DNA from: Rufibacter sp. XAAS-G3-1
GTDB taxonomy: Bacteria; Bacteroidota; Bacteroidia; Cytophagales; Hymenobacteraceae
Direction of reading: 5' to 3'
Length of the DNA: 64,000 bases
Assembly (NCBI RefSeq): GCF_013623775.1
Contig: NZ_JABFAM010000004.1
Span: 310,001 to 374,000, forward strand
The position numbers were made by a program, and so were the translations under genes. Every line of letters begins with the position of its first letter. Within the stretch, counting starts at the first letter, position 1. The notes below the pieces were generated by a model, which made no database searches, was not told the DNA's origin, and was given only the letters and a program-made list of their open reading frames with translations. Positions 1 through 64,000 of the stretch are shown piece by piece.

Positions 1-868
1 TGGAAGATACCTCCAGCACTTCCTGGGCTCCCGTTATCAGCAATCTTTTCCCGTTGGTTTCCATAGACCTGAACTGATGATCCTGCGTGGAGAAACCAGC
101 TTTGCTCCAAGTGGTACCGTTGAACCGATATACCCCGGTTCCGTTTACGCCTGCATACACGCCACCCTCAAAGGCAGAAATCGTTTTAACAGCGTCTGCG
201 CTTATTCCTACCGGTAGCCCCTGAGAGGCGTCAAACCGGCGCCAGCTTCGGAAATCCAGGAGGTTGGGGTTGTTGAGATTTGCGGACATCACGCCGTTAG
301 AAGAAGCGATGTACAGGCTGTCATGCCATACGGTGGAAGAGAACACCTGCACGGCCTCGCCCTTCGCTCCCAGATTGCTGTAAGTGTCTTTGATTTCAAG
401 CTTCACCAGATCTACCACCACCAGCCCGAAGGAGGTAGACACGAAGGCCATTTTATTATGGGTGTAGAGGTGATGGATGATCTTAGCCCCCGTCATAGGC
501 TTGCGTACCAGTTCGGTCAGGTTATGCACCTTTCCGTCCTTCAGCAGATCAAGGTTGGTGTTCTCGTAGGCCACTACCAGCGTAGCCGATACTGAATCAT
601 AGTTGAGCGTGTTGAGGTTGACGTCACTGAAACCATTAGTTCGGGAGAGTTTCTGGAGCGTATGGTCTTCTTTGAGGTAGCGGAAAAAGCCATCTTCGGT
701 GGCACAATACACGGATGAAGGCGTTTCTGCCACTGCTTTGGCCCGGTGGTTAGGCACATGCACCTGCCACCCGCCCAGCGGCAGCTGACTGGATTGGGCA
801 TTGGCTCCTGAACTCCCCAAAAGAGCACTCAGCACCACTGCAAACCTGACTATTCTAGGCAGCGTCAT
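1..868 (-). CDS. porZ: PorZ-like type IX secretion beta-propeller protein (C-terminus beyond window)
   Basis: The gene starts at the ATG complementary to 866-868 and runs off the left edge, so only about 289 N-terminal residues are visible. A signal peptide (about residues 1-25, ending GANAQ) is followed by repeated propeller blades: LGGWQVHVPNHRAKAVAE, GFSDVNLNTLNYD, and blades ending in segments such as FGLVVVDL and NGVYRFNG-like strands. This arrangement matches the first beta-propeller of PorZ, the T9SS accessory protein that in Porphyromonas works with PorU at the cell surface in attaching anionic LPS to cargo. The rest of PorZ (second propeller, CTD) should lie to the left. A T9SS cargo gene at 18200 agrees with an active T9SS. 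Alternative: another two-component-regulator-type propeller protein; the blade sequences favour PorZ. Confidence 0.75.
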   Translation of the reverse strand, partial: MTLPRIVRFAVVLSALLGSSGANAQSSQLPLGGWQVHVPNHRAKAVAETPSSVYCATEDGFFRYLKEDHTLQKLSRTNGFSDVNLNTLNYDSVSATLVVAYENTNLDLLKDGKVHNLTELVRKPMTGAKIIHHLYTHNKMAFVSTSFGLVVVDLVKLEIKDTYSNLGAKGEAVQVFSSTVWHDSLYIASSNGVMSANLNNPNLLDFRSWRRFDASQGLPVGISADAVKTISAFEGGVYAGVNGTGVYRFNGTTWSKAGFSTQDHQFRSMETNGKRLLITGAQEVLEVSS

Positions 869-894
869 ATCTAAAGGTACACAGGATTGAGCCT

Positions 895-930
895 GTTTTT
901 ACTTTGTTTTCCCTAAAACACGCGGAAAAC
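895..930. repeat. 36-bp palindromic repeat D, copy 1
   Basis: Reads GTTTT-TACTT-TGTTTT-CCCT-AAAACA-CGCGG-AAAAC. The outer and inner blocks match the family pattern, but the middle N5 blocks do not pair. It lies 41 bp past the stop of the UbiA-family gene. Confidence 0.65.
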
Positions 931-971
931 GCCCGCGCCTCGTTTCCATTGCTCTGGTTACCTGCCAAGAC

Positions 972-1817
972 TTACCGAAGCACCATCATGGAACAGATCC
1001 CGACTACCATAATGGCCTTGCAAAGCCAACTCAGCTGCGCGTATTCCTTTTTTCTATCGGCGAAGAAAATCTGCCGGAGCAGTACCAGCGTGGGCAGCAC
1101 CACCCCTACAAAAAGATACACCAGAAACAGGGGTTCATGCTGGCGCTGCAGCATAATGAAGCCCGTGTAGAGCAGGAACAACGCAATGACTACATACAAC
1201 ACCCATTTGGTTTGGGGCAAGCCCAAGACAATGGGCAGCGTACGGCACCGAAAAGAGGCATCGCCGGGCACGTCTTCCATGTCCTTGATGATTTCGCGCA
1301 CCAGGGAGATAAGGAAGGCAAAAACGCCGTAGGCCCAAGCAGCCAGCGAAGGTTGCCCGGCCTGCAACGGCACCACCAACACCATAGTTGCCGACAACAG
1401 CGCGATGGTTAGGTTACCAATCAACGGGCGCTTCTTAAACTGTGCAGAGTACCCCCACAGCAGCATAGCCACCCCAAACAACACCGCCCCAATGCGCCAG
1501 CCTATCAAGCCTCCCAACAGCACTCCCGCCGCCGACAGATACAGGTGAATCATCATGGCCTTGCGGCGGGACAGGGCTTTGCCCACTACTACCCTTGCGG
1601 GCTTGTTGATTAGGTCTATCTTGACATCATAGTAATCATTGATAATGTAGCCCGCCGCCGCAATGCAAAGGGTAGCCACTACCAGCATAGCAAACGACCA
1701 GGACAGCGCCTCTAGAAACGTCCGTTCGGGAAAGACCAGGAACTTACGCACCATGAGCTGCGCCAACAGCATGATGATCAAGTTGGGGAACCGAATGAGG
1801 GCTAAAAACTGCTTCAC
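972..1817 (-). CDS. UbiA-family prenyltransferase (geranylgeranylglycerol-phosphate geranylgeranyltransferase-like)
   Basis: A polytopic membrane protein of 281 aa with about eight to nine predicted membrane segments. The first prenyl-diphosphate/Mg2+ motif is NDYYDVKIDLINKPARVV (N60, D61, D64, D68), and the second Asp-rich motif is in REIIKDMEDVPGDASF (about residues 173-188). Both are signatures of the UbiA superfamily, which transfers a polyprenyl chain to an aromatic or polar acceptor in the cytoplasmic membrane. Bacteroidota proteins of this length and motif spelling are usually named geranylgeranylglycerol-phosphate geranylgeranyltransferase. The acceptor cannot be read from sequence, so a role in menaquinone-like or ether-lipid chemistry is only inference. 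It lies between porZ and a cold-shock gene, all on the minus strand, with no obvious operon partner. Confidence 0.85.
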   Translation of the reverse strand: MKQFLALIRFPNLIIMLLAQLMVRKFLVFPERTFLEALSWSFAMLVVATLCIAAAGYIINDYYDVKIDLINKPARVVVGKALSRRKAMMIHLYLSAAGVLLGGLIGWRIGAVLFGVAMLLWGYSAQFKKRPLIGNLTIALLSATMVLVVPLQAGQPSLAAWAYGVFAFLISLVREIIKDMEDVPGDASFRCRTLPIVLGLPQTKWVLYVVIALFLLYTGFIMLQRQHEPLFLVYLFVGVVLPTLVLLRQIFFADRKKEYAQLSWLCKAIMVVGICSMMVLR

Positions 1818-1864
1818 AGGGGTTTATGGAAAGCGGAAGTTACGCTTAAAAATCCACCTATAAA

Positions 1865-1889
1865 AAAAGCCCCTGGAGCAGGGGCTTTT
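1865..1889 (-). terminator. Intrinsic terminator of the cold-shock gene
   Basis: AAAAGCCCCT, a GGAGC loop, then AGGGGCTTTT. It is 37 bp past the stop of the cold-shock gene, and the minus-strand transcript ends in a long U tract (complement of 1862-1868). Confidence 0.85.
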
Positions 1890-1926
1890 CAATGGGAATG
1901 CAAAATAAGTATGAGGCGTAGAAGTG

Positions 1927-2121
1927 TTAGAGTTTCTTCACGTTTACCGCGTTGATACCTTTCTTACCTTCTTTGGTGTCGAACTCTACTTTGTCGTGCT
2001 GTTGGATCTGGACACCATTGAGGCCGGTAATGTGAACAAAAAAATCCTCGTTGGTGGCTTCTTCTGTGATAAAGCCGTAGCCTTTGGATTCGTTGAAGAA
2101 TTTAACAGTCCCTGTTTTCAT
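1927..2121 (-). CDS. Cold-shock domain protein (CspA family)
   Basis: A 64-aa single OB-fold cold-shock domain. RNP1 is KGYGFI (residues 13-18) and RNP2 is DFFVHI (about residues 26-31); the protein starts MKTGTVKFFNESKGYGFI and ends near VNVKKL, the usual full length. Such proteins bind single-stranded RNA/DNA and act as RNA chaperones in the cytoplasm. It is a monocistronic unit: a Bacteroidota-type promoter precedes it at 2155-2185 and a strong hairpin terminator follows at 1865-1889. The predicted 5' leader is short (about 27 nt), unlike the long thermosensing leader of E. coli cspA, so cold regulation by a leader switch is not evident. Confidence 0.97.
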   Translation of the reverse strand: MKTGTVKFFNESKGYGFITEEATNEDFFVHITGLNGVQIQQHDKVEFDTKEGKKGINAVNVKKL

Positions 2122-2154
2122 AAAAATTTAAAAATTGAAAGAATGAATGATTCT

Positions 2155-2185
2155 GTAAATATAGGATTATTATACAAAAAGCAAA
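2155..2185 (-). promoter_or_regulatory. Promoter of the cold-shock gene
   Basis: On the minus strand TTTG (complement of 2182-2185), an 18-bp spacer, then TATATTTA (within 2155-2163). This matches the Bacteroidota -33/-7 pattern (TTTG / TAnnTTTG) and lies 34 bp before the ATG. Confidence 0.6.
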
Positions 2186-2233
2186 CTTTATTTATAAATT
2201 TTTGAAAAACAGGCGTATAAGTACGATTTCTGC

Positions 2234-2728
2234 TTACCAGCGTTTCTGCAGCTTCATCACCATCTCTATCAACTCGCGTACCGCTCCCTTTCCACCCTCG
2301 GCGGTAGCCACGTACTGTGAAATGTCACAGATGTCAATGGCCGCATCTGCGGGGCAGGCCGAAATGCCGCAGTGTTGCATTACCTCCAGGTCGGGCATGT
2401 CATCGCCCATGAACACCACCGTTTCGGGATCAATTCCGTAATAATAGACGTAATTCTGAAAGGTGTCCAGCTTGTTTTCTGAGCCCAGGTAGATATCTTT
2501 CACATCCAGAGACTCCAGCCGTTTGCGTACGCCCGGCTCGTTCCGGCCCGAGATGATGGCCACCCGGTAGCCGTTCTTGAGGGCATGCCTGATGGCGTAG
2601 CCGTCTTTGATGTTGAACGCCCGCGCCTGCTCCCCGGTAGAGAAGCACAGCAGGCTGCCGTCTGTCAAAACGCCATCCACGTCAAAGATGAACGTGGTGA
2701 TATTCTTGAAATCAGGGAGTGCTTGCAT
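2234..2728 (-). CDS. kdsC: KdsC-like HAD phosphatase (Kdo-8-phosphate phosphatase)
   Basis: A 164-aa HAD-superfamily protein with no cap domain, the length typical of KdsC. Motif I is FDVDGVLTDG with nucleophile D16 and acid/base D18; motif II is the Ser of IISGR; motif III is the Lys of GSENKLD; motif IV is MGDDMPDLEVM. KdsC removes phosphate from 3-deoxy-D-manno-octulosonate 8-phosphate in the cytoplasm, the step before Kdo activation for lipid A/LPS core. Other Kdo genes are not adjacent. Closely related C0 HAD phosphatases (for example acylneuraminate-type enzymes) cannot be fully excluded, but the spelling and length fit KdsC best. Repeat D copy 2 lies 33 bp before its start. Confidence 0.88.
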   Translation of the reverse strand: MQALPDFKNITTFIFDVDGVLTDGSLLCFSTGEQARAFNIKDGYAIRHALKNGYRVAIISGRNEPGVRKRLESLDVKDIYLGSENKLDTFQNYVYYYGIDPETVVFMGDDMPDLEVMQHCGISACPADAAIDICDISQYVATAEGGKGAVRELIEMVMKLQKRW

Positions 2729-2761
2729 GGTTAGGACATCAGGAAAAGAAACTCAAATTCC

Positions 2762-2797
2762 GTTTTTACGCTGTTTTAGCTGAAACAAGGCTGAAAC
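2762..2797. repeat. 36-bp palindromic repeat D, copy 2
   Basis: Reads GTTTT-TACGC-TGTTTT-AGCT-GAAACA-AGGCT-GAAAC. It begins 10 bp past the iscX stop codon and lies between iscX and kdsC. Confidence 0.75.
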
Positions 2798-2807
2798 GCC
2801 TAAAAGA

Positions 2808-3047
2808 TTATTGGTTGTCGCGCCACTCGTACACCCACTTGGCCTGAATCTGCTCCAGGTGGCCTTCGGTGGCTTGCTCGCGGGTTCCTTCAAAGTTGGG
2901 CAGGGTCAACACCCATTCCAGCAGATCTGTGAACCGGATGCGGTAGATTTTGCTTTCGCCAAACTCATCCCCAAATTTCTCATATAGCGCCATGGCAATG
3001 TCTTCATGGTCGCTCCACTTCATAGGTGGCTCGTATAGATTACTCAT
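2808..3047 (-). CDS. iscX: IscX, iron-sulphur cluster assembly regulator
   Basis: A small acidic protein of 79 aa. The central region reads MKWSDHEDIAMALYEKFGDE, followed by IYRIRFTDLLEWVLTLPNF and QAKWVYEWRD, matching the IscX/YfhJ winged-helix fold (W/D near the N-terminus, VRFTDLxxW motif, C-terminal xxWxxE). IscX binds the cysteine desulphurase IscS and iron and tunes Fe-S assembly in the cytoplasm. The next gene upstream on the same strand is an ISC-type ferredoxin, the same pairing as the end of the E. coli isc operon; the remaining isc genes are not in the window. The two genes are separated by about 150 bp holding an inverted pair of short-repeat arrays. Confidence 0.93.
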   Translation of the reverse strand: MSNLYEPPMKWSDHEDIAMALYEKFGDEFGESKIYRIRFTDLLEWVLTLPNFEGTREQATEGHLEQIQAKWVYEWRDNQ

Positions 3048-3053
3048 TGTAGT

Positions 3054-3195
3054 ATAGTTGTCAGTTGTTAGTTGCCAGTTGTTAGTTTTTCTTGAAAGTT
3101 GTCTGGTAGTGGAAAGCGGTGAATCAAAGACTGGATAAGGGCTTTCAGATTTCTCTCTACCTCTGACAACTAAAAACTGACAACTAACAACTATA
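3054..3195. repeat. Inverted pair of short tandem arrays (AGTTGTCAGTTGTTAGTTG-type)
   Basis: Left arm 3054-3091 is built of repeated AGTTGTYAGTTG/TTAGTTG units. Right arm 3161-3195 carries the reverse complement (CTGACAACT, ACAACTAACAACT). The arms could form a long imperfect hairpin around about 70 bp. The block fills the iscX-fdx gap. Confidence 0.7.
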
Positions 3196-3199
3196 AAAA

Positions 3200-3529
3200 T
3201 TAATGGCCTAAGAAATCTTGTTTAGGGATGGTGATCACCAAGTCCTGACCGCCCTGCACCACACACTGGCACGCTAGGCGGGAATTGATACGGGGGTTTA
3301 CGGCCCGGTCAATGAAATCCTCCTCGGCGTCGGTGATTTCGGGGAGGTCATCCATGCCGGTCTCTACGTAGATATGGCACGTGCTGCAACCGCACACGCC
3401 CCCGCAGTTGTGCTGCAGCTGAATTCCGTTATTCAAGGCAACGTCCAGCACAGATTCTCCTTCGGCCCCCAGGTGGGTTTCGTCGGGCTTACCGTCCATG
3501 AACTTATATGTGATATTTACTACTTTCAT
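3200..3529 (-). CDS. fdx: ISC-type [2Fe-2S] ferredoxin
   Basis: A 109-aa adrenodoxin-type ferredoxin. The cluster ligands follow CX5CX2C...C: C42, C48 and C51 in HNCGGVCGCSTCHIY, and C87 in SRLACQC. These are the same positions as in E. coli Fdx. It carries electrons for Fe-S cluster synthesis on IscU in the cytoplasm. The iscX gene lies downstream on the same strand, supporting the ISC assignment over a role in hydroxylase electron transfer. Additional cysteines (C46, C89) are common in this group. Confidence 0.93.
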   Translation of the reverse strand: MKVVNITYKFMDGKPDETHLGAEGESVLDVALNNGIQLQHNCGGVCGCSTCHIYVETGMDDLPEITDAEEDFIDRAVNPRINSRLACQCVVQGGQDLVITIPKQDFLGH

Positions 3530-3620
3530 TCCTGTGGATTGTTAAAGTGCAAAGGTAGGCATACAACCGCCCTAAACAAAACGCGAACGGTTTGAAGCAG
3601 TTCCTTCCAAGACACCACCC

Positions 3621-3656
3621 GTTTTACGCCTGTTTTCCTGAAAACGGCTCATTTTC
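3621..3656. repeat. 36-bp palindromic repeat D, copy 3 (overlaps a CDS end)
   Basis: GTTTT-ACGCC-TGTTTT-CCTG-AAAACG-GCTCA, with the right outer block decayed to TTTTC. It supplies the last codons and the stop codon of the DUF2520 gene. Confidence 0.6.
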
Positions 3657-4427
3657 AGTCATAGTTTGAATGCTTTTTGTGAGCGTCTGGTACAATTGCC
3701 GGTAAAGCGGTTCATCTTGCAACAACTTCAAGTGCGCCTGAACAGTGTTCTGATCTCCCCGTTGGGCGGGGCCGGTTTGCACCGTAAAAGGCGGAAACTG
3801 AAACGCTTTCTGCACCGTCTCCTGCACCAGCGGCTCCAGCAGATTGACCGGCAACTCTGCTTTCTGCAGCAAGTCCTGCGCCACGCCCCACAAATGGTTG
3901 GTGAAATTACAGGCGAACACCGCCGCTACGTGCAGGTTGCGCCTGGTTTCGCTGTTCATGGGCACCACTTGCCCGCTCAGCACCTTGGCTAGTTTCAAAA
4001 GCGTTTGTTCGGCCTTGGCCGAAGAAGCTTCCACGCAGATGGGAATTCGCTTCCAGTCCACGTCTTTCTCTTTGCTGAAGGTCTGCAACGGATAAAAAAC
4101 GCCAGTTTCAACGCCTGCCAAAGAAGCTAACACCTCTATTGGCTGCGTGCCGGAAGTATGGGCTACAAGCGCCTTCTCCGGGAATACGGCACTTTGCAGA
4201 AAAGAGGAAAGAGCCTGGTCTGGAATAGCCAACAGATACACCTCGGCCTGCGGCAAGCCTCTGAAATCTGTTGCATTGGTGACCGTAGCCGAGGATGCGT
4301 ATTGCGCAAGTCCCGCTGCTGAGGCCAGTGTTCGGCTGTAAATAACCGGGATGTCCAGGCCTGCTTGGGTCAGGCCTTTCACCAGATGGGTGGCTACGTT
4401 GCCCGCGCCCACAATTCCTACTTTCAT
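3624..4427 (-). CDS. Rossmann-like / DUF2520 domain protein
   Basis: A 267-aa protein. The N-terminal Rossmann fold begins MKVGIVGAGNVATHLVKGL, a GxGxxA dinucleotide-binding loop at residues 6-11. The C-terminal half (about 130-255) is the all-helical DUF2520 domain with ETRRNLHVAAVFACNFTNHL and AQRGDQNTVQAHL. The architecture resembles pyrroline-5-carboxylate or ketopantoate reductases, but the substrate is unknown; an NAD(P)-dependent oxidoreductase is inferred. The start is supported by an AGAGAGAAA purine stretch just before the ATG. The last residues (PFSGKQA) and the TAA are encoded by a copy of palindromic repeat D, so the native C-terminus was probably altered by the repeat. Confidence 0.9.
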   Translation of the reverse strand: MKVGIVGAGNVATHLVKGLTQAGLDIPVIYSRTLASAAGLAQYASSATVTNATDFRGLPQAEVYLLAIPDQALSSFLQSAVFPEKALVAHTSGTQPIEVLASLAGVETGVFYPLQTFSKEKDVDWKRIPICVEASSAKAEQTLLKLAKVLSGQVVPMNSETRRNLHVAAVFACNFTNHLWGVAQDLLQKAELPVNLLEPLVQETVQKAFQFPPFTVQTGPAQRGDQNTVQAHLKLLQDEPLYRQLYQTLTKSIQTMTENEPFSGKQA

Positions 4428-4516
4428 TTTCTCTCTTTCTGTGATCAGAAATCTAAGTTAGCGGGTTTCGCCGGAAGGCCTTTCCCTTTCTGTTGATAGC
4501 CTCTTTACCAGAGTTC

Positions 4517-4552
4517 GTTTTAAGGCTATTTTCTTTAAAACAGGCCAAAAAC
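4517..4552. repeat. 36-bp palindromic repeat D, copy 4
   Basis: GTTTT-AAGGC-TATTTT-CTTT-AAAACA-GGCCA-AAAAC, lying just beyond the ccmF terminator hairpin. Confidence 0.8.
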
Positions 4553-4557
4553 AGGAC

Positions 4558-4592
4558 ACAAAAAAGCCGCGGAAGTTTTCTTCCGCGGCTTG
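4558..4592 (-). terminator. Intrinsic terminator after ccmF
   Basis: Perfect 12-bp stem AAGCCGCGGAAG / CTTCCGCGGCTT with a TTTT loop (4564-4591). It is followed on the minus strand by a U run (complement of the A run before 4566). It ends the ccm cluster. Confidence 0.9.
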
Positions 4593-4609
4593 TAAAATCA
4601 TGCAGGAAA

Positions 4610-7216
4610 TTACGCCAGTTGCTTTTCGCGCTTCACGGCTACTTTTCCGGCCGGGTCTTTAGGGGTACGGCCATTGCCGCCTTTGCCGTCATTGTAATGC
4701 CGCACAATGGCCATCACAAACCCGAGGCTCATGATCAAAGTCCCGATCCAGAGAATGCTGATGAACGGTTTCTCCATCGCCTTCAGGATGATGTAGTCTT
4801 TTTGGGTGGTATTGATCCCGATGGTGAAAGCACCTTTCTCTGGGTCAATGTTCATGAGCATGATCCGGAGGCCCAGGTCTTCAATCTCTTCGGGCACGCG
4901 GCCTACCATGCGGTCTCTGATGGCATAAATAGGGTGGGCGTGATACGTGTGGCGCTCGCCTAACACCTGCATATCGGCTTGTACGGCCACGTCACCGGGT
5001 TTCAGGTTCAGCAGCAGGGTGTCTTTGGCTTGTTCAATGCCGTGCAGCACCGCTACGTAATCGTTCACGAAGATGGTATCGCCAATCTTCACCTGGTACT
5101 CTTTCAACTCACCCCACTCCTTTTCCTCGTTAGGGTCTGGGATGGTGGAGACGTGGGTGTAGAGGTCTTTCGTCACGAACATCTTGACATCTGGTGAGGC
5201 CAGCAAGCCCATCTCTGGGTTCACCTGCGCCCGAGGGTACAAGGTGAAGACCTCGCCAGACTCGCGGTTCTTAAACTCCACTTCGTAGTAAGTGTTCTCA
5301 GGAGAGATGTTCACGGTATCGCCGGCGGTGTACAGCACCTTGTCACCGTCTTTCAGCGGCCCACGGGCAATGGCTTTGTACTCGTCTTCAATGCGGAACA
5401 GCCGTTGTTTGTTCACATAGTCTGGCAGACCTTCCACTTCTAAGTACTGTCCTTTGTAGGTTACCTTGTAAGGCCCCATGTCTGTGCCGGCGTTGCGCCA
5501 CAACAGCACGTTGTCCCGGTTAATGTCATCGCCAAACTCGCGGGCGTACACCATACCAGACATGTTTTTGGAGATGATGTTAGAGTACCCAGAGGAGAAC
5601 AGAACCCCAATGAGCATCAAGGCCACGCCAATGTGCGCCACGGCCCCACCCGCAATGGAAACGTTTTTACGGAGCACACCCAACAGGATAGCCAGGTTAC
5701 TGAACACCGCGTACAGAGACGCCAGCAGCAACAGGATGTACACTGGGTTGTCAATGCGCTCAATGTACCCCATTTTGCTCACCAACAAGATAAGCGCGGC
5801 AAACAGAGCCGTCAGCATCAAAGGCACCATGAACAGGTCAGAGAACTTATTTCCTTCGCTGTTTTTGCGCCACCACAGCAATTGGCCGGTTCCCGACAGC
5901 ATGGCAATGGCAATGCCCATCCACATCTGGAACTTGGTATAGTGCGCAATTTGGTCGGCCGGAAGGGCCACGTTGGTTTTCACGCCAATGAAGCCCATAA
6001 AGGCATTATACACCGGAATAGACGTGGTCACCAATACCTGGAAGGCACCCAAGCACAACACGGCCGCCCCAATGAACACCCAGAACTCGCCGGAGTAGGT
6101 CGCAATCTCTTTCTCGGTAGCCGGAATGTTCTTCCAGCGGTAGGCCAGCAAACCAATGGACAATACCACAAAGGCGGCCAGGTACGTAAACAACTGCCCA
6201 GACAAGCCAAGGTCAGTGAAGGAGTGCACAGAGGCGTTCCCCAGAATACCGCTACGGGTTAAGAAGGTAGCATACAGTACTAACAGGAACGAAGTGATGA
6301 ACAGGATAAAGGTGGCCCGTAAAGCAGTTCTGCTTTTGCGGTACGCCAGCAAGGTGTGAATAGCGCCAACCAGTATCAACCACGGAATGTACACGGCGTT
6401 TTCAACCGGATCCCAGTTCCAGTAGCCTCCAAAGTTGAGGGTTTCATAGGCCCAGTAAGCACCCATCATGATACCTATGCCTAACACCACGGCCGCAAAC
6501 AAGCCCCACGGCAAAGCAGGTTTCGTCCAGGAGGAGAAATCTTTTTTCCAGAGACCGGCAATAGCGAAGGCGAACGGCACCAAGGTAGCGGCAAAACCCA
6601 GGAACAACACCGGCGGGTGAATCACCATCCAGTAGTTCTGTAAAAGTGGGTTCAAACCGGTACCGTCTTCCGGCACAAAGTTAGGATCCATCTGGAAGAC
6701 TGGCGCATCGGTCATGAAGTCCCGCATCAAAATGAAGGGCGAAGAGCCAATTTTGAGGTCGCCGATCACCACGCCCAGAATCATTGACGCCAGGAACAGC
6801 TGCACGAAGGAGAAAACAGCCATCACGGGACTTTCCCACTTGTTGCCGGCAAACCTGATCAGCACCAGGCCCAGCAACGCATGCCAGAAAATCCAGAGTA
6901 GGAAAGAACCTTCCTGGCCTTCCCAGAAACAGGAAATCATGTAATGCACCGGCAAGTGGTTTGACGAGTGGCTCCACGCGTAGTGGTACTCGTAGCGGTG
7001 CTCGTAAATAATGTTGAAGAGGCAGAAGATAATGCTGAAGACAGCGGCTACGTGCACAAAAAAGGCACCCCTACCTAATTTTTTCCAGTCCTTCTGCTCA
7101 GGGGAGAGCTCTTTGGCATTGGAGGCGAACGCGAACGCGACGGCCGAAACCAGCGCTGTCACAAAAGCAAGAATGACACTGTAGTGACCTAAATCACCAA
7201 TTAGAGTATTAACCAT
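4610..7216 (-). CDS. ccmF: CcmF-type cytochrome c maturation membrane protein
   Basis: A large polytopic membrane protein of 868 aa. The tryptophan-rich haem-handling motif GGYWNWDPVENA lies near residues 262-285, followed by WLILVGAIHTL, as in the CcmF/CcsA haem-handling family. The N-terminal half has many membrane segments; a long periplasmic soluble region (about 545-815) precedes a final membrane helix near residues 818-838. CcmF with CcmH attaches haem from CcmE to CXXCH motifs of apocytochromes in the periplasm. It is the last gene of the ccmB-C-D-E-F series and ends at a strong terminator. About 150 bp with an inverted array separate it from ccmE. No ccmH or ccmG is present here. Confidence 0.93.
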   Translation of the reverse strand: MVNTLIGDLGHYSVILAFVTALVSAVAFAFASNAKELSPEQKDWKKLGRGAFFVHVAAVFSIIFCLFNIIYEHRYEYHYAWSHSSNHLPVHYMISCFWEGQEGSFLLWIFWHALLGLVLIRFAGNKWESPVMAVFSFVQLFLASMILGVVIGDLKIGSSPFILMRDFMTDAPVFQMDPNFVPEDGTGLNPLLQNYWMVIHPPVLFLGFAATLVPFAFAIAGLWKKDFSSWTKPALPWGLFAAVVLGIGIMMGAYWAYETLNFGGYWNWDPVENAVYIPWLILVGAIHTLLAYRKSRTALRATFILFITSFLLVLYATFLTRSGILGNASVHSFTDLGLSGQLFTYLAAFVVLSIGLLAYRWKNIPATEKEIATYSGEFWVFIGAAVLCLGAFQVLVTTSIPVYNAFMGFIGVKTNVALPADQIAHYTKFQMWMGIAIAMLSGTGQLLWWRKNSEGNKFSDLFMVPLMLTALFAALILLVSKMGYIERIDNPVYILLLLASLYAVFSNLAILLGVLRKNVSIAGGAVAHIGVALMLIGVLFSSGYSNIISKNMSGMVYAREFGDDINRDNVLLWRNAGTDMGPYKVTYKGQYLEVEGLPDYVNKQRLFRIEDEYKAIARGPLKDGDKVLYTAGDTVNISPENTYYEVEFKNRESGEVFTLYPRAQVNPEMGLLASPDVKMFVTKDLYTHVSTIPDPNEEKEWGELKEYQVKIGDTIFVNDYVAVLHGIEQAKDTLLLNLKPGDVAVQADMQVLGERHTYHAHPIYAIRDRMVGRVPEEIEDLGLRIMLMNIDPEKGAFTIGINTTQKDYIILKAMEKPFISILWIGTLIMSLGFVMAIVRHYNDGKGGNGRTPKDPAGKVAVKREKQLA

Positions 7217-7223
7217 TTCAATT

Positions 7224-7368
7224 AGTTATGAGTCTTGAGTTCTGAGTCTTGAGTTAGTAATACCCCAAACCTATAACCGCAAACTCTTAAAAGATATTTA
7301 ACTAAAGGAGAATTGGCTCTGCGCAAAATCTTAGACTCAGGACTCAGAACTCAAGACTCAGAACTATA
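7224..7368. repeat. Inverted pair of short tandem arrays (GAGTCTTGAGTTCT-type)
   Basis: Left arm 7224-7257 repeats GAGTCTTGAGTTCTGAGTC. Right arm 7331-7366 repeats the reverse complement (GACTCAGAACTCAAGACTCA). It has the same organisation as 3054-3195 but unrelated sequence, and fills the ccmE-ccmF gap. Confidence 0.75.
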
Positions 7369-7797
7369 CTAAAGGCTTGCCGTTTTCCCTACTTTCACCT
7401 CGTTCTCGGTGTACTTAGAAGGACATTTAAGCAAAATCTTGTCGGCCACGAAGACGTTTTCCTGCATGTTACCGGTAATCACCACTTGCTCAGAGCGGTC
7501 AAAGTCCTGTGGCTTGGGGCTGTAGTACACCACCTGCTGCTCCACACGGTTGGTGTCTACCAGCACGAAAGAGAAGTAGTTGGGGTCTAGCGTAGGGTCA
7601 TACTTCATGCCTACAATGTGGCCTTTTTCGTCTTTCTTCAGACGGCCTACTACGTGTACCTTAGTGTCATCTCCTTCCTTGGCGCGGGCCTGCGCTTCAG
7701 AGAAAGGAACGTAAACACTGGCGTCAGAGGCTGTAGACATAATGATCATGATAGCTACGGCAATGACTAAAATCCCGATGATGTGTATTCTTTTCAT
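7369..7797 (-). CDS. ccmE: CcmE haem chaperone, CxxxY type
   Basis: A 142-aa protein with an N-terminal membrane anchor (residues 4-21) and a periplasmic OB fold (VHVVGRLKKDEKGH, YYSPKPQDF, VVITGNMQENVFVADKILLKCPSKY). CcmE carries haem covalently between CcmC and CcmF. In the usual family the haem binds the His of HxxxY; here the motif is C125-P-S-K-Y129, with Cys in that position. CxxxY CcmE proteins are known from archaea and some deltaproteobacteria (the variant called system I*). The neighbours ccmD and ccmF confirm the identification. The absence of ccmH in this cluster agrees with that variant, though ccmH might lie elsewhere. Confidence 0.93.
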   Translation of the reverse strand: MKRIHIIGILVIAVAIMIIMSTASDASVYVPFSEAQARAKEGDDTKVHVVGRLKKDEKGHIVGMKYDPTLDPNYFSFVLVDTNRVEQQVVYYSPKPQDFDRSEQVVITGNMQENVFVADKILLKCPSKYTENEVKVGKTASL

Positions 7798-7900
7798 AGG
7801 TTATGCAAGCATAGGCGGGTTTGCCCGCCTCTTTAACAACACTTATTTAAAATTAAATCCGCGCTTGCGTGCTTTTTCTTGCACCCGCCAACAGATTACC

Positions 7901-7936
7901 GCTTTAAGCCTCTTATTGGTAAAACAGGCCCAAAAC
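7901..7936. repeat. 36-bp palindromic repeat D, copy 5
   Basis: GCTTT-AAGCC-TCTTAT-TGGT-AAAACA-GGCCC-AAAAC, 5 bp past the ccmD stop codon and before ccmE. Confidence 0.7.
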
Positions 7937-7941
7937 GGTTT

Positions 7942-8220
7942 TTATTGCCGAAGCTCACGCTCTAGTCGGCCAATTTTTTTGTCTAAGCTAATCAGGTAGA
8001 ACAGCACCCCCAACAATATGCTTACCAGCACTGCCACCACAATGTAGATTTTACCGTCACGGCGCATGACATCGGCCATCTCTGGGGATGAAGCCGTTTG
8101 GGCCTGCGAAGAGAACTCTACCGTTGAAGTAGCCTCAGAACCGGTCTGTGCCGAAGCAGGAACCGAGAAGCCAGCCGCCCACGTGAGGAGCAGCACCAGG
8201 AGCCATTTATGCATTTTCAT
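7942..8220 (-). CDS. ccmD: CcmD-family protein
   Basis: A 92-aa protein with a cleavable signal sequence (to about residue 25, PASAQ), a short linker, one membrane helix (about 58-77, IYIVVAVLVSILLGVLFYL) and a basic C-terminal tail DKKIGRLERELRQ. The helix plus charged tail is the CcmD family pattern; CcmD helps release holo-CcmE from the CcmABC complex in E. coli. Bacteroidota versions have the extra N-terminal signal seen here. Its 5' end overlaps the end of ccmC by 14 bp, indicating translational coupling. Confidence 0.85.
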   Translation of the reverse strand: MKMHKWLLVLLLTWAAGFSVPASAQTGSEATSTVEFSSQAQTASSPEMADVMRRDGKIYIVVAVLVSILLGVLFYLISLDKKIGRLERELRQ

Positions 8221-8872
8221 AGAATCGTTGCTTTAAAACTTCCAAACGGGTGCGAAGGTGCACCACCCAAACCCCTAAGAGCGTCCACCCCAGCACGGCC
8301 GGATAAAACACGGCCCGCAAACGGCTGTCCAGGTCATAGGCGTTGAAACCGGGGTTTCCGCCGTTGCCCGGGTGCAGGGAATCTGTGAGGCGCGGCAGAA
8401 TAAACAAGAGCGGGATAAGCGCCGCAAACGCGAAGATGTTGTACACCGCCCCAATACGGGCGCGCTGCTGATGGTCTTGGAAAGAACCCCGCAGAATAAG
8501 ATAAGCAAAGTAAATCAGGAGCCCGATGGCCGAGGCATTCTGCTTGGGATCATTGCTCCAGAACTCGCCCCACGTGAAACGGGCCCATTCCATGCCGGTG
8601 ATAATGCCCAGCACGCCAAACAGAATGCCCACCTTGGCCGCCTCATACGCGATGATGTCGTTCCGGGACAAGGGGTTTCTGAGGTATTTTATGGAATACA
8701 CCACCGAAACGAGCAAAATCACGATCATCCCAAACCACATAGGCACGTGAAAATACAGGTTGCGGATCGTCTCGTTCAGAATAGCCAGACGGGGCACCTC
8801 ACTGAGCATACCCACCACTACTGTATACAGCAACAGGAGAATCGTAAGCCATTTCCACCAACTTAGTCTCAT
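8207..8872 (-). CDS. ccmC: CcmC haem lyase / haem-handling membrane protein
   Basis: About 221 aa with six membrane segments. The tryptophan-rich motif reads WGEFWSNDPKQNASAIGLLI (near residues 100-120), with membrane-boundary histidines such as FHVPMWFG (about residue 42) and in the later loop. CcmC loads haem onto CcmE at the periplasmic face. The ATG at 8872 (MRLSWWKWL) is preferred; a TTG two codons upstream (8878) would add only two residues. The gene begins a few bases after the stop of a GIY-YIG gene and overlaps ccmD, so all are probably one transcript. Confidence 0.93.
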   Translation of the reverse strand: MRLSWWKWLTILLLLYTVVVGMLSEVPRLAILNETIRNLYFHVPMWFGMIVILLVSVVYSIKYLRNPLSRNDIIAYEAAKVGILFGVLGIITGMEWARFTWGEFWSNDPKQNASAIGLLIYFAYLILRGSFQDHQQRARIGAVYNIFAFAALIPLLFILPRLTDSLHPGNGGNPGFNAYDLDSRLRAVFYPAVLGWTLLGVWVVHLRTRLEVLKQRFYENA

Positions 8873-8879
8873 TTTCAAT

Positions 8880-9455
8880 TCAGTTACTAGTAAGAGAAGT
8901 CCTCTTCAATCTGTTATTTGAGCCCGGTTTCCCGAACATCGGTTTCAATTCACGCCACAGTCCGTCTTCAATATTCTGCAAAATAGTCTGATTATCGGTT
9001 TCAATCTCAAAGCACTTCAACTCAAACGCTATATTATCTGCACAGACAAATCTATTCAGCTTTAGGGAGAACGTTCCTTTGTATCCAAAGCCACAATGTT
9101 CTTCAATTCTTTTCCTCAGGGAATTTGAGCTGCCCACATACAGGCTATTGTTTCCACTAAAACCATTATACCTGGGCAGTTTCCATTCTTTCTTGTCCTC
9201 TTTAGACATTTTGCCGAAAATCTCAGCAATAGTTTCAGGCTGGTCTGTTGTTAATGAGTATATCCATTTTCCTTTTTTGGGAACTTGGGAGATAACTATA
9301 GAATTTCTTTTATCCTCAGATAAATCAGCAAAGGTAAACTTAAACACCTTTGGTTCTATACTTTCGGCAGTAGGTATAAAAGCTTCAAGGGCAACAGCCT
9401 GTTTTTTCAAACTTTCCGCCTGAGCCTTCAAAGAGTTAGCCAGTACTACCTCCAT
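8880..9455 (-). CDS. GIY-YIG nuclease-superfamily protein inserted in the ccm cluster
   Basis: A 191-aa protein. The central region resembles a GIY-YIG fold: a WIYSL strand near residue 65 could be the first half, SLYVGSSNSLRKRIEEH (about 105-121) gives the YIG strand and the catalytic-type Arg, and NIEDGLWRELKPMFGKPGSNN (about 160-180) gives the helix Glu and terminal Asn. GIY-YIG domains cut DNA in homing, repair or restriction enzymes; the role here is unknown. The codons and flanks are visibly AT-richer than the ccm genes on both sides. It sits between ccmB and ccmC, ending 7 bp before ccmC, which suggests a recently acquired cargo gene sharing the operon transcript. Confidence 0.7.
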   Translation of the reverse strand: MEVVLANSLKAQAESLKKQAVALEAFIPTAESIEPKVFKFTFADLSEDKRNSIVISQVPKKGKWIYSLTTDQPETIAEIFGKMSKEDKKEWKLPRYNGFSGNNSLYVGSSNSLRKRIEEHCGFGYKGTFSLKLNRFVCADNIAFELKCFEIETDNQTILQNIEDGLWRELKPMFGKPGSNNRLKRTSLTSN

Positions 9456-9499
9456 CTTTCAAATACCAACCACTAAACACAAACAACTACCTACTAAAC

Positions 9500-10168
9500 T
9501 CAACTTCGCCACAAGTACGGGAACAGAATATAAGACACGGTTACCACAATCATATTGATCGCCAGCAAGACCAGTGCCTCGTCCAGACTCACGGAGGGAT
9601 CCAGCCCGTCAATGGCGTTCTTGGACATCTTCATGAGCATGAGCAACATGGGCACCATTACCGGGAAGCTCAGCACCGCCATGAGCGTACCGGTATTCGC
9701 CGCCTTAGCCGCGATGCCGGAGATCATGGTCAGCGACGAAGCAAACCCGATGGCCCCCAGCACAATGGTGACTAAGAACATGCCCACGTCCTGTACCGGG
9801 TTCCCAATCACCACTGCATAGAACGTAAAACACAGCAGTGACAGTACCAGCATAAGCGCCGCATTGTAGATCATCTTGGCCAGAATCACCCCCTGCGGAC
9901 TCACCACACTATAATAATAGAGCAGCCGTCCGCGGCTTTCCTGGGCAAAGCCTTTGGCAATGGCATTCACCGCGGTAAAAAGCAGAATAATCCAGTACAA
10001 TGCGTTCCAGACCGGCACCTCCAGGCTGCCGAAACGCAAACTGAAGCTGAGATAGCAAATGAAAACGGTGCTGCCCACGTACAGGAGCATGCCGTTAAAC
10101 GCATACTTCTGCCGCCATTCCAGCACAAAATCCTTTTGCATCAGGTAGATAACCTCTTTCAGCAGCAC
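9500..10168 (-). CDS. ccmB: CcmB haem-exporter membrane subunit
   Basis: A 222-aa protein with six hydrophobic segments; EWRQKYAFNGMLLYVGSTVF and FAQESRGRLLYYYSVVSPQGVIL-like segments are typical of CcmB. CcmB is the membrane part of the CcmAB ABC transporter that drives release of holo-CcmE from CcmC. The GTG at 10168 is chosen because the N-terminal residues MLLKEVIYLMQKD align with the family start, and AAGAAGAA precedes it; the alternative ATG at 10141 would trim nine residues. The ATPase subunit ccmA is not in the window. It is the first gene of the cluster in transcription order. Confidence 0.9.
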   Translation of the reverse strand: MLLKEVIYLMQKDFVLEWRQKYAFNGMLLYVGSTVFICYLSFSLRFGSLEVPVWNALYWIILLFTAVNAIAKGFAQESRGRLLYYYSVVSPQGVILAKMIYNAALMLVLSLLCFTFYAVVIGNPVQDVGMFLVTIVLGAIGFASSLTMISGIAAKAANTGTLMAVLSFPVMVPMLLMLMKMSKNAIDGLDPSVSLDEALVLLAINMIVVTVSYILFPYLWRS

Positions 10169-10296
10169 TTCTTCTTATTTTGGGGCAAAGGTACAACACA
10201 AATGCGTCTGGTGAGATGATTTCCGTCATTATTCCCGCTGGGGCGGCGTGATTTGGGGTTACTTTTAGGAAATCAGGTGTAAAACATACAAAATAG

Positions 10297-10326
10297 AAAG
10301 GCCCGCCATAACTGGCGGGCCCCTTT
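10297..10326 (-). terminator. Terminator after the TonB-dependent receptor gene
   Basis: GCCCGCCA-TAAC-TGGCGGGC (10301-10320), 8-bp perfect stem, flanked by AAAG and CCCTTT. It is read from the minus-strand receptor gene. The remaining bases of the 312-bp gap hold repeat E1 and nothing else I recognise. Confidence 0.75.
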
Positions 10327-10428
10327 ACGCATGAGGGACTAGGTCATGCGCAAAGTGATTGGCCTATCATATTATCTCACCCATATTGATAGCCAATTTA
10401 TTCATCTTGACGGCAAATTCATTTTAGG

Positions 10429-10478
10429 GCAGGTTTGAAATTCATCTTTTGCGCTGCAAAAACGCAATTCAAACCTGC
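10429..10478. repeat. Repeat E, copy 1 (short hairpin form)
   Basis: 11-bp terminal inverted repeat GCAGGTTTGAA / TTCAAACCTGC around ATTCATCTTTTGCGCTGCAAAA. The TTTnAAATTTCATCTTTnGCGCTnCAAA core is shared with 60646-60801. It abuts the stop codon of the TonB receptor gene. Confidence 0.65.
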
Positions 10479-10480
10479 GC

Positions 10481-13345
10481 TTAGAAAACCAGGTAAGTCA
10501 CACCTACTGAATAGGTTCTGCCTAATTTGTAGGCGCTGTAGATAAACTCCTGGCCATTGAACTCGTGGCTGTGTTTGTACTCTGGGTTCAGAATGTTCTC
10601 TACCGCCACTTTCGCCGTAAAGTGCTGACCTAATCCTTTAGAAACCACCATGCTCATCATAGGGCGGGAGCGTTCATAAATATTAGGAGTACCTCCTACA
10701 GAGATAGCCGAGATTCTGTCGCCAAAAACGCTGTAGTTTGCGGTTGCGATGAGGCGTAATGGATCATTTTGGTAGGTTAAGCTGGCATTGGCTACGAAGG
10801 GAGACTGCCCGAACAATGGTCTTGTGGCCTCTGCCTCTGGCCTTACCGCCCTAATCTGCTCCAACTCTCTGGCAGAGATACCTACCCTGGACTCAATCAA
10901 AGACAAGTTGGCACCCACCAAAAAGTTCTTCATAGCTGGTGTAATGAAAGACAGGCGCTTGTTTACCTCAAACTCCAGCCCATACACCTTGGCATTGTTC
11001 ACATTCTGAATGAAGATTTCATTGTTCAGGGCCAGGGTGTTGATGCTGCGCTCAATAGGGTTATTAAAGTTCTTAAAGAAGGCACTCACACTAATAAACT
11101 CCCCCAGTTCTGGGTACCATTCCCACCGGGCATCAATATTGTCTATCTGGGTTCTTTTAAGGTTGGCGTTACCTGTAAAGGCTGGCTCACCCACAAAGTC
11201 ATACGAGGTATAAGGAGCGATCTCTCTAAAGTTAGGCCGGGCCAATGTTCTGGATACACCAAACCGCAGGTTCATCTTGTCTGTAAGGCTGTAGGTAGCG
11301 TTAACAGAAGGCAACACGTCTACCTGGTTCAACTCGCCTGGCGCTAAATTCCTGTTGAAGCTTTCTACAAAAATATCGGTTGTCTCTACCCGGGCGCCTG
11401 CCACTACCCGCAATTCCTTTGAGATTGGCAGGTCAATCATGGCGTAGCCGGCATAGACAGACTCTTCTCCATCATAATTGTTTGTCCGCTGGGTACCGTC
11501 CTGTAAGTACACGCCGTACGCATACCTACCCTCATTCTCAGGATCGCCGGGGCGTGATACTACCCCTAAGTGATGGGGAGCAAAAAAGTCGGCAATGTTT
11601 CCGTTGTAGTTGTAATCATTGTTGAACCTGTAGCGATAAATATTCTCCCGGAACGTTCTGTTTTTGCGCAAGGCTGCCGCCCCATACTTTACTTTTGCTT
11701 CTAACCCGCTCCAGACGGTAAGAGGAGTGGTGACATTCACTTTCACATCTAGGTTGGTCTCATCCAGATCACGGAAGAAGCGGGCGGGCAAGGTGTAGGC
11801 GGCTGGCTGAATTCTGTAAGCCGTATCTGCACCCGTTACAAAGTAATCATTGGCAAAGAAACGCAGGTCTGGCTCATCTTGCTGTGACAGGGTAAAGGAG
11901 GCAAGCCAGTCAACCACGCTTTTCTTGAAGCCGGGCAGCACGTGCTCCCCTTTTAACTGGGCGCTGGAAAGTGCGCGTTGGGTATAGTGGAGGGCTCTTG
12001 ATTCAAAGATGTTCCGGCGCGACTCATCACCATACAAGCCTGATGTCTCTGGGAAGATACCGTTAAGGTACCGGCTTGAGTTTTGGCCGCTCTGGTTTCT
12101 CATCACGTTCAGCGCAATCTTGTTGTTAGGATTAAACTTCATAGAGAAGTTTGCCAGAAGCCCCAGTGACACATCTTCTACGCCTCTTTCATCATCCAAA
12201 AGGCTTTCTACCAGAAGCTCGTTTGCATTGGCACTGGTTAATTCCCACAGGCCAAACGTTCCGTTGTTATAATAGGAGAAGGCTCTTTGGTAAGAAAGCC
12301 CTACCACATAGCCAAACTGACGCCCGAACAGCTCTGTCTGGTTACCTAAGGAGAAAGAGTGAGAATGATTGACAGGGGCCGCATTTCTTGTGGGGGCCAT
12401 CTCTGTGTTGAAGGCATTGGTAGCTCTGTCTATGCGCTCAGCAACGGTTTGGCTGGAAGCACTCTCAAAGGGAATTTCATAGTTGATTTCACCAGGTACT
12501 GCTCTGGTTCCATCATCAAACCCTAACCAATCTGTTTTTCCTTTGTTGCTGGTTAAGAAGTTCTTGTTGAAAGTGGTCTGGTCGTTGACTCCTATTGAGG
12601 TAGAGAATTGAAGGGTGAATCTGTCCGGAAAATCTTTTGTGGTGATATTCACAAAACCACCAGAGAAACTGCCTGGCATATCAGGCGTAAAGGTCTTAGA
12701 TACTGTTAGGTTGTCTAGCAGGTTAGATGGGAAAAGATCCATCTGCACCGTGTTGCGGTTGGGATCCAGGCCCGGAATTTCGGCCCCGTTCAATGACGTT
12801 TTCACGTAACGGTCACCAAGGCCGCGCACATACACATACTTACTTCCCTCTACAGATAAGCCCGTCACGCGGGACAAGGCGGCGGCGGCATCACTGTCAC
12901 CGCTTCGGGAGAACTGCTCTGCCGAGATACCGTCCATCACGGTGGCAGATTTCTTCTGCATGTTGCGCAGCGTATTCTCAGAATTTCTGATGGCTCGGCC
13001 TTCCACCACTACTTCTTGCAAATTAGTAGCGGCTGCGCCTAAGGAGATGTTCAGAACCGTTACTTCATTGCTTTTTACAACAACCCCGGTTACTGTTTTA
13101 GGTTCATAAGAAAGGTAAGACGCAATTACTTCATAAGTACCCGGCGCAAGATTGGTTAAATTGAACTTACCATCCAGGTCAGTGGCGGCGGCGTTGGACG
13201 TTCCTTTTATCTGGACAGTCGCCCCAATAAGAGGCTCATTGTTTTCGCCGCTTTTGAGTTGCCCCCTGACTATTCCGCTCTGCGCAAGGGCGGTACCTAC
13301 CAAAAGGAGGTATAAGCTAAGGAAGCTTAGTACTTTTCGTAACAT
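10481..13345 (-). CDS. TonB-dependent outer-membrane receptor with carboxypeptidase-like domain
   Basis: A 954-aa outer-membrane protein. A signal peptide (residues 1-21, GTALAQ) leads to a carboxypeptidase-regulatory-like beta-sandwich (about 24-105; SGENNEPLIGATVQIKGTS). The plug follows (about 120-250; AAAALSRVTGLSVEGSKYVY and VRGLGDRYVKTSLNGAEIPG), then a 22-strand barrel ending in aromatic residues (SVGVTYLVF). It imports an unknown ligand with TonB energy. The gene upstream on the same strand encodes a surface beta-helix lipoprotein, so the two probably form a receptor plus surface partner, analogous in logic but not in sequence to SusC/SusD. A hairpin at 13388-13427 between them could reduce expression of this gene. 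The ligand is unknown. Confidence 0.9.
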   Translation of the reverse strand: MLRKVLSFLSLYLLLVGTALAQSGIVRGQLKSGENNEPLIGATVQIKGTSNAAATDLDGKFNLTNLAPGTYEVIASYLSYEPKTVTGVVVKSNEVTVLNISLGAAATNLQEVVVEGRAIRNSENTLRNMQKKSATVMDGISAEQFSRSGDSDAAAALSRVTGLSVEGSKYVYVRGLGDRYVKTSLNGAEIPGLDPNRNTVQMDLFPSNLLDNLTVSKTFTPDMPGSFSGGFVNITTKDFPDRFTLQFSTSIGVNDQTTFNKNFLTSNKGKTDWLGFDDGTRAVPGEINYEIPFESASSQTVAERIDRATNAFNTEMAPTRNAAPVNHSHSFSLGNQTELFGRQFGYVVGLSYQRAFSYYNNGTFGLWELTSANANELLVESLLDDERGVEDVSLGLLANFSMKFNPNNKIALNVMRNQSGQNSSRYLNGIFPETSGLYGDESRRNIFESRALHYTQRALSSAQLKGEHVLPGFKKSVVDWLASFTLSQQDEPDLRFFANDYFVTGADTAYRIQPAAYTLPARFFRDLDETNLDVKVNVTTPLTVWSGLEAKVKYGAAALRKNRTFRENIYRYRFNNDYNYNGNIADFFAPHHLGVVSRPGDPENEGRYAYGVYLQDGTQRTNNYDGEESVYAGYAMIDLPISKELRVVAGARVETTDIFVESFNRNLAPGELNQVDVLPSVNATYSLTDKMNLRFGVSRTLARPNFREIAPYTSYDFVGEPAFTGNANLKRTQIDNIDARWEWYPELGEFISVSAFFKNFNNPIERSINTLALNNEIFIQNVNNAKVYGLEFEVNKRLSFITPAMKNFLVGANLSLIESRVGISARELEQIRAVRPEAEATRPLFGQSPFVANASLTYQNDPLRLIATANYSVFGDRISAISVGGTPNIYERSRPMMSMVVSKGLGQHFTAKVAVENILNPEYKHSHEFNGQEFIYSAYKLGRTYSVGVTYLVF

Positions 13346-13387
13346 AAAAAATTGGAAAGATTGGGTGAGAAAAATCTTAAGAAGAAA

Positions 13388-13427
13388 GGTTCAGGTGCTG
13401 AACCAAGTCCCACTCAGCACCTGAACC
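13388..13427 (-). terminator. Attenuator-like hairpin between lipoprotein and receptor genes
   Basis: Perfect 14-bp inverted repeat (GGTTCAGGTGCTGA and its complement, 12-bp loop). On the minus strand it is followed by a U-rich stretch (complement of 13364-13387). It lies between two co-directional genes, so partial termination is likely. Confidence 0.7.
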
Positions 13428-13439
13428 CAAAGGGCAATG

Positions 13440-14831
13440 TTATTGCAGATAACCTAGTTTATCTAGGTAAGTCCAGCCTTTCATCCAGTTGCTAGTGCCG
13501 TTGAAGGCACCCACATAGTTGGCAGGGATCCAGGTGAAGTTATTGCCATTGGCAGGCATTGCCGCAGCCCCGGTTAAGGCAGCGCTACCCGTAGGAAGCA
13601 AAGGATTAAGGCCTTTGTTGGTTGCTCTACTAATACCACCCAGCACATTGGTAGCGGTAACACGGTTATTGTTAGCCTGAAGATGGCTTAGCAGATACTC
13701 TTGGTTGGCGGCCACACCTGCTATACCCGCAAATGTGTTGTTGTTGACGTTATAGAAGATATTGTTTCCAAAAACAAGGTCTCCTACCTCCAGGCGCTGA
13801 CGGCTATCCCCAACATTACCAGCCACATCTTCCACCACAATACCCCCGGTGAACTCTGCGAAAATGCTGTTATGGATTTTACCACCGGCATTGTCTACCA
13901 GCATTACGGCATTCTGCCCGGCTTTGGTCTTGCTTCCAATGATAGTGGCATTATAGATAGTAGGGATGGCAAATGGCTGAACGTCATCTGGGTTTGAACC
14001 GCCGTCAAACTCTCCACCGGTACCACCCGCGTTGTCATTGTAGATCCCGAACCAGAACTGGTTCAGACCTCTCCAGCCTTGATCGTAGTCAAACATGTCA
14101 TCACCACAGAAAGCAGACACTAAGTATTTGGTGTTTACTGTCCCGCCAAACCACTCAAAGCCGTCATCTTGATTTGCGAACACCTCTACGTACTCAATGG
14201 TAGTACCTCTACCAACCCCTCCCATGGTCAACCCATTGATTTCATTGTTAGCGCCAATAAGTGTGCCGGCATGTCTGATGGACACATACTTAAAGATCCC
14301 GGAGTCATCATTGTCATTATTCCCGCCGTATAACCCTCTGGTCTCTAGCGTAGAGATTCCTTCAATAGAGGCTTCCCCACCTGTTCTGTTGATGGTAGCA
14401 TTGCCAAGTATGATCACACCACCCCACAGCCCGTTAGCGTCTAAGGCCAGATCAGTTGTACTAGAAAGGTCGTCATCTTCGGCTGTAAAAATGATTGGCT
14501 CTGCGACAGTACCCTCAGCCCTGATTTTACCACCACGCGCCACAATAAGAGCACTGGCATTTTCACCTTCGCCCGGTTTTGCTTTGATAACGGTGCCTGG
14601 CTCAATGGTCAATGTCTGTCCTGCGTTCACAAACACCAAACCATCTAAGATGTAAGTATTTTCTGAAGTCCAGGTTGTGGTACCAACCCCTCCGGCAGAT
14701 GCTTCTACCACTATTTTTTCACCTTCTTCTACTACCTCGTCCATTGGATCATCATCATCACCACAGGATGGGAATGCAAGCACAGAACCTGCCATCAACA
14801 GTGAGAATAAGAATTTGCTCGTCTTTTTCAT
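13440..14831 (-). CDS. Surface lipoprotein with right-handed beta-helix
   Basis: A 463-aa lipoprotein. The signal peptide ends at lipobox LAFPSC (C23) and is followed by GDDDDPMDEVVEE, the acidic pattern used by Bacteroidota to send lipoproteins to the cell surface. The body has repeated short strands and turns typical of a parallel beta-helix: AGQTLTIEPGTVIKAKPG, GKIRAEGTVAEPIIFTA, GLWGGVIILGNATINRTGG, GIFKYVSIRHAG, GTTIEYVEVFANQDDGFEWF. It probably binds or processes a ligand for the TonB receptor encoded just downstream. The substrate is not recognisable; an enzyme such as a lyase is possible because many beta-helices are, but no catalytic motif is evident. Confidence 0.82.
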   Translation of the reverse strand: MKKTSKFLFSLLMAGSVLAFPSCGDDDDPMDEVVEEGEKIVVEASAGGVGTTTWTSENTYILDGLVFVNAGQTLTIEPGTVIKAKPGEGENASALIVARGGKIRAEGTVAEPIIFTAEDDDLSSTTDLALDANGLWGGVIILGNATINRTGGEASIEGISTLETRGLYGGNNDNDDSGIFKYVSIRHAGTLIGANNEINGLTMGGVGRGTTIEYVEVFANQDDGFEWFGGTVNTKYLVSAFCGDDMFDYDQGWRGLNQFWFGIYNDNAGGTGGEFDGGSNPDDVQPFAIPTIYNATIIGSKTKAGQNAVMLVDNAGGKIHNSIFAEFTGGIVVEDVAGNVGDSRQRLEVGDLVFGNNIFYNVNNNTFAGIAGVAANQEYLLSHLQANNNRVTATNVLGGISRATNKGLNPLLPTGSAALTGAAAMPANGNNFTWIPANYVGAFNGTSNWMKGWTYLDKLGYLQ

Positions 14832-14905
14832 GACTATGGGTTAAAAGATGTAAGGGTTTTCAGCTCTAACTGTAAGGCTAAACCTTGCCCCCGTGTATTG
14901 TTTGA

Positions 14906-14913
14906 CAAAAGTA
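14906..14913 (-). promoter_or_regulatory. Candidate -7 element for the lipoprotein/receptor unit
   Basis: TACTTTTG on the minus strand matches the Bacteroidota TAnnTTTG element, 75 bp before the ATG. No good -33 TTTG is seen at the expected distance. Confidence 0.35.
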
Positions 14914-15058
14914 GACCCGCCACTTTACCCGAGAATTAACCCTTCATTACCCTATTGTTAACTTTCTCTTTGGTATGTTATAGAAACATTAAGCCATGTT
15001 TTTAAACAGGTCATCTTCATTAACTTACACCTAAACCCAAGCGTAACAGGCACAAAAA

Positions 15059-15082
15059 AGCCCTATCATTTCTGACAGGGCT
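15059..15082 (-). terminator. Intrinsic terminator with no clear gene
   Basis: AGCCCTATCA-TTTC-TGACAGGGCT stem (one G-U pair) with a T6 tract on the minus strand. It stops transcripts arriving from the right. The only open frame just before it (stop at 15115) is a probable gene remnant. Confidence 0.75.
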
Positions 15083-15114
15083 CCACTACACATAAAGAAG
15101 GAACTGTATTCTGC

Positions 15115-15255
15115 TTATCGCTTAACAATGGGAGTTGCCGGACTCTGTAGGCCAGGCAAATCTCCTGCTGGGCCGAACTCAACAGCCTTCACCAACTCCT
15201 GAAACAGACATCCACTTCTTCCGCCTGTAAGACATTGCACAACTGCTGTGACATG
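15115..15255 (-). other. Possible 3' remnant of a lost gene
   Basis: A minus-strand frame ends at a TAA at 15115-15117, 33 bp before a textbook terminator. Its last about 45 codons (from about VVQCLTGGRSG to TPIVKR) are not part of any repeat, whereas everything upstream is repeat A. This could be the tail of a gene truncated by repeat A. I do not recognise the residues, so it may be non-coding. Confidence 0.2.
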
Positions 15256-15269
15256 ATGGTGGGGCGCCA

Positions 15270-15658
15270 GAAACCCACCCCTACCCTTCCCAAGAGGGAA
15301 TGCGCCTTTAAAGAAGAAAGGAATGCGTGAGAGACAAGGCAGTGCCTGGTCTCTACGGGTTATCATCACCGCTGCCCTTACTTACTTTCCCCAGTTCCAG
15401 TCTTCCCCGAGCGCGCCTCGCTTTTGGCCTTGAACAGGCAAAACTAAGCGGAAAAGGCGTCCCAGGCCGAAAGGGCAGTGCGAGAGGGGAAGACGGGGCC
15501 CCGCGGCCGTGAGCGCATACCGCCTAAGATGAAACAATGCAGCACCTGCACCCACGCAACAAACGGACAAGCCAAGGGAACAGCATACTCCATGCACCGG
15601 CTAATCCCTCAAGAGAAGCCAGTTCCAGGCAGAGGCCAAAGCGCAGAAAGGAACCAAT
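15270..15658 (+). repeat. Structured repeat A, copy 1 (long form)
   Basis: About 390 bp shared with 17380-17727 and, from 15390 on, with 27590-27860. It includes an upstream hairpin (15330-15355; GAGACAAGGC / GCCTGGTCTC). The core hairpin spans 15400-15494: GTCTTCCCC pairs with GGGGAAGAC, CTCGC with GCGAG, and TTTTGGCCT with AGGCCGAAA. A conserved GC-rich tail (GGGGCCCCGCGGCCGTGAGC) follows. No coding frame is shared between copies. Confidence 0.85.
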
Positions 15659-15680
15659 AGATTCGCTTATCACTTCAGCT

Positions 15681-15716
15681 GTTTTGGTGCTATTTTCGCG
15701 AAAACAGCGCCAAAAC
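15681..15716. repeat. 36-bp palindromic repeat D, copy 6
   Basis: GTTTT-GGTGC-TATTTT-CGCG-AAAACA-GCGCC-AAAAC; arms pair almost completely (GTTTTGG/CCAAAAC). Confidence 0.8.
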
Positions 15717-15750
15717 AAAGAGGCAGCCTTAAAAGCTGCCTCTTTGTTTT
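15715..15750 (-). terminator. Hairpin terminator near the MoxR gene
   Basis: Perfect 13-bp stem ACAAAGAGGCAGC / GCTGCCTCTTTGT with a 7-base loop. T-rich bases lie on both sides, so it could act in either direction; it lies 145 bp past the MoxR stop. Confidence 0.75.
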
Positions 15751-15770
15751 GGCTAAAATCATACATGAAG

Positions 15771-15883
15771 CTGCTTCGTGTTTTATGCCTGCTTTCATAA
15801 AAACAGCCTAAAAACGATGGCACCAGCGGACACTTGCGGCAGAGGAACTGCCTTAAAAGCCGGTTAAGGAAAAACCTAAACAG
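15771..15883. repeat. Repeat B, copy 2 (contains repeat D copy)
   Basis: Aligns along its 113 bp with 24821-24934. Shared blocks are TTTCATAAAAACAGCCTAAA, ACGAtGGcACCAGC, ACttGC, TTAAAAGCCGGTTA and CTAAACAG. The left terminal arm is decayed here. It ends 8 bp before the MoxR stop codon. Confidence 0.7.
15780..15815. repeat. 36-bp palindromic repeat D, copy 7
   Basis: GTTTT-ATGCC-TGCTTT-CATA-AAAACA-GCCTA-AAAAC, nested in repeat B copy 2. Confidence 0.7.
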
Positions 15884-15891
15884 GCTCTTCC

Positions 15892-16884
15892 TTAACTAAT
15901 AGGTACCTTTCCAAGAATAGCGTCTACAAAATCTTTGGCTTGAATGTTATCGGCCTCGGCCTCATAGTTCAGGATCACGCGGTGGCTTAGTACATCTGAG
16001 GCGATTTCTTTGATGTCCTCGGGCAGCACGTAATCCCGCTCATCAAAGAAGGCCACGGCTTTGGCAGCCAGGTTCAGGGCAATGCTCGCCCTGGGCGAAA
16101 CACCATACTGTAGGTATTGCGCGAAGTCGGTCAGGTCGTAATCGGCGGGGCGGCGGGTGGCGAACACGAGTTCTATGATGTAGCGCTCCAGCGTCTCGGA
16201 GATCTGCACTTGGTTGATCTCGTTCCGGATGTCGAAGATGTCCTGTTTGGTGAGGATGGTGTTGACCGTGCTGCTGTAAGACAGGTTAGACATGCGGCGC
16301 ATGACCTCCAGCTCATCGGCTTTAGACAAGTAGTCTACGTAGACTTTCATCATGAAGCGGTCTACCTGGGCCTCGGGCAGCGGGTAGGTTCCCTCCTGCT
16401 CTACCGGGTTCTGGGTAGCCAGCACCAGAAAAGGCAGATCCAGCCGGTAAGTTTTCTCGCCGATGGTTACCTGCCGCTCCTGCATGGCCTCCAGCAACGC
16501 CGACTGCACTTTGGCGGGGGAGCGGTTCACTTCATCGGCCAGGATCAGATTCGCGAAGATGGGGCCTTTCTTCACCTCAAACTCTGAGGAGCTTTGGTTG
16601 TAGATCATGGTGCCTACCAAGTCTGAGGGCAACAGGTCTGGGGTAAACTGGATGCGCTGGAAATTGAGGTGCAGCACTTTGGACAGCGTGTTAATGGTCA
16701 AGGTCTTGGCAAGGCCCGGCACCCCTTCCAACAGGATGTGCCCGTTGGTGAAAAGACCTATCAACAGGCGGTTCACCATATACTGCTGCCCCACCACCAC
16801 TTTGCCCATCTCTCTAAACACCTGCTTTATCTTTAGCTGGTGCTCACGAATTTTTTCCTGGTATGAGATTTCTTCGGTCTGCAT
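15892..16884 (-). CDS. MoxR-family AAA+ ATPase
   Basis: A 330-aa AAA+ protein of the usual MoxR length. Walker A is GVPGLAKT (residues 54-61), Walker B is LILADEVNRSP (about 111-121), and the sensor region is ATQNPVEQEGTYPLPEAQVDRF. The lid domain follows (SPRASIALNLAAKAVAFFDERDYV). MoxR ATPases act as cytoplasmic chaperones that insert metals or cofactors or assemble complexes with von Willebrand factor A partners. The usual partner genes (DUF58, VWA, BatA/B) are absent here: upstream is a decayed DUF486 gene and downstream only repeats. It may therefore act with partners encoded elsewhere. Confidence 0.93.
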   Translation of the reverse strand: MQTEEISYQEKIREHQLKIKQVFREMGKVVVGQQYMVNRLLIGLFTNGHILLEGVPGLAKTLTINTLSKVLHLNFQRIQFTPDLLPSDLVGTMIYNQSSSEFEVKKGPIFANLILADEVNRSPAKVQSALLEAMQERQVTIGEKTYRLDLPFLVLATQNPVEQEGTYPLPEAQVDRFMMKVYVDYLSKADELEVMRRMSNLSYSSTVNTILTKQDIFDIRNEINQVQISETLERYIIELVFATRRPADYDLTDFAQYLQYGVSPRASIALNLAAKAVAFFDERDYVLPEDIKEIASDVLSHRVILNYEAEADNIQAKDFVDAILGKVPIS

Positions 16885-17309
16885 TTACTCTTTCAATTAG
16901 GAATGGGCTAAGGTAACCATTCTGTTGGACACTCTCTGCCTGCCGCTTTTTGAAGACAAAGAAAACCGACCCTACTAACAGTGCGATCCCTACTAAATGG
17001 TTCCATGCCAGCTTCTCGGTTCGGAAAACATAGACGGCCACCATCGTGAAAACGGACAGGGAAATCACCTCCTGCCGCCCAAAAAGCGAAAAAGGCCCTC
17101 CGTTCTTGCAGCACCTGTTTATTGGCCGGAATCTGAAAAACACACCCAAAGAACGCCAATCTCCAGCTTATCAGTATAACATTCACCAATCCTAGTTTCT
17201 GCAGGAAGGTAATTTTCTTGAAGTACAGGTGCCCGTACCAAGTAAAGGTCATAAACAGGTGGGAAAGGCAAGAAAGTAGATGGGGTAGAAGGCTTTCATA
17301 GCGCAACAT
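16844..17309 (-). pseudogene. Decayed DUF486 (DMT-like small membrane protein) gene
   Basis: Pieces of one DUF486 protein occur in different frames. A start MKAFYPIY lies at 17300 in one frame. HLFMTFTWYGHLYFKK through VILISWRLAFFGCVFQIPANK is in a second (17309-17120 region). NGGPFSLF, QEVISLSVFTMVAVYV and EKLAWNHLVGIALLVGSVFFVFKK are in a third (to about 16930). Intact family members read these blocks continuously in about 110-120 aa with four membrane helices. At least two frameshifts and a small deletion near QEVISLSV break the gene, and the last frame runs on into the start of the MoxR gene. Function in intact relatives is unknown. Confidence 0.8.
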
Positions 17310-17379
17310 CAGGTGCCTGCAAAGTTAGTTATACTCCTCTTGCATGATTTGTGTGCCTTGGAGGAAGATGGCGGAGCAC

Positions 17380-17727
17380 GAAACCCACCCTCCAAGGAGG
17401 GGAATGCGCCTTTAAAGAAGAAAGGAATGCGTGGTTGAGATAAGGCATGCCTTGTCTCAACGGGCTCTCATCACCGCTGCCTTTACTTTCCCCAGTTCCA
17501 GTCTTCCCCGAGCGCGCCTCGCTTTTGGCCCTGGACAGACCTCAGCTAAGAGAGACAGACCCCACAGGCCGAAAGGGCAGTGCGAGAGGGGAAGACGGGG
17601 CCCCGCGGCCGTGAGCGCATACCGCCAAAGCTGGAACAACACTGCACTTGCACCCACGCAACAAGCGCATAAGCCAAGGGAACAGCAAAAGGCATGCACC
17701 TACCCATCTCCCCGAAGAAGCCGGTTA
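17380..17727 (+). repeat. Structured repeat A, copy 2
   Basis: Same order of blocks as 15270-15658. The upstream hairpin is at 17432-17462 (GTTGAGATAAGGC / GCCTTGTCTCAAC), with different outer bases from copy 1 that still pair. The core hairpin is 17501-17596 (GTCTTCCCC / GGGGAAGAC) with the conserved tail after it. It lies between a pseudogene and the giant DUF11 gene. Confidence 0.85.
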
Positions 17728-17775
17728 CTTTAACCAGAAAAGCTTGATGCCTCTTGGATAGTAAAGCGGCTATTT

Positions 17776-17811
17776 ACGTTTGCCTTCTTCTTACATAAGC
17801 AGGCCAGAAAC
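17776..17811. repeat. Degenerate 36-bp palindromic repeat D, copy 8
   Basis: ACGTT-TGCCT-TCTTCT-TACA-TAAGCA-GGCCA-GAAAC. Only the right half keeps the consensus, so this is a weak copy. Confidence 0.35.
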
Positions 17812-18199
17812 ACAAGACGCGCATCAGATTACTTCAACCACATAATCAACAGACAGGTAAAAACATGCAAAATTCATATTATTCATCAAACCGCATAAAC
17901 TATAACTATTCCTTACATCATCAATTTAATATATTATAACAATGCAATTATCACCCCTTACAAACTTTCATTCAATCCTACATTTACCCTTAAAAATCAG
18001 CACTCAACCTCCTAACAGCCTATTCATGGCTAAAAAGGCCGTTTTCATCGAAAAATCGCTCCCTCTCAAAATAATTGCATAAATTTGCGCTGCCAACAAA
18101 AACAAGAGAATCAAAATCTTATCCAAATCTACCTCCTATCTAATTTCCCGCTGCAATAGCAGATAAATAATCTCCGCTTACACAATTTCAGTAGTTCTT
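17812..18199 (+). other. AT-rich leader of the giant DUF11 gene
   Basis: About 390 bp with no credible gene. It is strongly AT-rich from 17840 on and presumably carries the promoter of the 2112-residue gene. I could not choose a single promoter with confidence. Confidence 0.4.
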
Positions 18200-21100
18200 A
18201 TGTTTTCAACTTTACGCTTCCTGGCTTTCGCGTTGTTCCTATTCCCCCTCACCATGTATGGTGAAGGTTCAAAGCAACTTACCCCCAACAGATCAGGTGC
18301 TGCCTTAACCAGCTCTCTCAATGACAAGGCGGGCTATCTGGCCCACGATGCCAACTTACCCAGTGCAACGGGGGTAGCCATCACCTCTTTGAGTTTCTTA
18401 AAACCAGCTGGCTTCAGCCGTAACGGTGCTACTTACTCAAAAGACCACCGGCTCTACATTAGAGTAAAAGCAGGCGAAAGACTGTTTTACGGAGTACGCA
18501 GGGCGGTACATGATCAAACTACCGCTAACCAGGCAAACTTGGTTATCACTTTACGGCGCACCAATGTCGCCACTGGTGTAGATGACGCCGCCTATGCACA
18601 AGCAAATACACTTACAGCAAACACCTCTTCTACCAGAGACATGCTGCTGGTGGCAGGTCAGAACGGAGTGATAAACAGTCCTACGGAGGCTCAAAACGGC
18701 CCTAACCGGTCTGTCAATGGCAAAAATGTCAGCAACGGCTATAAACCCCTATCTATTCACAACACTACAGACGTAGATTATGACTATTATGTAGAATTCA
18801 CGCAGGTAGGCGAAACATCTTGGACAGATGATGGCCGCCGGTTCTCTGTCTATGACCTGTGGGACTTTACCGTGATTGATGCCAACGGAGATGAGAGACA
18901 AGGCCGCTTGCGCAGCAAGCTCTGGTCTTTCTCTGCCGGAGGCACTGCCAACGTCTTTTCCAAAGACTTCAACATGTTCCCTCTTATCCCCAGCCAGGAT
19001 CAAACTGGAAAGTACTTCGTGAAGAAGATTGAATTGGCGGGGATTGCCCCCCAAAACTTTTTCCGGTTTGTCACCAACAGTGCCGGGTCTGCTTCTGCTT
19101 CTAACAGAGTAACAGAATCTGAGAGAAGAAAAAGCCAGCTAAGCCAGACAGACTACCCAGAGTACTTCAACTTTGTGAATGACCCAGACCCCGCTATCTG
19201 GCCAAGTGCAACTGCGCCTAGTTTTACGGTTAGCATGAATACTTTTTGCAACACCACCACGGGCGGCGGCAGAACCTTGTTCAACCTGAACACAACAGAG
19301 AGAAGTACCTTTCTGGTCTTGATCAACCTGAACGGGACAGACGGGTATCAAGCCAACACCTCTGATGTTCTCTTGGAGTCTGTGGGCAACAAAGGAACCC
19401 GGGCTGCAGAATGGAATGGCCTGGATGGCTTAGGGAAAGTGGTACCGAAAGGCACCGCACTCAAGTACTTCTTCCGGAATGGTAGCGCGCCGGTTCATTT
19501 CCCGGTCTGGGATGCCGAGTGGAACGATGGTTTCAGGGTGCTGGATGTACGTCCGCTCGCCCCGGGCACCACAACACCTGATTATTCCCTGCTTTACTGG
19601 GATGACATCAACTTAGCCGCTACATCATTCCCTACCCGTTCTGAGCTTTTCGGCATAGAATCAACGGCTGGTGTTCATACCTGGGGTTCTGCCTCCAGAA
19701 CCGCCGGTGACTTGAAAACGGTGAATACCTGGACATACGGCTATACCTCTTCCAGCCAACAAGATGCTACCCTTACCTATGACTGCAGCGCAGATGTGGC
19801 GGTCACGAATACCGCGCCTGCCGGTTCTTACGCCGTGGGCAGAGAATTCACGTACACGGTCACCGTCACCAACAACGGCCCCATGCCAGCCACCAATGTG
19901 GTGGTGACCGATAAACTGGATGCTGCTAAGCTACAGTTCATAAGTTCTTCAGACGCATCGTACACCAACAGCAGCACCGGCTCCTGGAACGTAGGCACCT
20001 TGGCCGTGGGAGCCTCAAAAACGCTGACCATTACCGCTAAACCCCTAGTAACCGGAAATATCACCACCACTGCCGCCCAAAGCCACACCGAAGCTGACAA
20101 TGTACCGGCAAACAATAGCATGAGTACGACCATCACCGTTCAGCCTTCTGCGGATATAGCCGTGAGCAATACCGTGTCTAAAACCAGTCTTTACAACGGT
20201 GAACTTGTTACCTACACCATAACGGCCCTAAACCTAGGCCCCGATGCTGCTAACGGAGTCACGGTAACCGACAAGCTACCTGCCGGGCTCACATTAAGCA
20301 CTACACCAAGCGGGTACAATGCTGCTACCGGCCTCTGGACGGTAGGCACCTTAGCGGTGAATGAAACCAAAACCCTGACGTTAACTGCCAGAGCATCGCA
20401 GTTAGGGAATATCACCACCACCGCCACTTCAGGCAGCAGAGCAAACAATGAGCTGGATTTAAACGACAACAACAACACAGCCTCCAACACCATCACCGTC
20501 ACACCAGCCGCCGATGTTGCGGTCACCGGTTCCGTTTCTAATTCGGCCCCCGGCCAGGGAGATGCTATTACCTACACCATCAAAGTTAACAACCTGGGGC
20601 CCAACAACGCTACCAATGTAGCGGTGGCAAACCCATTACCCGCCGGTTTAACCTACCTTAGCCACACAGCCAGCGCAGGCACCTTTCGCTCAGAGAGCGG
20701 CACCTGGACAGTGGGAACCGTTGTGACGGGTGGTACCCAAACCTTAACTATCACGGCCAAACCAACGGTTACCGGCACTGTGGTACTTTCCTCTACGCAA
20801 ACGCATACAGAAACAGATACCCAAAGCAACAACAACACGGCTGGTAGCACCATCACGGTGAAACCAACGGCAGATGTGGCGGTAACCAACGTCATCACGT
20901 CGGCATCTAAAGCAACATACGACAATGGCGAAGAGATTACCTATACTGTCACCGTTACCAACAATGGCCCAAGCACCGCTACCAACGTAGTCATCACAAA
21001 CAAATTACCCGCTTCTTTGAACTTTGTAAGCGCCAGCAACTCTACCGGAACCGGAACTTACAGTGCTGACACGGGCACCTGGCCCGTAGGTACTCTGGCA

Positions 21101-24100
21101 AAAGGAGCTTCCGCTACCCTCACCCTGGTAGCTAAAGTAACCCAAAGCGCCATTATCACCACAACGGCCACTCAAACCCACGCCCAGTATGACAATGTGA
21201 ATGGGAATAACAGTGCCTCTACCTCAATCACATCCGGAACTGGCATTATATCCGCAGATGTAAAGGTAAGTATCACTGAATCTGATGGGCCTTACTACAC
21301 GGGCAAAGAAGTTACCTTGATTGTTAAAGCAGAAAACCAGGGCCCAGATGCCGCCACCAATGTTACCCTAGAGGCATTGGTGCCTGTAGGCTTCACTCTG
21401 AAAAGCGCGACTCCTAAAGTAGGCTCCTACAACTCTACCAGTGGTGTCTGGACAGTAGGGAGCATCGCTTCTAATGCCTATACAGAACTACTCGTAGTCG
21501 CGGTTCCTAACCCTGACCACGCCGTTGCCGGAGACAAGTCCTATACCTTCACTGCAACTAAGAAATCTGCGAACGAGACCGACCCCAATACAGCGAACAA
21601 CACTGCCTCTACCACTTTAACCGTCCAGAAAGCGGCAGACCCAAGCGTAACGCTAGCCGTTTCCGGAGATGTAAATGGCGTCTATTACAATGGGGTAACC
21701 GAGGCCACCTTTATCATGACGGTTACCAACAACGGCCCCGATAAAATCACCAATTTGGTAGGCTATGACACCCGTTCAGAAACCCTGGAGTTCACCTACG
21801 CCGAGGAAGGAAAAGGCTATGACCCTGTAACCGGCAAGTGGGTTATTCCTTCTTTAGACCCAGGTCAGTTCGTAACCCTTCTAGTAAAAGGCAAGCCCAA
21901 TAAAACAGGCCGCCTCAATTTGGGGGGCAGCATCACTTATTCAGATCAACATGATCTGAACAGCGAAAACAACAAAGCAGTCGCCTTGCTCAACGTGGTA
22001 CCGGTAGCAGAGCTGCAAATTACCAACACGGCTGCCGATGGGCCTTACTACAACGGGCAGAATACGTTTATTACAGTTAAAGTAAGAAACAACGGCGCAG
22101 ATCCGGCTACCCAAGTGCAGATCTTAAACAAATTACCTGCCGGGTTAACCTTTGTGAGCGCAGACCCAACCGTGGGCACCTATGATGCTACTACTGGAAT
22201 CTGGACTTTGGGTACGGAAGTATTGCCTGGCACAACCCAGTCTTTAGTGTTGGAAGTGAAACCAACCGCCGGGGTCACCTATGCTACTACGGCCTCCGTA
22301 AAAACAGCAACTGAGTTTGACAATGACACGGCTAATAATAGTGCCACCACCGCCATCACGGTTGGCAAAACCGCTGACATCGCTTTAAGCAGTTCTATTG
22401 TTCCGGGCCCTTACTATGTAGGGGGCAAGTACCAGGTCACCATCACCGCTACCAACCTAGGGCCTGACCCTGCTACAGGGGTGGTTTCATCGGCAAGCGT
22501 AGCTTCGGGCCTAAGGATAGTACCTGACAGCGAGGTGGCAACTGAAGGAACAACCGTCAACACCGCCTCTAGCATTTGGACTATTGGCAACATAGGGGTA
22601 AATGAAACCAAAACGCTCACGTTTCTGGCAGAGCCTCTTACCACGGGTACGCTCAACAGCCTGGGGTACAAATCAGCACAAAATGAGTTTGACCCTAATG
22701 GGGGCACTACCCAAAACGGCAACAACAGTACGGTCGTAAGCTTCACAATACAAGACCGTAAAGCAACGGCACAGGTAGTCCTTACGGGCAAACACATGTT
22801 CTTCTATAAAACCGGTGACCACATCATTGAGATAACAGATTTGGACGGCCCCATTGAGAATGCCCGTCTTGCGAGCGGCACCTTACCAGCCGGTATGCGC
22901 TTAGAAAGCGATGGCACCCTGGAAGTAAACAATAAGTTTGCCTTGGTACCAGGAACGTATACTCTGACCATTGAAACCACCGATACCCAAGGGGGTGTTT
23001 CCAGCAACACCCTTACCTACGCCATCTCCGGCGACTGGGACAACGACGGTGTCCCAGATGTGATAGACCGGGATGACAACAATGATGGCATCATCACCGA
23101 ACCCGGTGCTGTAAACCCTACCGGCGACCATGATGGAGACGGTATCTACAACTTCCTTGACAAAGACTTTGTTCACCCAGTGTACGGAGCTTTCCAGGAC
23201 AAAAACAATGATGACATCCATGATGCCTTTGACCTGGACTTGGATGGCTTAATCAGAGGCTTTGACATTGACATAGACGGAGACGGCATCACCAATACGC
23301 TTGAAGCAAACGGCGGCAAAGCGCCAGCGGGCTATGATCCGGTAACCGGCACCTTCCCTGGCCAGGTAAATGAGGTTGGTATACCCCTGGCTGTCTTAGA
23401 CGCCAACGGAAAGAACACGCTTCCAAACCCAGACACAGACGGCGACGGCTTTGTTGACTTCCAGGATATTGACTCAGACAACGACGGCATTCTGGACACC
23501 TATGAAGCGCAACTCACGCAAAATTTCAACAATGGCTTTGGAATAGACTTAGACTCAGACGGCCTCAGCGACGGCTATGATGCCACCACTGGCGGCCAGG
23601 CCCTTATCCCAGTAGATACGGACAAGGACGGAACCCCAGATTACCTGGACAGAGACAGCGACGGAGACTTCTCCCTAGACTATGTAGAAGCCTTTGATGA
23701 CAACGCAGACGGTAAGTCACTAGACGATTTAATGGAACGTGCCCGGGTTTTTGAGGAAGTAAATGCAAAGAACTACTATGTAAACGACCAGTTGGGCACC
23801 GAAGTCCCCAACTGGCTGAAACTCACCAACGCCTACCCTGTCTTCCTAACCAAAACGAGCAGCTATTACCATGACTCTGACCTTGACGGTATGGTAGACC
23901 TGTTTGACACAGACAGCGGCGGCAGAAAGGCCTCCTTGCAGACCTCAGACAATAATGAATACTCCTACCGCTCTTCGGAAGTAGTCACCCCGCTCCCGGT
24001 AACCCTCATCAGTTTCACGGCCAAAGCGCAAAAAGGAGGCGTAGAACTGAAGTGGGGGACAGCCTCTGAGAAAGAGAACGAGTACTTCCAGGTAGAGAGA

Positions 24101-24538
24101 AGCCTTGACGGAAAGAACTTCAGCGCCATTGGTCAGGTAAAAGGAGCCGGAAACAGCACCGTGCGCCTGGACTACCGTTTCCTGGACAGCAACACCGCTA
24201 CTGGCACTGTCTATTACCGCCTGAAGCAGGTAGACGCTAACGGTGCCTTTGAGTACAGCAAGACCGTTGCCCTAGAAACCAAAGCCAGCGCGGCCTCAAT
24301 AACGGTGAAAGCGTATCCTAACCCAACACCAGACGTGGTCAACTTGGATCTTACCCAACTGCCTGTTTCTGACGTGCAAATCAGCATCTACGCCCTAAAC
24401 GGACGCCTGCTGAAAACACTTACCGTAACCGGTGGTTCCCTCCAGAAGCTTGACCTGACCACCGTAGCCGTAGGCACCTACCTGGTTAAACTAAAAGAGG
24501 CCAATGTGGTGACCGTACTCCGCGTGGTGAAACAGTAA
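18200..24538 (+). CDS. Giant secreted protein: eight DUF11 repeats, TSP3-like Ca2+ repeats, T9SS type A sorting domain
   Basis: A 2112-aa protein with signal peptide (residues 1-21). The N-terminal about 530 residues are unique. Eight DUF11 repeats of about 120 residues follow (starting near 530, 650, 770, 890, 1019, 1144, 1268 and 1391), each opening ADVAVTN-like and containing YTVTVTNNGPxxATNVVVTDxLP. A putative Ig-like domain (about 1520-1610) precedes Asp-rich thrombospondin-type-3-like repeats (about 1610-1920; DWDNDGVPDVIDRDDNNDG, DTDGDGFVDFQDIDSDNDG) likely to bind Ca2+. A fibronectin-like domain (about 1930-2025) leads to a C-terminal T9SS type A domain (AYPNPTPDVVNLDL to VGTYLVKLKE). 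It should be exported by T9SS and anchored or released at the surface as an adhesin-like fibre. A perfect terminator follows. Confidence 0.93.
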   Translation: MFSTLRFLAFALFLFPLTMYGEGSKQLTPNRSGAALTSSLNDKAGYLAHDANLPSATGVAITSLSFLKPAGFSRNGATYSKDHRLYIRVKAGERLFYGVRRAVHDQTTANQANLVITLRRTNVATGVDDAAYAQANTLTANTSSTRDMLLVAGQNGVINSPTEAQNGPNRSVNGKNVSNGYKPLSIHNTTDVDYDYYVEFTQVGETSWTDDGRRFSVYDLWDFTVIDANGDERQGRLRSKLWSFSAGGTANVFSKDFNMFPLIPSQDQTGKYFVKKIELAGIAPQNFFRFVTNSAGSASASNRVTESERRKSQLSQTDYPEYFNFVNDPDPAIWPSATAPSFTVSMNTFCNTTTGGGRTLFNLNTTERSTFLVLINLNGTDGYQANTSDVLLESVGNKGTRAAEWNGLDGLGKVVPKGTALKYFFRNGSAPVHFPVWDAEWNDGFRVLDVRPLAPGTTTPDYSLLYWDDINLAATSFPTRSELFGIESTAGVHTWGSASRTAGDLKTVNTWTYGYTSSSQQDATLTYDCSADVAVTNTAPAGSYAVGREFTYTVTVTNNGPMPATNVVVTDKLDAAKLQFISSSDASYTNSSTGSWNVGTLAVGASKTLTITAKPLVTGNITTTAAQSHTEADNVPANNSMSTTITVQPSADIAVSNTVSKTSLYNGELVTYTITALNLGPDAANGVTVTDKLPAGLTLSTTPSGYNAATGLWTVGTLAVNETKTLTLTARASQLGNITTTATSGSRANNELDLNDNNNTASNTITVTPAADVAVTGSVSNSAPGQGDAITYTIKVNNLGPNNATNVAVANPLPAGLTYLSHTASAGTFRSESGTWTVGTVVTGGTQTLTITAKPTVTGTVVLSSTQTHTETDTQSNNNTAGSTITVKPTADVAVTNVITSASKATYDNGEEITYTVTVTNNGPSTATNVVITNKLPASLNFVSASNSTGTGTYSADTGTWPVGTLAKGASATLTLVAKVTQSAIITTTATQTHAQYDNVNGNNSASTSITSGTGIISADVKVSITESDGPYYTGKEVTLIVKAENQGPDAATNVTLEALVPVGFTLKSATPKVGSYNSTSGVWTVGSIASNAYTELLVVAVPNPDHAVAGDKSYTFTATKKSANETDPNTANNTASTTLTVQKAADPSVTLAVSGDVNGVYYNGVTEATFIMTVTNNGPDKITNLVGYDTRSETLEFTYAEEGKGYDPVTGKWVIPSLDPGQFVTLLVKGKPNKTGRLNLGGSITYSDQHDLNSENNKAVALLNVVPVAELQITNTAADGPYYNGQNTFITVKVRNNGADPATQVQILNKLPAGLTFVSADPTVGTYDATTGIWTLGTEVLPGTTQSLVLEVKPTAGVTYATTASVKTATEFDNDTANNSATTAITVGKTADIALSSSIVPGPYYVGGKYQVTITATNLGPDPATGVVSSASVASGLRIVPDSEVATEGTTVNTASSIWTIGNIGVNETKTLTFLAEPLTTGTLNSLGYKSAQNEFDPNGGTTQNGNNSTVVSFTIQDRKATAQVVLTGKHMFFYKTGDHIIEITDLDGPIENARLASGTLPAGMRLESDGTLEVNNKFALVPGTYTLTIETTDTQGGVSSNTLTYAISGDWDNDGVPDVIDRDDNNDGIITEPGAVNPTGDHDGDGIYNFLDKDFVHPVYGAFQDKNNDDIHDAFDLDLDGLIRGFDIDIDGDGITNTLEANGGKAPAGYDPVTGTFPGQVNEVGIPLAVLDANGKNTLPNPDTDGDGFVDFQDIDSDNDGILDTYEAQLTQNFNNGFGIDLDSDGLSDGYDATTGGQALIPVDTDKDGTPDYLDRDSDGDFSLDYVEAFDDNADGKSLDDLMERARVFEEVNAKNYYVNDQLGTEVPNWLKLTNAYPVFLTKTSSYYHDSDLDGMVDLFDTDSGGRKASLQTSDNNEYSYRSSEVVTPLPVTLISFTAKAQKGGVELKWGTASEKENEYFQVERSLDGKNFSAIGQVKGAGNSTVRLDYRFLDSNTATGTVYYRLKQVDANGAFEYSKTVALETKASAASITVKAYPNPTPDVVNLDLTQLPVSDVQISIYALNGRLLKTLTVTGGSLQKLDLTTVAVGTYLVKLKEANVVTVLRVVKQ

Positions 24539-24548
24539 CCAGAGTTCA

Positions 24549-24603
24549 CCCTAAAAGGCAGAGGCACCCCATGGGGTGCCTCTGCCTTTTAGGGGTATTT
24601 TTT
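24549..24603 (+). terminator. Strong terminator of the giant DUF11 gene
   Basis: Perfect 22-bp stem (24549-24570 with 24573-24594) and a 2-base centre, followed by GTATTTTTT. It lies 11 bp past the stop codon. Confidence 0.92.
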
Positions 24604-24610
24604 GAAAAAG

Positions 24611-24658
24611 AGCGCAAAAACAAAGTTGAGTGAAGGCAATATCACTTGGTTTTGCGCT
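24611..24658. repeat. Inverted repeat AGCGCAAAAACAAAG / CTTGGTTTTGCGCT
   Basis: Imperfect 14-15-bp arms around about 20 bp. It sits directly between the DUF11 terminator and the larger hairpin at 24664. Confidence 0.5.
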
Positions 24659-24663
24659 TTCAT

Positions 24664-24732
24664 CTATGGCGCGGCTTTACTTCCGTGGCTTACGGATGCT
24701 TAGAAAGTCACGGAAGCAAAGCCGCGCCATAG
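24664..24732. repeat. Long inverted repeat, 24-bp arms
   Basis: Arm 24664-24687 (begins CTATGGCGCGGCTTTA) pairs with 24709-24732 with one mismatch around a 21-bp loop. A related string (GGATCTTCCGCGCCATAG) occurs at 27545-27562, suggesting a fragment of the same element. No gene inside. Confidence 0.75.
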
Positions 24733-24820
24733 TAGATCCTCACACATTGCATCATCACAAGCGCATACAGACCCAAGCGGACGCTTACGCCAGAAGAAAC
24801 GGTGATAGAAGATCCTGAAC

Positions 24821-24934
24821 CTGTTTAGAGTTTTAGGCCTGTTTTCATAAAAACAGCCTAAAAACGACGGTACCAGCCAACGCTTGCCCCATCCAATTTT
24901 TTTTAAAAGCCGGTTACTGCAAAACTCTAAACAG
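24821..24934. repeat. Repeat B, copy 1 (contains repeat D copy)
   Basis: Perfect 14-bp terminal inverted repeats CTGTTTAGAGTTTT (24821-24834) and AAAACTCTAAACAG (24921-24934) enclose a repeat D palindrome, ACGACGGTACCAGCCAACGC and TTTTAAAAGCCGGTTAC. Its second copy is at 15771-15883. Confidence 0.75.
24830..24865. repeat. 36-bp palindromic repeat D, copy 9
   Basis: GTTTT-AGGCC-TGTTTT-CATA-AAAACA-GCCTA-AAAAC, nested in repeat B copy 1. Confidence 0.85.
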
Positions 24935-24982
24935 ATGCACTTTATGCAATTGGGGCTTGCTCCAAGTCGCGGCTATCACTGC

Positions 24983-25027
24983 TCTCCAAAAAAGAGCCCC
25001 CGCAATCAGGGGCCTCTTTTTTGGAGA
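24983..25027 (-). terminator. Terminator of the acidic-protein gene
   Basis: TCTCCAAAAAAGAG-CCCC and GGGG-C-CTCTTTTTTGGAGA pair with one bulge. The inner A/T blocks give U runs in either direction; it lies 14 bp past the stop at 25041. Confidence 0.8.
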
Positions 25028-25040
25028 ATCAAATCACGCT

Positions 25041-25517
25041 TTATTCTTCGTCTTCTAAGTAATAGTCCCCCGAATGGCCTTCGGCAGATTCATTGCTGAA
25101 GCGGGTGATGTCTTTCATGAAATTGTCATGGATCTCCTTGATCTTGGGCGACTCTCCCACGTGCTTTTTCAGGACTTTGGCAATATGGCTGGCTTCCTCC
25201 AGGTAGAACATATCATCGGTGGCGGTGCCTAGTTTGTCGGCGTCAATCTGCAGGAGCTCGGCCTGTAAGTCCATCAGTTTTGGGTCATCCTCGCCGTACA
25301 TGATGAGCGTACCGTGCAACTTGCTGAGCATCTCGTTGAAAAGTTCGCCCTCATACGGAAGGTTCACTTCCTCGTCATCGTCCGCGCCAAAACCGCCCCT
25401 GTCTCCTAACAGATCATCGTCGTCATCGTCTAAGGAAAACTCATCGTCAAAGTGGCTGTTCTTGAGATCATCCTCATCATAGCCAAATTCATCATCGAAA
25501 CTGCCGCGTGGTGCCAT
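25041..25517 (-). CDS. Acidic protein of unknown function
   Basis: 158 aa from the ATG at 25517; an upstream TTG (25541) would add eight residues but has no better ribosome site. The N-terminal about 55 residues are extremely acidic and low complexity (FDDEFGYDEDDLKN, SLDDDDDDLLGD, GADDDEEVNLPYEG). A predicted helical part follows: LFNEMLSKLHGTLIMYGEDD, DLQAELLQIDADKLGTA, ASHIAKVLKKHVGESPKIKE. It ends in another acidic tail (YYLEDEE). No signal peptide or membrane segment. I do not recognise the family. The charge pattern resembles nucleic-acid mimics or chaperone-like tails, but this is only an analogy. Good coding character and its own terminator support a real gene. Confidence 0.8.
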   Translation of the reverse strand: MAPRGSFDDEFGYDEDDLKNSHFDDEFSLDDDDDDLLGDRGGFGADDDEEVNLPYEGELFNEMLSKLHGTLIMYGEDDPKLMDLQAELLQIDADKLGTATDDMFYLEEASHIAKVLKKHVGESPKIKEIHDNFMKDITRFSNESAEGHSGDYYLEDEE

Positions 25518-25633
25518 ACTGTTAAAGTTTAATTCTGTCAAAAAAGTGGTTTGCCCTGGTGTACGCCGGTCTTCTTTTTACGTGTCTGTTCTAAAAAGTG
25601 CCCGACAAATAAGTAAAATTTCTTGTGTGCCCC

Positions 25634-25669
25634 GCTTTGGAGCTGTTTCCGCAAAAATAGCCTTAAAAC
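25634..25669. repeat. 36-bp palindromic repeat D, copy 10
   Basis: GCTTT-GGAGC-TGTTTC-CGCA-AAAATA-GCCTT-AAAAC, in the gap between the divergent acidic-protein and aldehyde-dehydrogenase genes. Confidence 0.65.
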
Positions 25670-25797
25670 CCATTCTTACTATTCTTAGCAGGAAAACAGA
25701 GGCGGTAAGAACCCATTTATTTGAATTTAGTTCTCTGGTGCCGGCCGTTTTCTGAGGAGCGGAGTATAGCTAAAAATAACCCAAAGCACCCACGTCC

Positions 25798-27183
25798 ATG
25801 ACCTCGCCACCGCACCTGGAAACGCTTGTCCAGAGACAAAAAGCATTTTTCGCCTCGGGGCAGACCCGCCCGCTAAACTTCCGGGTACAGATGCTGCGCC
25901 GTCTGCAAGAGGCAATTGCCCGCGAAGAAGAGGCCATTATGGCGGCCTTGGCCGAAGACTTCGGGAAACCGCCGTTTGAGACCTACGCCACCGAGATTGC
26001 CATTCTGCAGTCTGAGATAAAGTTCATGCTGCGCCACCTGCCCCAATGGACGAAGCCGCGCCGGGTAAAATCAAGCTTCCTGAATTTTCCCTCGTCAGAT
26101 GCCATCTACGCCGAGCCTTACGGGGTTTCCCTGGTGATTGGCGCCTGGAACTACCCGTTTCAACTCACGCTGTCGCCCATGCTGGGAGCCCTTGCCGCGG
26201 GATGCTGCGCCATCCTGAAGCCTTCTGAACTGACCTCGGCCACCAGCGGACTAACCGCGCGCTTGATACAGGAGCATTTTCCGCCGGAGTACCTGACGGT
26301 GGTGCAGGGCGGCCCCCAGGTAAGCCAAGCGCTGCTGGAACTGCCCTTTGACAAAATCTTTTTCACCGGCAGTGTACCCGTAGGAAAGATTGTAGCCCAA
26401 GCCGCCGCCAAACAACTGATACCCGTCACGTTAGAATTGGGCGGAAAAAGCCCTTGCCTCATAGATGAAACCGCCAACCTGTCCGTGGCCGCCAAACGCA
26501 TTGTCTGGGGAAAGTTTCTGAATGCCGGGCAAACGTGCGTGGCCCCAGATTACCTGCTGGTACAGGAAAGCGTGGCCGCCCCGTTGCTGGAAAAGCTAAC
26601 CCAAACCATCACGCAGTTTTACGGCCCCTTGCCCGCCCAAAGCCCAGACTTCGCCCGCATCATCAACGACCGCCATTTTCAGCGCCTGAGTTCCCTCCTA
26701 GACCACGCCAACGTGTATACCGGCGGGCAAACCGATGCGGCTTCGCGCTACATTGCCCCTACCCTCCTTTCCAACATTACCTGGGAGCACCCCATCATGC
26801 AGGAAGAGATCTTCGGGCCGCTGCTGCCGGTTCTAACCTATCCTTCGCTGCCCCAGGCTATTCAGCAGATAAACGCCCGGCCCAAGCCGCTGGCCCTATA
26901 TTTCTTCTCTGAAAGCAAAAAGGCCAAAGAACTGGTGCTGCACCAGACTTCCTGCGGCGGCATGTGCCTCAATGATACTATTTCCCACTTGGCTAATCCA
27001 CACCTCCCTTTTGGCGGGGTGGGGACCAGCGGGCAGGGCAACTACCACGGCAAAGCCAGTTTTGACGCGTTTTCGCACCAGAAAAGCGTGCTCATGAAAC
27101 CAGCCCATCCAGACCTGCCCCTGCGCTACCCGCCTTACGGAAAAAAGCTAAACTGGATAAAAAAGGCCTTCAAATGGCTGTAG
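25798..27183 (+). CDS. Aldehyde dehydrogenase, class 3-like
   Basis: A 461-aa NAD(P)-dependent aldehyde dehydrogenase. Catalytic C247 lies in NAGQTCVAPDYLLV and general-base E213 in LELGGKSP, 34 residues apart as usual. The NAD-binding region shows GAWNYPFQLTLSPMLGALAAGC and FTGSVPVGKIV. Length and the C-terminal basic/aromatic tail (KKLNWIKKAFKWL) fit the ALDH3/fatty-aldehyde branch, which oxidises medium- and long-chain aldehydes. The tail may lie on the membrane. No partner genes adjoin it; the acidic-protein gene is divergent and the next 0.9 kb is repeats. Confidence 0.93.
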   Translation: MTSPPHLETLVQRQKAFFASGQTRPLNFRVQMLRRLQEAIAREEEAIMAALAEDFGKPPFETYATEIAILQSEIKFMLRHLPQWTKPRRVKSSFLNFPSSDAIYAEPYGVSLVIGAWNYPFQLTLSPMLGALAAGCCAILKPSELTSATSGLTARLIQEHFPPEYLTVVQGGPQVSQALLELPFDKIFFTGSVPVGKIVAQAAAKQLIPVTLELGGKSPCLIDETANLSVAAKRIVWGKFLNAGQTCVAPDYLLVQESVAAPLLEKLTQTITQFYGPLPAQSPDFARIINDRHFQRLSSLLDHANVYTGGQTDAASRYIAPTLLSNITWEHPIMQEEIFGPLLPVLTYPSLPQAIQQINARPKPLALYFFSESKKAKELVLHQTSCGGMCLNDTISHLANPHLPFGGVGTSGQGNYHGKASFDAFSHQKSVLMKPAHPDLPLRYPPYGKKLNWIKKAFKWL

Positions 27184-27383
27184 CCGGTTGCCTGACAGGA
27201 ATAATTTGGCTGCTAGTTTGAGTAGGAATTGAATTTATATCCCTACCGGTACTGGATGATTGGTGCAACTTAGAAGGAACGGGTGGAGATCCAGAACCTA
27301 CCCCTCCCAAGCTAACCTTGCAGGGAAAAATGAGCGGCTATTTTGTTTCTGAAACTTCCAGAAAACCAAACCGCTCTTCCGAA

Positions 27384-27515
27384 TACCGCTCTTTCGGAGT
27401 TCCACTCCGGAAGCAATCTGCCGGGGAGTTCCACTCCCCTTCTTTTGCCCGTGGCTCCCGGCTGAGTGGAACTCCGCAGCAGACAAGTTGGGGAGTAGAA
27501 CTCCCCAACAGCAAG
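27384..27515 (+). repeat. Structured repeat C, copy 1
   Basis: 132 bp, roughly 85-90% identical by eye to 35029-35160. It contains two copies of GGAGTTCCACTCC, then two in reverse complement (GAGTGGAACTCC, GGAGTAGAACTCC), each a small hairpin. The last stem is GTTGGGGAG / CTCCCCAAC. Confidence 0.85.
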
Positions 27516-27589
27516 AAAAAACAGCTACTACCCAATCACCTAAAGGATCTTCCGCGCCATAGGGCCATAGAAAAAGGGGGCTTTGCTCC

Positions 27590-27860
27590 TTTCCCCGTTC
27601 CAGTCTTCCCCGAGCGCGCCTCGCTTTTGGCCTTGAATAGACTTCAGCTAAGAGAAGAAAACTTTCCAGGCCGAAAGGGCAGTGCGCGAGGGGAAGACGG
27701 GGCCCCGCGGCCGTGAGCGCTTACCGCCAAAGCTGGAACAACACTGCACTTGCACCCACGAAACAAACGGAAAAGCCAAGGGAACAGCAAACTGCGTGCA
27801 CCTGCTAACCTCCCCGAAGAAGCCAATTCCAGCCAAAGGCCAAAGCGCAGAGATGAACCA
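27590..27860 (+). repeat. Structured repeat A, copy 3 (short form)
   Basis: Core hairpin 27603-27698 (GTCTTCCCC / GGGGAAGAC, TTTTGGCCT / AGGCCGAAA) and the same downstream blocks as copies 1 and 2 (GGGGCCCCGCGGCCGTGAGC, CACCCACG, AAGCCAAGGGAACAGCA, CCAAAGCGCAGA). The upstream hairpin is missing. Confidence 0.85.
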
Positions 27861-27894
27861 AAAAGGGAATTAGCGCAACTTCCGCCAAATTTCT

Positions 27895-27930
27895 CTTTCA
27901 GGCATCTTTTTGAAAAAACAGGCCAAAAAC
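27895..27930. repeat. 36-bp palindromic repeat D, copy 11
   Basis: CTTTC-AGGCA-TCTTTT-TGAA-AAAACA-GGCCA-AAAAC; left outer block partly decayed. Confidence 0.55.
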
Positions 27931-28002
27931 AGCCATCACACTTAAAAAGCGCCATCAAAACTTTGCAAAAAGTGCTCCAAGTATAAATAGAAGAACCTGA
28001 TT

Positions 28003-28038
28003 GTTTTAGGCCTACTTTTGGTAAAACAGCCCTGAAAC
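28003..28038. repeat. 36-bp palindromic repeat D, copy 12
   Basis: GTTTT-AGGCC-TACTTT-TGGT-AAAACA-GCCCT-GAAAC, 31 bp past the stop of the acetyltransferase gene. The rest of 27184-28069 outside repeats A, C and D shows no gene. Confidence 0.8.
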
Positions 28039-28069
28039 AAACAGGCCCCTCATACCATGCTTCCCCCCG

Positions 28070-28528
28070 TTACGTTTGATAGGGCTTGATCATTTTGATG
28101 TGGTCAATACCGTCTTCGTCATACACGTCGCTGGATTGCACAAACCCGAAGCGTTCATAAAACTTTTTCGCGTACAGCTGCGCCCCAATCTTGATTGGCC
28201 CGTTCCCGAACAACCGGTACGTTTCCTCAATGGCCTTTTGAACCAACTGCTGCCCCACGCCGGTTCTGCGCACGGCGGCACTGGTGATAATACGGCCAAT
28301 GGAAAGCTCTGGATAAGACACACCGGCGGGTACCAGACGGGCATAGGCTTCCAACGTTTTGCCTCTATAAAAAAGCAAATGATGGCAGGGTGCGTCCAAC
28401 CCGTCGGGGTCTAGGAAAACACAGTTCTGTTCCACCACAAACACGGCACTTCTCAGTTGCAGCAAATCATAGAGTTCCTGTGGGGAAAGGCCGGCAAACG
28501 CTTTGGTGATAATTGTGAAGTCCATCAT
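28070..28528 (-). CDS. ElaA-like GNAT N-acetyltransferase
   Basis: A 152-aa GNAT-fold protein. ELYDLLQLRSAVFVVEQNCVF and DGLDAPCHHLLFY open it like E. coli ElaA. The acetyl-CoA-binding motif A is IGRIITSAAVRRTGVGQQLV (R/Q-x-x-G-x-G/A). The C-terminal YAKKFYERFGFVQSSDVYDEDGIDHIKM is also ElaA-like. It transfers acetyl from acetyl-CoA to an unknown amine in the cytoplasm. It stands alone on the minus strand facing the transketolase genes. Confidence 0.9.
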   Translation of the reverse strand: MMDFTIITKAFAGLSPQELYDLLQLRSAVFVVEQNCVFLDPDGLDAPCHHLLFYRGKTLEAYARLVPAGVSYPELSIGRIITSAAVRRTGVGQQLVQKAIEETYRLFGNGPIKIGAQLYAKKFYERFGFVQSSDVYDEDGIDHIKMIKPYQT

Positions 28529-28806
28529 TCCACTAAACTAGGGTATACGCGCAAAAGCATCAATAATAATTCTTCCCTCCCATGCATTTCTCTTTGCCAC
28601 TTTCATAAAACCAAAAATTTATGCCAACGTTTGCATAAAACCTTTTATCTTTATTTACGGCTTGGGATTTCAGAAGATTAAATTAATTGTTATTATTACA
28701 CTTATTAAACAATCAAGGGCTCCATCTCGGCCATTAGAACCCCAGCCATCTTTACTTTTCCTTGAGAAAGAGGCTGTTCCCAACGTTTTTCGACAAATAA
28801 ACCGAT

Positions 28807-29670
28807 ATGCAAATAGAAGAAAAAGCACCAATGCAGCTAGAGGAGCTGGAACAAGTGGCCAAGCAAGTACGCCGGGACATTGTAAGAATGGTACACGGTT
28901 GCCAGTCGGGGCACCCGGGCGGCTCCTTGGGCTGCACCGATTACCTGGTGGCGCTGTACTTCCGGATTATGATCCACTCCACCGATTTCGACATGAACGG
29001 CCAGGGCGAAGACCTGTTCTTCCTTTCCAACGGCCACATCTCGCCGGTGTGGTACAGTGTGTTGGCCCGGGCAGGCTACTTTGACGTGAGCGAGCTGAAG
29101 ACCTTCCGGAAACTGGATTCCCGTCTGCAGGGCCACCCCACCACCCATGAAGAATTGCCGGGCGTACGCATCGCCTCTGGTTCACTGGGCCAGGGTTTAT
29201 CGGTGGCCATCGGCGCGGCGTTGACCAAAAAATTGAACAATGACCCAGGTCTGGTGTTCACGCTACACGGCGACGGTGAGTTGCAGGAGGGCCAAATCTG
29301 GGAAGCGGCGTTGTTCGCCCCGCACAACAAAGTAGACAACCTCATCTCCACCATAGACGTGAACGGCCAGCAGATTGACGGCCCTACTAACAAAGTCTTG
29401 GATTTAGGTAATCTGCGCGCCAAGTGGGAAGCCTTTGGCTGGGATGTCATGGAAATGAATGGCAATGACCTGGCAGACGTGATTAGAGTGCTGGAACTGG
29501 CCAAAGCCAAAGCCTACAAGGGAAAACCTATCATGATTCTGATGCAAACCAACATGGGCCACGGCGTGGATTTCATGATGGGGTCGCACAAATGGCACGG
29601 CGTGGCGCCCAATGATGAACAGCTTTCTCTGGCCTTGGGTCAACTCACCAGCAACATGCAGGATTACTAA
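28807..29670 (+). CDS. Transketolase N-terminal subunit
   Basis: A 287-aa thiamine-diphosphate-binding subunit of a split transketolase. CQSGHPGGSLGCTDYLVAL (about residues 37-55) and the ThDP motif GDGELQEGQIWEAALFAPHN (GDG near residue 157) are clear, with DVNGQQIDGPT after it. With the C-terminal subunit it moves two-carbon units between ketoses and aldoses in the pentose phosphate pathway. The stop is 92 bp from the partner gene. The ATG at 28807 is preferred; an upstream frame at 28662 is a different reading frame. Confidence 0.94.
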   Translation: MQIEEKAPMQLEELEQVAKQVRRDIVRMVHGCQSGHPGGSLGCTDYLVALYFRIMIHSTDFDMNGQGEDLFFLSNGHISPVWYSVLARAGYFDVSELKTFRKLDSRLQGHPTTHEELPGVRIASGSLGQGLSVAIGAALTKKLNNDPGLVFTLHGDGELQEGQIWEAALFAPHNKVDNLISTIDVNGQQIDGPTNKVLDLGNLRAKWEAFGWDVMEMNGNDLADVIRVLELAKAKAYKGKPIMILMQTNMGHGVDFMMGSHKWHGVAPNDEQLSLALGQLTSNMQDY

Positions 29671-29675
29671 GCTGC

Positions 29676-29711
29676 GTTTTAAGGCTCCTTTTCTAAAAAC
29701 AGCCTTGAAAT
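29676..29711. repeat. 36-bp palindromic repeat D, copy 13
   Basis: GTTTT-AAGGC-TCCTTT-TCTA-AAAACA-GCCTT-GAAAT, starting 5 bp past the stop of the N-terminal transketolase gene, inside the two-gene unit. Confidence 0.75.
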
Positions 29712-29762
29712 GCTCACCCATTAATTTGTCCTCATCACAGGGCTTCAACTGAAAACATCGAA

Positions 29763-30731
29763 ATGAAAAAATATACCTATACAGAATCTAAAGACACGCG
29801 CTCTGGTTTTGGGGCGGGGCTGGTAGAAGCCGGTAGAAAAAACAAAGACGTAGTAGCCCTTTGCGCCGACTTGGTTGGCTCCTTGAAAATGGGCGATTTC
29901 ATCAAGGAATTCCCGGAGCGTTTTGTGCAGGTGGGCATTGCGGAGGCCAACATGATGGGCATAGCGGCGGGTATGACCATTGGCGGCAAGATTCCGTTTA
30001 CGGGCACGTTCGCCAACTTCTCTACCGGCCGCGTGTATGACCAAATCCGTCAATCCATCGCGTATTCAGACAAAAACGTGAAGATCTGTGCCTCGCACGC
30101 CGGTTTAACGCTGGGCGAAGACGGAGCCACCCACCAGATTCTGGAAGACATTGGCATGATGAAAATGCTGCCCGGCATGACCGTGATTAACCCGTGTGAC
30201 TACAACCAAACCAAAGCCGCCACCATGGCTATCGCCGAGTACGAAGGCCCGGTGTACCTGCGCTTCGGCCGTCCGGTGATTCCGGTGTTCACGCCTGCTG
30301 ACCAGGAGTTTGTGATTGGCAAAGCCTGGATGGTGAACGAAGGCACTGACGTGAGTATTTTCGCCACGGGCCACCTGGTGTGGGAAGCCATCAAAGCCGG
30401 TGAGAAACTGGCTGAGATGGGCATTTCCGCCGAAATCATCAACATTCACACCATCAAACCGCTGGACGAGGAAGCCATCCTGAAATCGGCGGCCAAAACA
30501 GGTTGCGTGGTAAGCGCCGAAGAACACAACCGCCTGGGCGGCCTGGGTGACAGCATCGCGCAACTACTGGCCAAGAACACGCCGTTGCCCATGGAATACG
30601 TAGCCGTGAACGACTCCTTTGGCGAGAGCGGCACCCCAGAGCAACTCATGAAAAAGTACGGCTTAGATGAGGAGCACATCATCAAAGCGGTGCAGAAAGT
30701 AATGGAGCGGAAGCAGGCACTGGCGAAATAA
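29763..30731 (+). CDS. Transketolase C-terminal subunit
   Basis: A 322-aa partner holding the pyrimidine-binding and C-terminal domains. TRSGFGAGLVEAGRKNKDVV begins it; RFVQVGIAEANMMGIAAGM carries the catalytic Glu of the PYR domain (about residue 61); SHAGLTLGEDGATHQILEDI follows. The last third is the transketolase C domain (DVSIFATGHLVWEAIKAGEK, AEEHNRLGGLGDSIA). It acts as a heterotetramer with the preceding gene product. A terminator at 30793-30819 closes the unit. Confidence 0.94.
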   Translation: MKKYTYTESKDTRSGFGAGLVEAGRKNKDVVALCADLVGSLKMGDFIKEFPERFVQVGIAEANMMGIAAGMTIGGKIPFTGTFANFSTGRVYDQIRQSIAYSDKNVKICASHAGLTLGEDGATHQILEDIGMMKMLPGMTVINPCDYNQTKAATMAIAEYEGPVYLRFGRPVIPVFTPADQEFVIGKAWMVNEGTDVSIFATGHLVWEAIKAGEKLAEMGISAEIINIHTIKPLDEEAILKSAAKTGCVVSAEEHNRLGGLGDSIAQLLAKNTPLPMEYVAVNDSFGESGTPEQLMKKYGLDEEHIIKAVQKVMERKQALAK

Positions 30732-30737
30732 CCCGCT

Positions 30738-30773
30738 GATTTTACCCCCAATTTGGGAAAACAGTGCAGAAAC
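30738..30773. repeat. 36-bp palindromic repeat D, copy 14
   Basis: GATTT-TACCC-CCAATT-TGGG-AAAACA-GTGCA-GAAAC, 6 bp past the stop of the C-terminal transketolase gene. The left half is divergent. Confidence 0.55.
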
Positions 30774-30792
30774 AGAAAAGAATATTTCAGGA

Positions 30793-30819
30793 AGGCGGGC
30801 TCTCACAGAGCCCGTTTTT
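30793..30819 (+). terminator. Terminator of the transketolase unit
   Basis: CGGGCTC-TCACA-GAGCCCG followed by TTTTT, 62 bp past the stop and before the HAD gene. Confidence 0.85.
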
Positions 30820-30859
30820 CGTAAACCCCATATCCAGCACCTGACTTAATTTCCATTAC

Positions 30860-31540
30860 ATGCATACCCCCACTTACAAAGCATTTTTGTTTGACATGAA
30901 CGGCACCATGATTGACGACATGGATTTCCATACCGAGGCGTGGCACCAGATTCTAAACAACGATTTACAGGGTTCCTTTAGCCGCGAAGAAGTAGCAGCC
31001 CAGATGTACGGCAAGAACAGCGAAGTCCTGGCCCGGTTCTTCGGGGAAGGCCGGTTCACGCAGGAAGAGGCCGATGAATTGTCGGTGCAAAAAGAGAAAA
31101 TCTACCAGAAAGCCTACCTCCCGCACCTTAAGCTGATCAAGGGATTAGACGGTTTCCTGGAGAAAGCGAAAGAGCAGAACATTCAGATGGCCATTGCCAC
31201 CGCCGCCATCACCTTCAACATTGATTTTGTGGTAGACAACCTGCACCTCAGGCACTACTTCAACGCCCTGGTGAGCGCCGATGACGTGTCCAAAAGCAAA
31301 CCCCACCCCGAAACCTTCCTGAAAGCCGCCGAAAGGCTGGGAATAAATCCTGAAGATTGCCTGGTGCTGGAAGATGCCCCCAAAGGCGTGGAAGCCGCCC
31401 AGAACGCCGGTATGGATTGCCTGGTCATTACCACCATGCACCGCCAAGACGAGTTCCCAGCCTATGACAACATCATCGGGTTTGTGGAAGATTACACAGA
31501 CCCCATGCTGGAGAAACTGCTCGCCGGAGAGAAGAAGTAA
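30860..31540 (+). CDS. HAD-superfamily phosphatase, beta-phosphoglucomutase-like
   Basis: A 226-aa HAD protein with a helical cap (residues about 18-85). Motif I is FLFDMNGTMIDD: nucleophile D12, but the usual acid/base Asp two residues on is N14. Motif II is in MAIATAAIT, motif III is K of SKSKPHPETFLKAA, and motif IV is CLVLEDAPKGVEAAQNAGMD. The fold and motif IV match beta-phosphoglucomutase-like phosphatases acting on sugar or nucleotide phosphates in the cytoplasm. The DxN spelling recurs in Bacteroidota relatives as far as I recall. Substrate unknown; the transketolase pair upstream makes a sugar phosphate plausible. Confidence 0.88.
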   Translation: MHTPTYKAFLFDMNGTMIDDMDFHTEAWHQILNNDLQGSFSREEVAAQMYGKNSEVLARFFGEGRFTQEEADELSVQKEKIYQKAYLPHLKLIKGLDGFLEKAKEQNIQMAIATAAITFNIDFVVDNLHLRHYFNALVSADDVSKSKPHPETFLKAAERLGINPEDCLVLEDAPKGVEAAQNAGMDCLVITTMHRQDEFPAYDNIIGFVEDYTDPMLEKLLAGEKK

Positions 31541-31550
31541 ACGGAGGTCG

Positions 31551-31586
31551 GTTTTAAGCCTTATTTTGCGAAAACAGCCCTGAAAC
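31551..31586. repeat. 36-bp palindromic repeat D, copy 15
   Basis: GTTTT-AAGCC-TTATTT-TGCG-AAAACA-GCCCT-GAAAC, 10 bp past the HAD stop codon. Confidence 0.8.
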
Positions 31587-31625
31587 CTTCTATACCTCGG
31601 ATGTTACTCTGCTCCTCCTCCTCTC

Positions 31626-31715
31626 TGTCATCCTGAAAGGGACTTGTGGGCGAACTAGAATGGCTTGGAAGTAAACGCTATTATCGTTCGCCCGCAAGAT
31701 CCTTTCAGGATGACA
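31626..31715. repeat. Inverted repeat with 30-bp arms (TGTCATCCTGAAAGG type)
   Basis: Arms 31626-31655 and 31686-31715 match at 27 of 30 positions and enclose 30 bp. GTCATCCTGAAAGGATCTTG-type strings are widely dispersed intergenic repeats in many bacteria. Confidence 0.8.
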
Positions 31716-31817
31716 AAAAAGTAAGGGTAAAGCGGTGTAAGAGTGGAGCAGCGTGAGCAGAGTAGTGAGAGCTGAACCAAACCATAAAGCCTAGCCGTCT
31801 GCCATTATTCATAGTCT

Positions 31818-32079
31818 TAACGTGAACTCGGAAATTCTCACGCATTCCGTCCCCCTTTGAAGGGGGCAGGGGGATGATTACTCGTGCTGAATACGGCATT
31901 TTGGAAGCTCCAAGAGGGGGAGGATGTACCATTGGACAGGCGGATTTCCGCCCTCTTCCGCCTTTGGCATCCCCCTACCCCCTTCAAAGGGGGACGCAAT
32001 GCGTGTACAGCCTAGTAGAAAGGCTAACAATGGAAACAAAATGGATTATCGTATCCCTTTAATTCCCAAGTTCACGTTA
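31818..32079. repeat. Nested inverted-repeat element, 262 bp
   Basis: Outer arms 31818-31836 and 32061-32079 (TAACGTGAACTyGGrAATT, imperfect) enclose inner 36-bp arms 31841-31876 and 31968-32003 that match at 34 of 36 positions (CCCCCTTTGAAGGGGG inside). The centre holds no convincing gene. It looks like a non-autonomous MITE-like element. Confidence 0.7.
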
Positions 32080-32087
32080 GTCTTACA

Positions 32088-32135
32088 TTTTCTGTTTTCA
32101 GGCTGATTTCCTGAAATCAGCCTGAAAACAGAAAA
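32088..32135 (-). terminator. Perfect hairpin (repeat D copy 16 extended) after the DUF294 gene
   Basis: A 23-bp perfect stem with a 2-base centre. The inner 36 bp (32094-32129) is repeat D: GTTTT-CAGGC-TGATTT-CCTG-AAATCA-GCCTG-AAAAC. Flanking TTTTCT/AGAAAA extends the stem and provides a U run. It lies 12 bp past the DUF294 stop. Confidence 0.75.
32094..32129. repeat. 36-bp palindromic repeat D, copy 16
   Basis: Fully paired copy; the inner block AAATCA replaces AAAACA and the opposite arm changed to match (TGATTT). Confidence 0.85.
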
Positions 32136-32147
32136 CTCTCCTCCTAT

Positions 32148-34055
32148 CTACCCAAATAAGCTATTCGTGAACTGTACTTTGATGCCTAACTGAAAGTCAC
32201 TGATGGTTTTGAAAATCTCTTTGAGGGTGACTTGTTCTATCTTGGTGAGGCTCTGGAGATCCAGGTAATTGTCTGGCTCGTTTTTATCGTGCATGATTTG
32301 GCTGGCCTGTTTGCGGAGCCGGAGGCCCATGAGGTAGTAGTACGACTGCATGAGTTCCTGGCACTGCTTCTCGGTGAAAACGCCCGCCTCGGCCAGCGCT
32401 TCAATGCGCTCGCCGGTGTTGGTCTTGAAGATGCGGTTTTGCAGGGCGTACACGCGTACCAAATCCACGATGGGCGTCATGGCTTTCTTGATGTCAAACA
32501 CCTGCTGCGTGCCCACGGTAAACGTTCTGATATTGTTGAAAAACGTGAGCGGCGGCTCGTACTGCAGGGCGTTGTTGGCCATATGATAGAACAGGCGCGG
32601 CATGGGTTTTTGCAGTTCCTCGTCCAGGAAAGAAACCAGTTCTTTCATGATGGTTCGGTCGCCGTAAATGAAGCGGCAGTCAAAGAAGGTGGAGAACTGG
32701 ATGGCGGTTTCGGGCACGATTTCCTGCATCCACTCGTGGTAGTTGCGTTTCCAGTGCGAGAGCGAGTGCGTCCACTTGGGGTTCTTGGCCATGTAGCCGC
32801 CGGTACAATAACTGAAGCCAATGTAATCTAGCTTTTCTGAGACTAACTCGGCAAACCGCAGGAAATACGCGCGCACCAGTTCGCGCTGCTCGTTGGCTTT
32901 GTCTTCGTACACAATGGCGTTGTCCTGGTCGGTTTTGAGGGTCTGTTCTTTGCGGCCTTCGCTGCCCAGCACCATGAACACGAACTTGGCCGGAGCCGGG
33001 CCGCAGATAGCCATCACCTCCTCAATCACTTTCTGGGCGATGGTATCGGCTACGGTGGTGATGACCTGGTTAATGATTTCGGACTTAGCGCCACGCAGGA
33101 GCAATTGCATCACAATCTCGGGCACCCGCTGCCATTTAGCCCGCAACTCGTTTCCGGAACGCGCCAGTTTCACCGATTGGATGAACACGAACGGCGACTG
33201 CGCCTGGTCGCTCAAGAGCTTGCTGCGGCTAATCATGCCCACGTATTCGCCGTGTTCCTCAATGAGCAAATACCGGGTTTTAGTGCGGAACATGAGCAAA
33301 ATGGCCTCATACACGTACGCGTCTTTTCTAATGGACACGATGGGGTTGTCCATGATTTCCTTCACCGGGCCGCGCACGTCTTCCTGGGCGGCCACCACGT
33401 TATCGCGCAGCGTGATGTCTGTGATGTAGCCGGCAATCTTCCCTACCTCGTTCGCCACGAACACACAGCTGGTCTTGTGTTCTGCCATGAGGCGGGCGGC
33501 GGTGTAGATGGGCGTGCTGCTGGGACAGGTGATGATGTCACGGTACTCCACGCTTTCAATGCGGCGGGAGTACAGTTGGTCCGTGGCGATGTAGTTTTCC
33601 TCAAAAGACGTAGGCCGCTTCACGAAATGGGCGAACTCCTCGTTGAGCATCCTAACCCCGAATTCCTGGGTGAAGTAATGCAGAAACCCTTCGTGTGATT
33701 TGGCCAGGGCCCGGAAATCCCGGCGGTGCAGGAAATACACCCGGGTGCCTTTCTTGGCAATCACCGTCCGCAACGACTTCTTGCGGTTGAGCAGCATGGA
33801 AATGCCGCCGTAGCAATAGCCGGGGCCGTGCGGCTCCAGCACCCGCTTGTTTTGGGCACTGTCATAGAAAAACGACTCATATTCGCCTTCCACAATCAGG
33901 TCTACGCCCCGCAGTTTGGTGGCTTCCTGGTGGTAAATGAGCGTGTCTTTGGAGTATTTCACTTCCTGCAGCAGGTCTATGACCCCCAGCAGAATGTCGT
34001 CGCTCAGCAAGTGGAACGGCTTTACGCTCTTCAGAAATTGCAGACGGTCGTTCAT
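32148..34055 (-). CDS. cNMP-binding / CBS-pair / DUF294 nucleotidyltransferase-like protein
   Basis: A 635-aa cytoplasmic protein. The N-terminal cyclic-nucleotide-binding-type domain is at about residues 15-130 (LIYHQEATKLRGVDLIVEGE). Paired CBS domains follow at about 170-290 (CPSSTPIYTAARLMAEHKTS, RKDAYVYEAILLMFRTKTRY). The DUF294 nucleotidyltransferase-like domain (about 340-460) has GSEGRKEQTLKTDQDNAIVY, matching the GS-x-GR-x-E...D-x-D pattern of the polymerase-beta superfamily. A helical DUF294_C region completes it. The family resembles the regulatory uridylyltransferases and is thought to sense nucleotides; the target is unknown. It overlaps the upstream exonuclease gene by 4 bp (ATGA), so the two are translated together. 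Confidence 0.92.
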   Translation of the reverse strand: MNDRLQFLKSVKPFHLLSDDILLGVIDLLQEVKYSKDTLIYHQEATKLRGVDLIVEGEYESFFYDSAQNKRVLEPHGPGYCYGGISMLLNRKKSLRTVIAKKGTRVYFLHRRDFRALAKSHEGFLHYFTQEFGVRMLNEEFAHFVKRPTSFEENYIATDQLYSRRIESVEYRDIITCPSSTPIYTAARLMAEHKTSCVFVANEVGKIAGYITDITLRDNVVAAQEDVRGPVKEIMDNPIVSIRKDAYVYEAILLMFRTKTRYLLIEEHGEYVGMISRSKLLSDQAQSPFVFIQSVKLARSGNELRAKWQRVPEIVMQLLLRGAKSEIINQVITTVADTIAQKVIEEVMAICGPAPAKFVFMVLGSEGRKEQTLKTDQDNAIVYEDKANEQRELVRAYFLRFAELVSEKLDYIGFSYCTGGYMAKNPKWTHSLSHWKRNYHEWMQEIVPETAIQFSTFFDCRFIYGDRTIMKELVSFLDEELQKPMPRLFYHMANNALQYEPPLTFFNNIRTFTVGTQQVFDIKKAMTPIVDLVRVYALQNRIFKTNTGERIEALAEAGVFTEKQCQELMQSYYYLMGLRLRKQASQIMHDKNEPDNYLDLQSLTKIEQVTLKEIFKTISDFQLGIKVQFTNSLFG

Positions 34056-34762
34056 AGCCAGTAGAAAAGTAAAACGATGAAAAGGAATGCTCCTAGCCCC
34101 GCTCCTACCCAGAAAAGGAGAGAGCGTTTAGGCGGCGGTTGTTTGTCTGTGGTGTAACGATTTCCCTGCTGTTGGGCAATGGTTTTATCCGTCACAATCC
34201 GCCGTTGGCGAAGTTCAAAATAACTCTCAGCAGTCGCCCGGGCATCTGTCACCGCGTTATGCTGGTTTTCCAGGGATTGGTGGAAGAGATGGCTGTAAAG
34301 TTCGCCCAGGCGCAGGTACTTTTTACGGGGCAGATGGATGAGGTCAGAGGACGCCATCATGGTGCAGAAAGTAGGCAGATTCTCAAAAGGACTGGGCAAC
34401 CCCTCGCGATAGAAATCGGCGCTCAGTACATGGAAGTCAAACTGCATGAAGTGCCCAATAACCATGGGTTGATAGCGCTGCAGTTCTTCCTGCAGTAGTA
34501 ACAACACTTCCCGCCTGCTTTTTCCGTTGGCTTGCAGGAACTCTGGCGTAAGATGATGCACAGCAATAGACGAAGGCTTCACCTCAAAGCCCTCGGGCCG
34601 GAGGTAGTGGTTTTCGCTTTTTACCTGCTGCCCGTCTTTGGTATAGACCAGCCACGCCACCTGCACGGTATGCGGCCAGTTCTCCTCGTCTGAGTACGGC
34701 ACCTCCCAGTTTTGGGGCAACCCCGAGGATTCTATGTCTATAAACAGCAGGTAGTCTTGCAT
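34052..34762 (-). CDS. DEDDh 3'-5' exonuclease with C-terminal membrane anchor
   Basis: A 236-aa DnaQ-like exonuclease. ExoI is FIDIESSGLP (D9, E11). ExoII is in VIGHFMQFDFHVL (Asp about residue 106). ExoIII is QHNAVTDARATAESYF with the His and Asp of the DEDDh type. After a linker (about 182-210) comes a membrane helix SLLFWVGAGLGAFLFIVLLF at the very C-terminus, unusual for this family. Its start codon lies 30 nt from a repeat-rich region and its end overlaps the DUF294 gene by 4 bp. DnaQ-like exonucleases next to cNMP/CBS/DUF294 proteins occur in other phyla, suggesting a conserved functional pair. Confidence 0.9.
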   Translation of the reverse strand: MQDYLLFIDIESSGLPQNWEVPYSDEENWPHTVQVAWLVYTKDGQQVKSENHYLRPEGFEVKPSSIAVHHLTPEFLQANGKSRREVLLLLQEELQRYQPMVIGHFMQFDFHVLSADFYREGLPSPFENLPTFCTMMASSDLIHLPRKKYLRLGELYSHLFHQSLENQHNAVTDARATAESYFELRQRRIVTDKTIAQQQGNRYTTDKQPPPKRSLLFWVGAGLGAFLFIVLLFYWL

Positions 34763-34962
34763 GGTCTGTTCTCACTTCCTAAGCGCATCTGCCTTAACAG
34801 ACGCCTAAACTTACGGATTCTGCGGCAGAATCTGCTGGCATTGCAGAACGTAGGGGCAATCCCTTGTGGTTGCCCTTGCGTTTTGAGACGGTATCGCGCA
34901 GACGCTCGCAGGTCTTCCAGACACTACGAGGTCTTTTGGGTTAGCGGCATTACCTTAGGGCT

Positions 34963-34998
34963 GTTTTGGGCACGATTTGGCCAAAACGTGCCCAAAAC
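34963..34998. repeat. 36-bp palindromic repeat D, copy 17
   Basis: GTTTT-GGGCA-CGATTT-GGCC-AAAACG-TGCCC-AAAAC; the outer ten bases pair perfectly (GTTTTGGGCA / TGCCCAAAAC). Confidence 0.85.
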
Positions 34999-35004
34999 AG
35001 CATT

Positions 35005-35024
35005 GGCTCCCGTTTATGGGAGCC
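35005..35024. repeat. Small hairpin GGCTCCC / GGGAGCC
   Basis: A 7-bp stem following repeat D copy 17. The same repeat-D-then-GGCTCCC-hairpin pair recurs at 35233-35297, so the two pairs flank repeat C copy 2 as diverged direct repeats. Confidence 0.6.
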
Positions 35025-35028
35025 GATG

Positions 35029-35160
35029 TACCACTCTTCTGGAGTTCCACTCCGGAAGCCTACTGCCGGGGAGTTCCACTCCCTTTCTTTTGCCCGCAGC
35101 TCCCGGCGGAGTGAAACTCCGCAGAGGACAAGTTCGGGAGTAGAACTCCCGAACAGCAAG
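35029..35160 (+). repeat. Structured repeat C, copy 2
   Basis: 132 bp matching 27384-27515. Its last stem reads GTTCGGGAG / CTCCCGAAC, where copy 1 has GTTGGGGAG / CTCCCCAAC: a compensated base-pair swap. Confidence 0.85.
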
Positions 35161-35232
35161 AGTCTTTTGACTTGGCGCAATTGCTTCGTTGATGGCAGAT
35201 TTTCCTCCTCGGAGGGGTAGGGATTTGTTACT

Positions 35233-35268
35233 GTTTCTGAGCCATTTTCCCTAAAACAGCCCTAAAAC
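35233..35268. repeat. 36-bp palindromic repeat D, copy 18
   Basis: GTTTC-TGAGC-CATTTT-CCCT-AAAACA-GCCCT-AAAAC, 39 bp past the araA stop. Confidence 0.75.
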
Positions 35269-35271
35269 AGC

Positions 35272-35297
35272 CTCGGCTCCCATTTCTGAGAGCCGAT
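35272..35297 (-). terminator. Hairpin after araA
   Basis: TCGGCTC(C) ... GAGCCGA stem around ATTTCT, 10 bp past the araA stop on the minus strand. Repeat D with its TTTT block follows, so termination is plausible. Confidence 0.5.
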
Positions 35298-35307
35298 GCC
35301 GTGTTGC

Positions 35308-36807
35308 TTATCCTTTCATCTGGTAGAACATTTCACTCCACCGGAGTTCGTTCTTCAGTTGGCTTAACTTGGTGTCTCTGCCGATGACCACGCACTCAAT
35401 GCCAGCCATCTCCGCAAAGTCCTGTAATTGCTCGGCGCTGATGTTCTGGCTGTAGCACGTGTGGTGCGCACCTCCGGCCAGAATCCAGGCGGCGCAGCCG
35501 GTTTTCATATCTGGCAGTGGTTTCCAAAGCACGCGGGCTACCGGAAGGTTCGGCAAATCATGCTGCGGTTCTACGGCTTCTACTTCGTTCACGATCAACC
35601 GGAAACGATTGCCCATGTCTACTACCGAGGCATTCAAAGCCGGGCCTGAACCTGCGTTGAACACCAAACGCACCGGATCGGCTTTGCCGCCAATGCCCAA
35701 CGGGTGAATCTCGCAGGAAGGTTTGTCAATGGCCAGGGCTTCGTCTACCTCCAGCATGTGCGAACCCAACACCAGCGAGTTGTTCGGGTCGAAGTGGTAG
35801 GTGTAGTCTTCCATGAAGGCGTTGGCGCCCGGCAGTCCGCTTCCCATTACTTTCATGGCGCGTACCAAGGCCGCGGTTTTCCAGTCGCCTTCGCCGGCAA
35901 AACCGTAACCATCGGCCATGAGGCGCTGCACGGCAATGCCCGGCAACTGCACCATGCCGTGCAAATCTTCAAAGGTATCTGAGAAGCCTTTATAGCCTCC
36001 TTTTTCCAAAAAGGTACGTAACCCGATTTCGATTTTAGCAGCCTCCCGCAAAGAAGCACGTTGGGCGCCGCCTTCCAGCAGCCCTTGGGCGACGGTGTAC
36101 TTGGTTTCGTACTCCTGCACCAGTTGGTCAATGGCTTGGTCAGACACTTCGTTGATGACCTGCACCAGGTCACCGATGCCGTGGGTGTTCACCGCAAAAC
36201 CAAATTTCAGCTCGGCCTCTACTTTGTCGCCTTCGGTTACGGCTACGTAGCGCATGTTATCCCCGAAACGCACGAACTTAGCACCTTGCCAGTCGTTCCA
36301 ACCAGCAGCCACGCGGCACCAGTTGTTGATTTCCTGGATTACCTCCGGGTCTTGCCAGTGACCTACCACTACTTTGCGGTCTTTGCGCATGCGCGACACC
36401 ATAAATCCGAACTCGCGGTCGCCGTGGGCACTTTGGTTCAGGTTCATAAAATCCATGTCAATAGAATTCCACGGAATGTCGCGGTTAAACTGGGTGTGCA
36501 GGTGCATGAGCGGCTTCTTCAGGATAGACAAACCTCTAATCCACATTTTAGCGGGTGAGAAGGTGTGCATCCAGGTAATCACGCCAATGCAGTTTTCGGC
36601 AACGTTGGCATCCTGGCAAACCTGGAAGATTTCCTCGGTTGTTTTCACCGTAGGTTTGAAGACAATCCGCACCGGAATCTGCTCAGCGCCGTCCAGTCCT
36701 TTCACTATCTCCTGCGAGTGGGCGGCTACCTGGTTCAGGGTTTCCTCGCCGTACAGATGCTGGCTTCCGGTGATGAACCAGACTTCAAATTGTTTTAAGT
36801 CAATCAT
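35308..36807 (-). CDS. araA: L-arabinose isomerase
   Basis: A 499-aa protein, the normal length of Ara[19 protein letters not shown] opens it; [18 protein letters not shown] and [12 protein letters not shown] are family blocks. Metal ligands are expected at Glu/His in GDFKT-like [24 protein letters not shown] and GGAHHTCYS. It interconverts L-arabinose and L-ribulose with Mn2+ in the cytoplasm. It is the last gene of araB-araD-araA and closes the pathway downstream of the arabinan hydrolases. Confidence 0.98.
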
Positions 36808-36883
36808 GGTATAAGGTTTAAAGCCGGAATTTTCCTGGGGAGGAGAAACTCGCGGCCTGCTTGTATCTAATTTTTAGTGTAGG

Positions 36884-37582
36884 TTATTGGCCGTAGTAAG
36901 AATCTGGCCCGTGTTTTCTTTCAAAATGCTTCTTAATGAGCGAATCTTGCAGGCGCGGCACCTGCGGCCTGATCTGCTCTGTGAGAAACGCCATGCGCGC
37001 AATCTCCTCTACCACGGCGCTGTTGTACACCGCTTTCTTAGCGTCTTTGCCCCAGGTGAACGGTGCGTGGTTACCTACCAATATCATCTCCACCTCTTCG
37101 TAGCGCATGCCTTTCTCTTGCAGGTAATTCATGATCTGGAAACCGGTTTCGTACTCGTAGTTGCCCTGAATCATGGCATCGTCCATGGGCGGGGCACAAG
37201 GGACATCGGTGGTGAGGTGGTCGGCGTGGGTGGTGCCGTAGATGGGAATGTCGCGTTGCGCCTGGGCCCAGGCCGTGGCGTAGGTAGAATGCGTGTGCAC
37301 AATGCCGCCAATGGTGGGCCAATGCTTGTAGAGCACCGCGTGGGTTTTGGTATCGGACGAAGGTCGCAAGGCACCTTCTACGGTGTTGCCGTCAAAATCC
37401 ACAATCACCATTTTCTCCGGTGAAAGGTCTTCATAGGGCACGCCGCTGGGCTTGATGGCGAACACGCCCTGCGAGCGGTCTACCGCACTCACGTTCCCGA
37501 AGGTGAATAACACCAGCCCCAGTTTGGGCAATTGCATGTTGGCCTGGTACGCCTCTTCTTTGATGTGTTGGAAAGAACTCAT
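36884..37582 (-). CDS. araD: L-ribulose-5-phosphate 4-epimerase
   Basis: A 232-aa class II aldolase-fold enzyme. FTFGNVSAVDR and KPSGVPYEDLSPEKMVIVD give the phosphate-binding region. The Zn2+ ligands are in GGIVHTHSTYATAWAQ (two His) and a later His in LVGNHAPFTWG; catalytic-type Asp/Tyr follow near HADHLTTDVPCAPPM. It converts L-ribulose-5-phosphate to D-xylulose-5-phosphate. The start lies 6 bp after the araB stop, so the genes are co-translated; araA follows after 76 bp. Confidence 0.98.
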   Translation of the reverse strand: MSSFQHIKEEAYQANMQLPKLGLVLFTFGNVSAVDRSQGVFAIKPSGVPYEDLSPEKMVIVDFDGNTVEGALRPSSDTKTHAVLYKHWPTIGGIVHTHSTYATAWAQAQRDIPIYGTTHADHLTTDVPCAPPMDDAMIQGNYEYETGFQIMNYLQEKGMRYEEVEMILVGNHAPFTWGKDAKKAVYNSAVVEEIARMAFLTEQIRPQVPRLQDSLIKKHFERKHGPDSYYGQ

Positions 37583-37588
37583 GGGTGC

Positions 37589-39385
37589 TTAGTTGTCGGT
37601 GACCGAGGAAAGGCCTTCTAGCGCTTCCTGGTTTTGGATGGAGGCTCTGGTCTGTCCGTCTTGGGCCGGGCTGCTCACCTCGGGCAAATCAGACAAGGTG
37701 GTTTGTTTAGCGGGCGAGCTGTGGCTGTCTAAGAAGCCGCCTAATTCGGTGTATTTCTGGTAGCGCTTGGCGTACAGGTCTACTTTCTCCGGGTTAGGGA
37801 AATACTCCAAGTCAAAGCCCTGGCCCATGGCTTCCATCGCCTCTTCTACTCTATTATATATGCCGGCTGCCGTAGCGGCAAACATAGCCGCCCCAATGGC
37901 GCAGGTCTGCTCTGATTTATGAATTCTTATGGGCATGTTCATCACATCGGCCATCATCTGCATGATGAACGGCGATTTACGCGCCACCCCGCCCAATCCA
38001 ATAAGGCCTTTTACTGGCACGCCTTGCTCGTTGAAACGGTCTACAATTTTCTTGGCGCCAAAGCAAGTGGCTTCCACCAAAGCTCTGAACACGCGCGGCG
38101 CATCACTGCCCAACCCTAAACCAGAGATAGCGCCTTTCAATACTTGGTTCGCATCTGGCGTGCGGCGGCCGTTGAACCAGTCAATGGCGAATTCGTTATT
38201 TTCAGACAAAGGAATTTGATCGGCGGCAATGCTCAACTCAGGGATGATTCTAGCGGATACTTCCTCCACCAAGGCCTCGGCGGTAGCCGCGTCAATTACC
38301 TGTGAATTGGCTAACAGATTCTGCAACGGCCACAACAAGATTCGCTTGAACCAGGCATAGGTGTCTCCGAAAGCAGATTGGCCTGCCTCCAGCCCCATCA
38401 TGCCCGGAATCACGGAACCGGGCACCTGACCGCAGATACCGTTTACCAAGGTGTCACCTATTTCCTCTAAGGGCGCTACCAGCATGTCGCAGGTGGAGGT
38501 TCCCATTACTTTACTTAAATGGTACGGCTCAATTTGTCCGCCCACAGCGCCCATGTGGGCATCAAAGGCACCCACGCCTACTACTACATCGGTGGACAAG
38601 CCCAGGCGCTCCGCCCATTCAGCGCTCAGTTGACCAGCTGCCTGGTCTGCCGTGTAGGTTTCTTTGAACAGGCGGGAAGTGAAGCCATCCAACACCGGGT
38701 CTAAAGAAGAGAAAAATTCATTGGGAGGAAGTCCGTCAAACTCCTCGGCCCAGAGCGATTTGTGGCCCGCCGAGCACACGCCGCGCTTCATGGCATCCAC
38801 ATCAGTACCGCCGGTTAACAAAAATGGAATCCAGTCGCAGTGCTCCACCCAGGAATAGGCTGCTTCGCGCACTTGGGCATCTTCGCGGAGCACGTGCAGC
38901 AGTTTGGCCCAGAACCACTCAGAAGAATAGATGCCGCCCACGTATTTGAGGTAGTTCGTATCAAATTTGGTGGCGTGCGCGTTGATTTCAGCGGCTTCCT
39001 GCACACCAGTGTGATCTTTCCAGAGCACGAACATGGCGTTCGGGTTTTCGGCAAACTCCGGCAGCAAGGCCAAAGGCGTGCCTTGTTTGTTCACGGCCAC
39101 GGGCGTAGAACCGGTGGTATCCACGGATATGCCTTTCACGTTACCTGCCACGTCTGCACCGGCTTTCTGAAGACACTCTTTGATGGTTTTCTCCAGCCCT
39201 TCTACGTAATCCAGAGGGTGCTGCCGGAACTGGTTCTCAGAAGGAACGCAGTACGCCCCTTTGTTCCAGCGCGGATAGTGGAACACAGAAGAAGCCACTT
39301 CCTCGCCATTAAGTGCATTGACCAACACCGACCGCACTGAGTCTGAGCCGTAGTCTACCCCAATCACAAAAACATCTTGCGCCAT
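37589..39385 (-). CDS. araB: L-ribulokinase
   Basis: A 598-aa FGGY-family kinase. VIGVDYGSDSVRSVLVNA is the phosphate-1 motif, KGISVDTTGSTPVAVNKQGTP follows, and the C-terminal domain has VPVKGLIGLGGVARKSPF (FGGY signature region) and AIGAAMFAATAAG. It phosphorylates L-ribulose using ATP. The last about 45 residues (from about HSSPAKQTTLSDLPE to SSVTDN) are polar, Ser/Gln/Glu-rich and extend beyond the usual family end; their role is unknown. It is first in the araBDA unit; a promoter with an overlapping palindrome lies 18-50 bp upstream. Confidence 0.97.
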   Translation of the reverse strand: MAQDVFVIGVDYGSDSVRSVLVNALNGEEVASSVFHYPRWNKGAYCVPSENQFRQHPLDYVEGLEKTIKECLQKAGADVAGNVKGISVDTTGSTPVAVNKQGTPLALLPEFAENPNAMFVLWKDHTGVQEAAEINAHATKFDTNYLKYVGGIYSSEWFWAKLLHVLREDAQVREAAYSWVEHCDWIPFLLTGGTDVDAMKRGVCSAGHKSLWAEEFDGLPPNEFFSSLDPVLDGFTSRLFKETYTADQAAGQLSAEWAERLGLSTDVVVGVGAFDAHMGAVGGQIEPYHLSKVMGTSTCDMLVAPLEEIGDTLVNGICGQVPGSVIPGMMGLEAGQSAFGDTYAWFKRILLWPLQNLLANSQVIDAATAEALVEEVSARIIPELSIAADQIPLSENNEFAIDWFNGRRTPDANQVLKGAISGLGLGSDAPRVFRALVEATCFGAKKIVDRFNEQGVPVKGLIGLGGVARKSPFIMQMMADVMNMPIRIHKSEQTCAIGAAMFAATAAGIYNRVEEAMEAMGQGFDLEYFPNPEKVDLYAKRYQKYTELGGFLDSHSSPAKQTTLSDLPEVSSPAQDGQTRASIQNQEALEGLSSVTDN

Positions 39386-39402
39386 ATCTATATTATTGCT
39401 GT

Positions 39403-39437
39403 CAAATTAACGCTTATTTACCTATTGCCAAATAAGC
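39403..39437 (-). promoter_or_regulatory. araB promoter with overlapping operator-like palindrome
   Basis: On the minus strand TTTG (complement of 39429-39432), a 19-bp spacer, then TAATTTG (39403-39409), a near-ideal Bacteroidota promoter. A palindrome GCTTATTT-N10-AAATAAGC (39412-39437) covers the -33 box and spacer, well placed for repression by AraR. A second palindrome GTAAA-CT-TTTAC lies upstream at 39442-39453. That AraR binds here is inference. Confidence 0.65.
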
Positions 39438-39617
39438 AGAAGTAAACTTTTACGGATTTTAAAATTCCACTACTCCTTAAAGCATTTACTTTACAAGTAT
39501 AGCAATAAAGTTTATAAAATGTAAATATGACACTTAATAATATCCCAATGTTTGACTCCCTGCTTATGAACGTCAAAGAGAGCCTTGCCTCCGCTGTTAA
39601 ACTTTATCTTACGCAGT

Positions 39618-39667
39618 GATTCCCGTTTAGAGGCTGTTTTCTGTGAAATAGCCTCTAAACGGGAATC
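39618..39667 (-). terminator. Hairpin after araR (repeat D copy 19 extended)
   Basis: GATTCCC-GTTTAGAGGC pairs perfectly with GCCTCTAAAC-GGGAATC (17 bp). The core 39625-39660 is repeat D. It lies 58 bp past the araR stop. Confidence 0.55.
39625..39660. repeat. 36-bp palindromic repeat D, copy 19
   Basis: GTTTA-GAGGC-TGTTTT-CTGT-GAAATA-GCCTC-TAAAC; both arms changed together (GTTTAGAGGC / GCCTCTAAAC). Confidence 0.85.
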
Positions 39668-39725
39668 GGGGTAATCTTCTCTTGCTTGTTAGAACAGGGA
39701 AAAGCGCTGCCTTACGGCTTGAGGC

Positions 39726-40433
39726 CTACATCAGGAACTTCTCTGGGTTGGGAATAAACTTCAGGAAAGCCTCAAAGTTGTCGTAGTACTTCTCTTTGTC
39801 AAGTTTGAAATAAAAGGCACCTTTGCGGGAACTTTCCTTGTCTTTGTCCTCCTGGCGTACCAACAGGCCGGTAGACAAGACTTTGCGGCTGAAGTTCCGC
39901 TTGTCAAAAGTGGTTTCGTAGAGTTTCTCATAGAGAATCTGCAGTTTGGGCAGGGTGAATTTCTCGGGTAACAGCTCAAACAAGATGGGGTGTAAAGCGG
40001 CTTTATATCTCAACCGCATCTTGGCCATTTCCACCATCTGGTTATGGTCGAAAATCAAGTCTGGCATCTCGCTGAGCAGGAACCACTCGGCGTGGTAGTC
40101 TGAGCTTAATTGAGTTTCGTAGTTGTGGATGTCAATAAGCGCGAAATACGGCACCACGATGGTGCGCTCTACGGGGTCACGGCTAGGTTCACTGAAAGCC
40201 GGTATCTGCTCCAGGTATACCCCTTCTAAGCCGGTAAGTTGTTTCAGAACGCGTTGGGCACCCGCCTCCAGACTCTCGTCTGATTGCACGAAACCACCCA
40301 TTAAACTCCATTTATGCTTCTCCGGCTCAAAGCCTCTTTGAATTAACAGAAGTTTGAAGTTTTCTCCATCAAACCCAAAGACAATACAGTCTACCGCAAC
40401 AAGAACCCTTGTCTGGCCCGAATACTCCATCAT
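39726..40433 (-). CDS. araR: AraR, Nudix-type (NrtR-family) arabinose repressor
   Basis: A 235-aa two-domain regulator. Residues about 8-150 are a Nudix-like domain (RVLVAVDCIVFGFDGENFKL, MGGFVQSDESLEAGAQRVLK). The Nudix box is degenerate: the REXXEEXGU catalytic core is not preserved, as expected for a sensor rather than a hydrolase. Residues about 155-235 form a winged helix-turn-helix (EKFTLPKLQILYEKLYETTF, DKRNFSRKVLSTGLL). Bacteroides AraR proteins of this NrtR-derived type repress arabinose genes and respond to L-arabinose. The position between araB and the arabinan locus supports this function. It is on the same strand as both gene groups with its own short unit. Confidence 0.9.
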   Translation of the reverse strand: MMEYSGQTRVLVAVDCIVFGFDGENFKLLLIQRGFEPEKHKWSLMGGFVQSDESLEAGAQRVLKQLTGLEGVYLEQIPAFSEPSRDPVERTIVVPYFALIDIHNYETQLSSDYHAEWFLLSEMPDLIFDHNQMVEMAKMRLRYKAALHPILFELLPEKFTLPKLQILYEKLYETTFDKRNFSRKVLSTGLLVRQEDKDKESSRKGAFYFKLDKEKYYDNFEAFLKFIPNPEKFLM

Positions 40434-40635
40434 TCTGTTACTGTTTTATTACGAAATCCCTTAGTTCAAAATAGAGGCAAGAACACCAAGAGACCAATTA
40501 GGGTAGCCTTTCAGTGCGGGTATTGCCCAGTGCTTAAGCTTTGGACTTTCTTTTGAAAGACCAGAGGCTATTACTCGTATGAAATGAAATACTTTCCTAA
40601 TCCAATTCTGAAGCAAATAAAGAAATAGCTAGCTG

Positions 40636-40671
40636 ATTTTTAAGCTGTTTTCAAGAAAAGGGGCTAAAAAC
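40636..40671. repeat. 36-bp palindromic repeat D, copy 20
   Basis: ATTTT-TAAGC-TGTTTT-CAAG-AAAAGG-GGCTA-AAAAC, upstream of araR and beyond the galM terminator. The rest of 40434-40719 shows no gene. Confidence 0.6.
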
Positions 40672-40719
40672 GAGTAGAACTCGCAGCATAACTAAACAAA
40701 AACTCTATCCATTAATCAC

Positions 40720-40768
40720 GAAAAATCCCTGGGTATTCCTGCAGCAGGAGTATCCGGGGATTCTTGTT
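40720..40768 (-). terminator. Terminator after the aldose epimerase gene
   Basis: AATCCC-T-GG...TCCTGC and GCAGGA...CC-G-GGGATT form an interrupted 17-18-bp stem (40724-40762). The A run before it gives U's on the minus strand. Confidence 0.75.
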
Positions 40769-40785
40769 ATGCAAAAGGCAAGAAC

Positions 40786-41973
40786 CTATTTTGCTGAAAA
40801 TTTATGCACGGTAGTGGTGTTATAGGTCTGGCCGGGTTTTAACACGGTAGACGGGAAAGCAGATTGGTTGGGAGAATCTGGGAAATGCTGGGTCTCCAAG
40901 CAGAAAGCGGTTCTGAACTCATCTTTACCGACTTTAAGGGTGTGGCCGCCTTCCATGAAGTTACCGCTGTACAACTGGATACCAGGCTCTTGGGTTCTAA
41001 TTTCCATGGTGATGCCGCTCTTGTCACCGGTTACGGTGGCCGCTAACTTCATCTCCTTGCCCGCGTTTCCGCCGGTCAATACATAGTTGTGGTCATACCC
41101 GTTTCCGTATTGCAACTGCTGGTTTTGCTCTTTGATTCTGGAACCAATAGCAGTTGGCTGCTGGAAGTCAAACGGAGTGCCGGTTACTGGCTCAATACCC
41201 GTTGGGATTAAGGTAGAATCTACCGGGTTGTAGCGGTCAGCGTTTATTTGCAGCGTGTGACCCAGTACATCGCCGCTGCCCTCACCGTTCAGGTTGAAGA
41301 ACGTGTGGTTGGTAAGGTTCACAATGGTGGTTTTATCGGTGGTGGCCTGATAATTCACTTTCAGTTCGTTCCCGTCGGTGAGGGTGTAGGTCACTTTGGT
41401 AGTTAGCGTACCCGGGTAACCCTCTTCCATGTCTTTTGACACATAGGTCAGTTCCAGGGTTTTGTCGTCTACCTGCTTCGCATCCCACACCACGCGGGAG
41501 AAACCTTTGTCTCCGCCGTGCAAATGGTTCGCACCGTTGTTGGTGGCCAGAGTGTATTGCTTGCCTTCCAGGGTGAACTTGCCTTTGGCGATACGGTTGC
41601 CGTACCGGCCAATGGTAGCGCCGAAATACGTATCGGCACCCTCGGTGTAATCTTCCACGTTGGCAAACCCGATGGACACATCGGTTAGCTTTCCGTTTTT
41701 ATCGGGCACCAACAAGCTTACCACGCGACCGCCGTAGTTGGTGATGGCGGCCTGTACGTTGTTCTTGTTTTTAAGTACAAACAGGTCGGTCTGTTTGCCG
41801 TCTATGGTCTTCTGGAAATCAGCGCGGGCAGGTAGTTTCACTTCGTTGGCAGTGTTTGTAGTTTGGTTTTCTGTCTCAGTTGTTTCCTGTTTGCCGGCGT
41901 TCTGATTACAGGCGCTCACCAGCAGCATGGAAGCTACCAGCAACGTGGAAACAGGGCTTAGTACGTATTTCAT
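40786..41973 (-). CDS. galM: Aldose 1-epimerase, lipoprotein form
   Basis: A 395-aa protein with lipoprotein signal (LLVSAC, C22) and a polar linker rich in T/E/N (about 23-45). The mutarotase body has ATIGRYGNRIAKGKF, the catalytic-His region NGANHLHGGDKGFSRVVWD and LTNHTFFNLNGEGSGDVLGH (second catalytic His), and the base Glu near AFCLETQHFPDSPNQ. It interconverts alpha and beta anomers of released sugars, most likely arabinose, in the periplasm or at the membrane. It is the last gene of the arabinan unit running from SusC. Confidence 0.95.
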   Translation of the reverse strand: MKYVLSPVSTLLVASMLLVSACNQNAGKQETTETENQTTNTANEVKLPARADFQKTIDGKQTDLFVLKNKNNVQAAITNYGGRVVSLLVPDKNGKLTDVSIGFANVEDYTEGADTYFGATIGRYGNRIAKGKFTLEGKQYTLATNNGANHLHGGDKGFSRVVWDAKQVDDKTLELTYVSKDMEEGYPGTLTTKVTYTLTDGNELKVNYQATTDKTTIVNLTNHTFFNLNGEGSGDVLGHTLQINADRYNPVDSTLIPTGIEPVTGTPFDFQQPTAIGSRIKEQNQQLQYGNGYDHNYVLTGGNAGKEMKLAATVTGDKSGITMEIRTQEPGIQLYSGNFMEGGHTLKVGKDEFRTAFCLETQHFPDSPNQSAFPSTVLKPGQTYNTTTVHKFSAK

Positions 41974-42057
41974 AGACGAGTTATAGGGTTAAACGGATTA
42001 TTTTTTGAATGTAAGACTTTTTCCCAGGATTTCTGCCCTGAGCAAGAATTCACCAGA

Positions 42058-43113
42058 TTACTGCGCTACTGCTACCACGGGCCACTGGTCTTTGTCCCAG
42101 GTCAGTTTCTCCACCCTGAGTTTAGGCCTTCCGTTCTCTGCGGCGTCATACCCGTGGAAGATGATGTAATCTGTGTTGTCAAAGGTGTAGACCGAGTTGT
42201 GCCCTACCCCATTCCACTTCTCGTTCCCTTCCAGCAGGATAGTGCCGCCGCCCGCATCCATGGCTACGCCGCCTTTATCCAAATAAGGCCCCCGCACATT
42301 TTTAGCCCGGCCCACAATCATCTTGTAGTCACTCTTTGCGCCTTTGCAGCAGTAGTCAATAGAAGCGAACAGGTAATAATAGCCGTTTTTCTTGAAAACA
42401 AAAGGGGCCTCAATGGCATTTCCGCCCGCATCGGCTGGGTTGCCCGGCAGCGGGGCCGGATTGGTTTGCAGCGTCAACCCTTTTCTGCGGCTGGCAATGG
42501 TGGGGATTGTAGAGATATCCTCGGCCACGCTCATGCGGTCTTTGTTCATTTTCACCAGTTTCAGTCCGCCCCAGAATGACCCAAAGGTCATCCACGGCGT
42601 GCCTTTGTTATCCGTCACAATATTTGGGTCAATGGCGTTCCAATTGGTTTGCCCCGGAATAGAGGCAATGATTTTGCCATGGTCTACCCATTTGAAGTTC
42701 TTGTCCTGCGGGTCTAAGGTCGTGTTCGTGGCCAAGCCAATGGCCGAGGTGTTTTTCCCGAAGGCCGAGATGGAGTAGTACAGGTAATATTTTCCGTTGT
42801 AAAAGCTGATATCCGGGGCCCAGATGTGGTTATCTTTGAAGCCCGCTACGGCCTTGGTGGCCCACTCCGGCGCCGAGGCAAAGATAGGCGCTTCCTTTTT
42901 CCAGTTCTGCATGTCCGTAGAAGACCACACCGAGATGCCGTGCCCCGTGCTGAACAGGTAGTACGTTTTGCCTTGCTTGGCCATAACCGGGTCGTGTACC
43001 GTCATGTTGTTCACCGGCCTAATGTCTCCTACCTGTGGCCCCTGCGTTTGCTGCGCCTGCACAGAACCAATGCCCGTGAGCAAGAGTATACTGAAGATGA
43101 AGTTTCTTACCAT
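42058..43113 (-). CDS. GH43 family arabinan endo-1,5-alpha-L-arabinosidase-like enzyme
   Basis: 351 aa from the ATG at 43113 (MVRNFIFSILLLTGIGSVQAQ, a clean signal peptide). The longer frame from 43158 would begin inside repeat D and is rejected. The five-bladed propeller catalytic triad is D41 (TVHDPVMAKQ), D162 (NAIDPNIV) and E235 (GGNAIEAPFVFKK). Endo-arabinanases and exo-arabinanases of GH43 have these spacings; NGVGHNSV near the end is also typical. It cuts alpha-1,5-arabinan or oligosaccharides, probably in the periplasm. It lies between the GH97 and epimerase genes. Confidence 0.93.
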   Translation of the reverse strand: MVRNFIFSILLLTGIGSVQAQQTQGPQVGDIRPVNNMTVHDPVMAKQGKTYYLFSTGHGISVWSSTDMQNWKKEAPIFASAPEWATKAVAGFKDNHIWAPDISFYNGKYYLYYSISAFGKNTSAIGLATNTTLDPQDKNFKWVDHGKIIASIPGQTNWNAIDPNIVTDNKGTPWMTFGSFWGGLKLVKMNKDRMSVAEDISTIPTIASRRKGLTLQTNPAPLPGNPADAGGNAIEAPFVFKKNGYYYLFASIDYCCKGAKSDYKMIVGRAKNVRGPYLDKGGVAMDAGGGTILLEGNEKWNGVGHNSVYTFDNTDYIIFHGYDAAENGRPKLRVEKLTWDKDQWPVVAVAQ

Positions 43114-43136
43114 AATTTCTATTGTGATTATCTTTC

Positions 43137-43172
43137 GTTTTGTGGCTGTTTTGGCCAAAATGCACCGAAAAC
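43137..43172. repeat. 36-bp palindromic repeat D, copy 21
   Basis: GTTTT-GTGGC-TGTTTT-GGCC-AAAATG-CACCG-AAAAC, 23 bp before the GH43 start and after GH97. Confidence 0.7.
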
Positions 43173-43263
43173 AGACTTCCGTAGCCCAGAGTGCATCCTA
43201 AGTAAAAGCCTGACAATTCGCTCTCGCTCGCCTCTGGCGAGTGTGGGTTTTAAACCTAAACTA

Positions 43264-45237
43264 TCAGAACACCATCACAAATCCGCCGTTGGGTTTCAGG
43301 TCCACCGTGGTTTTGCCGTGGGCGGCAATTTCTACCGTCTTCTGCTGCATGCCCGAGGCATCGTTTCCGTCAGAGATAAAAGAACCTTTTTTACCTTTCA
43401 GGAAAGCTAAGTCTAACTCCATGGTTTTGGCGGAGTTCTCACCATTAATGCCGGCCACGTACCACTTGCCGTTGGCCTGACGGGCCATGACCACCTGCTT
43501 GCCGGGGTAGCCGTCAATGAACCTAGAGTCTTCCCACACGCCGGGCACCTGCCGCAGGAACTCCTGCGCGTACGCGGGTGCTTTTGCCATGCCCTGCGGG
43601 ACTTCCGCATAATGCTGGATGCCGGAAATGAACAGCACCGACAAAGCCAACTCAAACCCTTTGGTGGTTTTGCGGTTTATTCTCGGGATTTTGTCCAGGT
43701 TCACCGGCGTGAAATCCATAGGATCAAAGGCGTTGCGGGTGAACGGAATCACCGTGGCGTGCGCGGCTTCTTCATCGGCGTTTTGCTGCTCAAAGGTGAT
43801 GAACTCGAAGCCTTTGATCGCCTCCATGGTCATGAGGTTAGGATAGGTGCGCTGCCAGCCCCTCGGCAAGGTACAGCCGTGGAAATTCACCAGCAGTTTG
43901 TTCTCGGCGGCATCTCTCAGAATGTCGGTGTAGTACTGCATCACGCTCTGCCCATCGCCCCCGAAGAAGTCAATTTTCACACCTTTAATGCCCATATCCC
44001 GTATTCTGGCGAATTCCTGCATCCGGCTTTCATACGTGAGCATTTTGTCTCTGGGCGTGTACGGCGCCGTATTCCAGGAGCCGGCCGAGTTGTACCACAG
44101 CAGCAAGCCTACGTTCTTGGTTTTAGCGTAATCAGCTAGTTCCTTCATTTTGGCGTAGCCGATTTTCTTGTCCCAGTCCGCGTCAATGAGCGTGTAGGCC
44201 CAGTTCATGCGGGCGGCGTAATCAATGAACCGCTTCTGTACATCATACACGGTGGAATCATCTTTGAGCAAAGCCCAGCTCCACGCCGATTTGCCGGGTT
44301 TGATAAAGCTATGATCCAGTTTAATGGCTGGTTTTGCCAAATCAGTCCCTAACGTAGACTCCGCAATGGTTTTCAAAGATCCCACGGCAATGATGCGCCA
44401 CGGCGTGTACCAAGGCAACTCTGACTCCGGGTTCACTACGCCACCGGGCATTTTCTCCTGCACCTGCGGAAACGCGATGCTGTACTCGCCGCCCGGGGCG
44501 TTTGGCGCCAAGCGGGTACCGCAGTAATTTCCCTCCGGAGCAGACTCGGTGATCAACGCCCAACTGTCGCCACTCTGAAAAAGCGCCGGGAACACCCAAC
44601 CTGCTTTAATGGGCGACGGTGTGCCTACCGGAATACCTTTCAGGTAATATTCTTCATAAGAGGGATTGGTCTCGCTCCAGCCGGTTTTGGCATCAGACAT
44701 GGGTTGCAGCCAACCTTTCGCGCTCTCCGGAAACTTGAAAGACGTCAGTTCCTGGTTGATTCTCTTTACCCCTGATCCTTGCCCCGGAAAGTAGTACCGG
44801 AACGCCACGCCGTCATTGGACACCTGAAAGATGACATCCATCTGCTGCCCCTGGGTGTTCTTCAAATGGAAAGTGCGCTTGTTCGCGCGGTAGCTGTTGT
44901 TCTTGCGTTTGGCGGTTAATATTTGGTAATCGTCTTTCACGGATTCTACCTTAGAAACCGAAGCTAACGTCAAGTCCTTGGTCAGGTCAGCGTCTTCCAT
45001 CCGGACACCCAGTTTGGAGTTTTGCAGCACCGGCGCACCGTTGCGGGTGATGGCGTACGTGGCGCTCTGCTCTGGCGCTAAGCTGAACGTAACCGCAATG
45101 CTTTTATCGGGGCTCTCCACCAGATACTCTTTTTCCAAGGCAGTACTAGACCCAGCGCTATTTTTCTGCGAGCAGGCACTAAGCAGAAACAGGCTCATTG
45201 GCAACAGACTAGTAAGAAACTTAATACAAGACGTCAT
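43264..45237 (-). CDS. GH97 family glycoside hydrolase, lipoprotein
   Basis: 657 aa from the ATG at 45237 (MTSCIKFLTSLLPMSLFLLS, lipobox LLSAC, C22), preceded by AGAGAAAGA. An open frame extends further upstream but covers repeat D copies and is not coding. GH97 blocks are LVESPDKSIAVTFSL, WLQPMSDAKTGWSETNPSYE, LLWYNSAGSWNTAPYTPRDK and GIKGVKIDFFGGDGQSVMQY. The Asp of KIDFF (about residue 422) corresponds to the nucleophile of retaining GH97 enzymes. Retaining GH97 includes alpha-galactosidases and beta-L-arabinopyranosidases; the locus favours arabinopyranose caps on arabinan, but galactosides are possible. Confidence 0.92.
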   Translation of the reverse strand: MTSCIKFLTSLLPMSLFLLSACSQKNSAGSSTALEKEYLVESPDKSIAVTFSLAPEQSATYAITRNGAPVLQNSKLGVRMEDADLTKDLTLASVSKVESVKDDYQILTAKRKNNSYRANKRTFHLKNTQGQQMDVIFQVSNDGVAFRYYFPGQGSGVKRINQELTSFKFPESAKGWLQPMSDAKTGWSETNPSYEEYYLKGIPVGTPSPIKAGWVFPALFQSGDSWALITESAPEGNYCGTRLAPNAPGGEYSIAFPQVQEKMPGGVVNPESELPWYTPWRIIAVGSLKTIAESTLGTDLAKPAIKLDHSFIKPGKSAWSWALLKDDSTVYDVQKRFIDYAARMNWAYTLIDADWDKKIGYAKMKELADYAKTKNVGLLLWYNSAGSWNTAPYTPRDKMLTYESRMQEFARIRDMGIKGVKIDFFGGDGQSVMQYYTDILRDAAENKLLVNFHGCTLPRGWQRTYPNLMTMEAIKGFEFITFEQQNADEEAAHATVIPFTRNAFDPMDFTPVNLDKIPRINRKTTKGFELALSVLFISGIQHYAEVPQGMAKAPAYAQEFLRQVPGVWEDSRFIDGYPGKQVVMARQANGKWYVAGINGENSAKTMELDLAFLKGKKGSFISDGNDASGMQQKTVEIAAHGKTTVDLKPNGGFVMVF

Positions 45238-45291
45238 TCTTTCTCTGTAATAAAACGGTATAACACTCGTCTGATAAACTCCCGGCAAAAC

Positions 45292-45327
45292 ATTTCGGAG
45301 CTGATTTTCAGAAAATAACTCTAAAAC
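45292..45327. repeat. 36-bp palindromic repeat D, copy 22
   Basis: ATTTC-GGAGC-TGATTT-TCAG-AAAATA-ACTCT-AAAAC, upstream of the GH97 start. Confidence 0.6.
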
Positions 45328-45344
45328 GCCCCGTTGGGCAATAG

Positions 45345-45432
45345 GCAAAAAGAAGAAAGGGAGCGATGAAAGCGGGGCCGTTTTCAGGCCGAATTTGCCA
45401 AAACAGCCCAAAAACGCCGCTCCATCGCTCCC
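45345..45432 (-). terminator. Terminator-like hairpin after GH51 enclosing repeat D copy 23
   Basis: GGGAGCGATG (45359-45368) pairs perfectly with CATCGCTCCC (45423-45432), with repeat D (45380-45415) as the inner stem. On the minus strand a T-rich stretch (complement of 45345-45358) follows. It begins 4 bp past the GH51 stop. Confidence 0.65.
45380..45415. repeat. 36-bp palindromic repeat D, copy 23
   Basis: GTTTT-CAGGC-CGAATT-TGCC-AAAACA-GCCCA-AAAAC, nested in the GH51 terminator hairpin. Confidence 0.75.
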
Positions 45433-45436
45433 TCTT

Positions 45437-47461
45437 TTACTTCGTGTTTTGTGAGTACTGGCCCACGCTGGGAGTCACCTTCACCTTGATCACGTTCACC
45501 GAATAAGGCTCCAGCGTTAGCTTCACCCGTTTGTTTTTCACCTGCACCGTTTGCTGCACCGGGCTGATGGCCGTAGGGTTCGCAAAAGAGTTCATCTGTT
45601 CCAGGTTGCTGCTTCTCAGTTTCTGCACGGTGCCTTTGCTTTGGGTGCTTTTCACGCCATCTAATACAAACTCGCCCTCCTGCGCTTTGTCTGAGGTGTT
45701 CACCACTTTCAGGATGAGCTCGTTGGTTTTCTGGTTGAGGCTGGCCGAGGCGAACAGTTTGTCCTGGCCGGTGACGTTGGCGTTGTTACGCTGAATGGGT
45801 ACCAAATGCGTGCCCACATTGGTAGAAAATAGCTTCTGCACGTAGTAATTAGGCGTCCCGAAGGATTGCAGATTGTTGACCCAAATCATGTCCGGCGTCC
45901 ACTGCCAGCCTTCTTCGTGGGCGAACAACGGGGCGTAGGAAGCCATCACCACCACATCGGCGTTGCGCTCCAGACCAGTCATGAACGCGGCTTCTGACAG
46001 GGCACCTTTCCAGTTGTTTTTGTTGTCTGGGCTGGCAATGGCTACGGTTTGTGACGCGTATTCCCCGGCGAAGATTTTGGGGCCTTTGCGGTCATAACTG
46101 TCATAGCGCGTCACGTTCTCCTGAAACCATTCTGGGGCCCGGTAGTAGTGCTCATCAATGATATCGGCGTTGAGGCTGCGTAGGGTCTTGTTCAGGTAGT
46201 CAAACTCAGGGCCATCGGGGAAAGGGCCGGTGGTGGTGATCAGCTTCACGTCTGGGTACTTCGCCCGAAGGGCCTTCTCAAATATTTTGTAGCGCTCTAC
46301 GTACTGCTCGCCCCACTGCTCATTGCCCACGCCCAGGTATTTCATATTGAACGGAGCCGGGTGCCCCATCTGAGCCCGTATCTTACCCCACTCAGACGTA
46401 ACCGGGCCGTTGGCGAACTCAATCAAATCCAACGCATCCTGAATGTAGGGGTCTAATTGGTCTAAGGGCACCACCTCGCCGGTATTGAACTGGCACGCCA
46501 TGCCGCAATTGAGGATTGGAAGCGGCGCGGCGCCAATGTCTTCGGCTAACTGAAAATACTCAAAAAAGCCTAGCCCGAAGGTCTGGAAGTAATCTGGCGT
46601 GTGGCGGTGCTTGAACTCGGTATTCCAGCGGTTCACCAGCGTGGCGCGGTTCTCTACTTCGCCAATGGTCTGCTTCCACTGGAAACGCTCATCCAAGGTA
46701 CGGCCTTCCACAATACAGCCCCCCGGGAAACGGAGGAAGCCGGGCTTCATATCCGCCAGTAACTGCACCATGTCGGCACGGAGGCCGTTGGGGCGTTGCT
46801 TCCAGGTATTTTTTGGGAAGAGGGAAATCATGTCCAGGTCTACCGTGCCTTTTCCTTGGGCCACCACTTGCAAAAGGGCTTTAGGGTCTGTTGCGGTGGC
46901 TGTGATGCTGGCCTCGTACTTTTTCCAGTCGGTACCGGTTGGGGTGATGGTGGCTGAGCCTAATTTCTCGCCTTTGGCGGTGAGTAATTCTATAACCAGG
47001 GGCATTGTGCTACCGGCTTGTTGACGCGCCTTCACCGTGAAGGTGTATTGCTCCCCTTTCTTGATGCCCATGCCCCGGAAGCCTTCATTCAACACGCCGT
47101 AGCCCCCGTTGTCTGACTTAGACGTTAGGCGCAAGAATCTACGGTTGGTGCCGTTTAACTCTCCTTGGTTGTGTACCAGCAGGCTGCCCTCGGCGTTGTT
47201 TTGCTTCTGTTCCTTCCAGCCCATTAAAGGGGTATCAAACTCAAAAGAACGGTTCTTTACCAACTCGGCATAGATACCGCCATCGGCCCCCAGGTTGATG
47301 TCCTCAAAGAAGATTCCGTACATAGTAGGGGCAATCTCGCCGTACACCTGGTCTGCTTTTACCTGGAACGTTTTAGGAGAAGAAGCCGTCTGCGCCGACA
47401 GATTCAAAGCCATTGTACAGCCTGCAGCCAGGGCCGCAAAGGAAATGGATTTATGCGTCAT
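45437..47461 (-). CDS. GH51 alpha-L-arabinofuranosidase (long form with N-terminal carbohydrate-binding region)
   Basis: A 674-aa secreted enzyme with signal peptide (to about residue 24, LNLSAQ). YGIFFEDINLGADGGIYAEL opens the fold, followed by a CBM4/9-like insertion (about 70-215). The (beta/alpha)8 barrel carries the acid/base Glu in YLGVGNEQWGEQYV (about residue 380) and the nucleophile Glu in IFAGEYAS (about residue 463). A C-terminal beta domain ends TLEPYSVNVIKVKV. It releases terminal alpha-L-arabinofuranose from arabinan or arabinoxylan side chains. It lies between GH127 and GH97 in the long minus-strand unit. Confidence 0.95.
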   Translation of the reverse strand: MTHKSISFAALAAGCTMALNLSAQTASSPKTFQVKADQVYGEIAPTMYGIFFEDINLGADGGIYAELVKNRSFEFDTPLMGWKEQKQNNAEGSLLVHNQGELNGTNRRFLRLTSKSDNGGYGVLNEGFRGMGIKKGEQYTFTVKARQQAGSTMPLVIELLTAKGEKLGSATITPTGTDWKKYEASITATATDPKALLQVVAQGKGTVDLDMISLFPKNTWKQRPNGLRADMVQLLADMKPGFLRFPGGCIVEGRTLDERFQWKQTIGEVENRATLVNRWNTEFKHRHTPDYFQTFGLGFFEYFQLAEDIGAAPLPILNCGMACQFNTGEVVPLDQLDPYIQDALDLIEFANGPVTSEWGKIRAQMGHPAPFNMKYLGVGNEQWGEQYVERYKIFEKALRAKYPDVKLITTTGPFPDGPEFDYLNKTLRSLNADIIDEHYYRAPEWFQENVTRYDSYDRKGPKIFAGEYASQTVAIASPDNKNNWKGALSEAAFMTGLERNADVVVMASYAPLFAHEEGWQWTPDMIWVNNLQSFGTPNYYVQKLFSTNVGTHLVPIQRNNANVTGQDKLFASASLNQKTNELILKVVNTSDKAQEGEFVLDGVKSTQSKGTVQKLRSSNLEQMNSFANPTAISPVQQTVQVKNKRVKLTLEPYSVNVIKVKVTPSVGQYSQNTK

Positions 47462-47537
47462 GGGGTTCTAATTAGGGAGTATCAATTTCAAGTAGGAAGC
47501 AGTCATCAAGTAAACTGCTTTGATTTGCAAGGGAAGA

Positions 47538-49907
47538 TTATTTCACCAACCTGACCTCGTAGATACCGGCCGTGGAGGAACCTTCTTTCGCCATGAATTT
47601 CACGTTCAAAGTATTGCCAGGGGCTTTGGTCAGTATCTCAGTGGGAATATCGTATTCCACGTCCACAAACTTGTCGCCGCCGGAGCCATCGGTTTCCACG
47701 GTTTGCACGAGTTTGTCATTTATCAGAATCTGGAAGTTACGGCCGCGGTCTGCCCCGAAATACGTTACCCGCAGCTTGCGCGGCCCCTGGCCTTTGTTTT
47801 TGAGGTTATAGCTGAACCAGCCTTGGGCATGGCGCCAATGGCGGTCTCTGTGCACCCCGGTTTCGGTTTTTTCACCCTGAAAACCGTGGTCTGACTCTGG
47901 TTGCTGCTCACCGGGCGAAACCTGGTCTACTGTTCTTTCGGCCAAGGCGAGTTTCTCTCTTTCTTTAGCTTTGATGGCGGCTTTTCTGGCTTCCAACCCT
48001 TCTGGGGTAGTTACCGGCCAATACACCATATAACGGGCATCATGAATCTGGTAAAACGGCACTAATTCCATCTTCTGCCCAGAGCCTTGGCCGGCTATAC
48101 CAGACAAAGTGAAGGTAAAGGGTTTGCCGGGCAACGGTGCCAGGTGCGTGGTTAAGTCTTTACTGGAAGACACCAGCAAAGGCGCTTCTTCCAGTGAATA
48201 CAGCTTGCCATTGGCCACGTGCCCCATCCGGCTACCATCGGCTAGCAAACCGGGCAGGTCTGCTTGGCCCGTAACTGCCGCCAGTACTATAGGGCCGTGC
48301 ACGAAGGAAACCCAGGGAGAATTGTCGGGCAGGTACTCGGCTTTGGTTTGCATGGGCAGCAGGACGGTCACCACATCGCCAGATTTCCACTTACGCGCAA
48401 TGCCTGCGTAGCCGTTGGTGACGGTGCTGGTGGGTACTTCTTTTCCGTTGACCAGCACGTTCAACTGGTTTCCCTGCACCCATTCGGGCTTCCGGATGTA
48501 GAACGTGAATTTGCTCGCTCTTTTTAACTTCAGCTTTACCTCAGATTTTTCTTCAAAGGGGAAAGTGGTAGTTTGGGTGAGTGTGAGGCCTTTCTCTTTC
48601 CACTCCAGTTCAGACGGGATAAACAAATTCAAATACAAGTCTTTGCCAGACTGCGCGTAGATGAGTTCGCCGTATTTGCCATGGTTCTCCAACCCAGAGC
48701 CCACGCAGCACCAGAAATCTTGCTGAGGATTGGAATACACCCGGTAATGCTGCGGGCGCATGGAGGTGAAATACACAAAGCCGCCTTTGGCAGGGTGCTG
48801 CGAGGAAAGAATGTGGTTGTAGAGCGCCCGCTCGTAGTAGTTCAGGTAGCTGGCCGAGGCGCTGTTCAGGTACAGCTGCTTTGTGAGTTTGAGCATGTTG
48901 TAGGTGTTACACGTCTCAGGGCCTTCCTTGCTTTCCATCATGGAAGCAAAATTGTTGGCCGGATGGAAGTGCTCACTCACGCTGTTGCCGCCAATAGACA
49001 CTGTCCGGTTGTTGACTACCGTTTTCCAGAAGAAATCAGCGGCGCTCGTCCAGGTTTTGTCGCCTGACACTTCGGCCACCCGCTGGTACCCAATCACCTT
49101 CGGGATTTGGGTATTGGCGTGCATGCCGTTTAGTTGGTCTTTGCCTTGCAGCAAGGGGTTAAGCACCGAGGTCTGGGAAAACCGCTTCGCGAGGGTCAAG
49201 TATTTCTGGTCTCCGGTAATCTCCGCTACATCCGCAAATACCTCGTTCATGCCCCCGTGCTCACTGCGCAGCATGTCCTGTATCTGGGCATCGGTGAGGT
49301 TGGCCGTGATGTCCATACACCAATCGGTGAGTTTGATGAGCATGTTTTTCGCCTTCCCGTTACCGGCAAACCAGTAGGCATCGCGCAGACCCGCGTAGGT
49401 TTTATGGATGTTGTACAAAGGCACCCACTTCTTGTTCAAATCAAAATTTCCGGCGTTTATCTTTCCGGCCTTAATCTCCTGCCACATCTGCTTGCCACCG
49501 GGTGTTCCGCCCAAATAACCATCACCGCTCTTCTGCTGACAGGCTTCCAACTGGTCTACCATGTAATTGATGCGGCGCAGGAGTTCGGGGTTACCCGTTG
49601 AGGCGTACATTAAAGATATGGCTGTTAGATAATGCCCGCCCATGTGCCCGTCCAGCCCGGTGTTTTCCCAGTTGCCGTAATTCTCCGCCTTGGGCCGGAT
49701 TCCGGCTTCTTTCTGAAAAGGAGCCAATAAACGATCCATGTCCAAGGCCAGCATGTACTTCAGGTCGGTCTGTTGCGCCTGTTGAAAAGGACTCTCCAGC
49801 AGACGGACAGAAGACAAAGGGAAACGCTGCAGCTTACTAGTGGCCTGGGCATGCCCCAGCACCGGGAGCAGGGCAATCGCAACAACCCTCAACGCTTTTT
49901 GTAACAT
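47538..49907 (-). CDS. GH127/GH146-type beta-L-arabinofuranosidase (DUF1680)
   Basis: A 789-aa secreted protein; signal peptide to about residue 20 (VLGHAQA). The (alpha/alpha)6 barrel of DUF1680 spans about 30-570. The Zn2+/catalytic cluster is conserved: E331 and C333 in GPETCNTYNML, and C400-C401 in FWCCVGSGLENHGKYGE. C401 or its equivalent would be the cysteine nucleophile, as in characterised GH127 and GH146 enzymes. A C-terminal beta-sandwich pair (DUF4986/DUF6805-like, about 590-789) completes it. It removes beta-L-arabinofuranose caps found on pectic arabinans or extensin-type glycans. Whether GH127 or GH146 needs a tree. Confidence 0.93.
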   Translation of the reverse strand: MLQKALRVVAIALLPVLGHAQATSKLQRFPLSSVRLLESPFQQAQQTDLKYMLALDMDRLLAPFQKEAGIRPKAENYGNWENTGLDGHMGGHYLTAISLMYASTGNPELLRRINYMVDQLEACQQKSGDGYLGGTPGGKQMWQEIKAGKINAGNFDLNKKWVPLYNIHKTYAGLRDAYWFAGNGKAKNMLIKLTDWCMDITANLTDAQIQDMLRSEHGGMNEVFADVAEITGDQKYLTLAKRFSQTSVLNPLLQGKDQLNGMHANTQIPKVIGYQRVAEVSGDKTWTSAADFFWKTVVNNRTVSIGGNSVSEHFHPANNFASMMESKEGPETCNTYNMLKLTKQLYLNSASASYLNYYERALYNHILSSQHPAKGGFVYFTSMRPQHYRVYSNPQQDFWCCVGSGLENHGKYGELIYAQSGKDLYLNLFIPSELEWKEKGLTLTQTTTFPFEEKSEVKLKLKRASKFTFYIRKPEWVQGNQLNVLVNGKEVPTSTVTNGYAGIARKWKSGDVVTVLLPMQTKAEYLPDNSPWVSFVHGPIVLAAVTGQADLPGLLADGSRMGHVANGKLYSLEEAPLLVSSSKDLTTHLAPLPGKPFTFTLSGIAGQGSGQKMELVPFYQIHDARYMVYWPVTTPEGLEARKAAIKAKEREKLALAERTVDQVSPGEQQPESDHGFQGEKTETGVHRDRHWRHAQGWFSYNLKNKGQGPRKLRVTYFGADRGRNFQILINDKLVQTVETDGSGGDKFVDVEYDIPTEILTKAPGNTLNVKFMAKEGSSTAGIYEVRLVK

Positions 49908-49967
49908 CAGAATTCGTACAACTTTAACAACTAAAAACAGCGCTATCGCTCAAGTAAGACGTTGTTT

Positions 49968-50003
49968 GTTTTAAGCCTTCTTTTCTAAAAACAGCCCTAA
50001 AAC
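49968..50003. repeat. 36-bp palindromic repeat D, copy 24
   Basis: GTTTT-AAGCC-TTCTTT-TCTA-AAAACA-GCCCT-AAAAC, 65 bp past the GH43 stop and before the GH127 gene. Confidence 0.8.
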
Positions 50004-50068
50004 AGCACGTACAAAGAAACAGGCGCCCTGAAGATTCTTCATCCTCAGTACACCTGCCTCTCTGAAGC

Positions 50069-51529
50069 CTATTGTTTCTTTTTCATCCAGATGGCCAGAC
50101 CGCCACCGTTGAAACCAGACATGACAAGGGTACTACGCTTCTTGTTTTCCCAATCGCGCTCTCTTGACACGTGCAGTTTGTCTATGAAAACTCCACCCCA
50201 CTTCAACTCAATCCAAGGAGCATTATAGCTCCAGGTGTTATTAGGATCACCGTTGATGGTTCCGTTGGGAGACAGCGTGGTTTGGAAGGAAACCGAAAGA
50301 TTAGGATCTGTTTGCTCGTTCCCGAAGCCTGGCACTACCGTTTGGGTTAAAACAATCTGGTCATAATTGCCCGCTATTTCAGCAGCGGCAATAGGTGTTT
50401 GCTCCACGTTTGCGTAGCGCTCTGGAGATACCAAAGGCCAGCCGTCTGTTGTCCAGTAAATTTTACGCACGTGCATTACCATGAAGGCAGGATCAACGGA
50501 AGGTCTTCCCTGGTGCGCCATGAAGTATTGGCCGTTATCCTGGAAAACAGACGGGTGGGAAACCCCTTGCCACCCGCCATGGTTCTCAAATTTGTACGGC
50601 GACAGGATCATAGGGCCATTATCTGCCAGGTTATCTACGTTTACCCCGTTCCAATCCAGGAATGGGCCATTGGGATTGGTAGACCGGAATACCCGCACGT
50701 TGTACTTAGTAGCCAGCCAGTCATACGAGGCAAACAGATAATACATCTGGGTTTGTGGGTTATAGATAATTTCTGGCCCTTCCAGGTTCCCGTTCACCAG
50801 GCCATTGGTTCTCCCTCTTCTGGCAATGCGGGTTCCCCGATCACCTGCGGTAAGGGCAAGACCCGTTGCCGGATTCAGTTGCACCTCATACAACCCGTCC
50901 CAAGACGAACCATATACCATCCAGTGCTGGCCTGCTGGCGTCACTACCACTGAGGGGTCAATGGCATTTGTGCCCGGCCCCTGGTTTTCTGATGTCACCG
51001 CCAACCCTTTCTCAGTCCATGGCCCATCAATAGAACTGGAGGTTAGTAAGCCGATGGCGCTGGTACGGCCCGCGGTTGGAGCCAGAGAGTAATACAGTCT
51101 GAACTCGCTTCCGGCCTTCATGATATAGGGAGCCCACAAACCTTGCACGGGAGTTGCCCCCTTAGAGGTGATGTACTGCGCACCCATCGCTGGCAACCCA
51201 TTGATGGCCCAACCTACATATTGCCAATTGATCAGGTCTTTGGATTTCCGAACCATAATTCCCACCCGTGGGGCAACCCCGTAAGCAACATCTGTGTTGA
51301 AGGAGTAGAACCATTCCCCTTCCTTGAGAATGGAAGGATCATGCACATTGTATGGCCCCCATAGGCTTGCGGACTCAAGAGAGGCAAGCTGAGGGTACGT
51401 ATCATTGGGCTGGGCAAAAATACCCGGGTCAATTTGAGTTAGAGGTTCATCATCATCTTGCTGGCAAGAACTGAGGAAGGAAGCTGACAACAGCGTAAAA
51501 ACCAGAAATTTTCTAAAAACGTTAACCAT
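50069..51529 (-). CDS. Surface GH43 lipoprotein, arabinan endo-1,5-alpha-L-arabinosidase-like
   Basis: 486 aa from the ATG at 51529, 7 bp after the SusD stop, with AAAAGGG as ribosome site; the longer frame from 51640 would overlap susD and lacks the signal peptide at its start. Lipobox FLSSC (C22) is followed by QQDDDEP, an acidic surface-export signal. The GH43 triad is D64 (NVHDPSILKE), D191 (TNAIDPSVV) and E250 (GNLEGPEII). The C-terminal about 130 residues form an extra beta domain (LSVSFQTTLSPNGT, WKGG-like turns). It would act on the outside of the cell, cutting arabinan for SusC/D uptake. Confidence 0.93.
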   Translation of the reverse strand: MVNVFRKFLVFTLLSASFLSSCQQDDDEPLTQIDPGIFAQPNDTYPQLASLESASLWGPYNVHDPSILKEGEWFYSFNTDVAYGVAPRVGIMVRKSKDLINWQYVGWAINGLPAMGAQYITSKGATPVQGLWAPYIMKAGSEFRLYYSLAPTAGRTSAIGLLTSSSIDGPWTEKGLAVTSENQGPGTNAIDPSVVVTPAGQHWMVYGSSWDGLYEVQLNPATGLALTAGDRGTRIARRGRTNGLVNGNLEGPEIIYNPQTQMYYLFASYDWLATKYNVRVFRSTNPNGPFLDWNGVNVDNLADNGPMILSPYKFENHGGWQGVSHPSVFQDNGQYFMAHQGRPSVDPAFMVMHVRKIYWTTDGWPLVSPERYANVEQTPIAAAEIAGNYDQIVLTQTVVPGFGNEQTDPNLSVSFQTTLSPNGTINGDPNNTWSYNAPWIELKWGGVFIDKLHVSRERDWENKKRSTLVMSGFNGGGLAIWMKKKQ

Positions 51530-51536
51530 GGCCCTT

Positions 51537-53099
51537 TTAGTTGGCAGAATTAGGTAGAAGATTTGAATTATAATCCAGCTCCGTTTGCGGAATAGGTAGG
51601 TATTCATTGCCCGGAGTCCAAGTGTTGAAATCATCATCATGCTCTTTCAACATGACCAATTTTGCAGGATCATACAACCATCCCCAGCGAATGATATCCT
51701 GGATTCTTTGTCCTTCAATGGCAAACTCCAACGCTCTTTCATGCGCAATTTGATCCCGCATTTGCGCTTGACTCAAGCCAGGCTTAACGGTAGACAGATC
51801 AGGTAAATTGGCTCTGTTTCTCACTTGCTGAATGTAAGAATAAGCATCTGACGTGCGGTTCAATTCATTCAGGACTTCGGCGTACATCAACAGGATATCG
51901 GCGTACCGTAAAACCCTGTAGTTTACACCGCCGGTTTCCGGAGTCTCAATAGGCACTCCCAACCCTTCCATGGTATACTTTCTAGGATAAATCTGATTCC
52001 TTCTGTCAGCTGGCCAAGGTGTTCCGTAAGCGGAAGTGAATCCTTCTGCCTGGTCATAGAAGAGAATGGTTGCCGCTAACCTGGGGTCGGTTTTACCGTC
52101 CTTGGTTTTTTCTTGTCTGTACTCATTGAAAATCCATCTGGTAGGCTGATAATCTGACCAACCTTTGCCGTCCATGCCATAGGCTACCGGAAGGGCAATG
52201 AATTGCCGCCAGGTAGCCGTAGGCTCACCCGTCCAGTTAGGTATAGATCCACCGGTTGCACTAAACTGTACTTCAAACAAAGACTCGGCATTGTTCTCAT
52301 TGGTGGTAGTGAAGTTGTCTCTGTAGTTAGGCACTAAGGAGTAAACCCCCTGTAAAGGCCCAGTGAAGAACTTGGCAAACTGCGTTTCTGCCTCGGGGTA
52401 CATTTTCCGGTAGAGGTAAGCCTTGCCTAACATTCCCGCAGCGGCGCCTTTGGTGGCACGTCCTTTTTGCCCTCTGTCTGGCCCTACCACATTGTCATAG
52501 GAAACAGGAAGTTTCTCTTCGGCCAACCTCAGATCACTATAGATATGGTTCCACAACTCTTGTTCAGACGCAGTAGCCGGATAATATTCCGTTTTATCTG
52601 CTGGTGGAACAGTAATCAAAGGAACGGCCTTGTAAGTAATAGCAAGATTGTAGTAGGCCAGGCCGCGCAGGAAATAAGCCTGCCCTAAAATCCGGTTTCT
52701 GGCATCCTCGCTTATAACGGCTGCGTCCATTTTGGCTACGTTCTCAATCACTTGGTTTGCCCGGAACACCACCATGTAATGGTCTCTCCAGATCCACTGC
52801 ACTTCCCCGGCATTGTTGGGGATGGCGAACTGCCCACCTAATTCAAGATAAGTAGCCGGGCTGTCTCCATACATATCATCTCCGCGGCTGTCACTGAAGC
52901 TAGGAAACGTTCTTTGGTAGGTTCCGTCTGTAGTTAAGGCATTGTAAACGGCCACTACTCCGGCAAAAGCTTGATCTTCGGTAGCCCAGTAGGTGCTTGT
53001 AGTCCGTTGATTTGGGTTCGTCATTTCCAGTTCATCATCACAGCTGGAAAGAAGCATCATGGCCACTATAAAATATTTTAACTTTTTCATTTTGAACAT
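51537..53099 (-). CDS. susD: SusD/RagB-family surface glycan-binding lipoprotein
   Basis: A 520-aa protein with lipobox LLSSC followed by DDELEMTNPN. TPR-type helices are typical of SusD (AYFLRGLAYYNLAITYKAVP, KAYLYRKMYPEAETQF). The C-terminal part has NYRVLRYADILLMYAEVLNE, the family signature, and AHERALEFAIEGQRIQDIIRWG. It captures oligosaccharides at the cell surface and closes over SusC. The ATG at 53090 (MKKLKYF) is a possible alternative start. It follows susC by 27 bp and precedes a surface GH43 by 7 bp. Confidence 0.96.
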   Translation of the reverse strand: MFKMKKLKYFIVAMMLLSSCDDELEMTNPNQRTTSTYWATEDQAFAGVVAVYNALTTDGTYQRTFPSFSDSRGDDMYGDSPATYLELGGQFAIPNNAGEVQWIWRDHYMVVFRANQVIENVAKMDAAVISEDARNRILGQAYFLRGLAYYNLAITYKAVPLITVPPADKTEYYPATASEQELWNHIYSDLRLAEEKLPVSYDNVVGPDRGQKGRATKGAAAGMLGKAYLYRKMYPEAETQFAKFFTGPLQGVYSLVPNYRDNFTTTNENNAESLFEVQFSATGGSIPNWTGEPTATWRQFIALPVAYGMDGKGWSDYQPTRWIFNEYRQEKTKDGKTDPRLAATILFYDQAEGFTSAYGTPWPADRRNQIYPRKYTMEGLGVPIETPETGGVNYRVLRYADILLMYAEVLNELNRTSDAYSYIQQVRNRANLPDLSTVKPGLSQAQMRDQIAHERALEFAIEGQRIQDIIRWGWLYDPAKLVMLKEHDDDFNTWTPGNEYLPIPQTELDYNSNLLPNSAN

Positions 53100-53126
53100 C
53101 TTTTATGTTTCGTTTTCACCAACAGC

Positions 53127-56100
53127 TTAGAAACCAACTTGTACCCCTAGCATAAGCGTTCTAGGTCTAGGGAAAGAACCATTGTCAAAGCCAGGCTCAA
53201 AAACACCGGCAGTAAAGTCAGGATTATACCCTTTGTATTTCTGGAAGGTGTACAGATTTTGAGCGGTCACATAGACTCTGGCACTGGAGAGTCCTTTGAT
53301 GAATCCTTCTTTGAAATTGTACCCTAAAGACACCGTGTTGATGCGAAGGTGCGTACCGTCCTGTAACCAACCTTCTCTGTTGGAGTCTCTGCCGTTTTCA
53401 TTTGGGTCTGCGTGAACCAGGCGGGGAATGTCTGTATCTGTATTGACAGTAGTCCAACGATCCAGAATATCCTCGTGCCAATTGTCATCTCCCGCGGTGT
53501 GCATCAGAGATCTATACAGCCTGCTATTGATGAGATAATCGGCTTTGCCTGACATAAACAGAGTGAAATCAAAGTTCTTGTAAGAGGCATTGAAGTTTAA
53601 GCCATAGGTATATTTAGGAATGCCACTGCCCAAGTACGTGCGATCATTTTCGTTAATAATACCATCAGGAATGCCTTCTGGGCCACTAATGTCTCTAAAC
53701 TTGATATCTCCCGGAGAGGTACCAGCTTTTTGGAAAGCGTGATTTGCAATTTCTTCCTGAGATTGAAAGATACCATCTGCCAACCAACCAAAATGGCGGC
53801 CTACTTCGCCTCCTACTTCAGTGATAGAACCCACACCATACCTTTCCGGGGCGTTATCTCCTAAGTCCAGCACCTCATTACGGAGGGTAGTGAAGTTGGC
53901 TGAGATCCCGTATCTGAAATCACCTGCCTCTTTGTTATACCCAAGTGATAATTCAACCCCTGAGTTTCTTAAAGTACCGGCATTGGTTACCGGCGCAGCA
54001 TTCACAGAACCAACCGAAGCAGGAATAGGAATATTCACCAAGACATCTTCGCTTTTGCTGTTATAATATTCGGCAGAAAAATCTACTGCCCCGTTGAATA
54101 AAACAGCGTCAAACCCTACGTTGGCGGTAGATTTCTCTTCCCACTTAATTGATTCATCATACACGTTGGTTTGCAGACCTCCCAACACCCGTTGTCCGTT
54201 GAAGGTATACACCACGTTAGAGTTGATAAGTGGGTAGTAGAGGTAATTCCCAATGTTCTCGTTTCCGAGTTTACCCCAGCTAGCTCTGATTTTGAGATCC
54301 GTGAAGATGGTTTTAGGCAAGTTGATAAACTCTTCATTGATGAGTTTCCAACCTAAGGCAACAGAAGGGAAGTAACCAAATCTGTTGGCTGGCGAGAACC
54401 TGGAGGAACCGTCTCTTCTAAGCGTAGCCGTTACCAGATATTTATCCGCAAAACTATAGTTAACTCTTCCCAAGTAGGAAGCCAGCACGTGGGAATCTTC
54501 GGTGCCAGAGGCGTCACTTATGGCTCCGTTAGATAAAACAGGCAAATACGGCTTCACAAACCCTTCGGCAGATCCTTGTCTGTACACGCCATCATCTTTC
54601 TGGTACATCTGCCCTACCAGAACTGCCAAGGAATGTTGACCAAACGTCTTTTCGTAGTTAAGGGTATTTTCAATTAAAAGCGTCTGAAGCCTTCTGGAGT
54701 TGTCATTCAACCTTGCAATGTTGTTGTTGAAAAAGTACCCTAGATTGAATTCAGGAATAAAATTATAGTCCCGGATATTAGTTGCGTCATAGCCCAGATT
54801 CAACCTATACTTAAGCCCTTTGAGGATCTCCAGTTCGCCGTAGACGCTGGCGAAAATTCGGTCTACATCTGTGGTATTCTTGACAAGGCTATTGTACCCA
54901 ATTCCGTTAAGGGAGATGGCATCTTCTCTTTCTGACAAAGTACCGCCAAACCCTCCTTCATTGGAGGGATCATACAAAGCCATGGTAGGGATGGCAAACA
55001 CCAGGTCATTGATCAAAGGCGGTCTGCCGCCTGCCAGCACTCCGTCTCCGGTTACCAACCCATTTTCGTTAGAACGCGCATAGTTGAATGCTTGCCCTAC
55101 CTTGAAAATGCCTTTCTCTAAGGTGGTGTTTACCCGGGCTGTGTAGCGTTCATAAGACGGCCCATTGCCAACGTAGGTGCCATTATTTCCAAAGTAGTCC
55201 AGAGAGATGTTATACGTGCTATTGGCACCGCCACCGGAAAAGCTCACATTATGATTCTGCCGGTCACCTGTTTTAAGCCCTTCTTCTTGCCAATCTGTAT
55301 CAATATCATCAATATAAGATGGATGCATTGGATCATTGGCCGGTGCTAATGGCTTACCGGAATTAAGGCGAGACTCATTATTCAGCGTCTGATAATTGGC
55401 GCGGTTGGTAACCGGCATACGTTGCCAAACCTGGTCTATTCCATAATACCCAGAATAGCCTACTTGCAGAGGCGTATCTTTTCTACCTTTTTTAGTAGTA
55501 ATGATGATCACGCCATTGGCAGCCCTGGAGCCGTAGATTGCCCCTGCAGACGCATCTTTCAATACCTGCATTGACTCAATGTCATTCGGGTTAAACTCTC
55601 TGGGGACAGTACTTACGGGAACACCATCAATTACATAGAGAGGGTCAGAGTTGCCAAAAGTCCCTATCCCCCTAATCCTTACCTGCGGAAACGCCCCTGG
55701 TTGACCGTCAGTGTTGACACTTACGCCTGAAACGCGCCCCTGAAGCATGGCCCCTACATCATTGGTAGAGACTTTTTTCATCTCTTCCACTTCCACCACA
55801 GCTACTGAACCAGTGATGTCAGACTTGCGCTGCGTACCATACCCTACCACTACCACTTCATCCAGAGACTTTGCGTCTGTTTCCAAAACCACGTTGAGGG
55901 AAGTTTGATTGTTGACGGCTACTTCTCTGGTAAGGAAACCGATGTAAGAGACCACTAACGTACCTGTACCACTTTGCACCGTTAGCCTGTAGTTTCCATC
56001 CACGTCTGTAGAGGAAGCAACGCTGGTACCTTTTAGCACCACAGATGCCCCGGGAAGGCCCGCTCCACTTGCATCTGTCACCTTCCCATTTATGGTTATC

Positions 56101-56186
56101 CCCTGCGCCATGGCACTTACTATAGAACCACACCATAGGAAGAGCACCAAAACCCATCCTTTCTTAATTAGTAATTTATGCTTCAT
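53127..56186 (-). CDS. susC: SusC/RagA-family TonB-linked outer-membrane transporter
   Basis: A 1019-aa protein. Signal peptide to about residue 27 (VSAMAQ), then the carboxypeptidase-like domain (ITINGKVTDASGAGLPGASV, residues about 30-108). The TonB-box region is SLDEVVVVGYGTQRKSDITG, and the plug contains LQGRVSGVSVNTDGQPG and VRIRGIGTFGNSDPLYVIDG. The barrel ends RPRTLMLGVQVGF. It imports arabino-oligosaccharides with SusD. It heads the long minus-strand unit; a promoter-like sequence and a 9-bp palindrome lie about 90-140 bp upstream. Confidence 0.97.
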   Translation of the reverse strand: MKHKLLIKKGWVLVLFLWCGSIVSAMAQGITINGKVTDASGAGLPGASVVLKGTSVASSTDVDGNYRLTVQSGTGTLVVSYIGFLTREVAVNNQTSLNVVLETDAKSLDEVVVVGYGTQRKSDITGSVAVVEVEEMKKVSTNDVGAMLQGRVSGVSVNTDGQPGAFPQVRIRGIGTFGNSDPLYVIDGVPVSTVPREFNPNDIESMQVLKDASAGAIYGSRAANGVIIITTKKGRKDTPLQVGYSGYYGIDQVWQRMPVTNRANYQTLNNESRLNSGKPLAPANDPMHPSYIDDIDTDWQEEGLKTGDRQNHNVSFSGGGANSTYNISLDYFGNNGTYVGNGPSYERYTARVNTTLEKGIFKVGQAFNYARSNENGLVTGDGVLAGGRPPLINDLVFAIPTMALYDPSNEGGFGGTLSEREDAISLNGIGYNSLVKNTTDVDRIFASVYGELEILKGLKYRLNLGYDATNIRDYNFIPEFNLGYFFNNNIARLNDNSRRLQTLLIENTLNYEKTFGQHSLAVLVGQMYQKDDGVYRQGSAEGFVKPYLPVLSNGAISDASGTEDSHVLASYLGRVNYSFADKYLVTATLRRDGSSRFSPANRFGYFPSVALGWKLINEEFINLPKTIFTDLKIRASWGKLGNENIGNYLYYPLINSNVVYTFNGQRVLGGLQTNVYDESIKWEEKSTANVGFDAVLFNGAVDFSAEYYNSKSEDVLVNIPIPASVGSVNAAPVTNAGTLRNSGVELSLGYNKEAGDFRYGISANFTTLRNEVLDLGDNAPERYGVGSITEVGGEVGRHFGWLADGIFQSQEEIANHAFQKAGTSPGDIKFRDISGPEGIPDGIINENDRTYLGSGIPKYTYGLNFNASYKNFDFTLFMSGKADYLINSRLYRSLMHTAGDDNWHEDILDRWTTVNTDTDIPRLVHADPNENGRDSNREGWLQDGTHLRINTVSLGYNFKEGFIKGLSSARVYVTAQNLYTFQKYKGYNPDFTAGVFEPGFDNGSFPRPRTLMLGVQVGF

Positions 56187-56273
56187 AGGAGTTTGATTAT
56201 AGATAGATCTTACTTAATCATTTGAATACACAGGACTCAGGAGGAGTAAAGAACTTTTATTAAGTGTTATTTT

Positions 56274-56323
56274 TACATTTATTAATTTCACATAAATGTA
56301 TGCTTGCTTTAATTTTTTAGCAA
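56274..56323 (-). promoter_or_regulatory. Candidate susC promoter with overlapping palindrome
   Basis: On the minus strand TTG (complement of 56321-56323), 20 bp, then TACATTTA (within 56291-56300). A 9-bp palindrome TACATTTAT-N9-ATAAATGTA (56274-56282 / 56292-56300) overlaps the -7 box. Candidate AraR operator, not the same arms as at araB. Confidence 0.45.
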
Positions 56324-56700
56324 CAAAAAAAGATTATTTATTTTTTAAAGTGCCAAATTGGCAATTACCGTCTTTCTGCGGTGAAAGACCCGTAGAAGAA
56401 CTGCCATACCATTATCAGCTTTGCTCAGTCTTGGTCTCTATTCCAGAAAAGGAGTTGTTTTAGCAAGGCTTCCTTTACCAGACAGGCAATTAACGGCAGA
56501 AGGAAGGCACCGCTCTTACCAGAACCAAAGTCTGCCTCACAGGTGTCAGCAGGTCTTGCACCAACTCCTAGCCCGTTTCACGCTTCACTTACAAACAAGG
56601 CTTTACTATTCTCTATAGAATAGCCTTATGGTGCATCTGTTCTGACTCGTTTCTGCAAGCCGGCAACCATTGTGGTCTTTCGGCAAGCTTCTTATGACAA
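56324..56700. other. Divergent intergenic region, no gene seen
   Basis: About 380 bp between the two promoters. It contains only a small inverted repeat CTATTC-TCTATA-GAATAG near 56605-56625 and no repeat D copy or credible open frame. Confidence 0.4.
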
Positions 56701-56727
56701 ACATAAAAATTTTGGTTGTATAAATGT

Positions 56728-56749
56728 AATAAATACACTTATATTTATT
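56728..56749 (+). promoter_or_regulatory. Candidate GH51 promoter/operator region
   Basis: A 7-bp palindrome AATAAAT-N8-ATTTATT overlaps TATATTTA, a possible -7 box, with TTG about 21 bp upstream. The region is very AT-rich, so the match is weak. Confidence 0.3.
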
Positions 56750-56821
56750 GAAAATTTTACGGTCAAGAAGATACCCACTTTAAAAATTAACAGAGAACCC
56801 CTTCTAAAACAGCTTTAAAGT

Positions 56822-58359
<1,538 letters not shown>

Positions 58360-58363
<4 letters not shown>

Positions 58364-58424
58364 TCAGCGAGAAGCAGGATCAGAGATAGGACATACTATT
58401 TTGATCCTGCTTCTCGCTGATTAC
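58360..58424 (+). terminator. Perfect 23-bp hairpin over the GH51 stop codon
   Basis: 58360-58382 pairs perfectly with 58402-58424 around a 19-base loop, and the arm includes the TAA stop. No clear T run follows, so it may protect the mRNA end or terminate weakly. Confidence 0.6.
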
Positions 58425-58463
58425 TTGTGAAACAGCAGTTTCTACATCCAATACTACCCAGCC

Positions 58464-58499
58464 GTTTTACAGCAGTTTTCCCAAAACAAGGCCTAAAAC
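58464..58499. repeat. 36-bp palindromic repeat D, copy 25
   Basis: GTTTT-ACAGC-AGTTTT-CCC-AAAACA-AGGCCT-AAAAC. The inner blocks are shifted by one base but total length is still 36. Confidence 0.65.
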
Positions 58500-58517
58500 G
58501 TCAACCTTCCTACTCTT

Positions 58518-58553
58518 GTTTCTGGCCTTTTTTCAGAAAAACAGGCCAGAAAC
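58518..58553. repeat. 36-bp palindromic repeat D, copy 26
   Basis: GTTTC-TGGCC-TTTTTT-CAGA-AAAACA-GGCCA-GAAAC; arms covary (GTTTCTGGCC / GGCCAGAAAC). Confidence 0.85.
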
Positions 58554-58598
58554 AACCCAGGAGTTTTTATTTCTCCATTCACCTGTAGCTTCACGAAA

Positions 58599-59603
58599 AT
58601 GAAAAACACTTCTTTCTCCCTTCTTAACGTATTGGGGCTAGGCGCTGCCTTGGTTGGTTGTCTTACTACTCCAGTTATGGCTTCTGCTCCAAGCGTGCCA
58701 GACACTACTATCAAAGCCACCAGCAATCCAATCTTCACCCACAAATACACCGCAGACCCGGCGGCGTTGGTTTACAAAGACAAAGTGTATCTATACGCTG
58801 GCCATGATGAAGCCCCGGCCAAGCGCGAAGGCTACGTGATGCATGAATGGCTGGTCTTTTCCTCGCCCGACATGGTCACCTGGACGGAGCACCAATCGCC
58901 TTTAAAAGCGAAGGATTTTGCGTGGGCCAAAGGAGAGGCCTGGGCTTCGCACGTGATAGAGCGGGACGGAAAATTCTACTGGTACTCCACGGTAGAGCAC
59001 GCGGCTATCCGGGGGAAAGCCATAGGAGTAGCCGTGTCTGATAGTCCGCTGGGGCCTTTTAAAGACGCCCGAGGTACGGCGCTCATCACCAATGACATGA
59101 CCACTGAGACTAAGATCAATTGGAATGACATTGACCCGGCCGTGTTTATTGATGACAATGGACAGGCCTACCTCTTCTGGGGCAACACCACGTTGCACTA
59201 TGCCAAGCTAAAAAAGAATATGACAGAACTGGACGGGCCCATCAACACCATCAAGCTCCCTCACTTTACAGAAGCCCCGTGGGTACACAAGCGTAAGGAT
59301 TGGTACTACCTTTCCTATGCGTACCAATTCCCAGAGAAAACTGCTTACGCCATGAGCAAAAACATAGAAGGGCCGTGGGAATACAAGGGCATTCTGAATG
59401 AATTGGCGGGCAACTCCAACACCAACCACCAGGCCATTATTGACTTCAAGGGCAAATCTTACTTCATTTACCACAACGGCGGCATCCAGCCAGAAGGCGG
59501 AAGCTTCAGGCGCTCGGTCTGCATAGATTACCTGGATTACAACAAAGACGGCACCATGAAACGCGTGGCCATGACTTCTGAAGGCGTGAAACCTGCCAAG
59601 TAA
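58599..59603 (+). CDS. GH43 family glycosidase (arabinofuranosidase-like)
   Basis: A 334-aa secreted protein; signal peptide to about residue 29 (TPVMASA). The catalytic triad is D53 (YTADPAALVY), D179 (NDIDPAVFID) and E225 (HFTEAPWVHK). NTNHQAIIDFKGKSYFIYHN and SFRRSVCIDYLDYNKDGTM are typical of GH43 enzymes that remove arabinose or xylose from arabinoxylan or arabinan. It is a third GH43 of clearly different type from those at 42058 and 50069. It shares the plus-strand unit with GH51 and ends at a bidirectional terminator. Confidence 0.93.
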   Translation: MKNTSFSLLNVLGLGAALVGCLTTPVMASAPSVPDTTIKATSNPIFTHKYTADPAALVYKDKVYLYAGHDEAPAKREGYVMHEWLVFSSPDMVTWTEHQSPLKAKDFAWAKGEAWASHVIERDGKFYWYSTVEHAAIRGKAIGVAVSDSPLGPFKDARGTALITNDMTTETKINWNDIDPAVFIDDNGQAYLFWGNTTLHYAKLKKNMTELDGPINTIKLPHFTEAPWVHKRKDWYYLSYAYQFPEKTAYAMSKNIEGPWEYKGILNELAGNSNTNHQAIIDFKGKSYFIYHNGGIQPEGGSFRRSVCIDYLDYNKDGTMKRVAMTSEGVKPAK

Positions 59604-59625
59604 AAGGCCAGTACGGCACCAGACG

Positions 59626-59661
59626 TTTTAAGCCTGTTTTTACAAAAGGGCAGCAAAAAGC
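59626..59661. repeat. 36-bp palindromic repeat D, copy 27
   Basis: GTTTT-AAGCC-TGTTTT-ACAA, with a decayed right half (AAGGGC-AGCAA). It is 22 bp past the GH43 stop and runs into the terminator. Confidence 0.55.
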
Positions 59662-59689
59662 CTCGCCGGTTTATCCGGCGAGGCTTTTT
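59655..59689. terminator. Bidirectional terminator between GH43 and the hydroxylase gene
   Basis: AAAAAGCCTCGCCGG-TTTAT-CCGGCGAGGCTTTTT, a perfect 15-bp stem serving two convergent genes. Confidence 0.92.
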
Positions 59690-59693
59690 GATT

Positions 59694-60452
59694 TCATTTG
59701 CGCTTTTCTGCGCCTACCAGTTTAGAGAGCGTCTCTTGGTATTTTACGTGCGTGGTGCCCAACCATTCGTCCCAGAACCGGAAGTAGAGCCCGTAGTTTC
59801 CTTTGAAGAATTTGTGGTGCATGTTGTGGTTGGTAGAGGTGTTCAGCCACTTGCCTACCTTGCTTTCTACCAGCCACTGCGGGTAAATCTCGTAGCCCAA
59901 GTGCCCATACACGTTGTACACCGTCATGAAAAACAGGAACAGCACAATGGCCAAGGGATGAATGGGAATGAGCAGCGCCACCACAAAGATGATTCCGCCT
60001 TCTACCACGGCCTCTAAGGGGCTGAACGAGAAAGCCGCCCACGGCGATGGGTTCACCGATTTATGGTGCGTTAGATGGAACAGCTTAAACAGCCGTGGGT
60101 GGTGCATGAGCCGGTGCGTCCAGTAGAAATACGTATCATGGATGATCAACGCCAACAACACACTTGCCACAAAATAGCCCCAGCCGTGGTCAGAGAAGTT
60201 GGTGTAAATCTGGGTGTGCGGCAAGACCAACGCAGAAGATAAAACCACCCCGTACAAAGCGAACACCAGAAAAGTGAAAAACGAATGACCTACTTCGCGC
60301 ACGTAGTCTCTCCGTTTGGGAAACAGGGCCTGTATCTTTCTCCTGGCAAATTTGCGGGGCAGAAAAATATAAAATACCAGAAACGGCACCCCGGCAAGAA
60401 ACAGGTACCGGGCCGCCAAAACTGCATATAACAGCCAAAATTGCACTTTCAT
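59694..60452 (-). CDS. Fatty acid hydroxylase / sterol desaturase superfamily protein
   Basis: A 252-aa membrane protein with about four membrane segments. The di-iron histidine boxes are clear: HDTYFYWTHRLMHHPRLF (HX3-4H then HH), LFHLTHHKSVNPSPW (HXXHH), and NTSTNHNMHHKFFKGNYG (HXXHH) near the end. This superfamily hydroxylates or desaturates fatty acyl, sphingoid or carotenoid chains with O2 at the membrane. In Bacteroidota a lipid or carotenoid substrate is likely, but it cannot be read from the sequence. It stands alone between the arabinan locus and the kinase. Confidence 0.92.
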   Translation of the reverse strand: MKVQFWLLYAVLAARYLFLAGVPFLVFYIFLPRKFARRKIQALFPKRRDYVREVGHSFFTFLVFALYGVVLSSALVLPHTQIYTNFSDHGWGYFVASVLLALIIHDTYFYWTHRLMHHPRLFKLFHLTHHKSVNPSPWAAFSFSPLEAVVEGGIIFVVALLIPIHPLAIVLFLFFMTVYNVYGHLGYEIYPQWLVESKVGKWLNTSTNHNMHHKFFKGNYGLYFRFWDEWLGTTHVKYQETLSKLVGAEKRK

Positions 60453-60645
60453 TTTAAAAGATTGAGTTAATCAAGGAATAAACCAGAATAAATTGACGCC
60501 AATAGCGAAACATCTAAATACTATTGATAAGTTTACTGAATATCAGATACATACCCTACTTAGAACGCAAGAACTCTTCTTATTCATTCATCAGATTCTT
60601 ATACAAATAACTTACATACCGCATTTATCGCCGCTGCTGCTAAGA
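60453..60645. other. AT-rich upstream region of the hydroxylase gene
   Basis: About 190 bp with no credible gene; presumably the promoter of the minus-strand hydroxylase gene. No confident promoter pair was picked. Confidence 0.3.
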
Positions 60646-60801
60646 GCTTGTTTAAATTTCATCTTTGCGCTACAAACGGCCATAAAAAGAACCTGCGTTC
60701 GCGGTTGAGTCGCCCCGTAGCGCTGCTACGCGGCTCAAAAAACGCTTCCGCAGAACCTTTCTCTGACCATTTTCGCCGGCAAACCTCAAATTCAAACAAG
60801 C
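60646..60801. repeat. Repeat E, copy 2 (long form)
   Basis: Terminal inverted repeats GCTTGTTTAAATTT (60646-60659) and AAATTCAAACAAGC (60788-60801) with one mismatch. The left end shares TTTCATCTTT-GCGCTnCAAA with 10429-10478. The inside holds a GC-rich palindromic part (CGTAGCGCTGCTACG, 60714-60728). Confidence 0.7.
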
Positions 60802-60866
60802 GCTAACCTATACCTTACAGCATCATAAGTGAATCTCCGCTAATCAATTTAAACATCCCTGCTGGA

Positions 60867-60902
60867 GTTTTGAATGCTTTTTTGCCAAAACTTCTCCAAA
60901 AC
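60867..60902. repeat. 36-bp palindromic repeat D, copy 28
   Basis: GTTTT-GAATG-CTTTTT-TGCC-AAAACT-TCTCC-AAAAC, 45 bp before the kinase start; the middle blocks do not pair. Confidence 0.5.
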
Positions 60903-60947
60903 AGAATCAAACAACATTATATCAGCTAAGACCTTTCTTTTCAACGC

Positions 60948-62135
60948 ATGCACATTCAACGTAGCCTGTTTGGCGTTTTTCTGGTTGCTTTTCTCAGCCT
61001 CCTGTTCTTCTCGGTGGTCGCTTATTTCAACCTGAAGGAAAACGAAGCGATTGACCGACAGGAAAAAGTCTCTTTCCGGGTACTTAAATCAGTGGAAGTT
61101 CTCTTCCAGAACTTGCAGGACATAGAAGAAGGAGCCACTTCGTTTAGGGCTACCCGCCAGCAGGCGGCCCTGCTAAAGTATCAGGAGGCTTTCTCTCAGT
61201 ACCCGCTGCGCCTGCGGGAACTGCAAAGCGCGGGTGTAACCGATAGCGTGGGGCAAAGCCAGATTAGTGCTATAGCCGCCCAGACGGAAGCCTTTGTGCA
61301 AGTGGCAAGCCAATTGGTTTCGCAGGTGAGTACGCCTTCGGCCACTTCTTCCAGCGCGCCCCCTAAAGACCAGTTGAGGAACCAGCTAAGCGCCATTGAG
61401 ATTCTGGTGCACGCCGTGGAGAAAAAAGAGAGAAGCAGGCTCCATTTCGCCGATACCGAAGCTACTGTCAAAACGGAGCGCACGTTCTCCGCATTTGCGG
61501 CCTTCTCGGCGTTTATGTTCTTCTTTTTCATGACCACTTACTGGTTTATCAGCAGAACCCTGACCAATAAAAACAAAGCCGCCACAATCCTGAGGGAGAA
61601 GGAGCAGCTTTACTCAGGCCTGTTCTATAAAAGTCCGGTCATGCTTTCGCTGGTAGATGCGGAAACAGGCAGGATCATGGACACCAATGAAAGAGCACTG
61701 GCGTTCTTTGGCCATACCCGTGAGCAGGTGATAGGTACCACGGCAGAAAGCGCCGGTATTTTTCTGGACACCTCTGCCAGGGCAGCGATGATCTTGCAAT
61801 TGGGCCAAGACCAAAAAGTACAGAGGTTTGAGACGCAGGTAAAAGCCAAAAATGAAGTAAAAGACGTTCTTTACAACATTGAGAAGGTAGTGCTAGGTAA
61901 CAGAGAGTGCCTTGTCGTAGCTTTTGAAGACATTACTGACCGGAAGGCCGCTGAGAAAAAGCAGAAGGAAAGCGAAACCCTTTTCTCTACCATCTTCTAC
62001 AAAAGCCCCATCATGAAATCTATCTCAGAGGCGGAGACAGGCATTTACCTGGATGTGAACGACAACTTCACCAAGTTCTTTGGGTACGAGAAGGAAGAAA
62101 TCATTGGCAGAACCAGCACTAAACTGCAACTATAG
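60948..62135 (+). CDS. 5' part of an interrupted PAS histidine kinase (sensor region)
   Basis: 395 codons from the ATG at 60948 to an in-frame TAG. A membrane helix (about residues 7-25), a CHASE3-like periplasmic region (about 30-175; EVLFQNLQDIEEGATSFRAT), and a second membrane helix (about 182-205) are present. They are followed by PAS1 (about 222-338; MLSLVDAETGRIMDTNERAL, FEDITDRKAAEKKQKESE) and the first half of PAS2 (from about 343; IMKSISEAETGIYLDVNDN). The frame ends inside PAS2 at TSTKLQL. If translated alone it would be a membrane sensor without a kinase. Confidence 0.75.
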   Translation: MHIQRSLFGVFLVAFLSLLFFSVVAYFNLKENEAIDRQEKVSFRVLKSVEVLFQNLQDIEEGATSFRATRQQAALLKYQEAFSQYPLRLRELQSAGVTDSVGQSQISAIAAQTEAFVQVASQLVSQVSTPSATSSSAPPKDQLRNQLSAIEILVHAVEKKERSRLHFADTEATVKTERTFSAFAAFSAFMFFFFMTTYWFISRTLTNKNKAATILREKEQLYSGLFYKSPVMLSLVDAETGRIMDTNERALAFFGHTREQVIGTTAESAGIFLDTSARAAMILQLGQDQKVQRFETQVKAKNEVKDVLYNIEKVVLGNRECLVVAFEDITDRKAAEKKQKESETLFSTIFYKSPIMKSISEAETGIYLDVNDNFTKFFGYEKEEIIGRTSTKLQL

Positions 62136-62369
62136 ACCCAAGAGGGCGATAGGCCTGCTGTTCTCAGATATCTCCGCAACAACGGTACAGTTAGGGCTCT
62201 GGAGGTAGAGACAAGAACCAAAAGCGGCGAAATCTGCTATATCTCCATCAACTCCAATTTAGTAAACCTGGATGGGCGGGAATGCCTGGTCACTGCGTTT
62301 ACAGATATCACGCAGAAGAAAGAAGCAGATGAGCTTATAAAGAATCTCAATATCTCCTTAGAGAAAAAT

Positions 62370-63872
62370 GTGGCGAAGAGAATGAAGGAAACAGCCGACT
62401 ACAAGTATGCGCTGGATCAATCTGCTATAGTAACCATAGGCAACGAAAACGGCGTGATCATTTATGCGAATGATTACGCCTGCGCCATATCTGGGTACAG
62501 CAGAGAAGAACTGATAGGCAGTGTCTATGGGCTCACTACTTCTGAGTACATTTCAGATGAATTACTAGAAGAGTTGCGGCAAAAGCTTTCCGGCGGAAAC
62601 ACCTGGAAGGGCGAAATCAAAAACAAAAGCAAAAGCGGCACCTACTACTGGACAGAAGCCACCATTGTCCCTATTCTTGACGAAACGGGCATTCCGTACC
62701 AGTACATGTCCATCAGGTGGGACATCACCTCCCAGAAAGCCAACGAAGTGGCCTTGCGGCAGGCTTTTGAAGAACTTGAAAAAAGCGAGGCCCAGCTTAA
62801 AGAAGCCCAGGCACTGTCTCATATGGGCAGCTGGGAATACTCTTTTGATGCCGAGGAAAATATCTGGTCAGACGAGATATACAGGATCTTAGGCACCACC
62901 CCCGCTGAGACTCAGCCAACATTTACCTCGTACTTGCAATTTGTGCACCCAGAAGATGTAGCCATGGTGGAGGAAACCGTGAGGAGCACCATTAGATCTA
63001 CCGAGAAATCGTGCCAATATCATTGCCGAATCATTCACAAAAATGGAGATGTGCGGTACCTCTTCAATGAATTCACCAGGGAGCCTTCCCTGCCGGGCCA
63101 GCCAGACAAACTATTGGGAATTGTACAGGATGTGACCAATGAAAGACTTGCCCAACTGGAAAAAGAGCGCATCACGGCAGATTTGCTGCAACGGAACAAG
63201 GACCTGGAGCAGTTTGCCTACATAGTCTCGCACAACCTCAGAGCTCCCGTCGCCAATATCATTGGCCTGTCTAACCTCATGCGTACCCTGGGCCCCGAAA
63301 ACCCAACGTTTTTTAAATCCATGGAAGGTTTGCAGATTTCGGCCCATAAACTGGACGCGGTGATCAATGACCTGAACAACGTCTTACAGATACGGCGGGA
63401 AGTGAACGAGCGAAAGGAACAGGTAAACCTGAACCAGTTGGTAGAAGATATAAAAACCATGACCTCGGGCCTAATGGCCAAAGAAAACGTCTCCATCAGC
63501 ACCAATTTCTCTGATGTTGACAGTCTCTATACCATCAAAAGTTACCTGCACAGCATTTTCGCCAATCTTATCTCCAACAGCATCAAGTACCGCCAGGCCC
63601 ACCAGGTTCCCACCATTGAGATTTGGTCTTGTAAAAAAGGCGGGAAGAAGATCATCACCTTCCGCGACAACGGCTTGGGCATAGACCTGAAAACCCACCA
63701 GCACAAGATCTTCGGTCTGTACAAACGGTTCCATTTCCATACCGATGGCAAAGGCATGGGCTTGTTTATGGTAAAAACGCAGGTAGAAGCATTGGGCGGT
63801 AAAATCCAGGTGCAAAGCGAGATCAACCAGGGAACCGAGTTCTCCATTGAGTTTGACGAGGCCTACACCTAA
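62370..63872 (+). CDS. 3' part of the interrupted histidine kinase (PAS and kinase region)
   Basis: About 500 codons if started at GTG 62370 (ATG at 62382 is the next option); neither has a convincing ribosome site. Contains PAS3 (about residues 12-125; YALDQSAIVTIGNENGVI), PAS4/PAC (about 145-265; GSWEYSFDAEENIWSDEIYR), HisKA with phospho-accepting His in FAYIVSHNLRAPVANIIG, and the HATPase: N box LISNSIKYRQ, G1 FRDNGLGID, G2 GKGMGLFMVKTQVEALGG. It ends TEFSIEF, the normal kinase end. No response-regulator gene is in the window. Confidence 0.8.
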   Translation: MAKRMKETADYKYALDQSAIVTIGNENGVIIYANDYACAISGYSREELIGSVYGLTTSEYISDELLEELRQKLSGGNTWKGEIKNKSKSGTYYWTEATIVPILDETGIPYQYMSIRWDITSQKANEVALRQAFEELEKSEAQLKEAQALSHMGSWEYSFDAEENIWSDEIYRILGTTPAETQPTFTSYLQFVHPEDVAMVEETVRSTIRSTEKSCQYHCRIIHKNGDVRYLFNEFTREPSLPGQPDKLLGIVQDVTNERLAQLEKERITADLLQRNKDLEQFAYIVSHNLRAPVANIIGLSNLMRTLGPENPTFFKSMEGLQISAHKLDAVINDLNNVLQIRREVNERKEQVNLNQLVEDIKTMTSGLMAKENVSISTNFSDVDSLYTIKSYLHSIFANLISNSIKYRQAHQVPTIEIWSCKKGGKKIITFRDNGLGIDLKTHQHKIFGLYKRFHFHTDGKGMGLFMVKTQVEALGGKIQVQSEINQGTEFSIEFDEAYT

Positions 63873-63916
63873 AAACCGCTTCTGTAAAAGCAGCCCCCTA
63901 ACGAACACTCCGGGTC

Positions 63917-63952
63917 GTTTTCGGCCTATTTTTCTGAAAAGGCCCTAAAAAC
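63917..63952. repeat. 36-bp palindromic repeat D, copy 29
   Basis: GTTTT-CGGCC-TATTTT-TCTG-AAAAGG-CCCTA-AAAAC, 44 bp past the kinase stop. The last 48 bp of the window show no assignable feature. Confidence 0.65.
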
Positions 63953-64000
63953 ACCGCTTATATTGGTCTACAATCTGCGTGAAGTAATTTGGTCAGTTCT

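Follow-up and report, generated by a model that had tools for sequence, protein, structure and literature searches.

Along a window of 64,000 nucleotides of Rufibacter DNA, the stretch analysed here as a whole, the same 36-bp palindrome (repeat D) recurs in the gaps between genes, which raises the question of whether it works as a hairpin in RNA, as a mobile repeat or as a site on the double-stranded DNA. About 29 copies had been proposed by a sequence-only reading, and a search with the pattern GTTTT-N5-TGTTTT-N4-AAAACA-N5-AAAAC indeed returned 29 at up to 4 substitutions and 30 at up to 5 (Table 1), with no match at up to 4 mismatches in any of ten third-order Markov controls of the window. 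Two of the 30 are doubtful, one overlapping the 3′ end of an ORF (3621) and the other lying within an ORF (8675). Those coordinates of the earlier reading that were checked proved correct, and the copy assigned to the stop at 30731 is present at 30738 with 6 mismatches; the estimate of at least 16 copies within 66 bp past a stop codon agrees with our counts of 15 of 30 at −12 to 66 bp, or 16 of 31 with 30738 included. The asserted fixed length of 36 bp was also observed, as a loop of 4 gives 29 copies, a loop of 3 gives 8 and other loops give 0–4, although in one length scan the contrast is somewhat flattered, since the other lengths required exact GTTT/AAAC and the 36-bp form was allowed one mismatch. 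Conserved bases form short separated blocks (GTTT, TTT and their mirrors) across the 36 bp. In length and in its GTTTT...AAAAC ends, D resembles CRISPR repeats, and the Rfam 15 families gave no match to the window above gathering score. The excess over control is genome-wide, a loose form of the pattern having 1305 matches in the Rufibacter genome and its reversed form none.

Table 1. Copies of repeat D in the window (window coordinates)
Positions	Element	Mismatches	Context
895..930	D copy	0	gap occupied in 16/16 genomes
2762..2797	D copy		10 bp from stop at 2808; gap occupied in 8/15 relatives
3621..3656	doubtful D copy	5	overlaps ORF 3′ end
4517..4552	D copy		adjoins classical intrinsic terminator (stem + U-tract) of CcmF gene
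7901..7936	D copy		5 bp from stop; gap occupied in 16/16 genomes; no hairpin fold
8675..8710	doubtful D copy	4	within ORF
10250..10285	D copy	4	
15681..15716	D copy	1	paired with 15780
15780..15815	D copy	1	paired with 15681
24586..24621	D copy		flush 3′ of terminator-like stem
24830..24865	D copy	0	
25634..25669	D copy		divergent gap; occupied in 7/10 relatives, offsets similar
27895..27930	D copy		
28003..28038	D copy		31 bp from stop
29676..29711	D copy		5 bp from stop at 29670
30738..30773	weak D copy	6	by stop 30731; outside the counts of 29 and 30
31551..31586	D copy		10 bp from stop at 31540
32094..32129	D copy		perfect 16-bp arms; 18 bp from stop
34963..34998	D copy		15/16 arm pairs
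35233..35268	D copy		39 bp from stop
39625..39660	D copy		GTTTA/TAAAC arms; 65 bp from stop
40636..40671	D copy		
43137..43172	D copy		
45292..45327	D copy		
45380..45415	D copy		21 bp from stop
49968..50003	D copy		65 bp from stop
58464..58499	D copy		
58518..58553	D copy		15/16 arm pairs
59625..59660	D copy		21 bp from stop
60867..60902	D copy		
63917..63952	D copy		44 bp from stop

All 16 Rufibacter genomes searched contain D (32–1655 matches per genome), and the sampled genomes outside the genus hold 0–2 matches; in a limited look at the Rufibacter literature we met no description of such a repeat. Where a gap carries D here, the gap of a relative was also occupied in 112 of 134 comparisons, against 9 of 147 for gaps lacking it. 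The spelling of the repeat varies by species in the manner of dialects, and the genome G048 has 1257 copies with a TCATTT core versus 32 of the usual D, such cores numbering 0–8 per genome in the remaining 15. These respelled copies occupy the same gaps (5/5 gaps with D versus 0/9 without). Density showed no trend with chromosome position in windows sampled from two genomes; an origin/terminus gradient, considered when the perfect copies among the matches listed for G022 seemed uneven, was discarded in view of these trendless windows. Spacing is slightly more even than random, with 122 of 213 gaps occupied against 100±4.6 expected and a coefficient of variation of 1.12 against 1.26±0.09.

Orthologous copies in sister species reveal which letters are held. 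The TT/AA steps at positions 3-4, 14-15, 22-23 and 33-34 are nearly unchanged, the substitution rate at positions 3, 4, 14 and 15 (halves pooled) being 0.00–0.06 compared with 0.16–0.19 in the outer flanks. For G037/G051 the rates are 0.15–0.30 at positions 5-13, 17 and 18 and 0.08–0.11 at positions 1, 2 and 16; in G017/G022, positions 1, 2, 5, 6 and 11 are constrained too (0.01–0.08). All eight consensus step bases were kept in 52/55, 47/57, 58/75 and 65/78 sister copies, where about 20% would be expected at the flank rate of change, and indels are rarer within D (0.002) than outside it (0.011–0.021). The three gap types, divergent, convergent and co-directional, show a comparable level of constraint, in figures which, like the pooled counts given below for stem extensions, gap positions, terminators and promoters, combine orthologous loci from several species and are non-independent. 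By a crude extrapolation from the flanks, sister copies keep a spacing of 36±3 in 38/70, 39/73, 63/82 and 59/86 cases, so that D can be demonstrated in place for some copies and not for all.

Such a pattern bears directly on the idea that D is a 3′ UTR hairpin ending or stabilising transcripts, for which the sequence-only reading had invoked covariation of the arms. That covariation is weakly present: in the 28 window copies left after dropping 3621 and 8675, 77.9% of paired cells matched versus 75.0% in shuffled sets, and the score was attained in 3 of 500 shuffles, but the number of pairs changed on both sides was reached by 165 of 500, and in a larger set of 225 copies (454 kb) only positions 5, 6, 8 and 10 were significant. 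Orthologues of copy 7901 likewise covary at positions 5-6, the full hairpin forms in 3 of 8 window copies tested, and about 10% of copies sit in longer stems, the gene-specific extensions described earlier being borne out by an outer extension score of at least 5 in 91 of 846 pooled copies compared with 12 when flanks were shuffled. Selection on a hairpin, on the contrary, did not hold up, for most arm positions of sister copies change at about the rate of the flanks and their pairing is not preserved: with 4 and 5 indel-bearing copies set aside, single changes turned Watson-Crick pairs into unpaired ones 68 and 102 times and the reverse 87 and 110 times, and the pair survived through two changes in just 7 and 6 cases. 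Moreover, copy 7901 persists without folding, and D is equally constrained in divergent gaps. D is strand-symmetric and has therefore no U-tract built in past its stem; it lacks what marks an intrinsic terminator, a stable stem followed by a U-tract with the pairing maintained, and classical intrinsic terminators stand beside it as separate elements. On the sister substitution patterns, the conserved copies that do not fold and these separate terminators, the RNA hairpin was rejected, and we regard it as improbable. Steps fixed while arms drift, rare indels and unmaintained pairing are rather the pattern of a protein–DNA contact, and D is probably a protein site read on the double-stranded DNA and not a hairpin in RNA. 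A mutational by-product, in which template switching at quasi-palindromes perfects the arms and sustains the repeat without selection, could account for the left-right coupling and for the gene-specific outer arms, but explains neither the near-zero substitution at eight separated bases beside drifting arm bases nor the fixed length and the dialects; the sister-pair substitution pattern speaks against it, and this already disfavoured account is hardly credible.

The location of D with respect to genes was followed with gene and terminator calls from simple purpose-written scripts. Within co-directional gaps, 313 of 431 copies lie closer to the upstream 3′ end and 117 to the downstream start, with a spike 0–10 nt after stops, an enrichment that also favoured a role in RNA. 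The 3′-end element proposed earlier stands in being lineage-specific, selected, intergenic and enriched at gene ends, but not in its RNA or hairpin nature, given that arm pairs are lost between sisters about as often as they are gained. In gaps below 150 bp, copies per kb amount to 7.3–7.8 in convergent, 1.6–3.4 in co-directional and 0–1.2 in divergent gaps, which rules out an even spread over gap types for short gaps. Although 94 of 312 copies are flush with terminators (−5 to 40 of the T-tract), the association with predicted terminators in co-directional gaps is weak (odds ratio 1.3), and between 150 and 250 bp such gaps have D less often with a predicted terminator (0.36) than without (0.50). 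The weak link, together with the equal constraint of divergent-gap copies, led us to reject a terminator-bound element as the complete account. In 15 of the 16 co-directional gaps that contain both D and a recognisable promoter, the promoter is on the downstream side of D; a full promoter-like motif occurs in 0.04 of 367 gaps with D versus 0.06 of 339 without, and a shorter one in 0.25 versus 0.18. A strict transcription-boundary role is not supported by these association figures. D is rare in coding DNA, called genes accounting for 18 of 225 copies. Single half-sites there number 22 versus 17 for the reversed control, close enough to indicate no half-site use in genes, and in intergenic DNA outside D they number 18 versus 4, an excess that may consist of decayed copies or single half-sites.

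Mobilisation of D as a REP/REPIN family by a RAYT (TnpA-REP) transposase had also been put forward, with the advice to look for the gene. D shares with such families intergenic palindromes, copies in the hundreds to thousands and a bias to gene ends, and Y1 transposase genes do exist in 15 of the 16 genus genomes; one RAYT of G060 sits among 7 D copies, and one rare foreign-dialect copy in G022 is 280 bp from a RAYT gene. D is nevertheless not their repeat, for other hairpins border the Y1 genes at 19 of 20 genus loci read by eye, and D copies within 450 bp of Y1 loci are mostly 90–440 bp off. Copy number does not track Y1 number: G017 has 764 D copies and no Y1 match at E ≤ 0.001, and among 74 genomes sampled from other genera, which lack D, 59 have Y1 matches. 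The consensus carries neither the GTAG nor the CGTC tag by which PMC3733652 defines REP stem-loops. Unlike REPs and REPINs, D keeps its gap occupancy across the genus and does not conserve a hairpin. Among cases with −40 to 25 bases between the flanks, neither of two sister pairs showed a cleanly empty site bearing a target duplication, the 19–31 of 70–86 cases per comparison with other spacings being mostly unread. The RAYT explanation was already disfavoured by these observations, and we consider it very unlikely.

The strongest rival to a protein site is a DNA-uptake signal with dialects. DUS and USS cores are short, about 9–12 bp. D could be a self-recognition signal for natural transformation and recombination, like the neisserial DUS, a possibility that we rate as unlikely though serious; a putative surface or competence receptor would prefer DNA carrying D, and biased uptake with recombination would homogenise sites and dialects, a scheme to which we likewise give a minor share of belief. 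In this line, many species carry around a thousand copies of D or more, the dialects differ between species, density shows no trend along the chromosome, and D is indifferent to gene context and occupies permissive intergenic positions beside terminators. According to Frye et al. (PMC3630211), the DUS of Neisseriaceae and USS of Pasteurellaceae are similar in large copy number, dialects, permissive core-genome positions and terminator association, DUS reaching thousands of copies with dialects that track core-genome phylogeny and permissive intergenic positions; intragenic DUS are, however, common in the same source, and D is rare in genes. It also differs as a rigid 36-bp bipartite dyad with four contact steps in place of a 10-12-mer, has no short, often intragenic core and belongs to Bacteroidota; nor are half-sites enriched in coding DNA. 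GC-atypical windows of G048 hold 0, 5 and 2 copies versus a mean of 10.0, and the lowest-GC window of G022 holds 1, but other such windows hold 10 and 9 in G022 and 12 and 12 in the genome studied here. A whole-genome switch of dialect would be easier if individual sites were dispensable, and biased DNA uptake or a similar drive could keep this many redundant sites strongly constrained. ComEC is present in 16/16 genus genomes, but it is non-specific, occurs in 10 of 14 control genomes and is a precondition only.

Returning to the protein site, we infer that a D-binding protein exists: a putative genus-specific, two-fold symmetric DNA-binding protein, acting as a dimer or tetramer that makes two contacts in each half-site, would read the TT/AA steps of the rigid 36-bp site, and the softer lineage-specific positions would make up the dialect. 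The sites would lie all round the chromosome between genes, mostly past stops and terminators and ahead of the next start, where they might serve in chromosome organisation or in insulation between neighbouring transcription units; protein and sites would co-evolve, so that whole genomes change spelling. An architectural or insulating role is tentatively proposed, at a little under an even chance, and the combined reading of a DNA-level protein site with that role is held just as cautiously. Coupling between left and right at positions 5/6 and the longer palindromes round about 10% of copies are left unexplained by a simple dimer site. The inner 16 bp of D, TGTTTTNNNNAAAACA, match parS in length and arm ends; parS and Noc sites of ParB-family proteins number a handful, compared with hundreds to over a thousand for D. 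A ParB paralogue as binder was rejected, since in the 14 genus genomes sampled ParB_N has one match per genome (0–2 in 46 others) and no extra ParB was found. Also like D, HIP1 of cyanobacteria (GCGATCGC) is, according to PMC4390886, a highly iterated, lineage-wide palindrome of debated function; however, HIP1 is 8 bp long and linked to methyltransferases, and D has 36 bp with many unconstrained letters and no contiguous conserved 8-bp palindromic core.

Dispersed repeats of bacteria are usually attributed to mobile REPs or to terminators. The sequence evidence on D suggests instead over a thousand conserved putative protein sites that change spelling together. That Rufibacter has a new genome-wide DNA address system, with a dedicated putative protein or uptake receptor and co-evolving 36-bp dialect sites, seems to us evenly balanced between true and false. 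In this reading, many species would have about one to two thousand such sites, and one species would have respelled nearly all of its own. If true, this would be the first uptake or self-recognition code known in Bacteroidota or a new class of organiser, in the latter case sequence-specific and with far more sites than known chromosome organisers. Comparison of the dialects over the 16 genomes offers a direct route to the partner protein, and would allow the study of how specificity changes in a protein and in its whole set of sites.

The palindromic repeat D, a 36-bp intergenic unit of the form GTTTT-N5-TGTTTT-N4-AAAACA-N5-AAAAC, was initially counted from the sequence alone at about 29 copies in the window. 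A motif scan bears this out, with 29 copies at up to four substitutions and 30 at up to five, against none in each of ten third-order Markov sequences; loop lengths other than that of D gave at most 8 matches each. A scan at up to five mismatches over 454 kb of the same genome, made up of the window and 390 kb more (374 kb of the total on one contig, 80 kb on a second), gives 226 raw matches versus one in the Markov control, and 225 copies once overlaps are removed. Over the whole genome (5.3 Mb), a loose pattern allowing no more than one mismatch is matched 1305 times and its reversed version never. In sampled 20-kb windows, counted at up to five mismatches, the mean is 8.2 copies for the relative G022 (from 32 windows, including 12 contiguous ones) and 9.2 for the relative G048 (27 windows), which extrapolates to some 1,800-2,100 copies per genome.

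The perfect form of D was found at no fewer than 107 loci across the genome collection, and all matches listed, which may lack those from the window's own genome, belong to Rufibacter or Sabulibacter ruber. In a family sample of 150 genomes, all 16 Rufibacter members carry D (32-1655 copies each), and among the 134 genomes of other genera one or two matches occur in 14, while the reversed control matches once in 4. An order sample of 390 genomes included 7 members of the genus with 23-556 exact copies each, and outside it 11 genomes with one or two exact copies and 9 with one control match. A literature search on Rufibacter found no title that concerns such a repeat.

The low count of G048 is due to its different spelling: it holds 32 copies of the usual D but 1257 with the core TCATTT...AAATGA, which the other 15 genomes of the genus have 0-8 times each. 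When any 36-bp palindrome with GTTT/AAAC ends was accepted, whatever its inner letters, a clear species-specific consensus emerged in the window's genome and in G012, G045 (beginning GTTTAGGGGCT), G048, G054, G060, G017 and G022. G063 and G006 have 4-5 such palindromes, and G037, G027, G051, G042, G057 and G032 have 0-2 in 40 kb, their D copies being less perfect palindromes. Under a slightly stricter rule, palindromes of other lengths number 0-2 per set and length. Copies spelled as in G048 appear in other species, singly or as a close pair (two locations are in the table; other rare sites exist), and one such copy lies 280 bp from a RAYT (TnpA-REP) transposase gene; they suggest exchange within the genus of DNA that brings a foreign dialect along.

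Occupancy of the gaps between neighbouring genes near the CcmF gene was compared in the window's genome and 15 relatives. Where the former has D, relatives have it too in 112 of 134 comparisons, versus 9 of 147 where it has none (p 0.0001 to 0.057 per relative), and all 16 genomes have D in the two gaps to which the window copies 895 and 7901 belong. G048, with its other spelling, carries D in 5/5 of the occupied gaps and 0/9 of the unoccupied ones, at about equal offset in two of the five and with a different gap length or offset in the other three. In the sister pairs G017/G022 and G037/G051, the spacing between extrapolated flanks is 36±3 in only 38/70, 39/73, 63/82 and 59/86 cases, so some copies could not be placed.

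The same sister pairs reveal which positions of D are constrained. Of the 87 copies in G017, 53 were matched to orthologues in G022, and of the 96 in G037, 74 to orthologues in G051, with alignments extending at least 40 bp past D; the rates pool both halves. At the TT/AA steps (positions 3-4, 14-15, 22-23 and 33-34), positions 3, 4, 14 and 15 change at rates of 0.01, 0.02, 0.00 and 0.03 in the first pair and 0.01, 0.06, 0.02 and 0.04 in the second; the outer flanks change at 0.16-0.19. Since copies were picked by pattern in one species only, regression would push the step rates up, not down. In G037/G051, the rate is 0.08-0.11 at positions 1, 2 and 16 and 0.15-0.30 at the remaining arm positions, and in G017/G022 positions 1, 2, 5, 6 and 11 are constrained as well (0.08, 0.05, 0.01, 0.08 and 0.07). 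Indels amount to 0.002 per base within D versus 0.011-0.021 outside, and all eight consensus step bases are found in 52/55, 47/57, 58/75 and 65/78 sister copies. With each pair read both ways, step changes number 0/56, 0/64, 2/88 and 3/88 in divergent gaps, 3/240, 7/256, 6/296 and 6/304 in co-directional gaps, and 1/64, 1/64, 7/104 and 5/120 in convergent gaps. Four short contacts with 11-8-11 spacings about a rigid dyad are the trace that a symmetric DNA-binding protein would leave.

The sequence-only reading had seen covarying arms and, from these, selection on a hairpin. Covariation stands in part, being weak among the 28 intergenic window copies and significant at positions 5, 6, 8 and 10 only among the 225, but pairing is not kept between sisters. 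Leaving aside copies with indels, a single change broke a Watson-Crick pair 68 times in G017/G022 and 102 times in G037/G051 and created one 87 and 110 times, respectively, with 7 and 6 pairs retained through two changes. Base pairing as such is not conserved, and the hairpin proposal is not supported: folding of the 7901 copy is no better than that of shuffled sequences, and 3 of 8 window copies folded form a full hairpin. Positions 5 and 6 are paired in 13/16 and 11/16 orthologues of the 7901 copy, and less, in 12/16 and 8/16, at 895. The gene-specific stem extensions described earlier are confirmed, longer palindromes surrounding 91 of 846 pooled copies versus 12 with shuffled flanks. Possible sources of these palindromes and of the residual pairing are symmetric dialects, arm-copying at replication or more than one half-site preference.

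The analysis of position covers 747 intergenic copies from 16 genomes, with each orthologous locus counted on its own. In gaps below 150 bp, density is 7.3-7.8 per kb when convergent, 1.6-3.4 when co-directional and 0-1.2 when divergent; above 250 bp the three classes differ less. The suspected enrichment near gene ends is real, as 313 of 431 copies in co-directional gaps lie closer to the upstream 3' end and 117 closer to the downstream start; counts spike at 0-10 nt past stop codons. D starts at -5 to 40 from the T-tract in 94/312 predicted terminators and stands immediately ahead of the stem in 68/307 of those having a next gene. Within co-directional gaps, D and predicted terminators are hardly associated (odds ratio 1.3, reversed in the 150-250 bp class). 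The full promoter-like motif is found in co-directional gaps at a frequency of 0.04 where D is present (367 gaps) and 0.06 where it is absent (339), and in 15 of the 16 gaps that have both, the motif is on the downstream side of D. From these placements, D tends to occupy the free space between a gene end and the next start region. Along the chromosomes of G022 and G048, copy density follows no trend. GC-atypical windows hold 0, 5 and 2 copies in G048 (mean 10.0), 1, 10 and 9 in G022 (mean 8.3), and 3, 5, 5 and 7 (low GC) and 12 and 12 (high GC) in the window's genome (mean 10.5); the D-poor stretches of G048 and G022 are possibly recent acquisitions.

Mobilisation of D as a REP/REPIN family by a RAYT had also been proposed. 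Y1 transposase genes were sought and found in 15 of 16 Rufibacter genomes, but 19 of 20 loci (L001, L109-L127, by eye) are bordered by hairpins unlike D, such as GCGTGCGGACACGAGCTGCAAGCTCGCGCC or ACAAGTTACGCTATCGCTAAACTTGCGGGAG, and in L122 the gene is incomplete, with no visible bordering hairpin. G017, with 764 D copies, gave no Y1 match at E≤0.001, and Y1 genes are present in 59 of 74 sampled genomes of other genera, in which D gives no more than 0-2 matches per genome. D is thus rejected as the REP of local RAYTs. Judged by eye, the hairpins bordering the Rufibacter genes fall into several distinct families, each a candidate for an uncharacterised REP type. By length and motif, these genes would belong to TnpA-Y1 subclass 2.6 of Bacteroidetes, for which PMC6006769 describes atypical flanking structures.

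Coordinates of single features in the window and in related genomes and loci
Record	Position	Feature
Window	30738	Weak D copy, 6 mismatches to the motif, additional to the 29/30
Window	18200-24538	Open reading frame of 2112 aa
Window	35308-63872	Large arabinose/arabinan utilisation cluster (Pfam): AraA, FGGY kinase, GH97, GH127, arabinofuranosidases, GH43, TonB receptor
G057:C1	455180-455391	G048-spelled D
L121 (G022)	2255	G048-spelled D
L126 (G060)	351-2372	7 D copies in ~2 kb round a RAYT gene, densest cluster of the 20 Y1 loci
L228	1275-1310	Sole strict D match in the viral collection; piece of a 39-kb contig
G048:C1	100001-140000	D-poor or D-free, GC-atypical
G048:C1	3410001-3430000	D-poor or D-free, GC-atypical
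G022:C1	3635500-3655499	D-poor or D-free, GC-atypical

We take it as established that D is a selected, DNA-level site of the type that a protein would recognise, whose gap occupancy extends across the genus and whose spelling forms species dialects. A putative protein would read it. An uptake or self-recognition signal comes as a close second among the possible roles: according to PMC3630211, DUS-type sites share with D the dialects, permissive positions and association with terminators, but they are short and often intragenic, unlike D. Our first choice is that D may help to organise the chromosome or insulate transcription units from one another.
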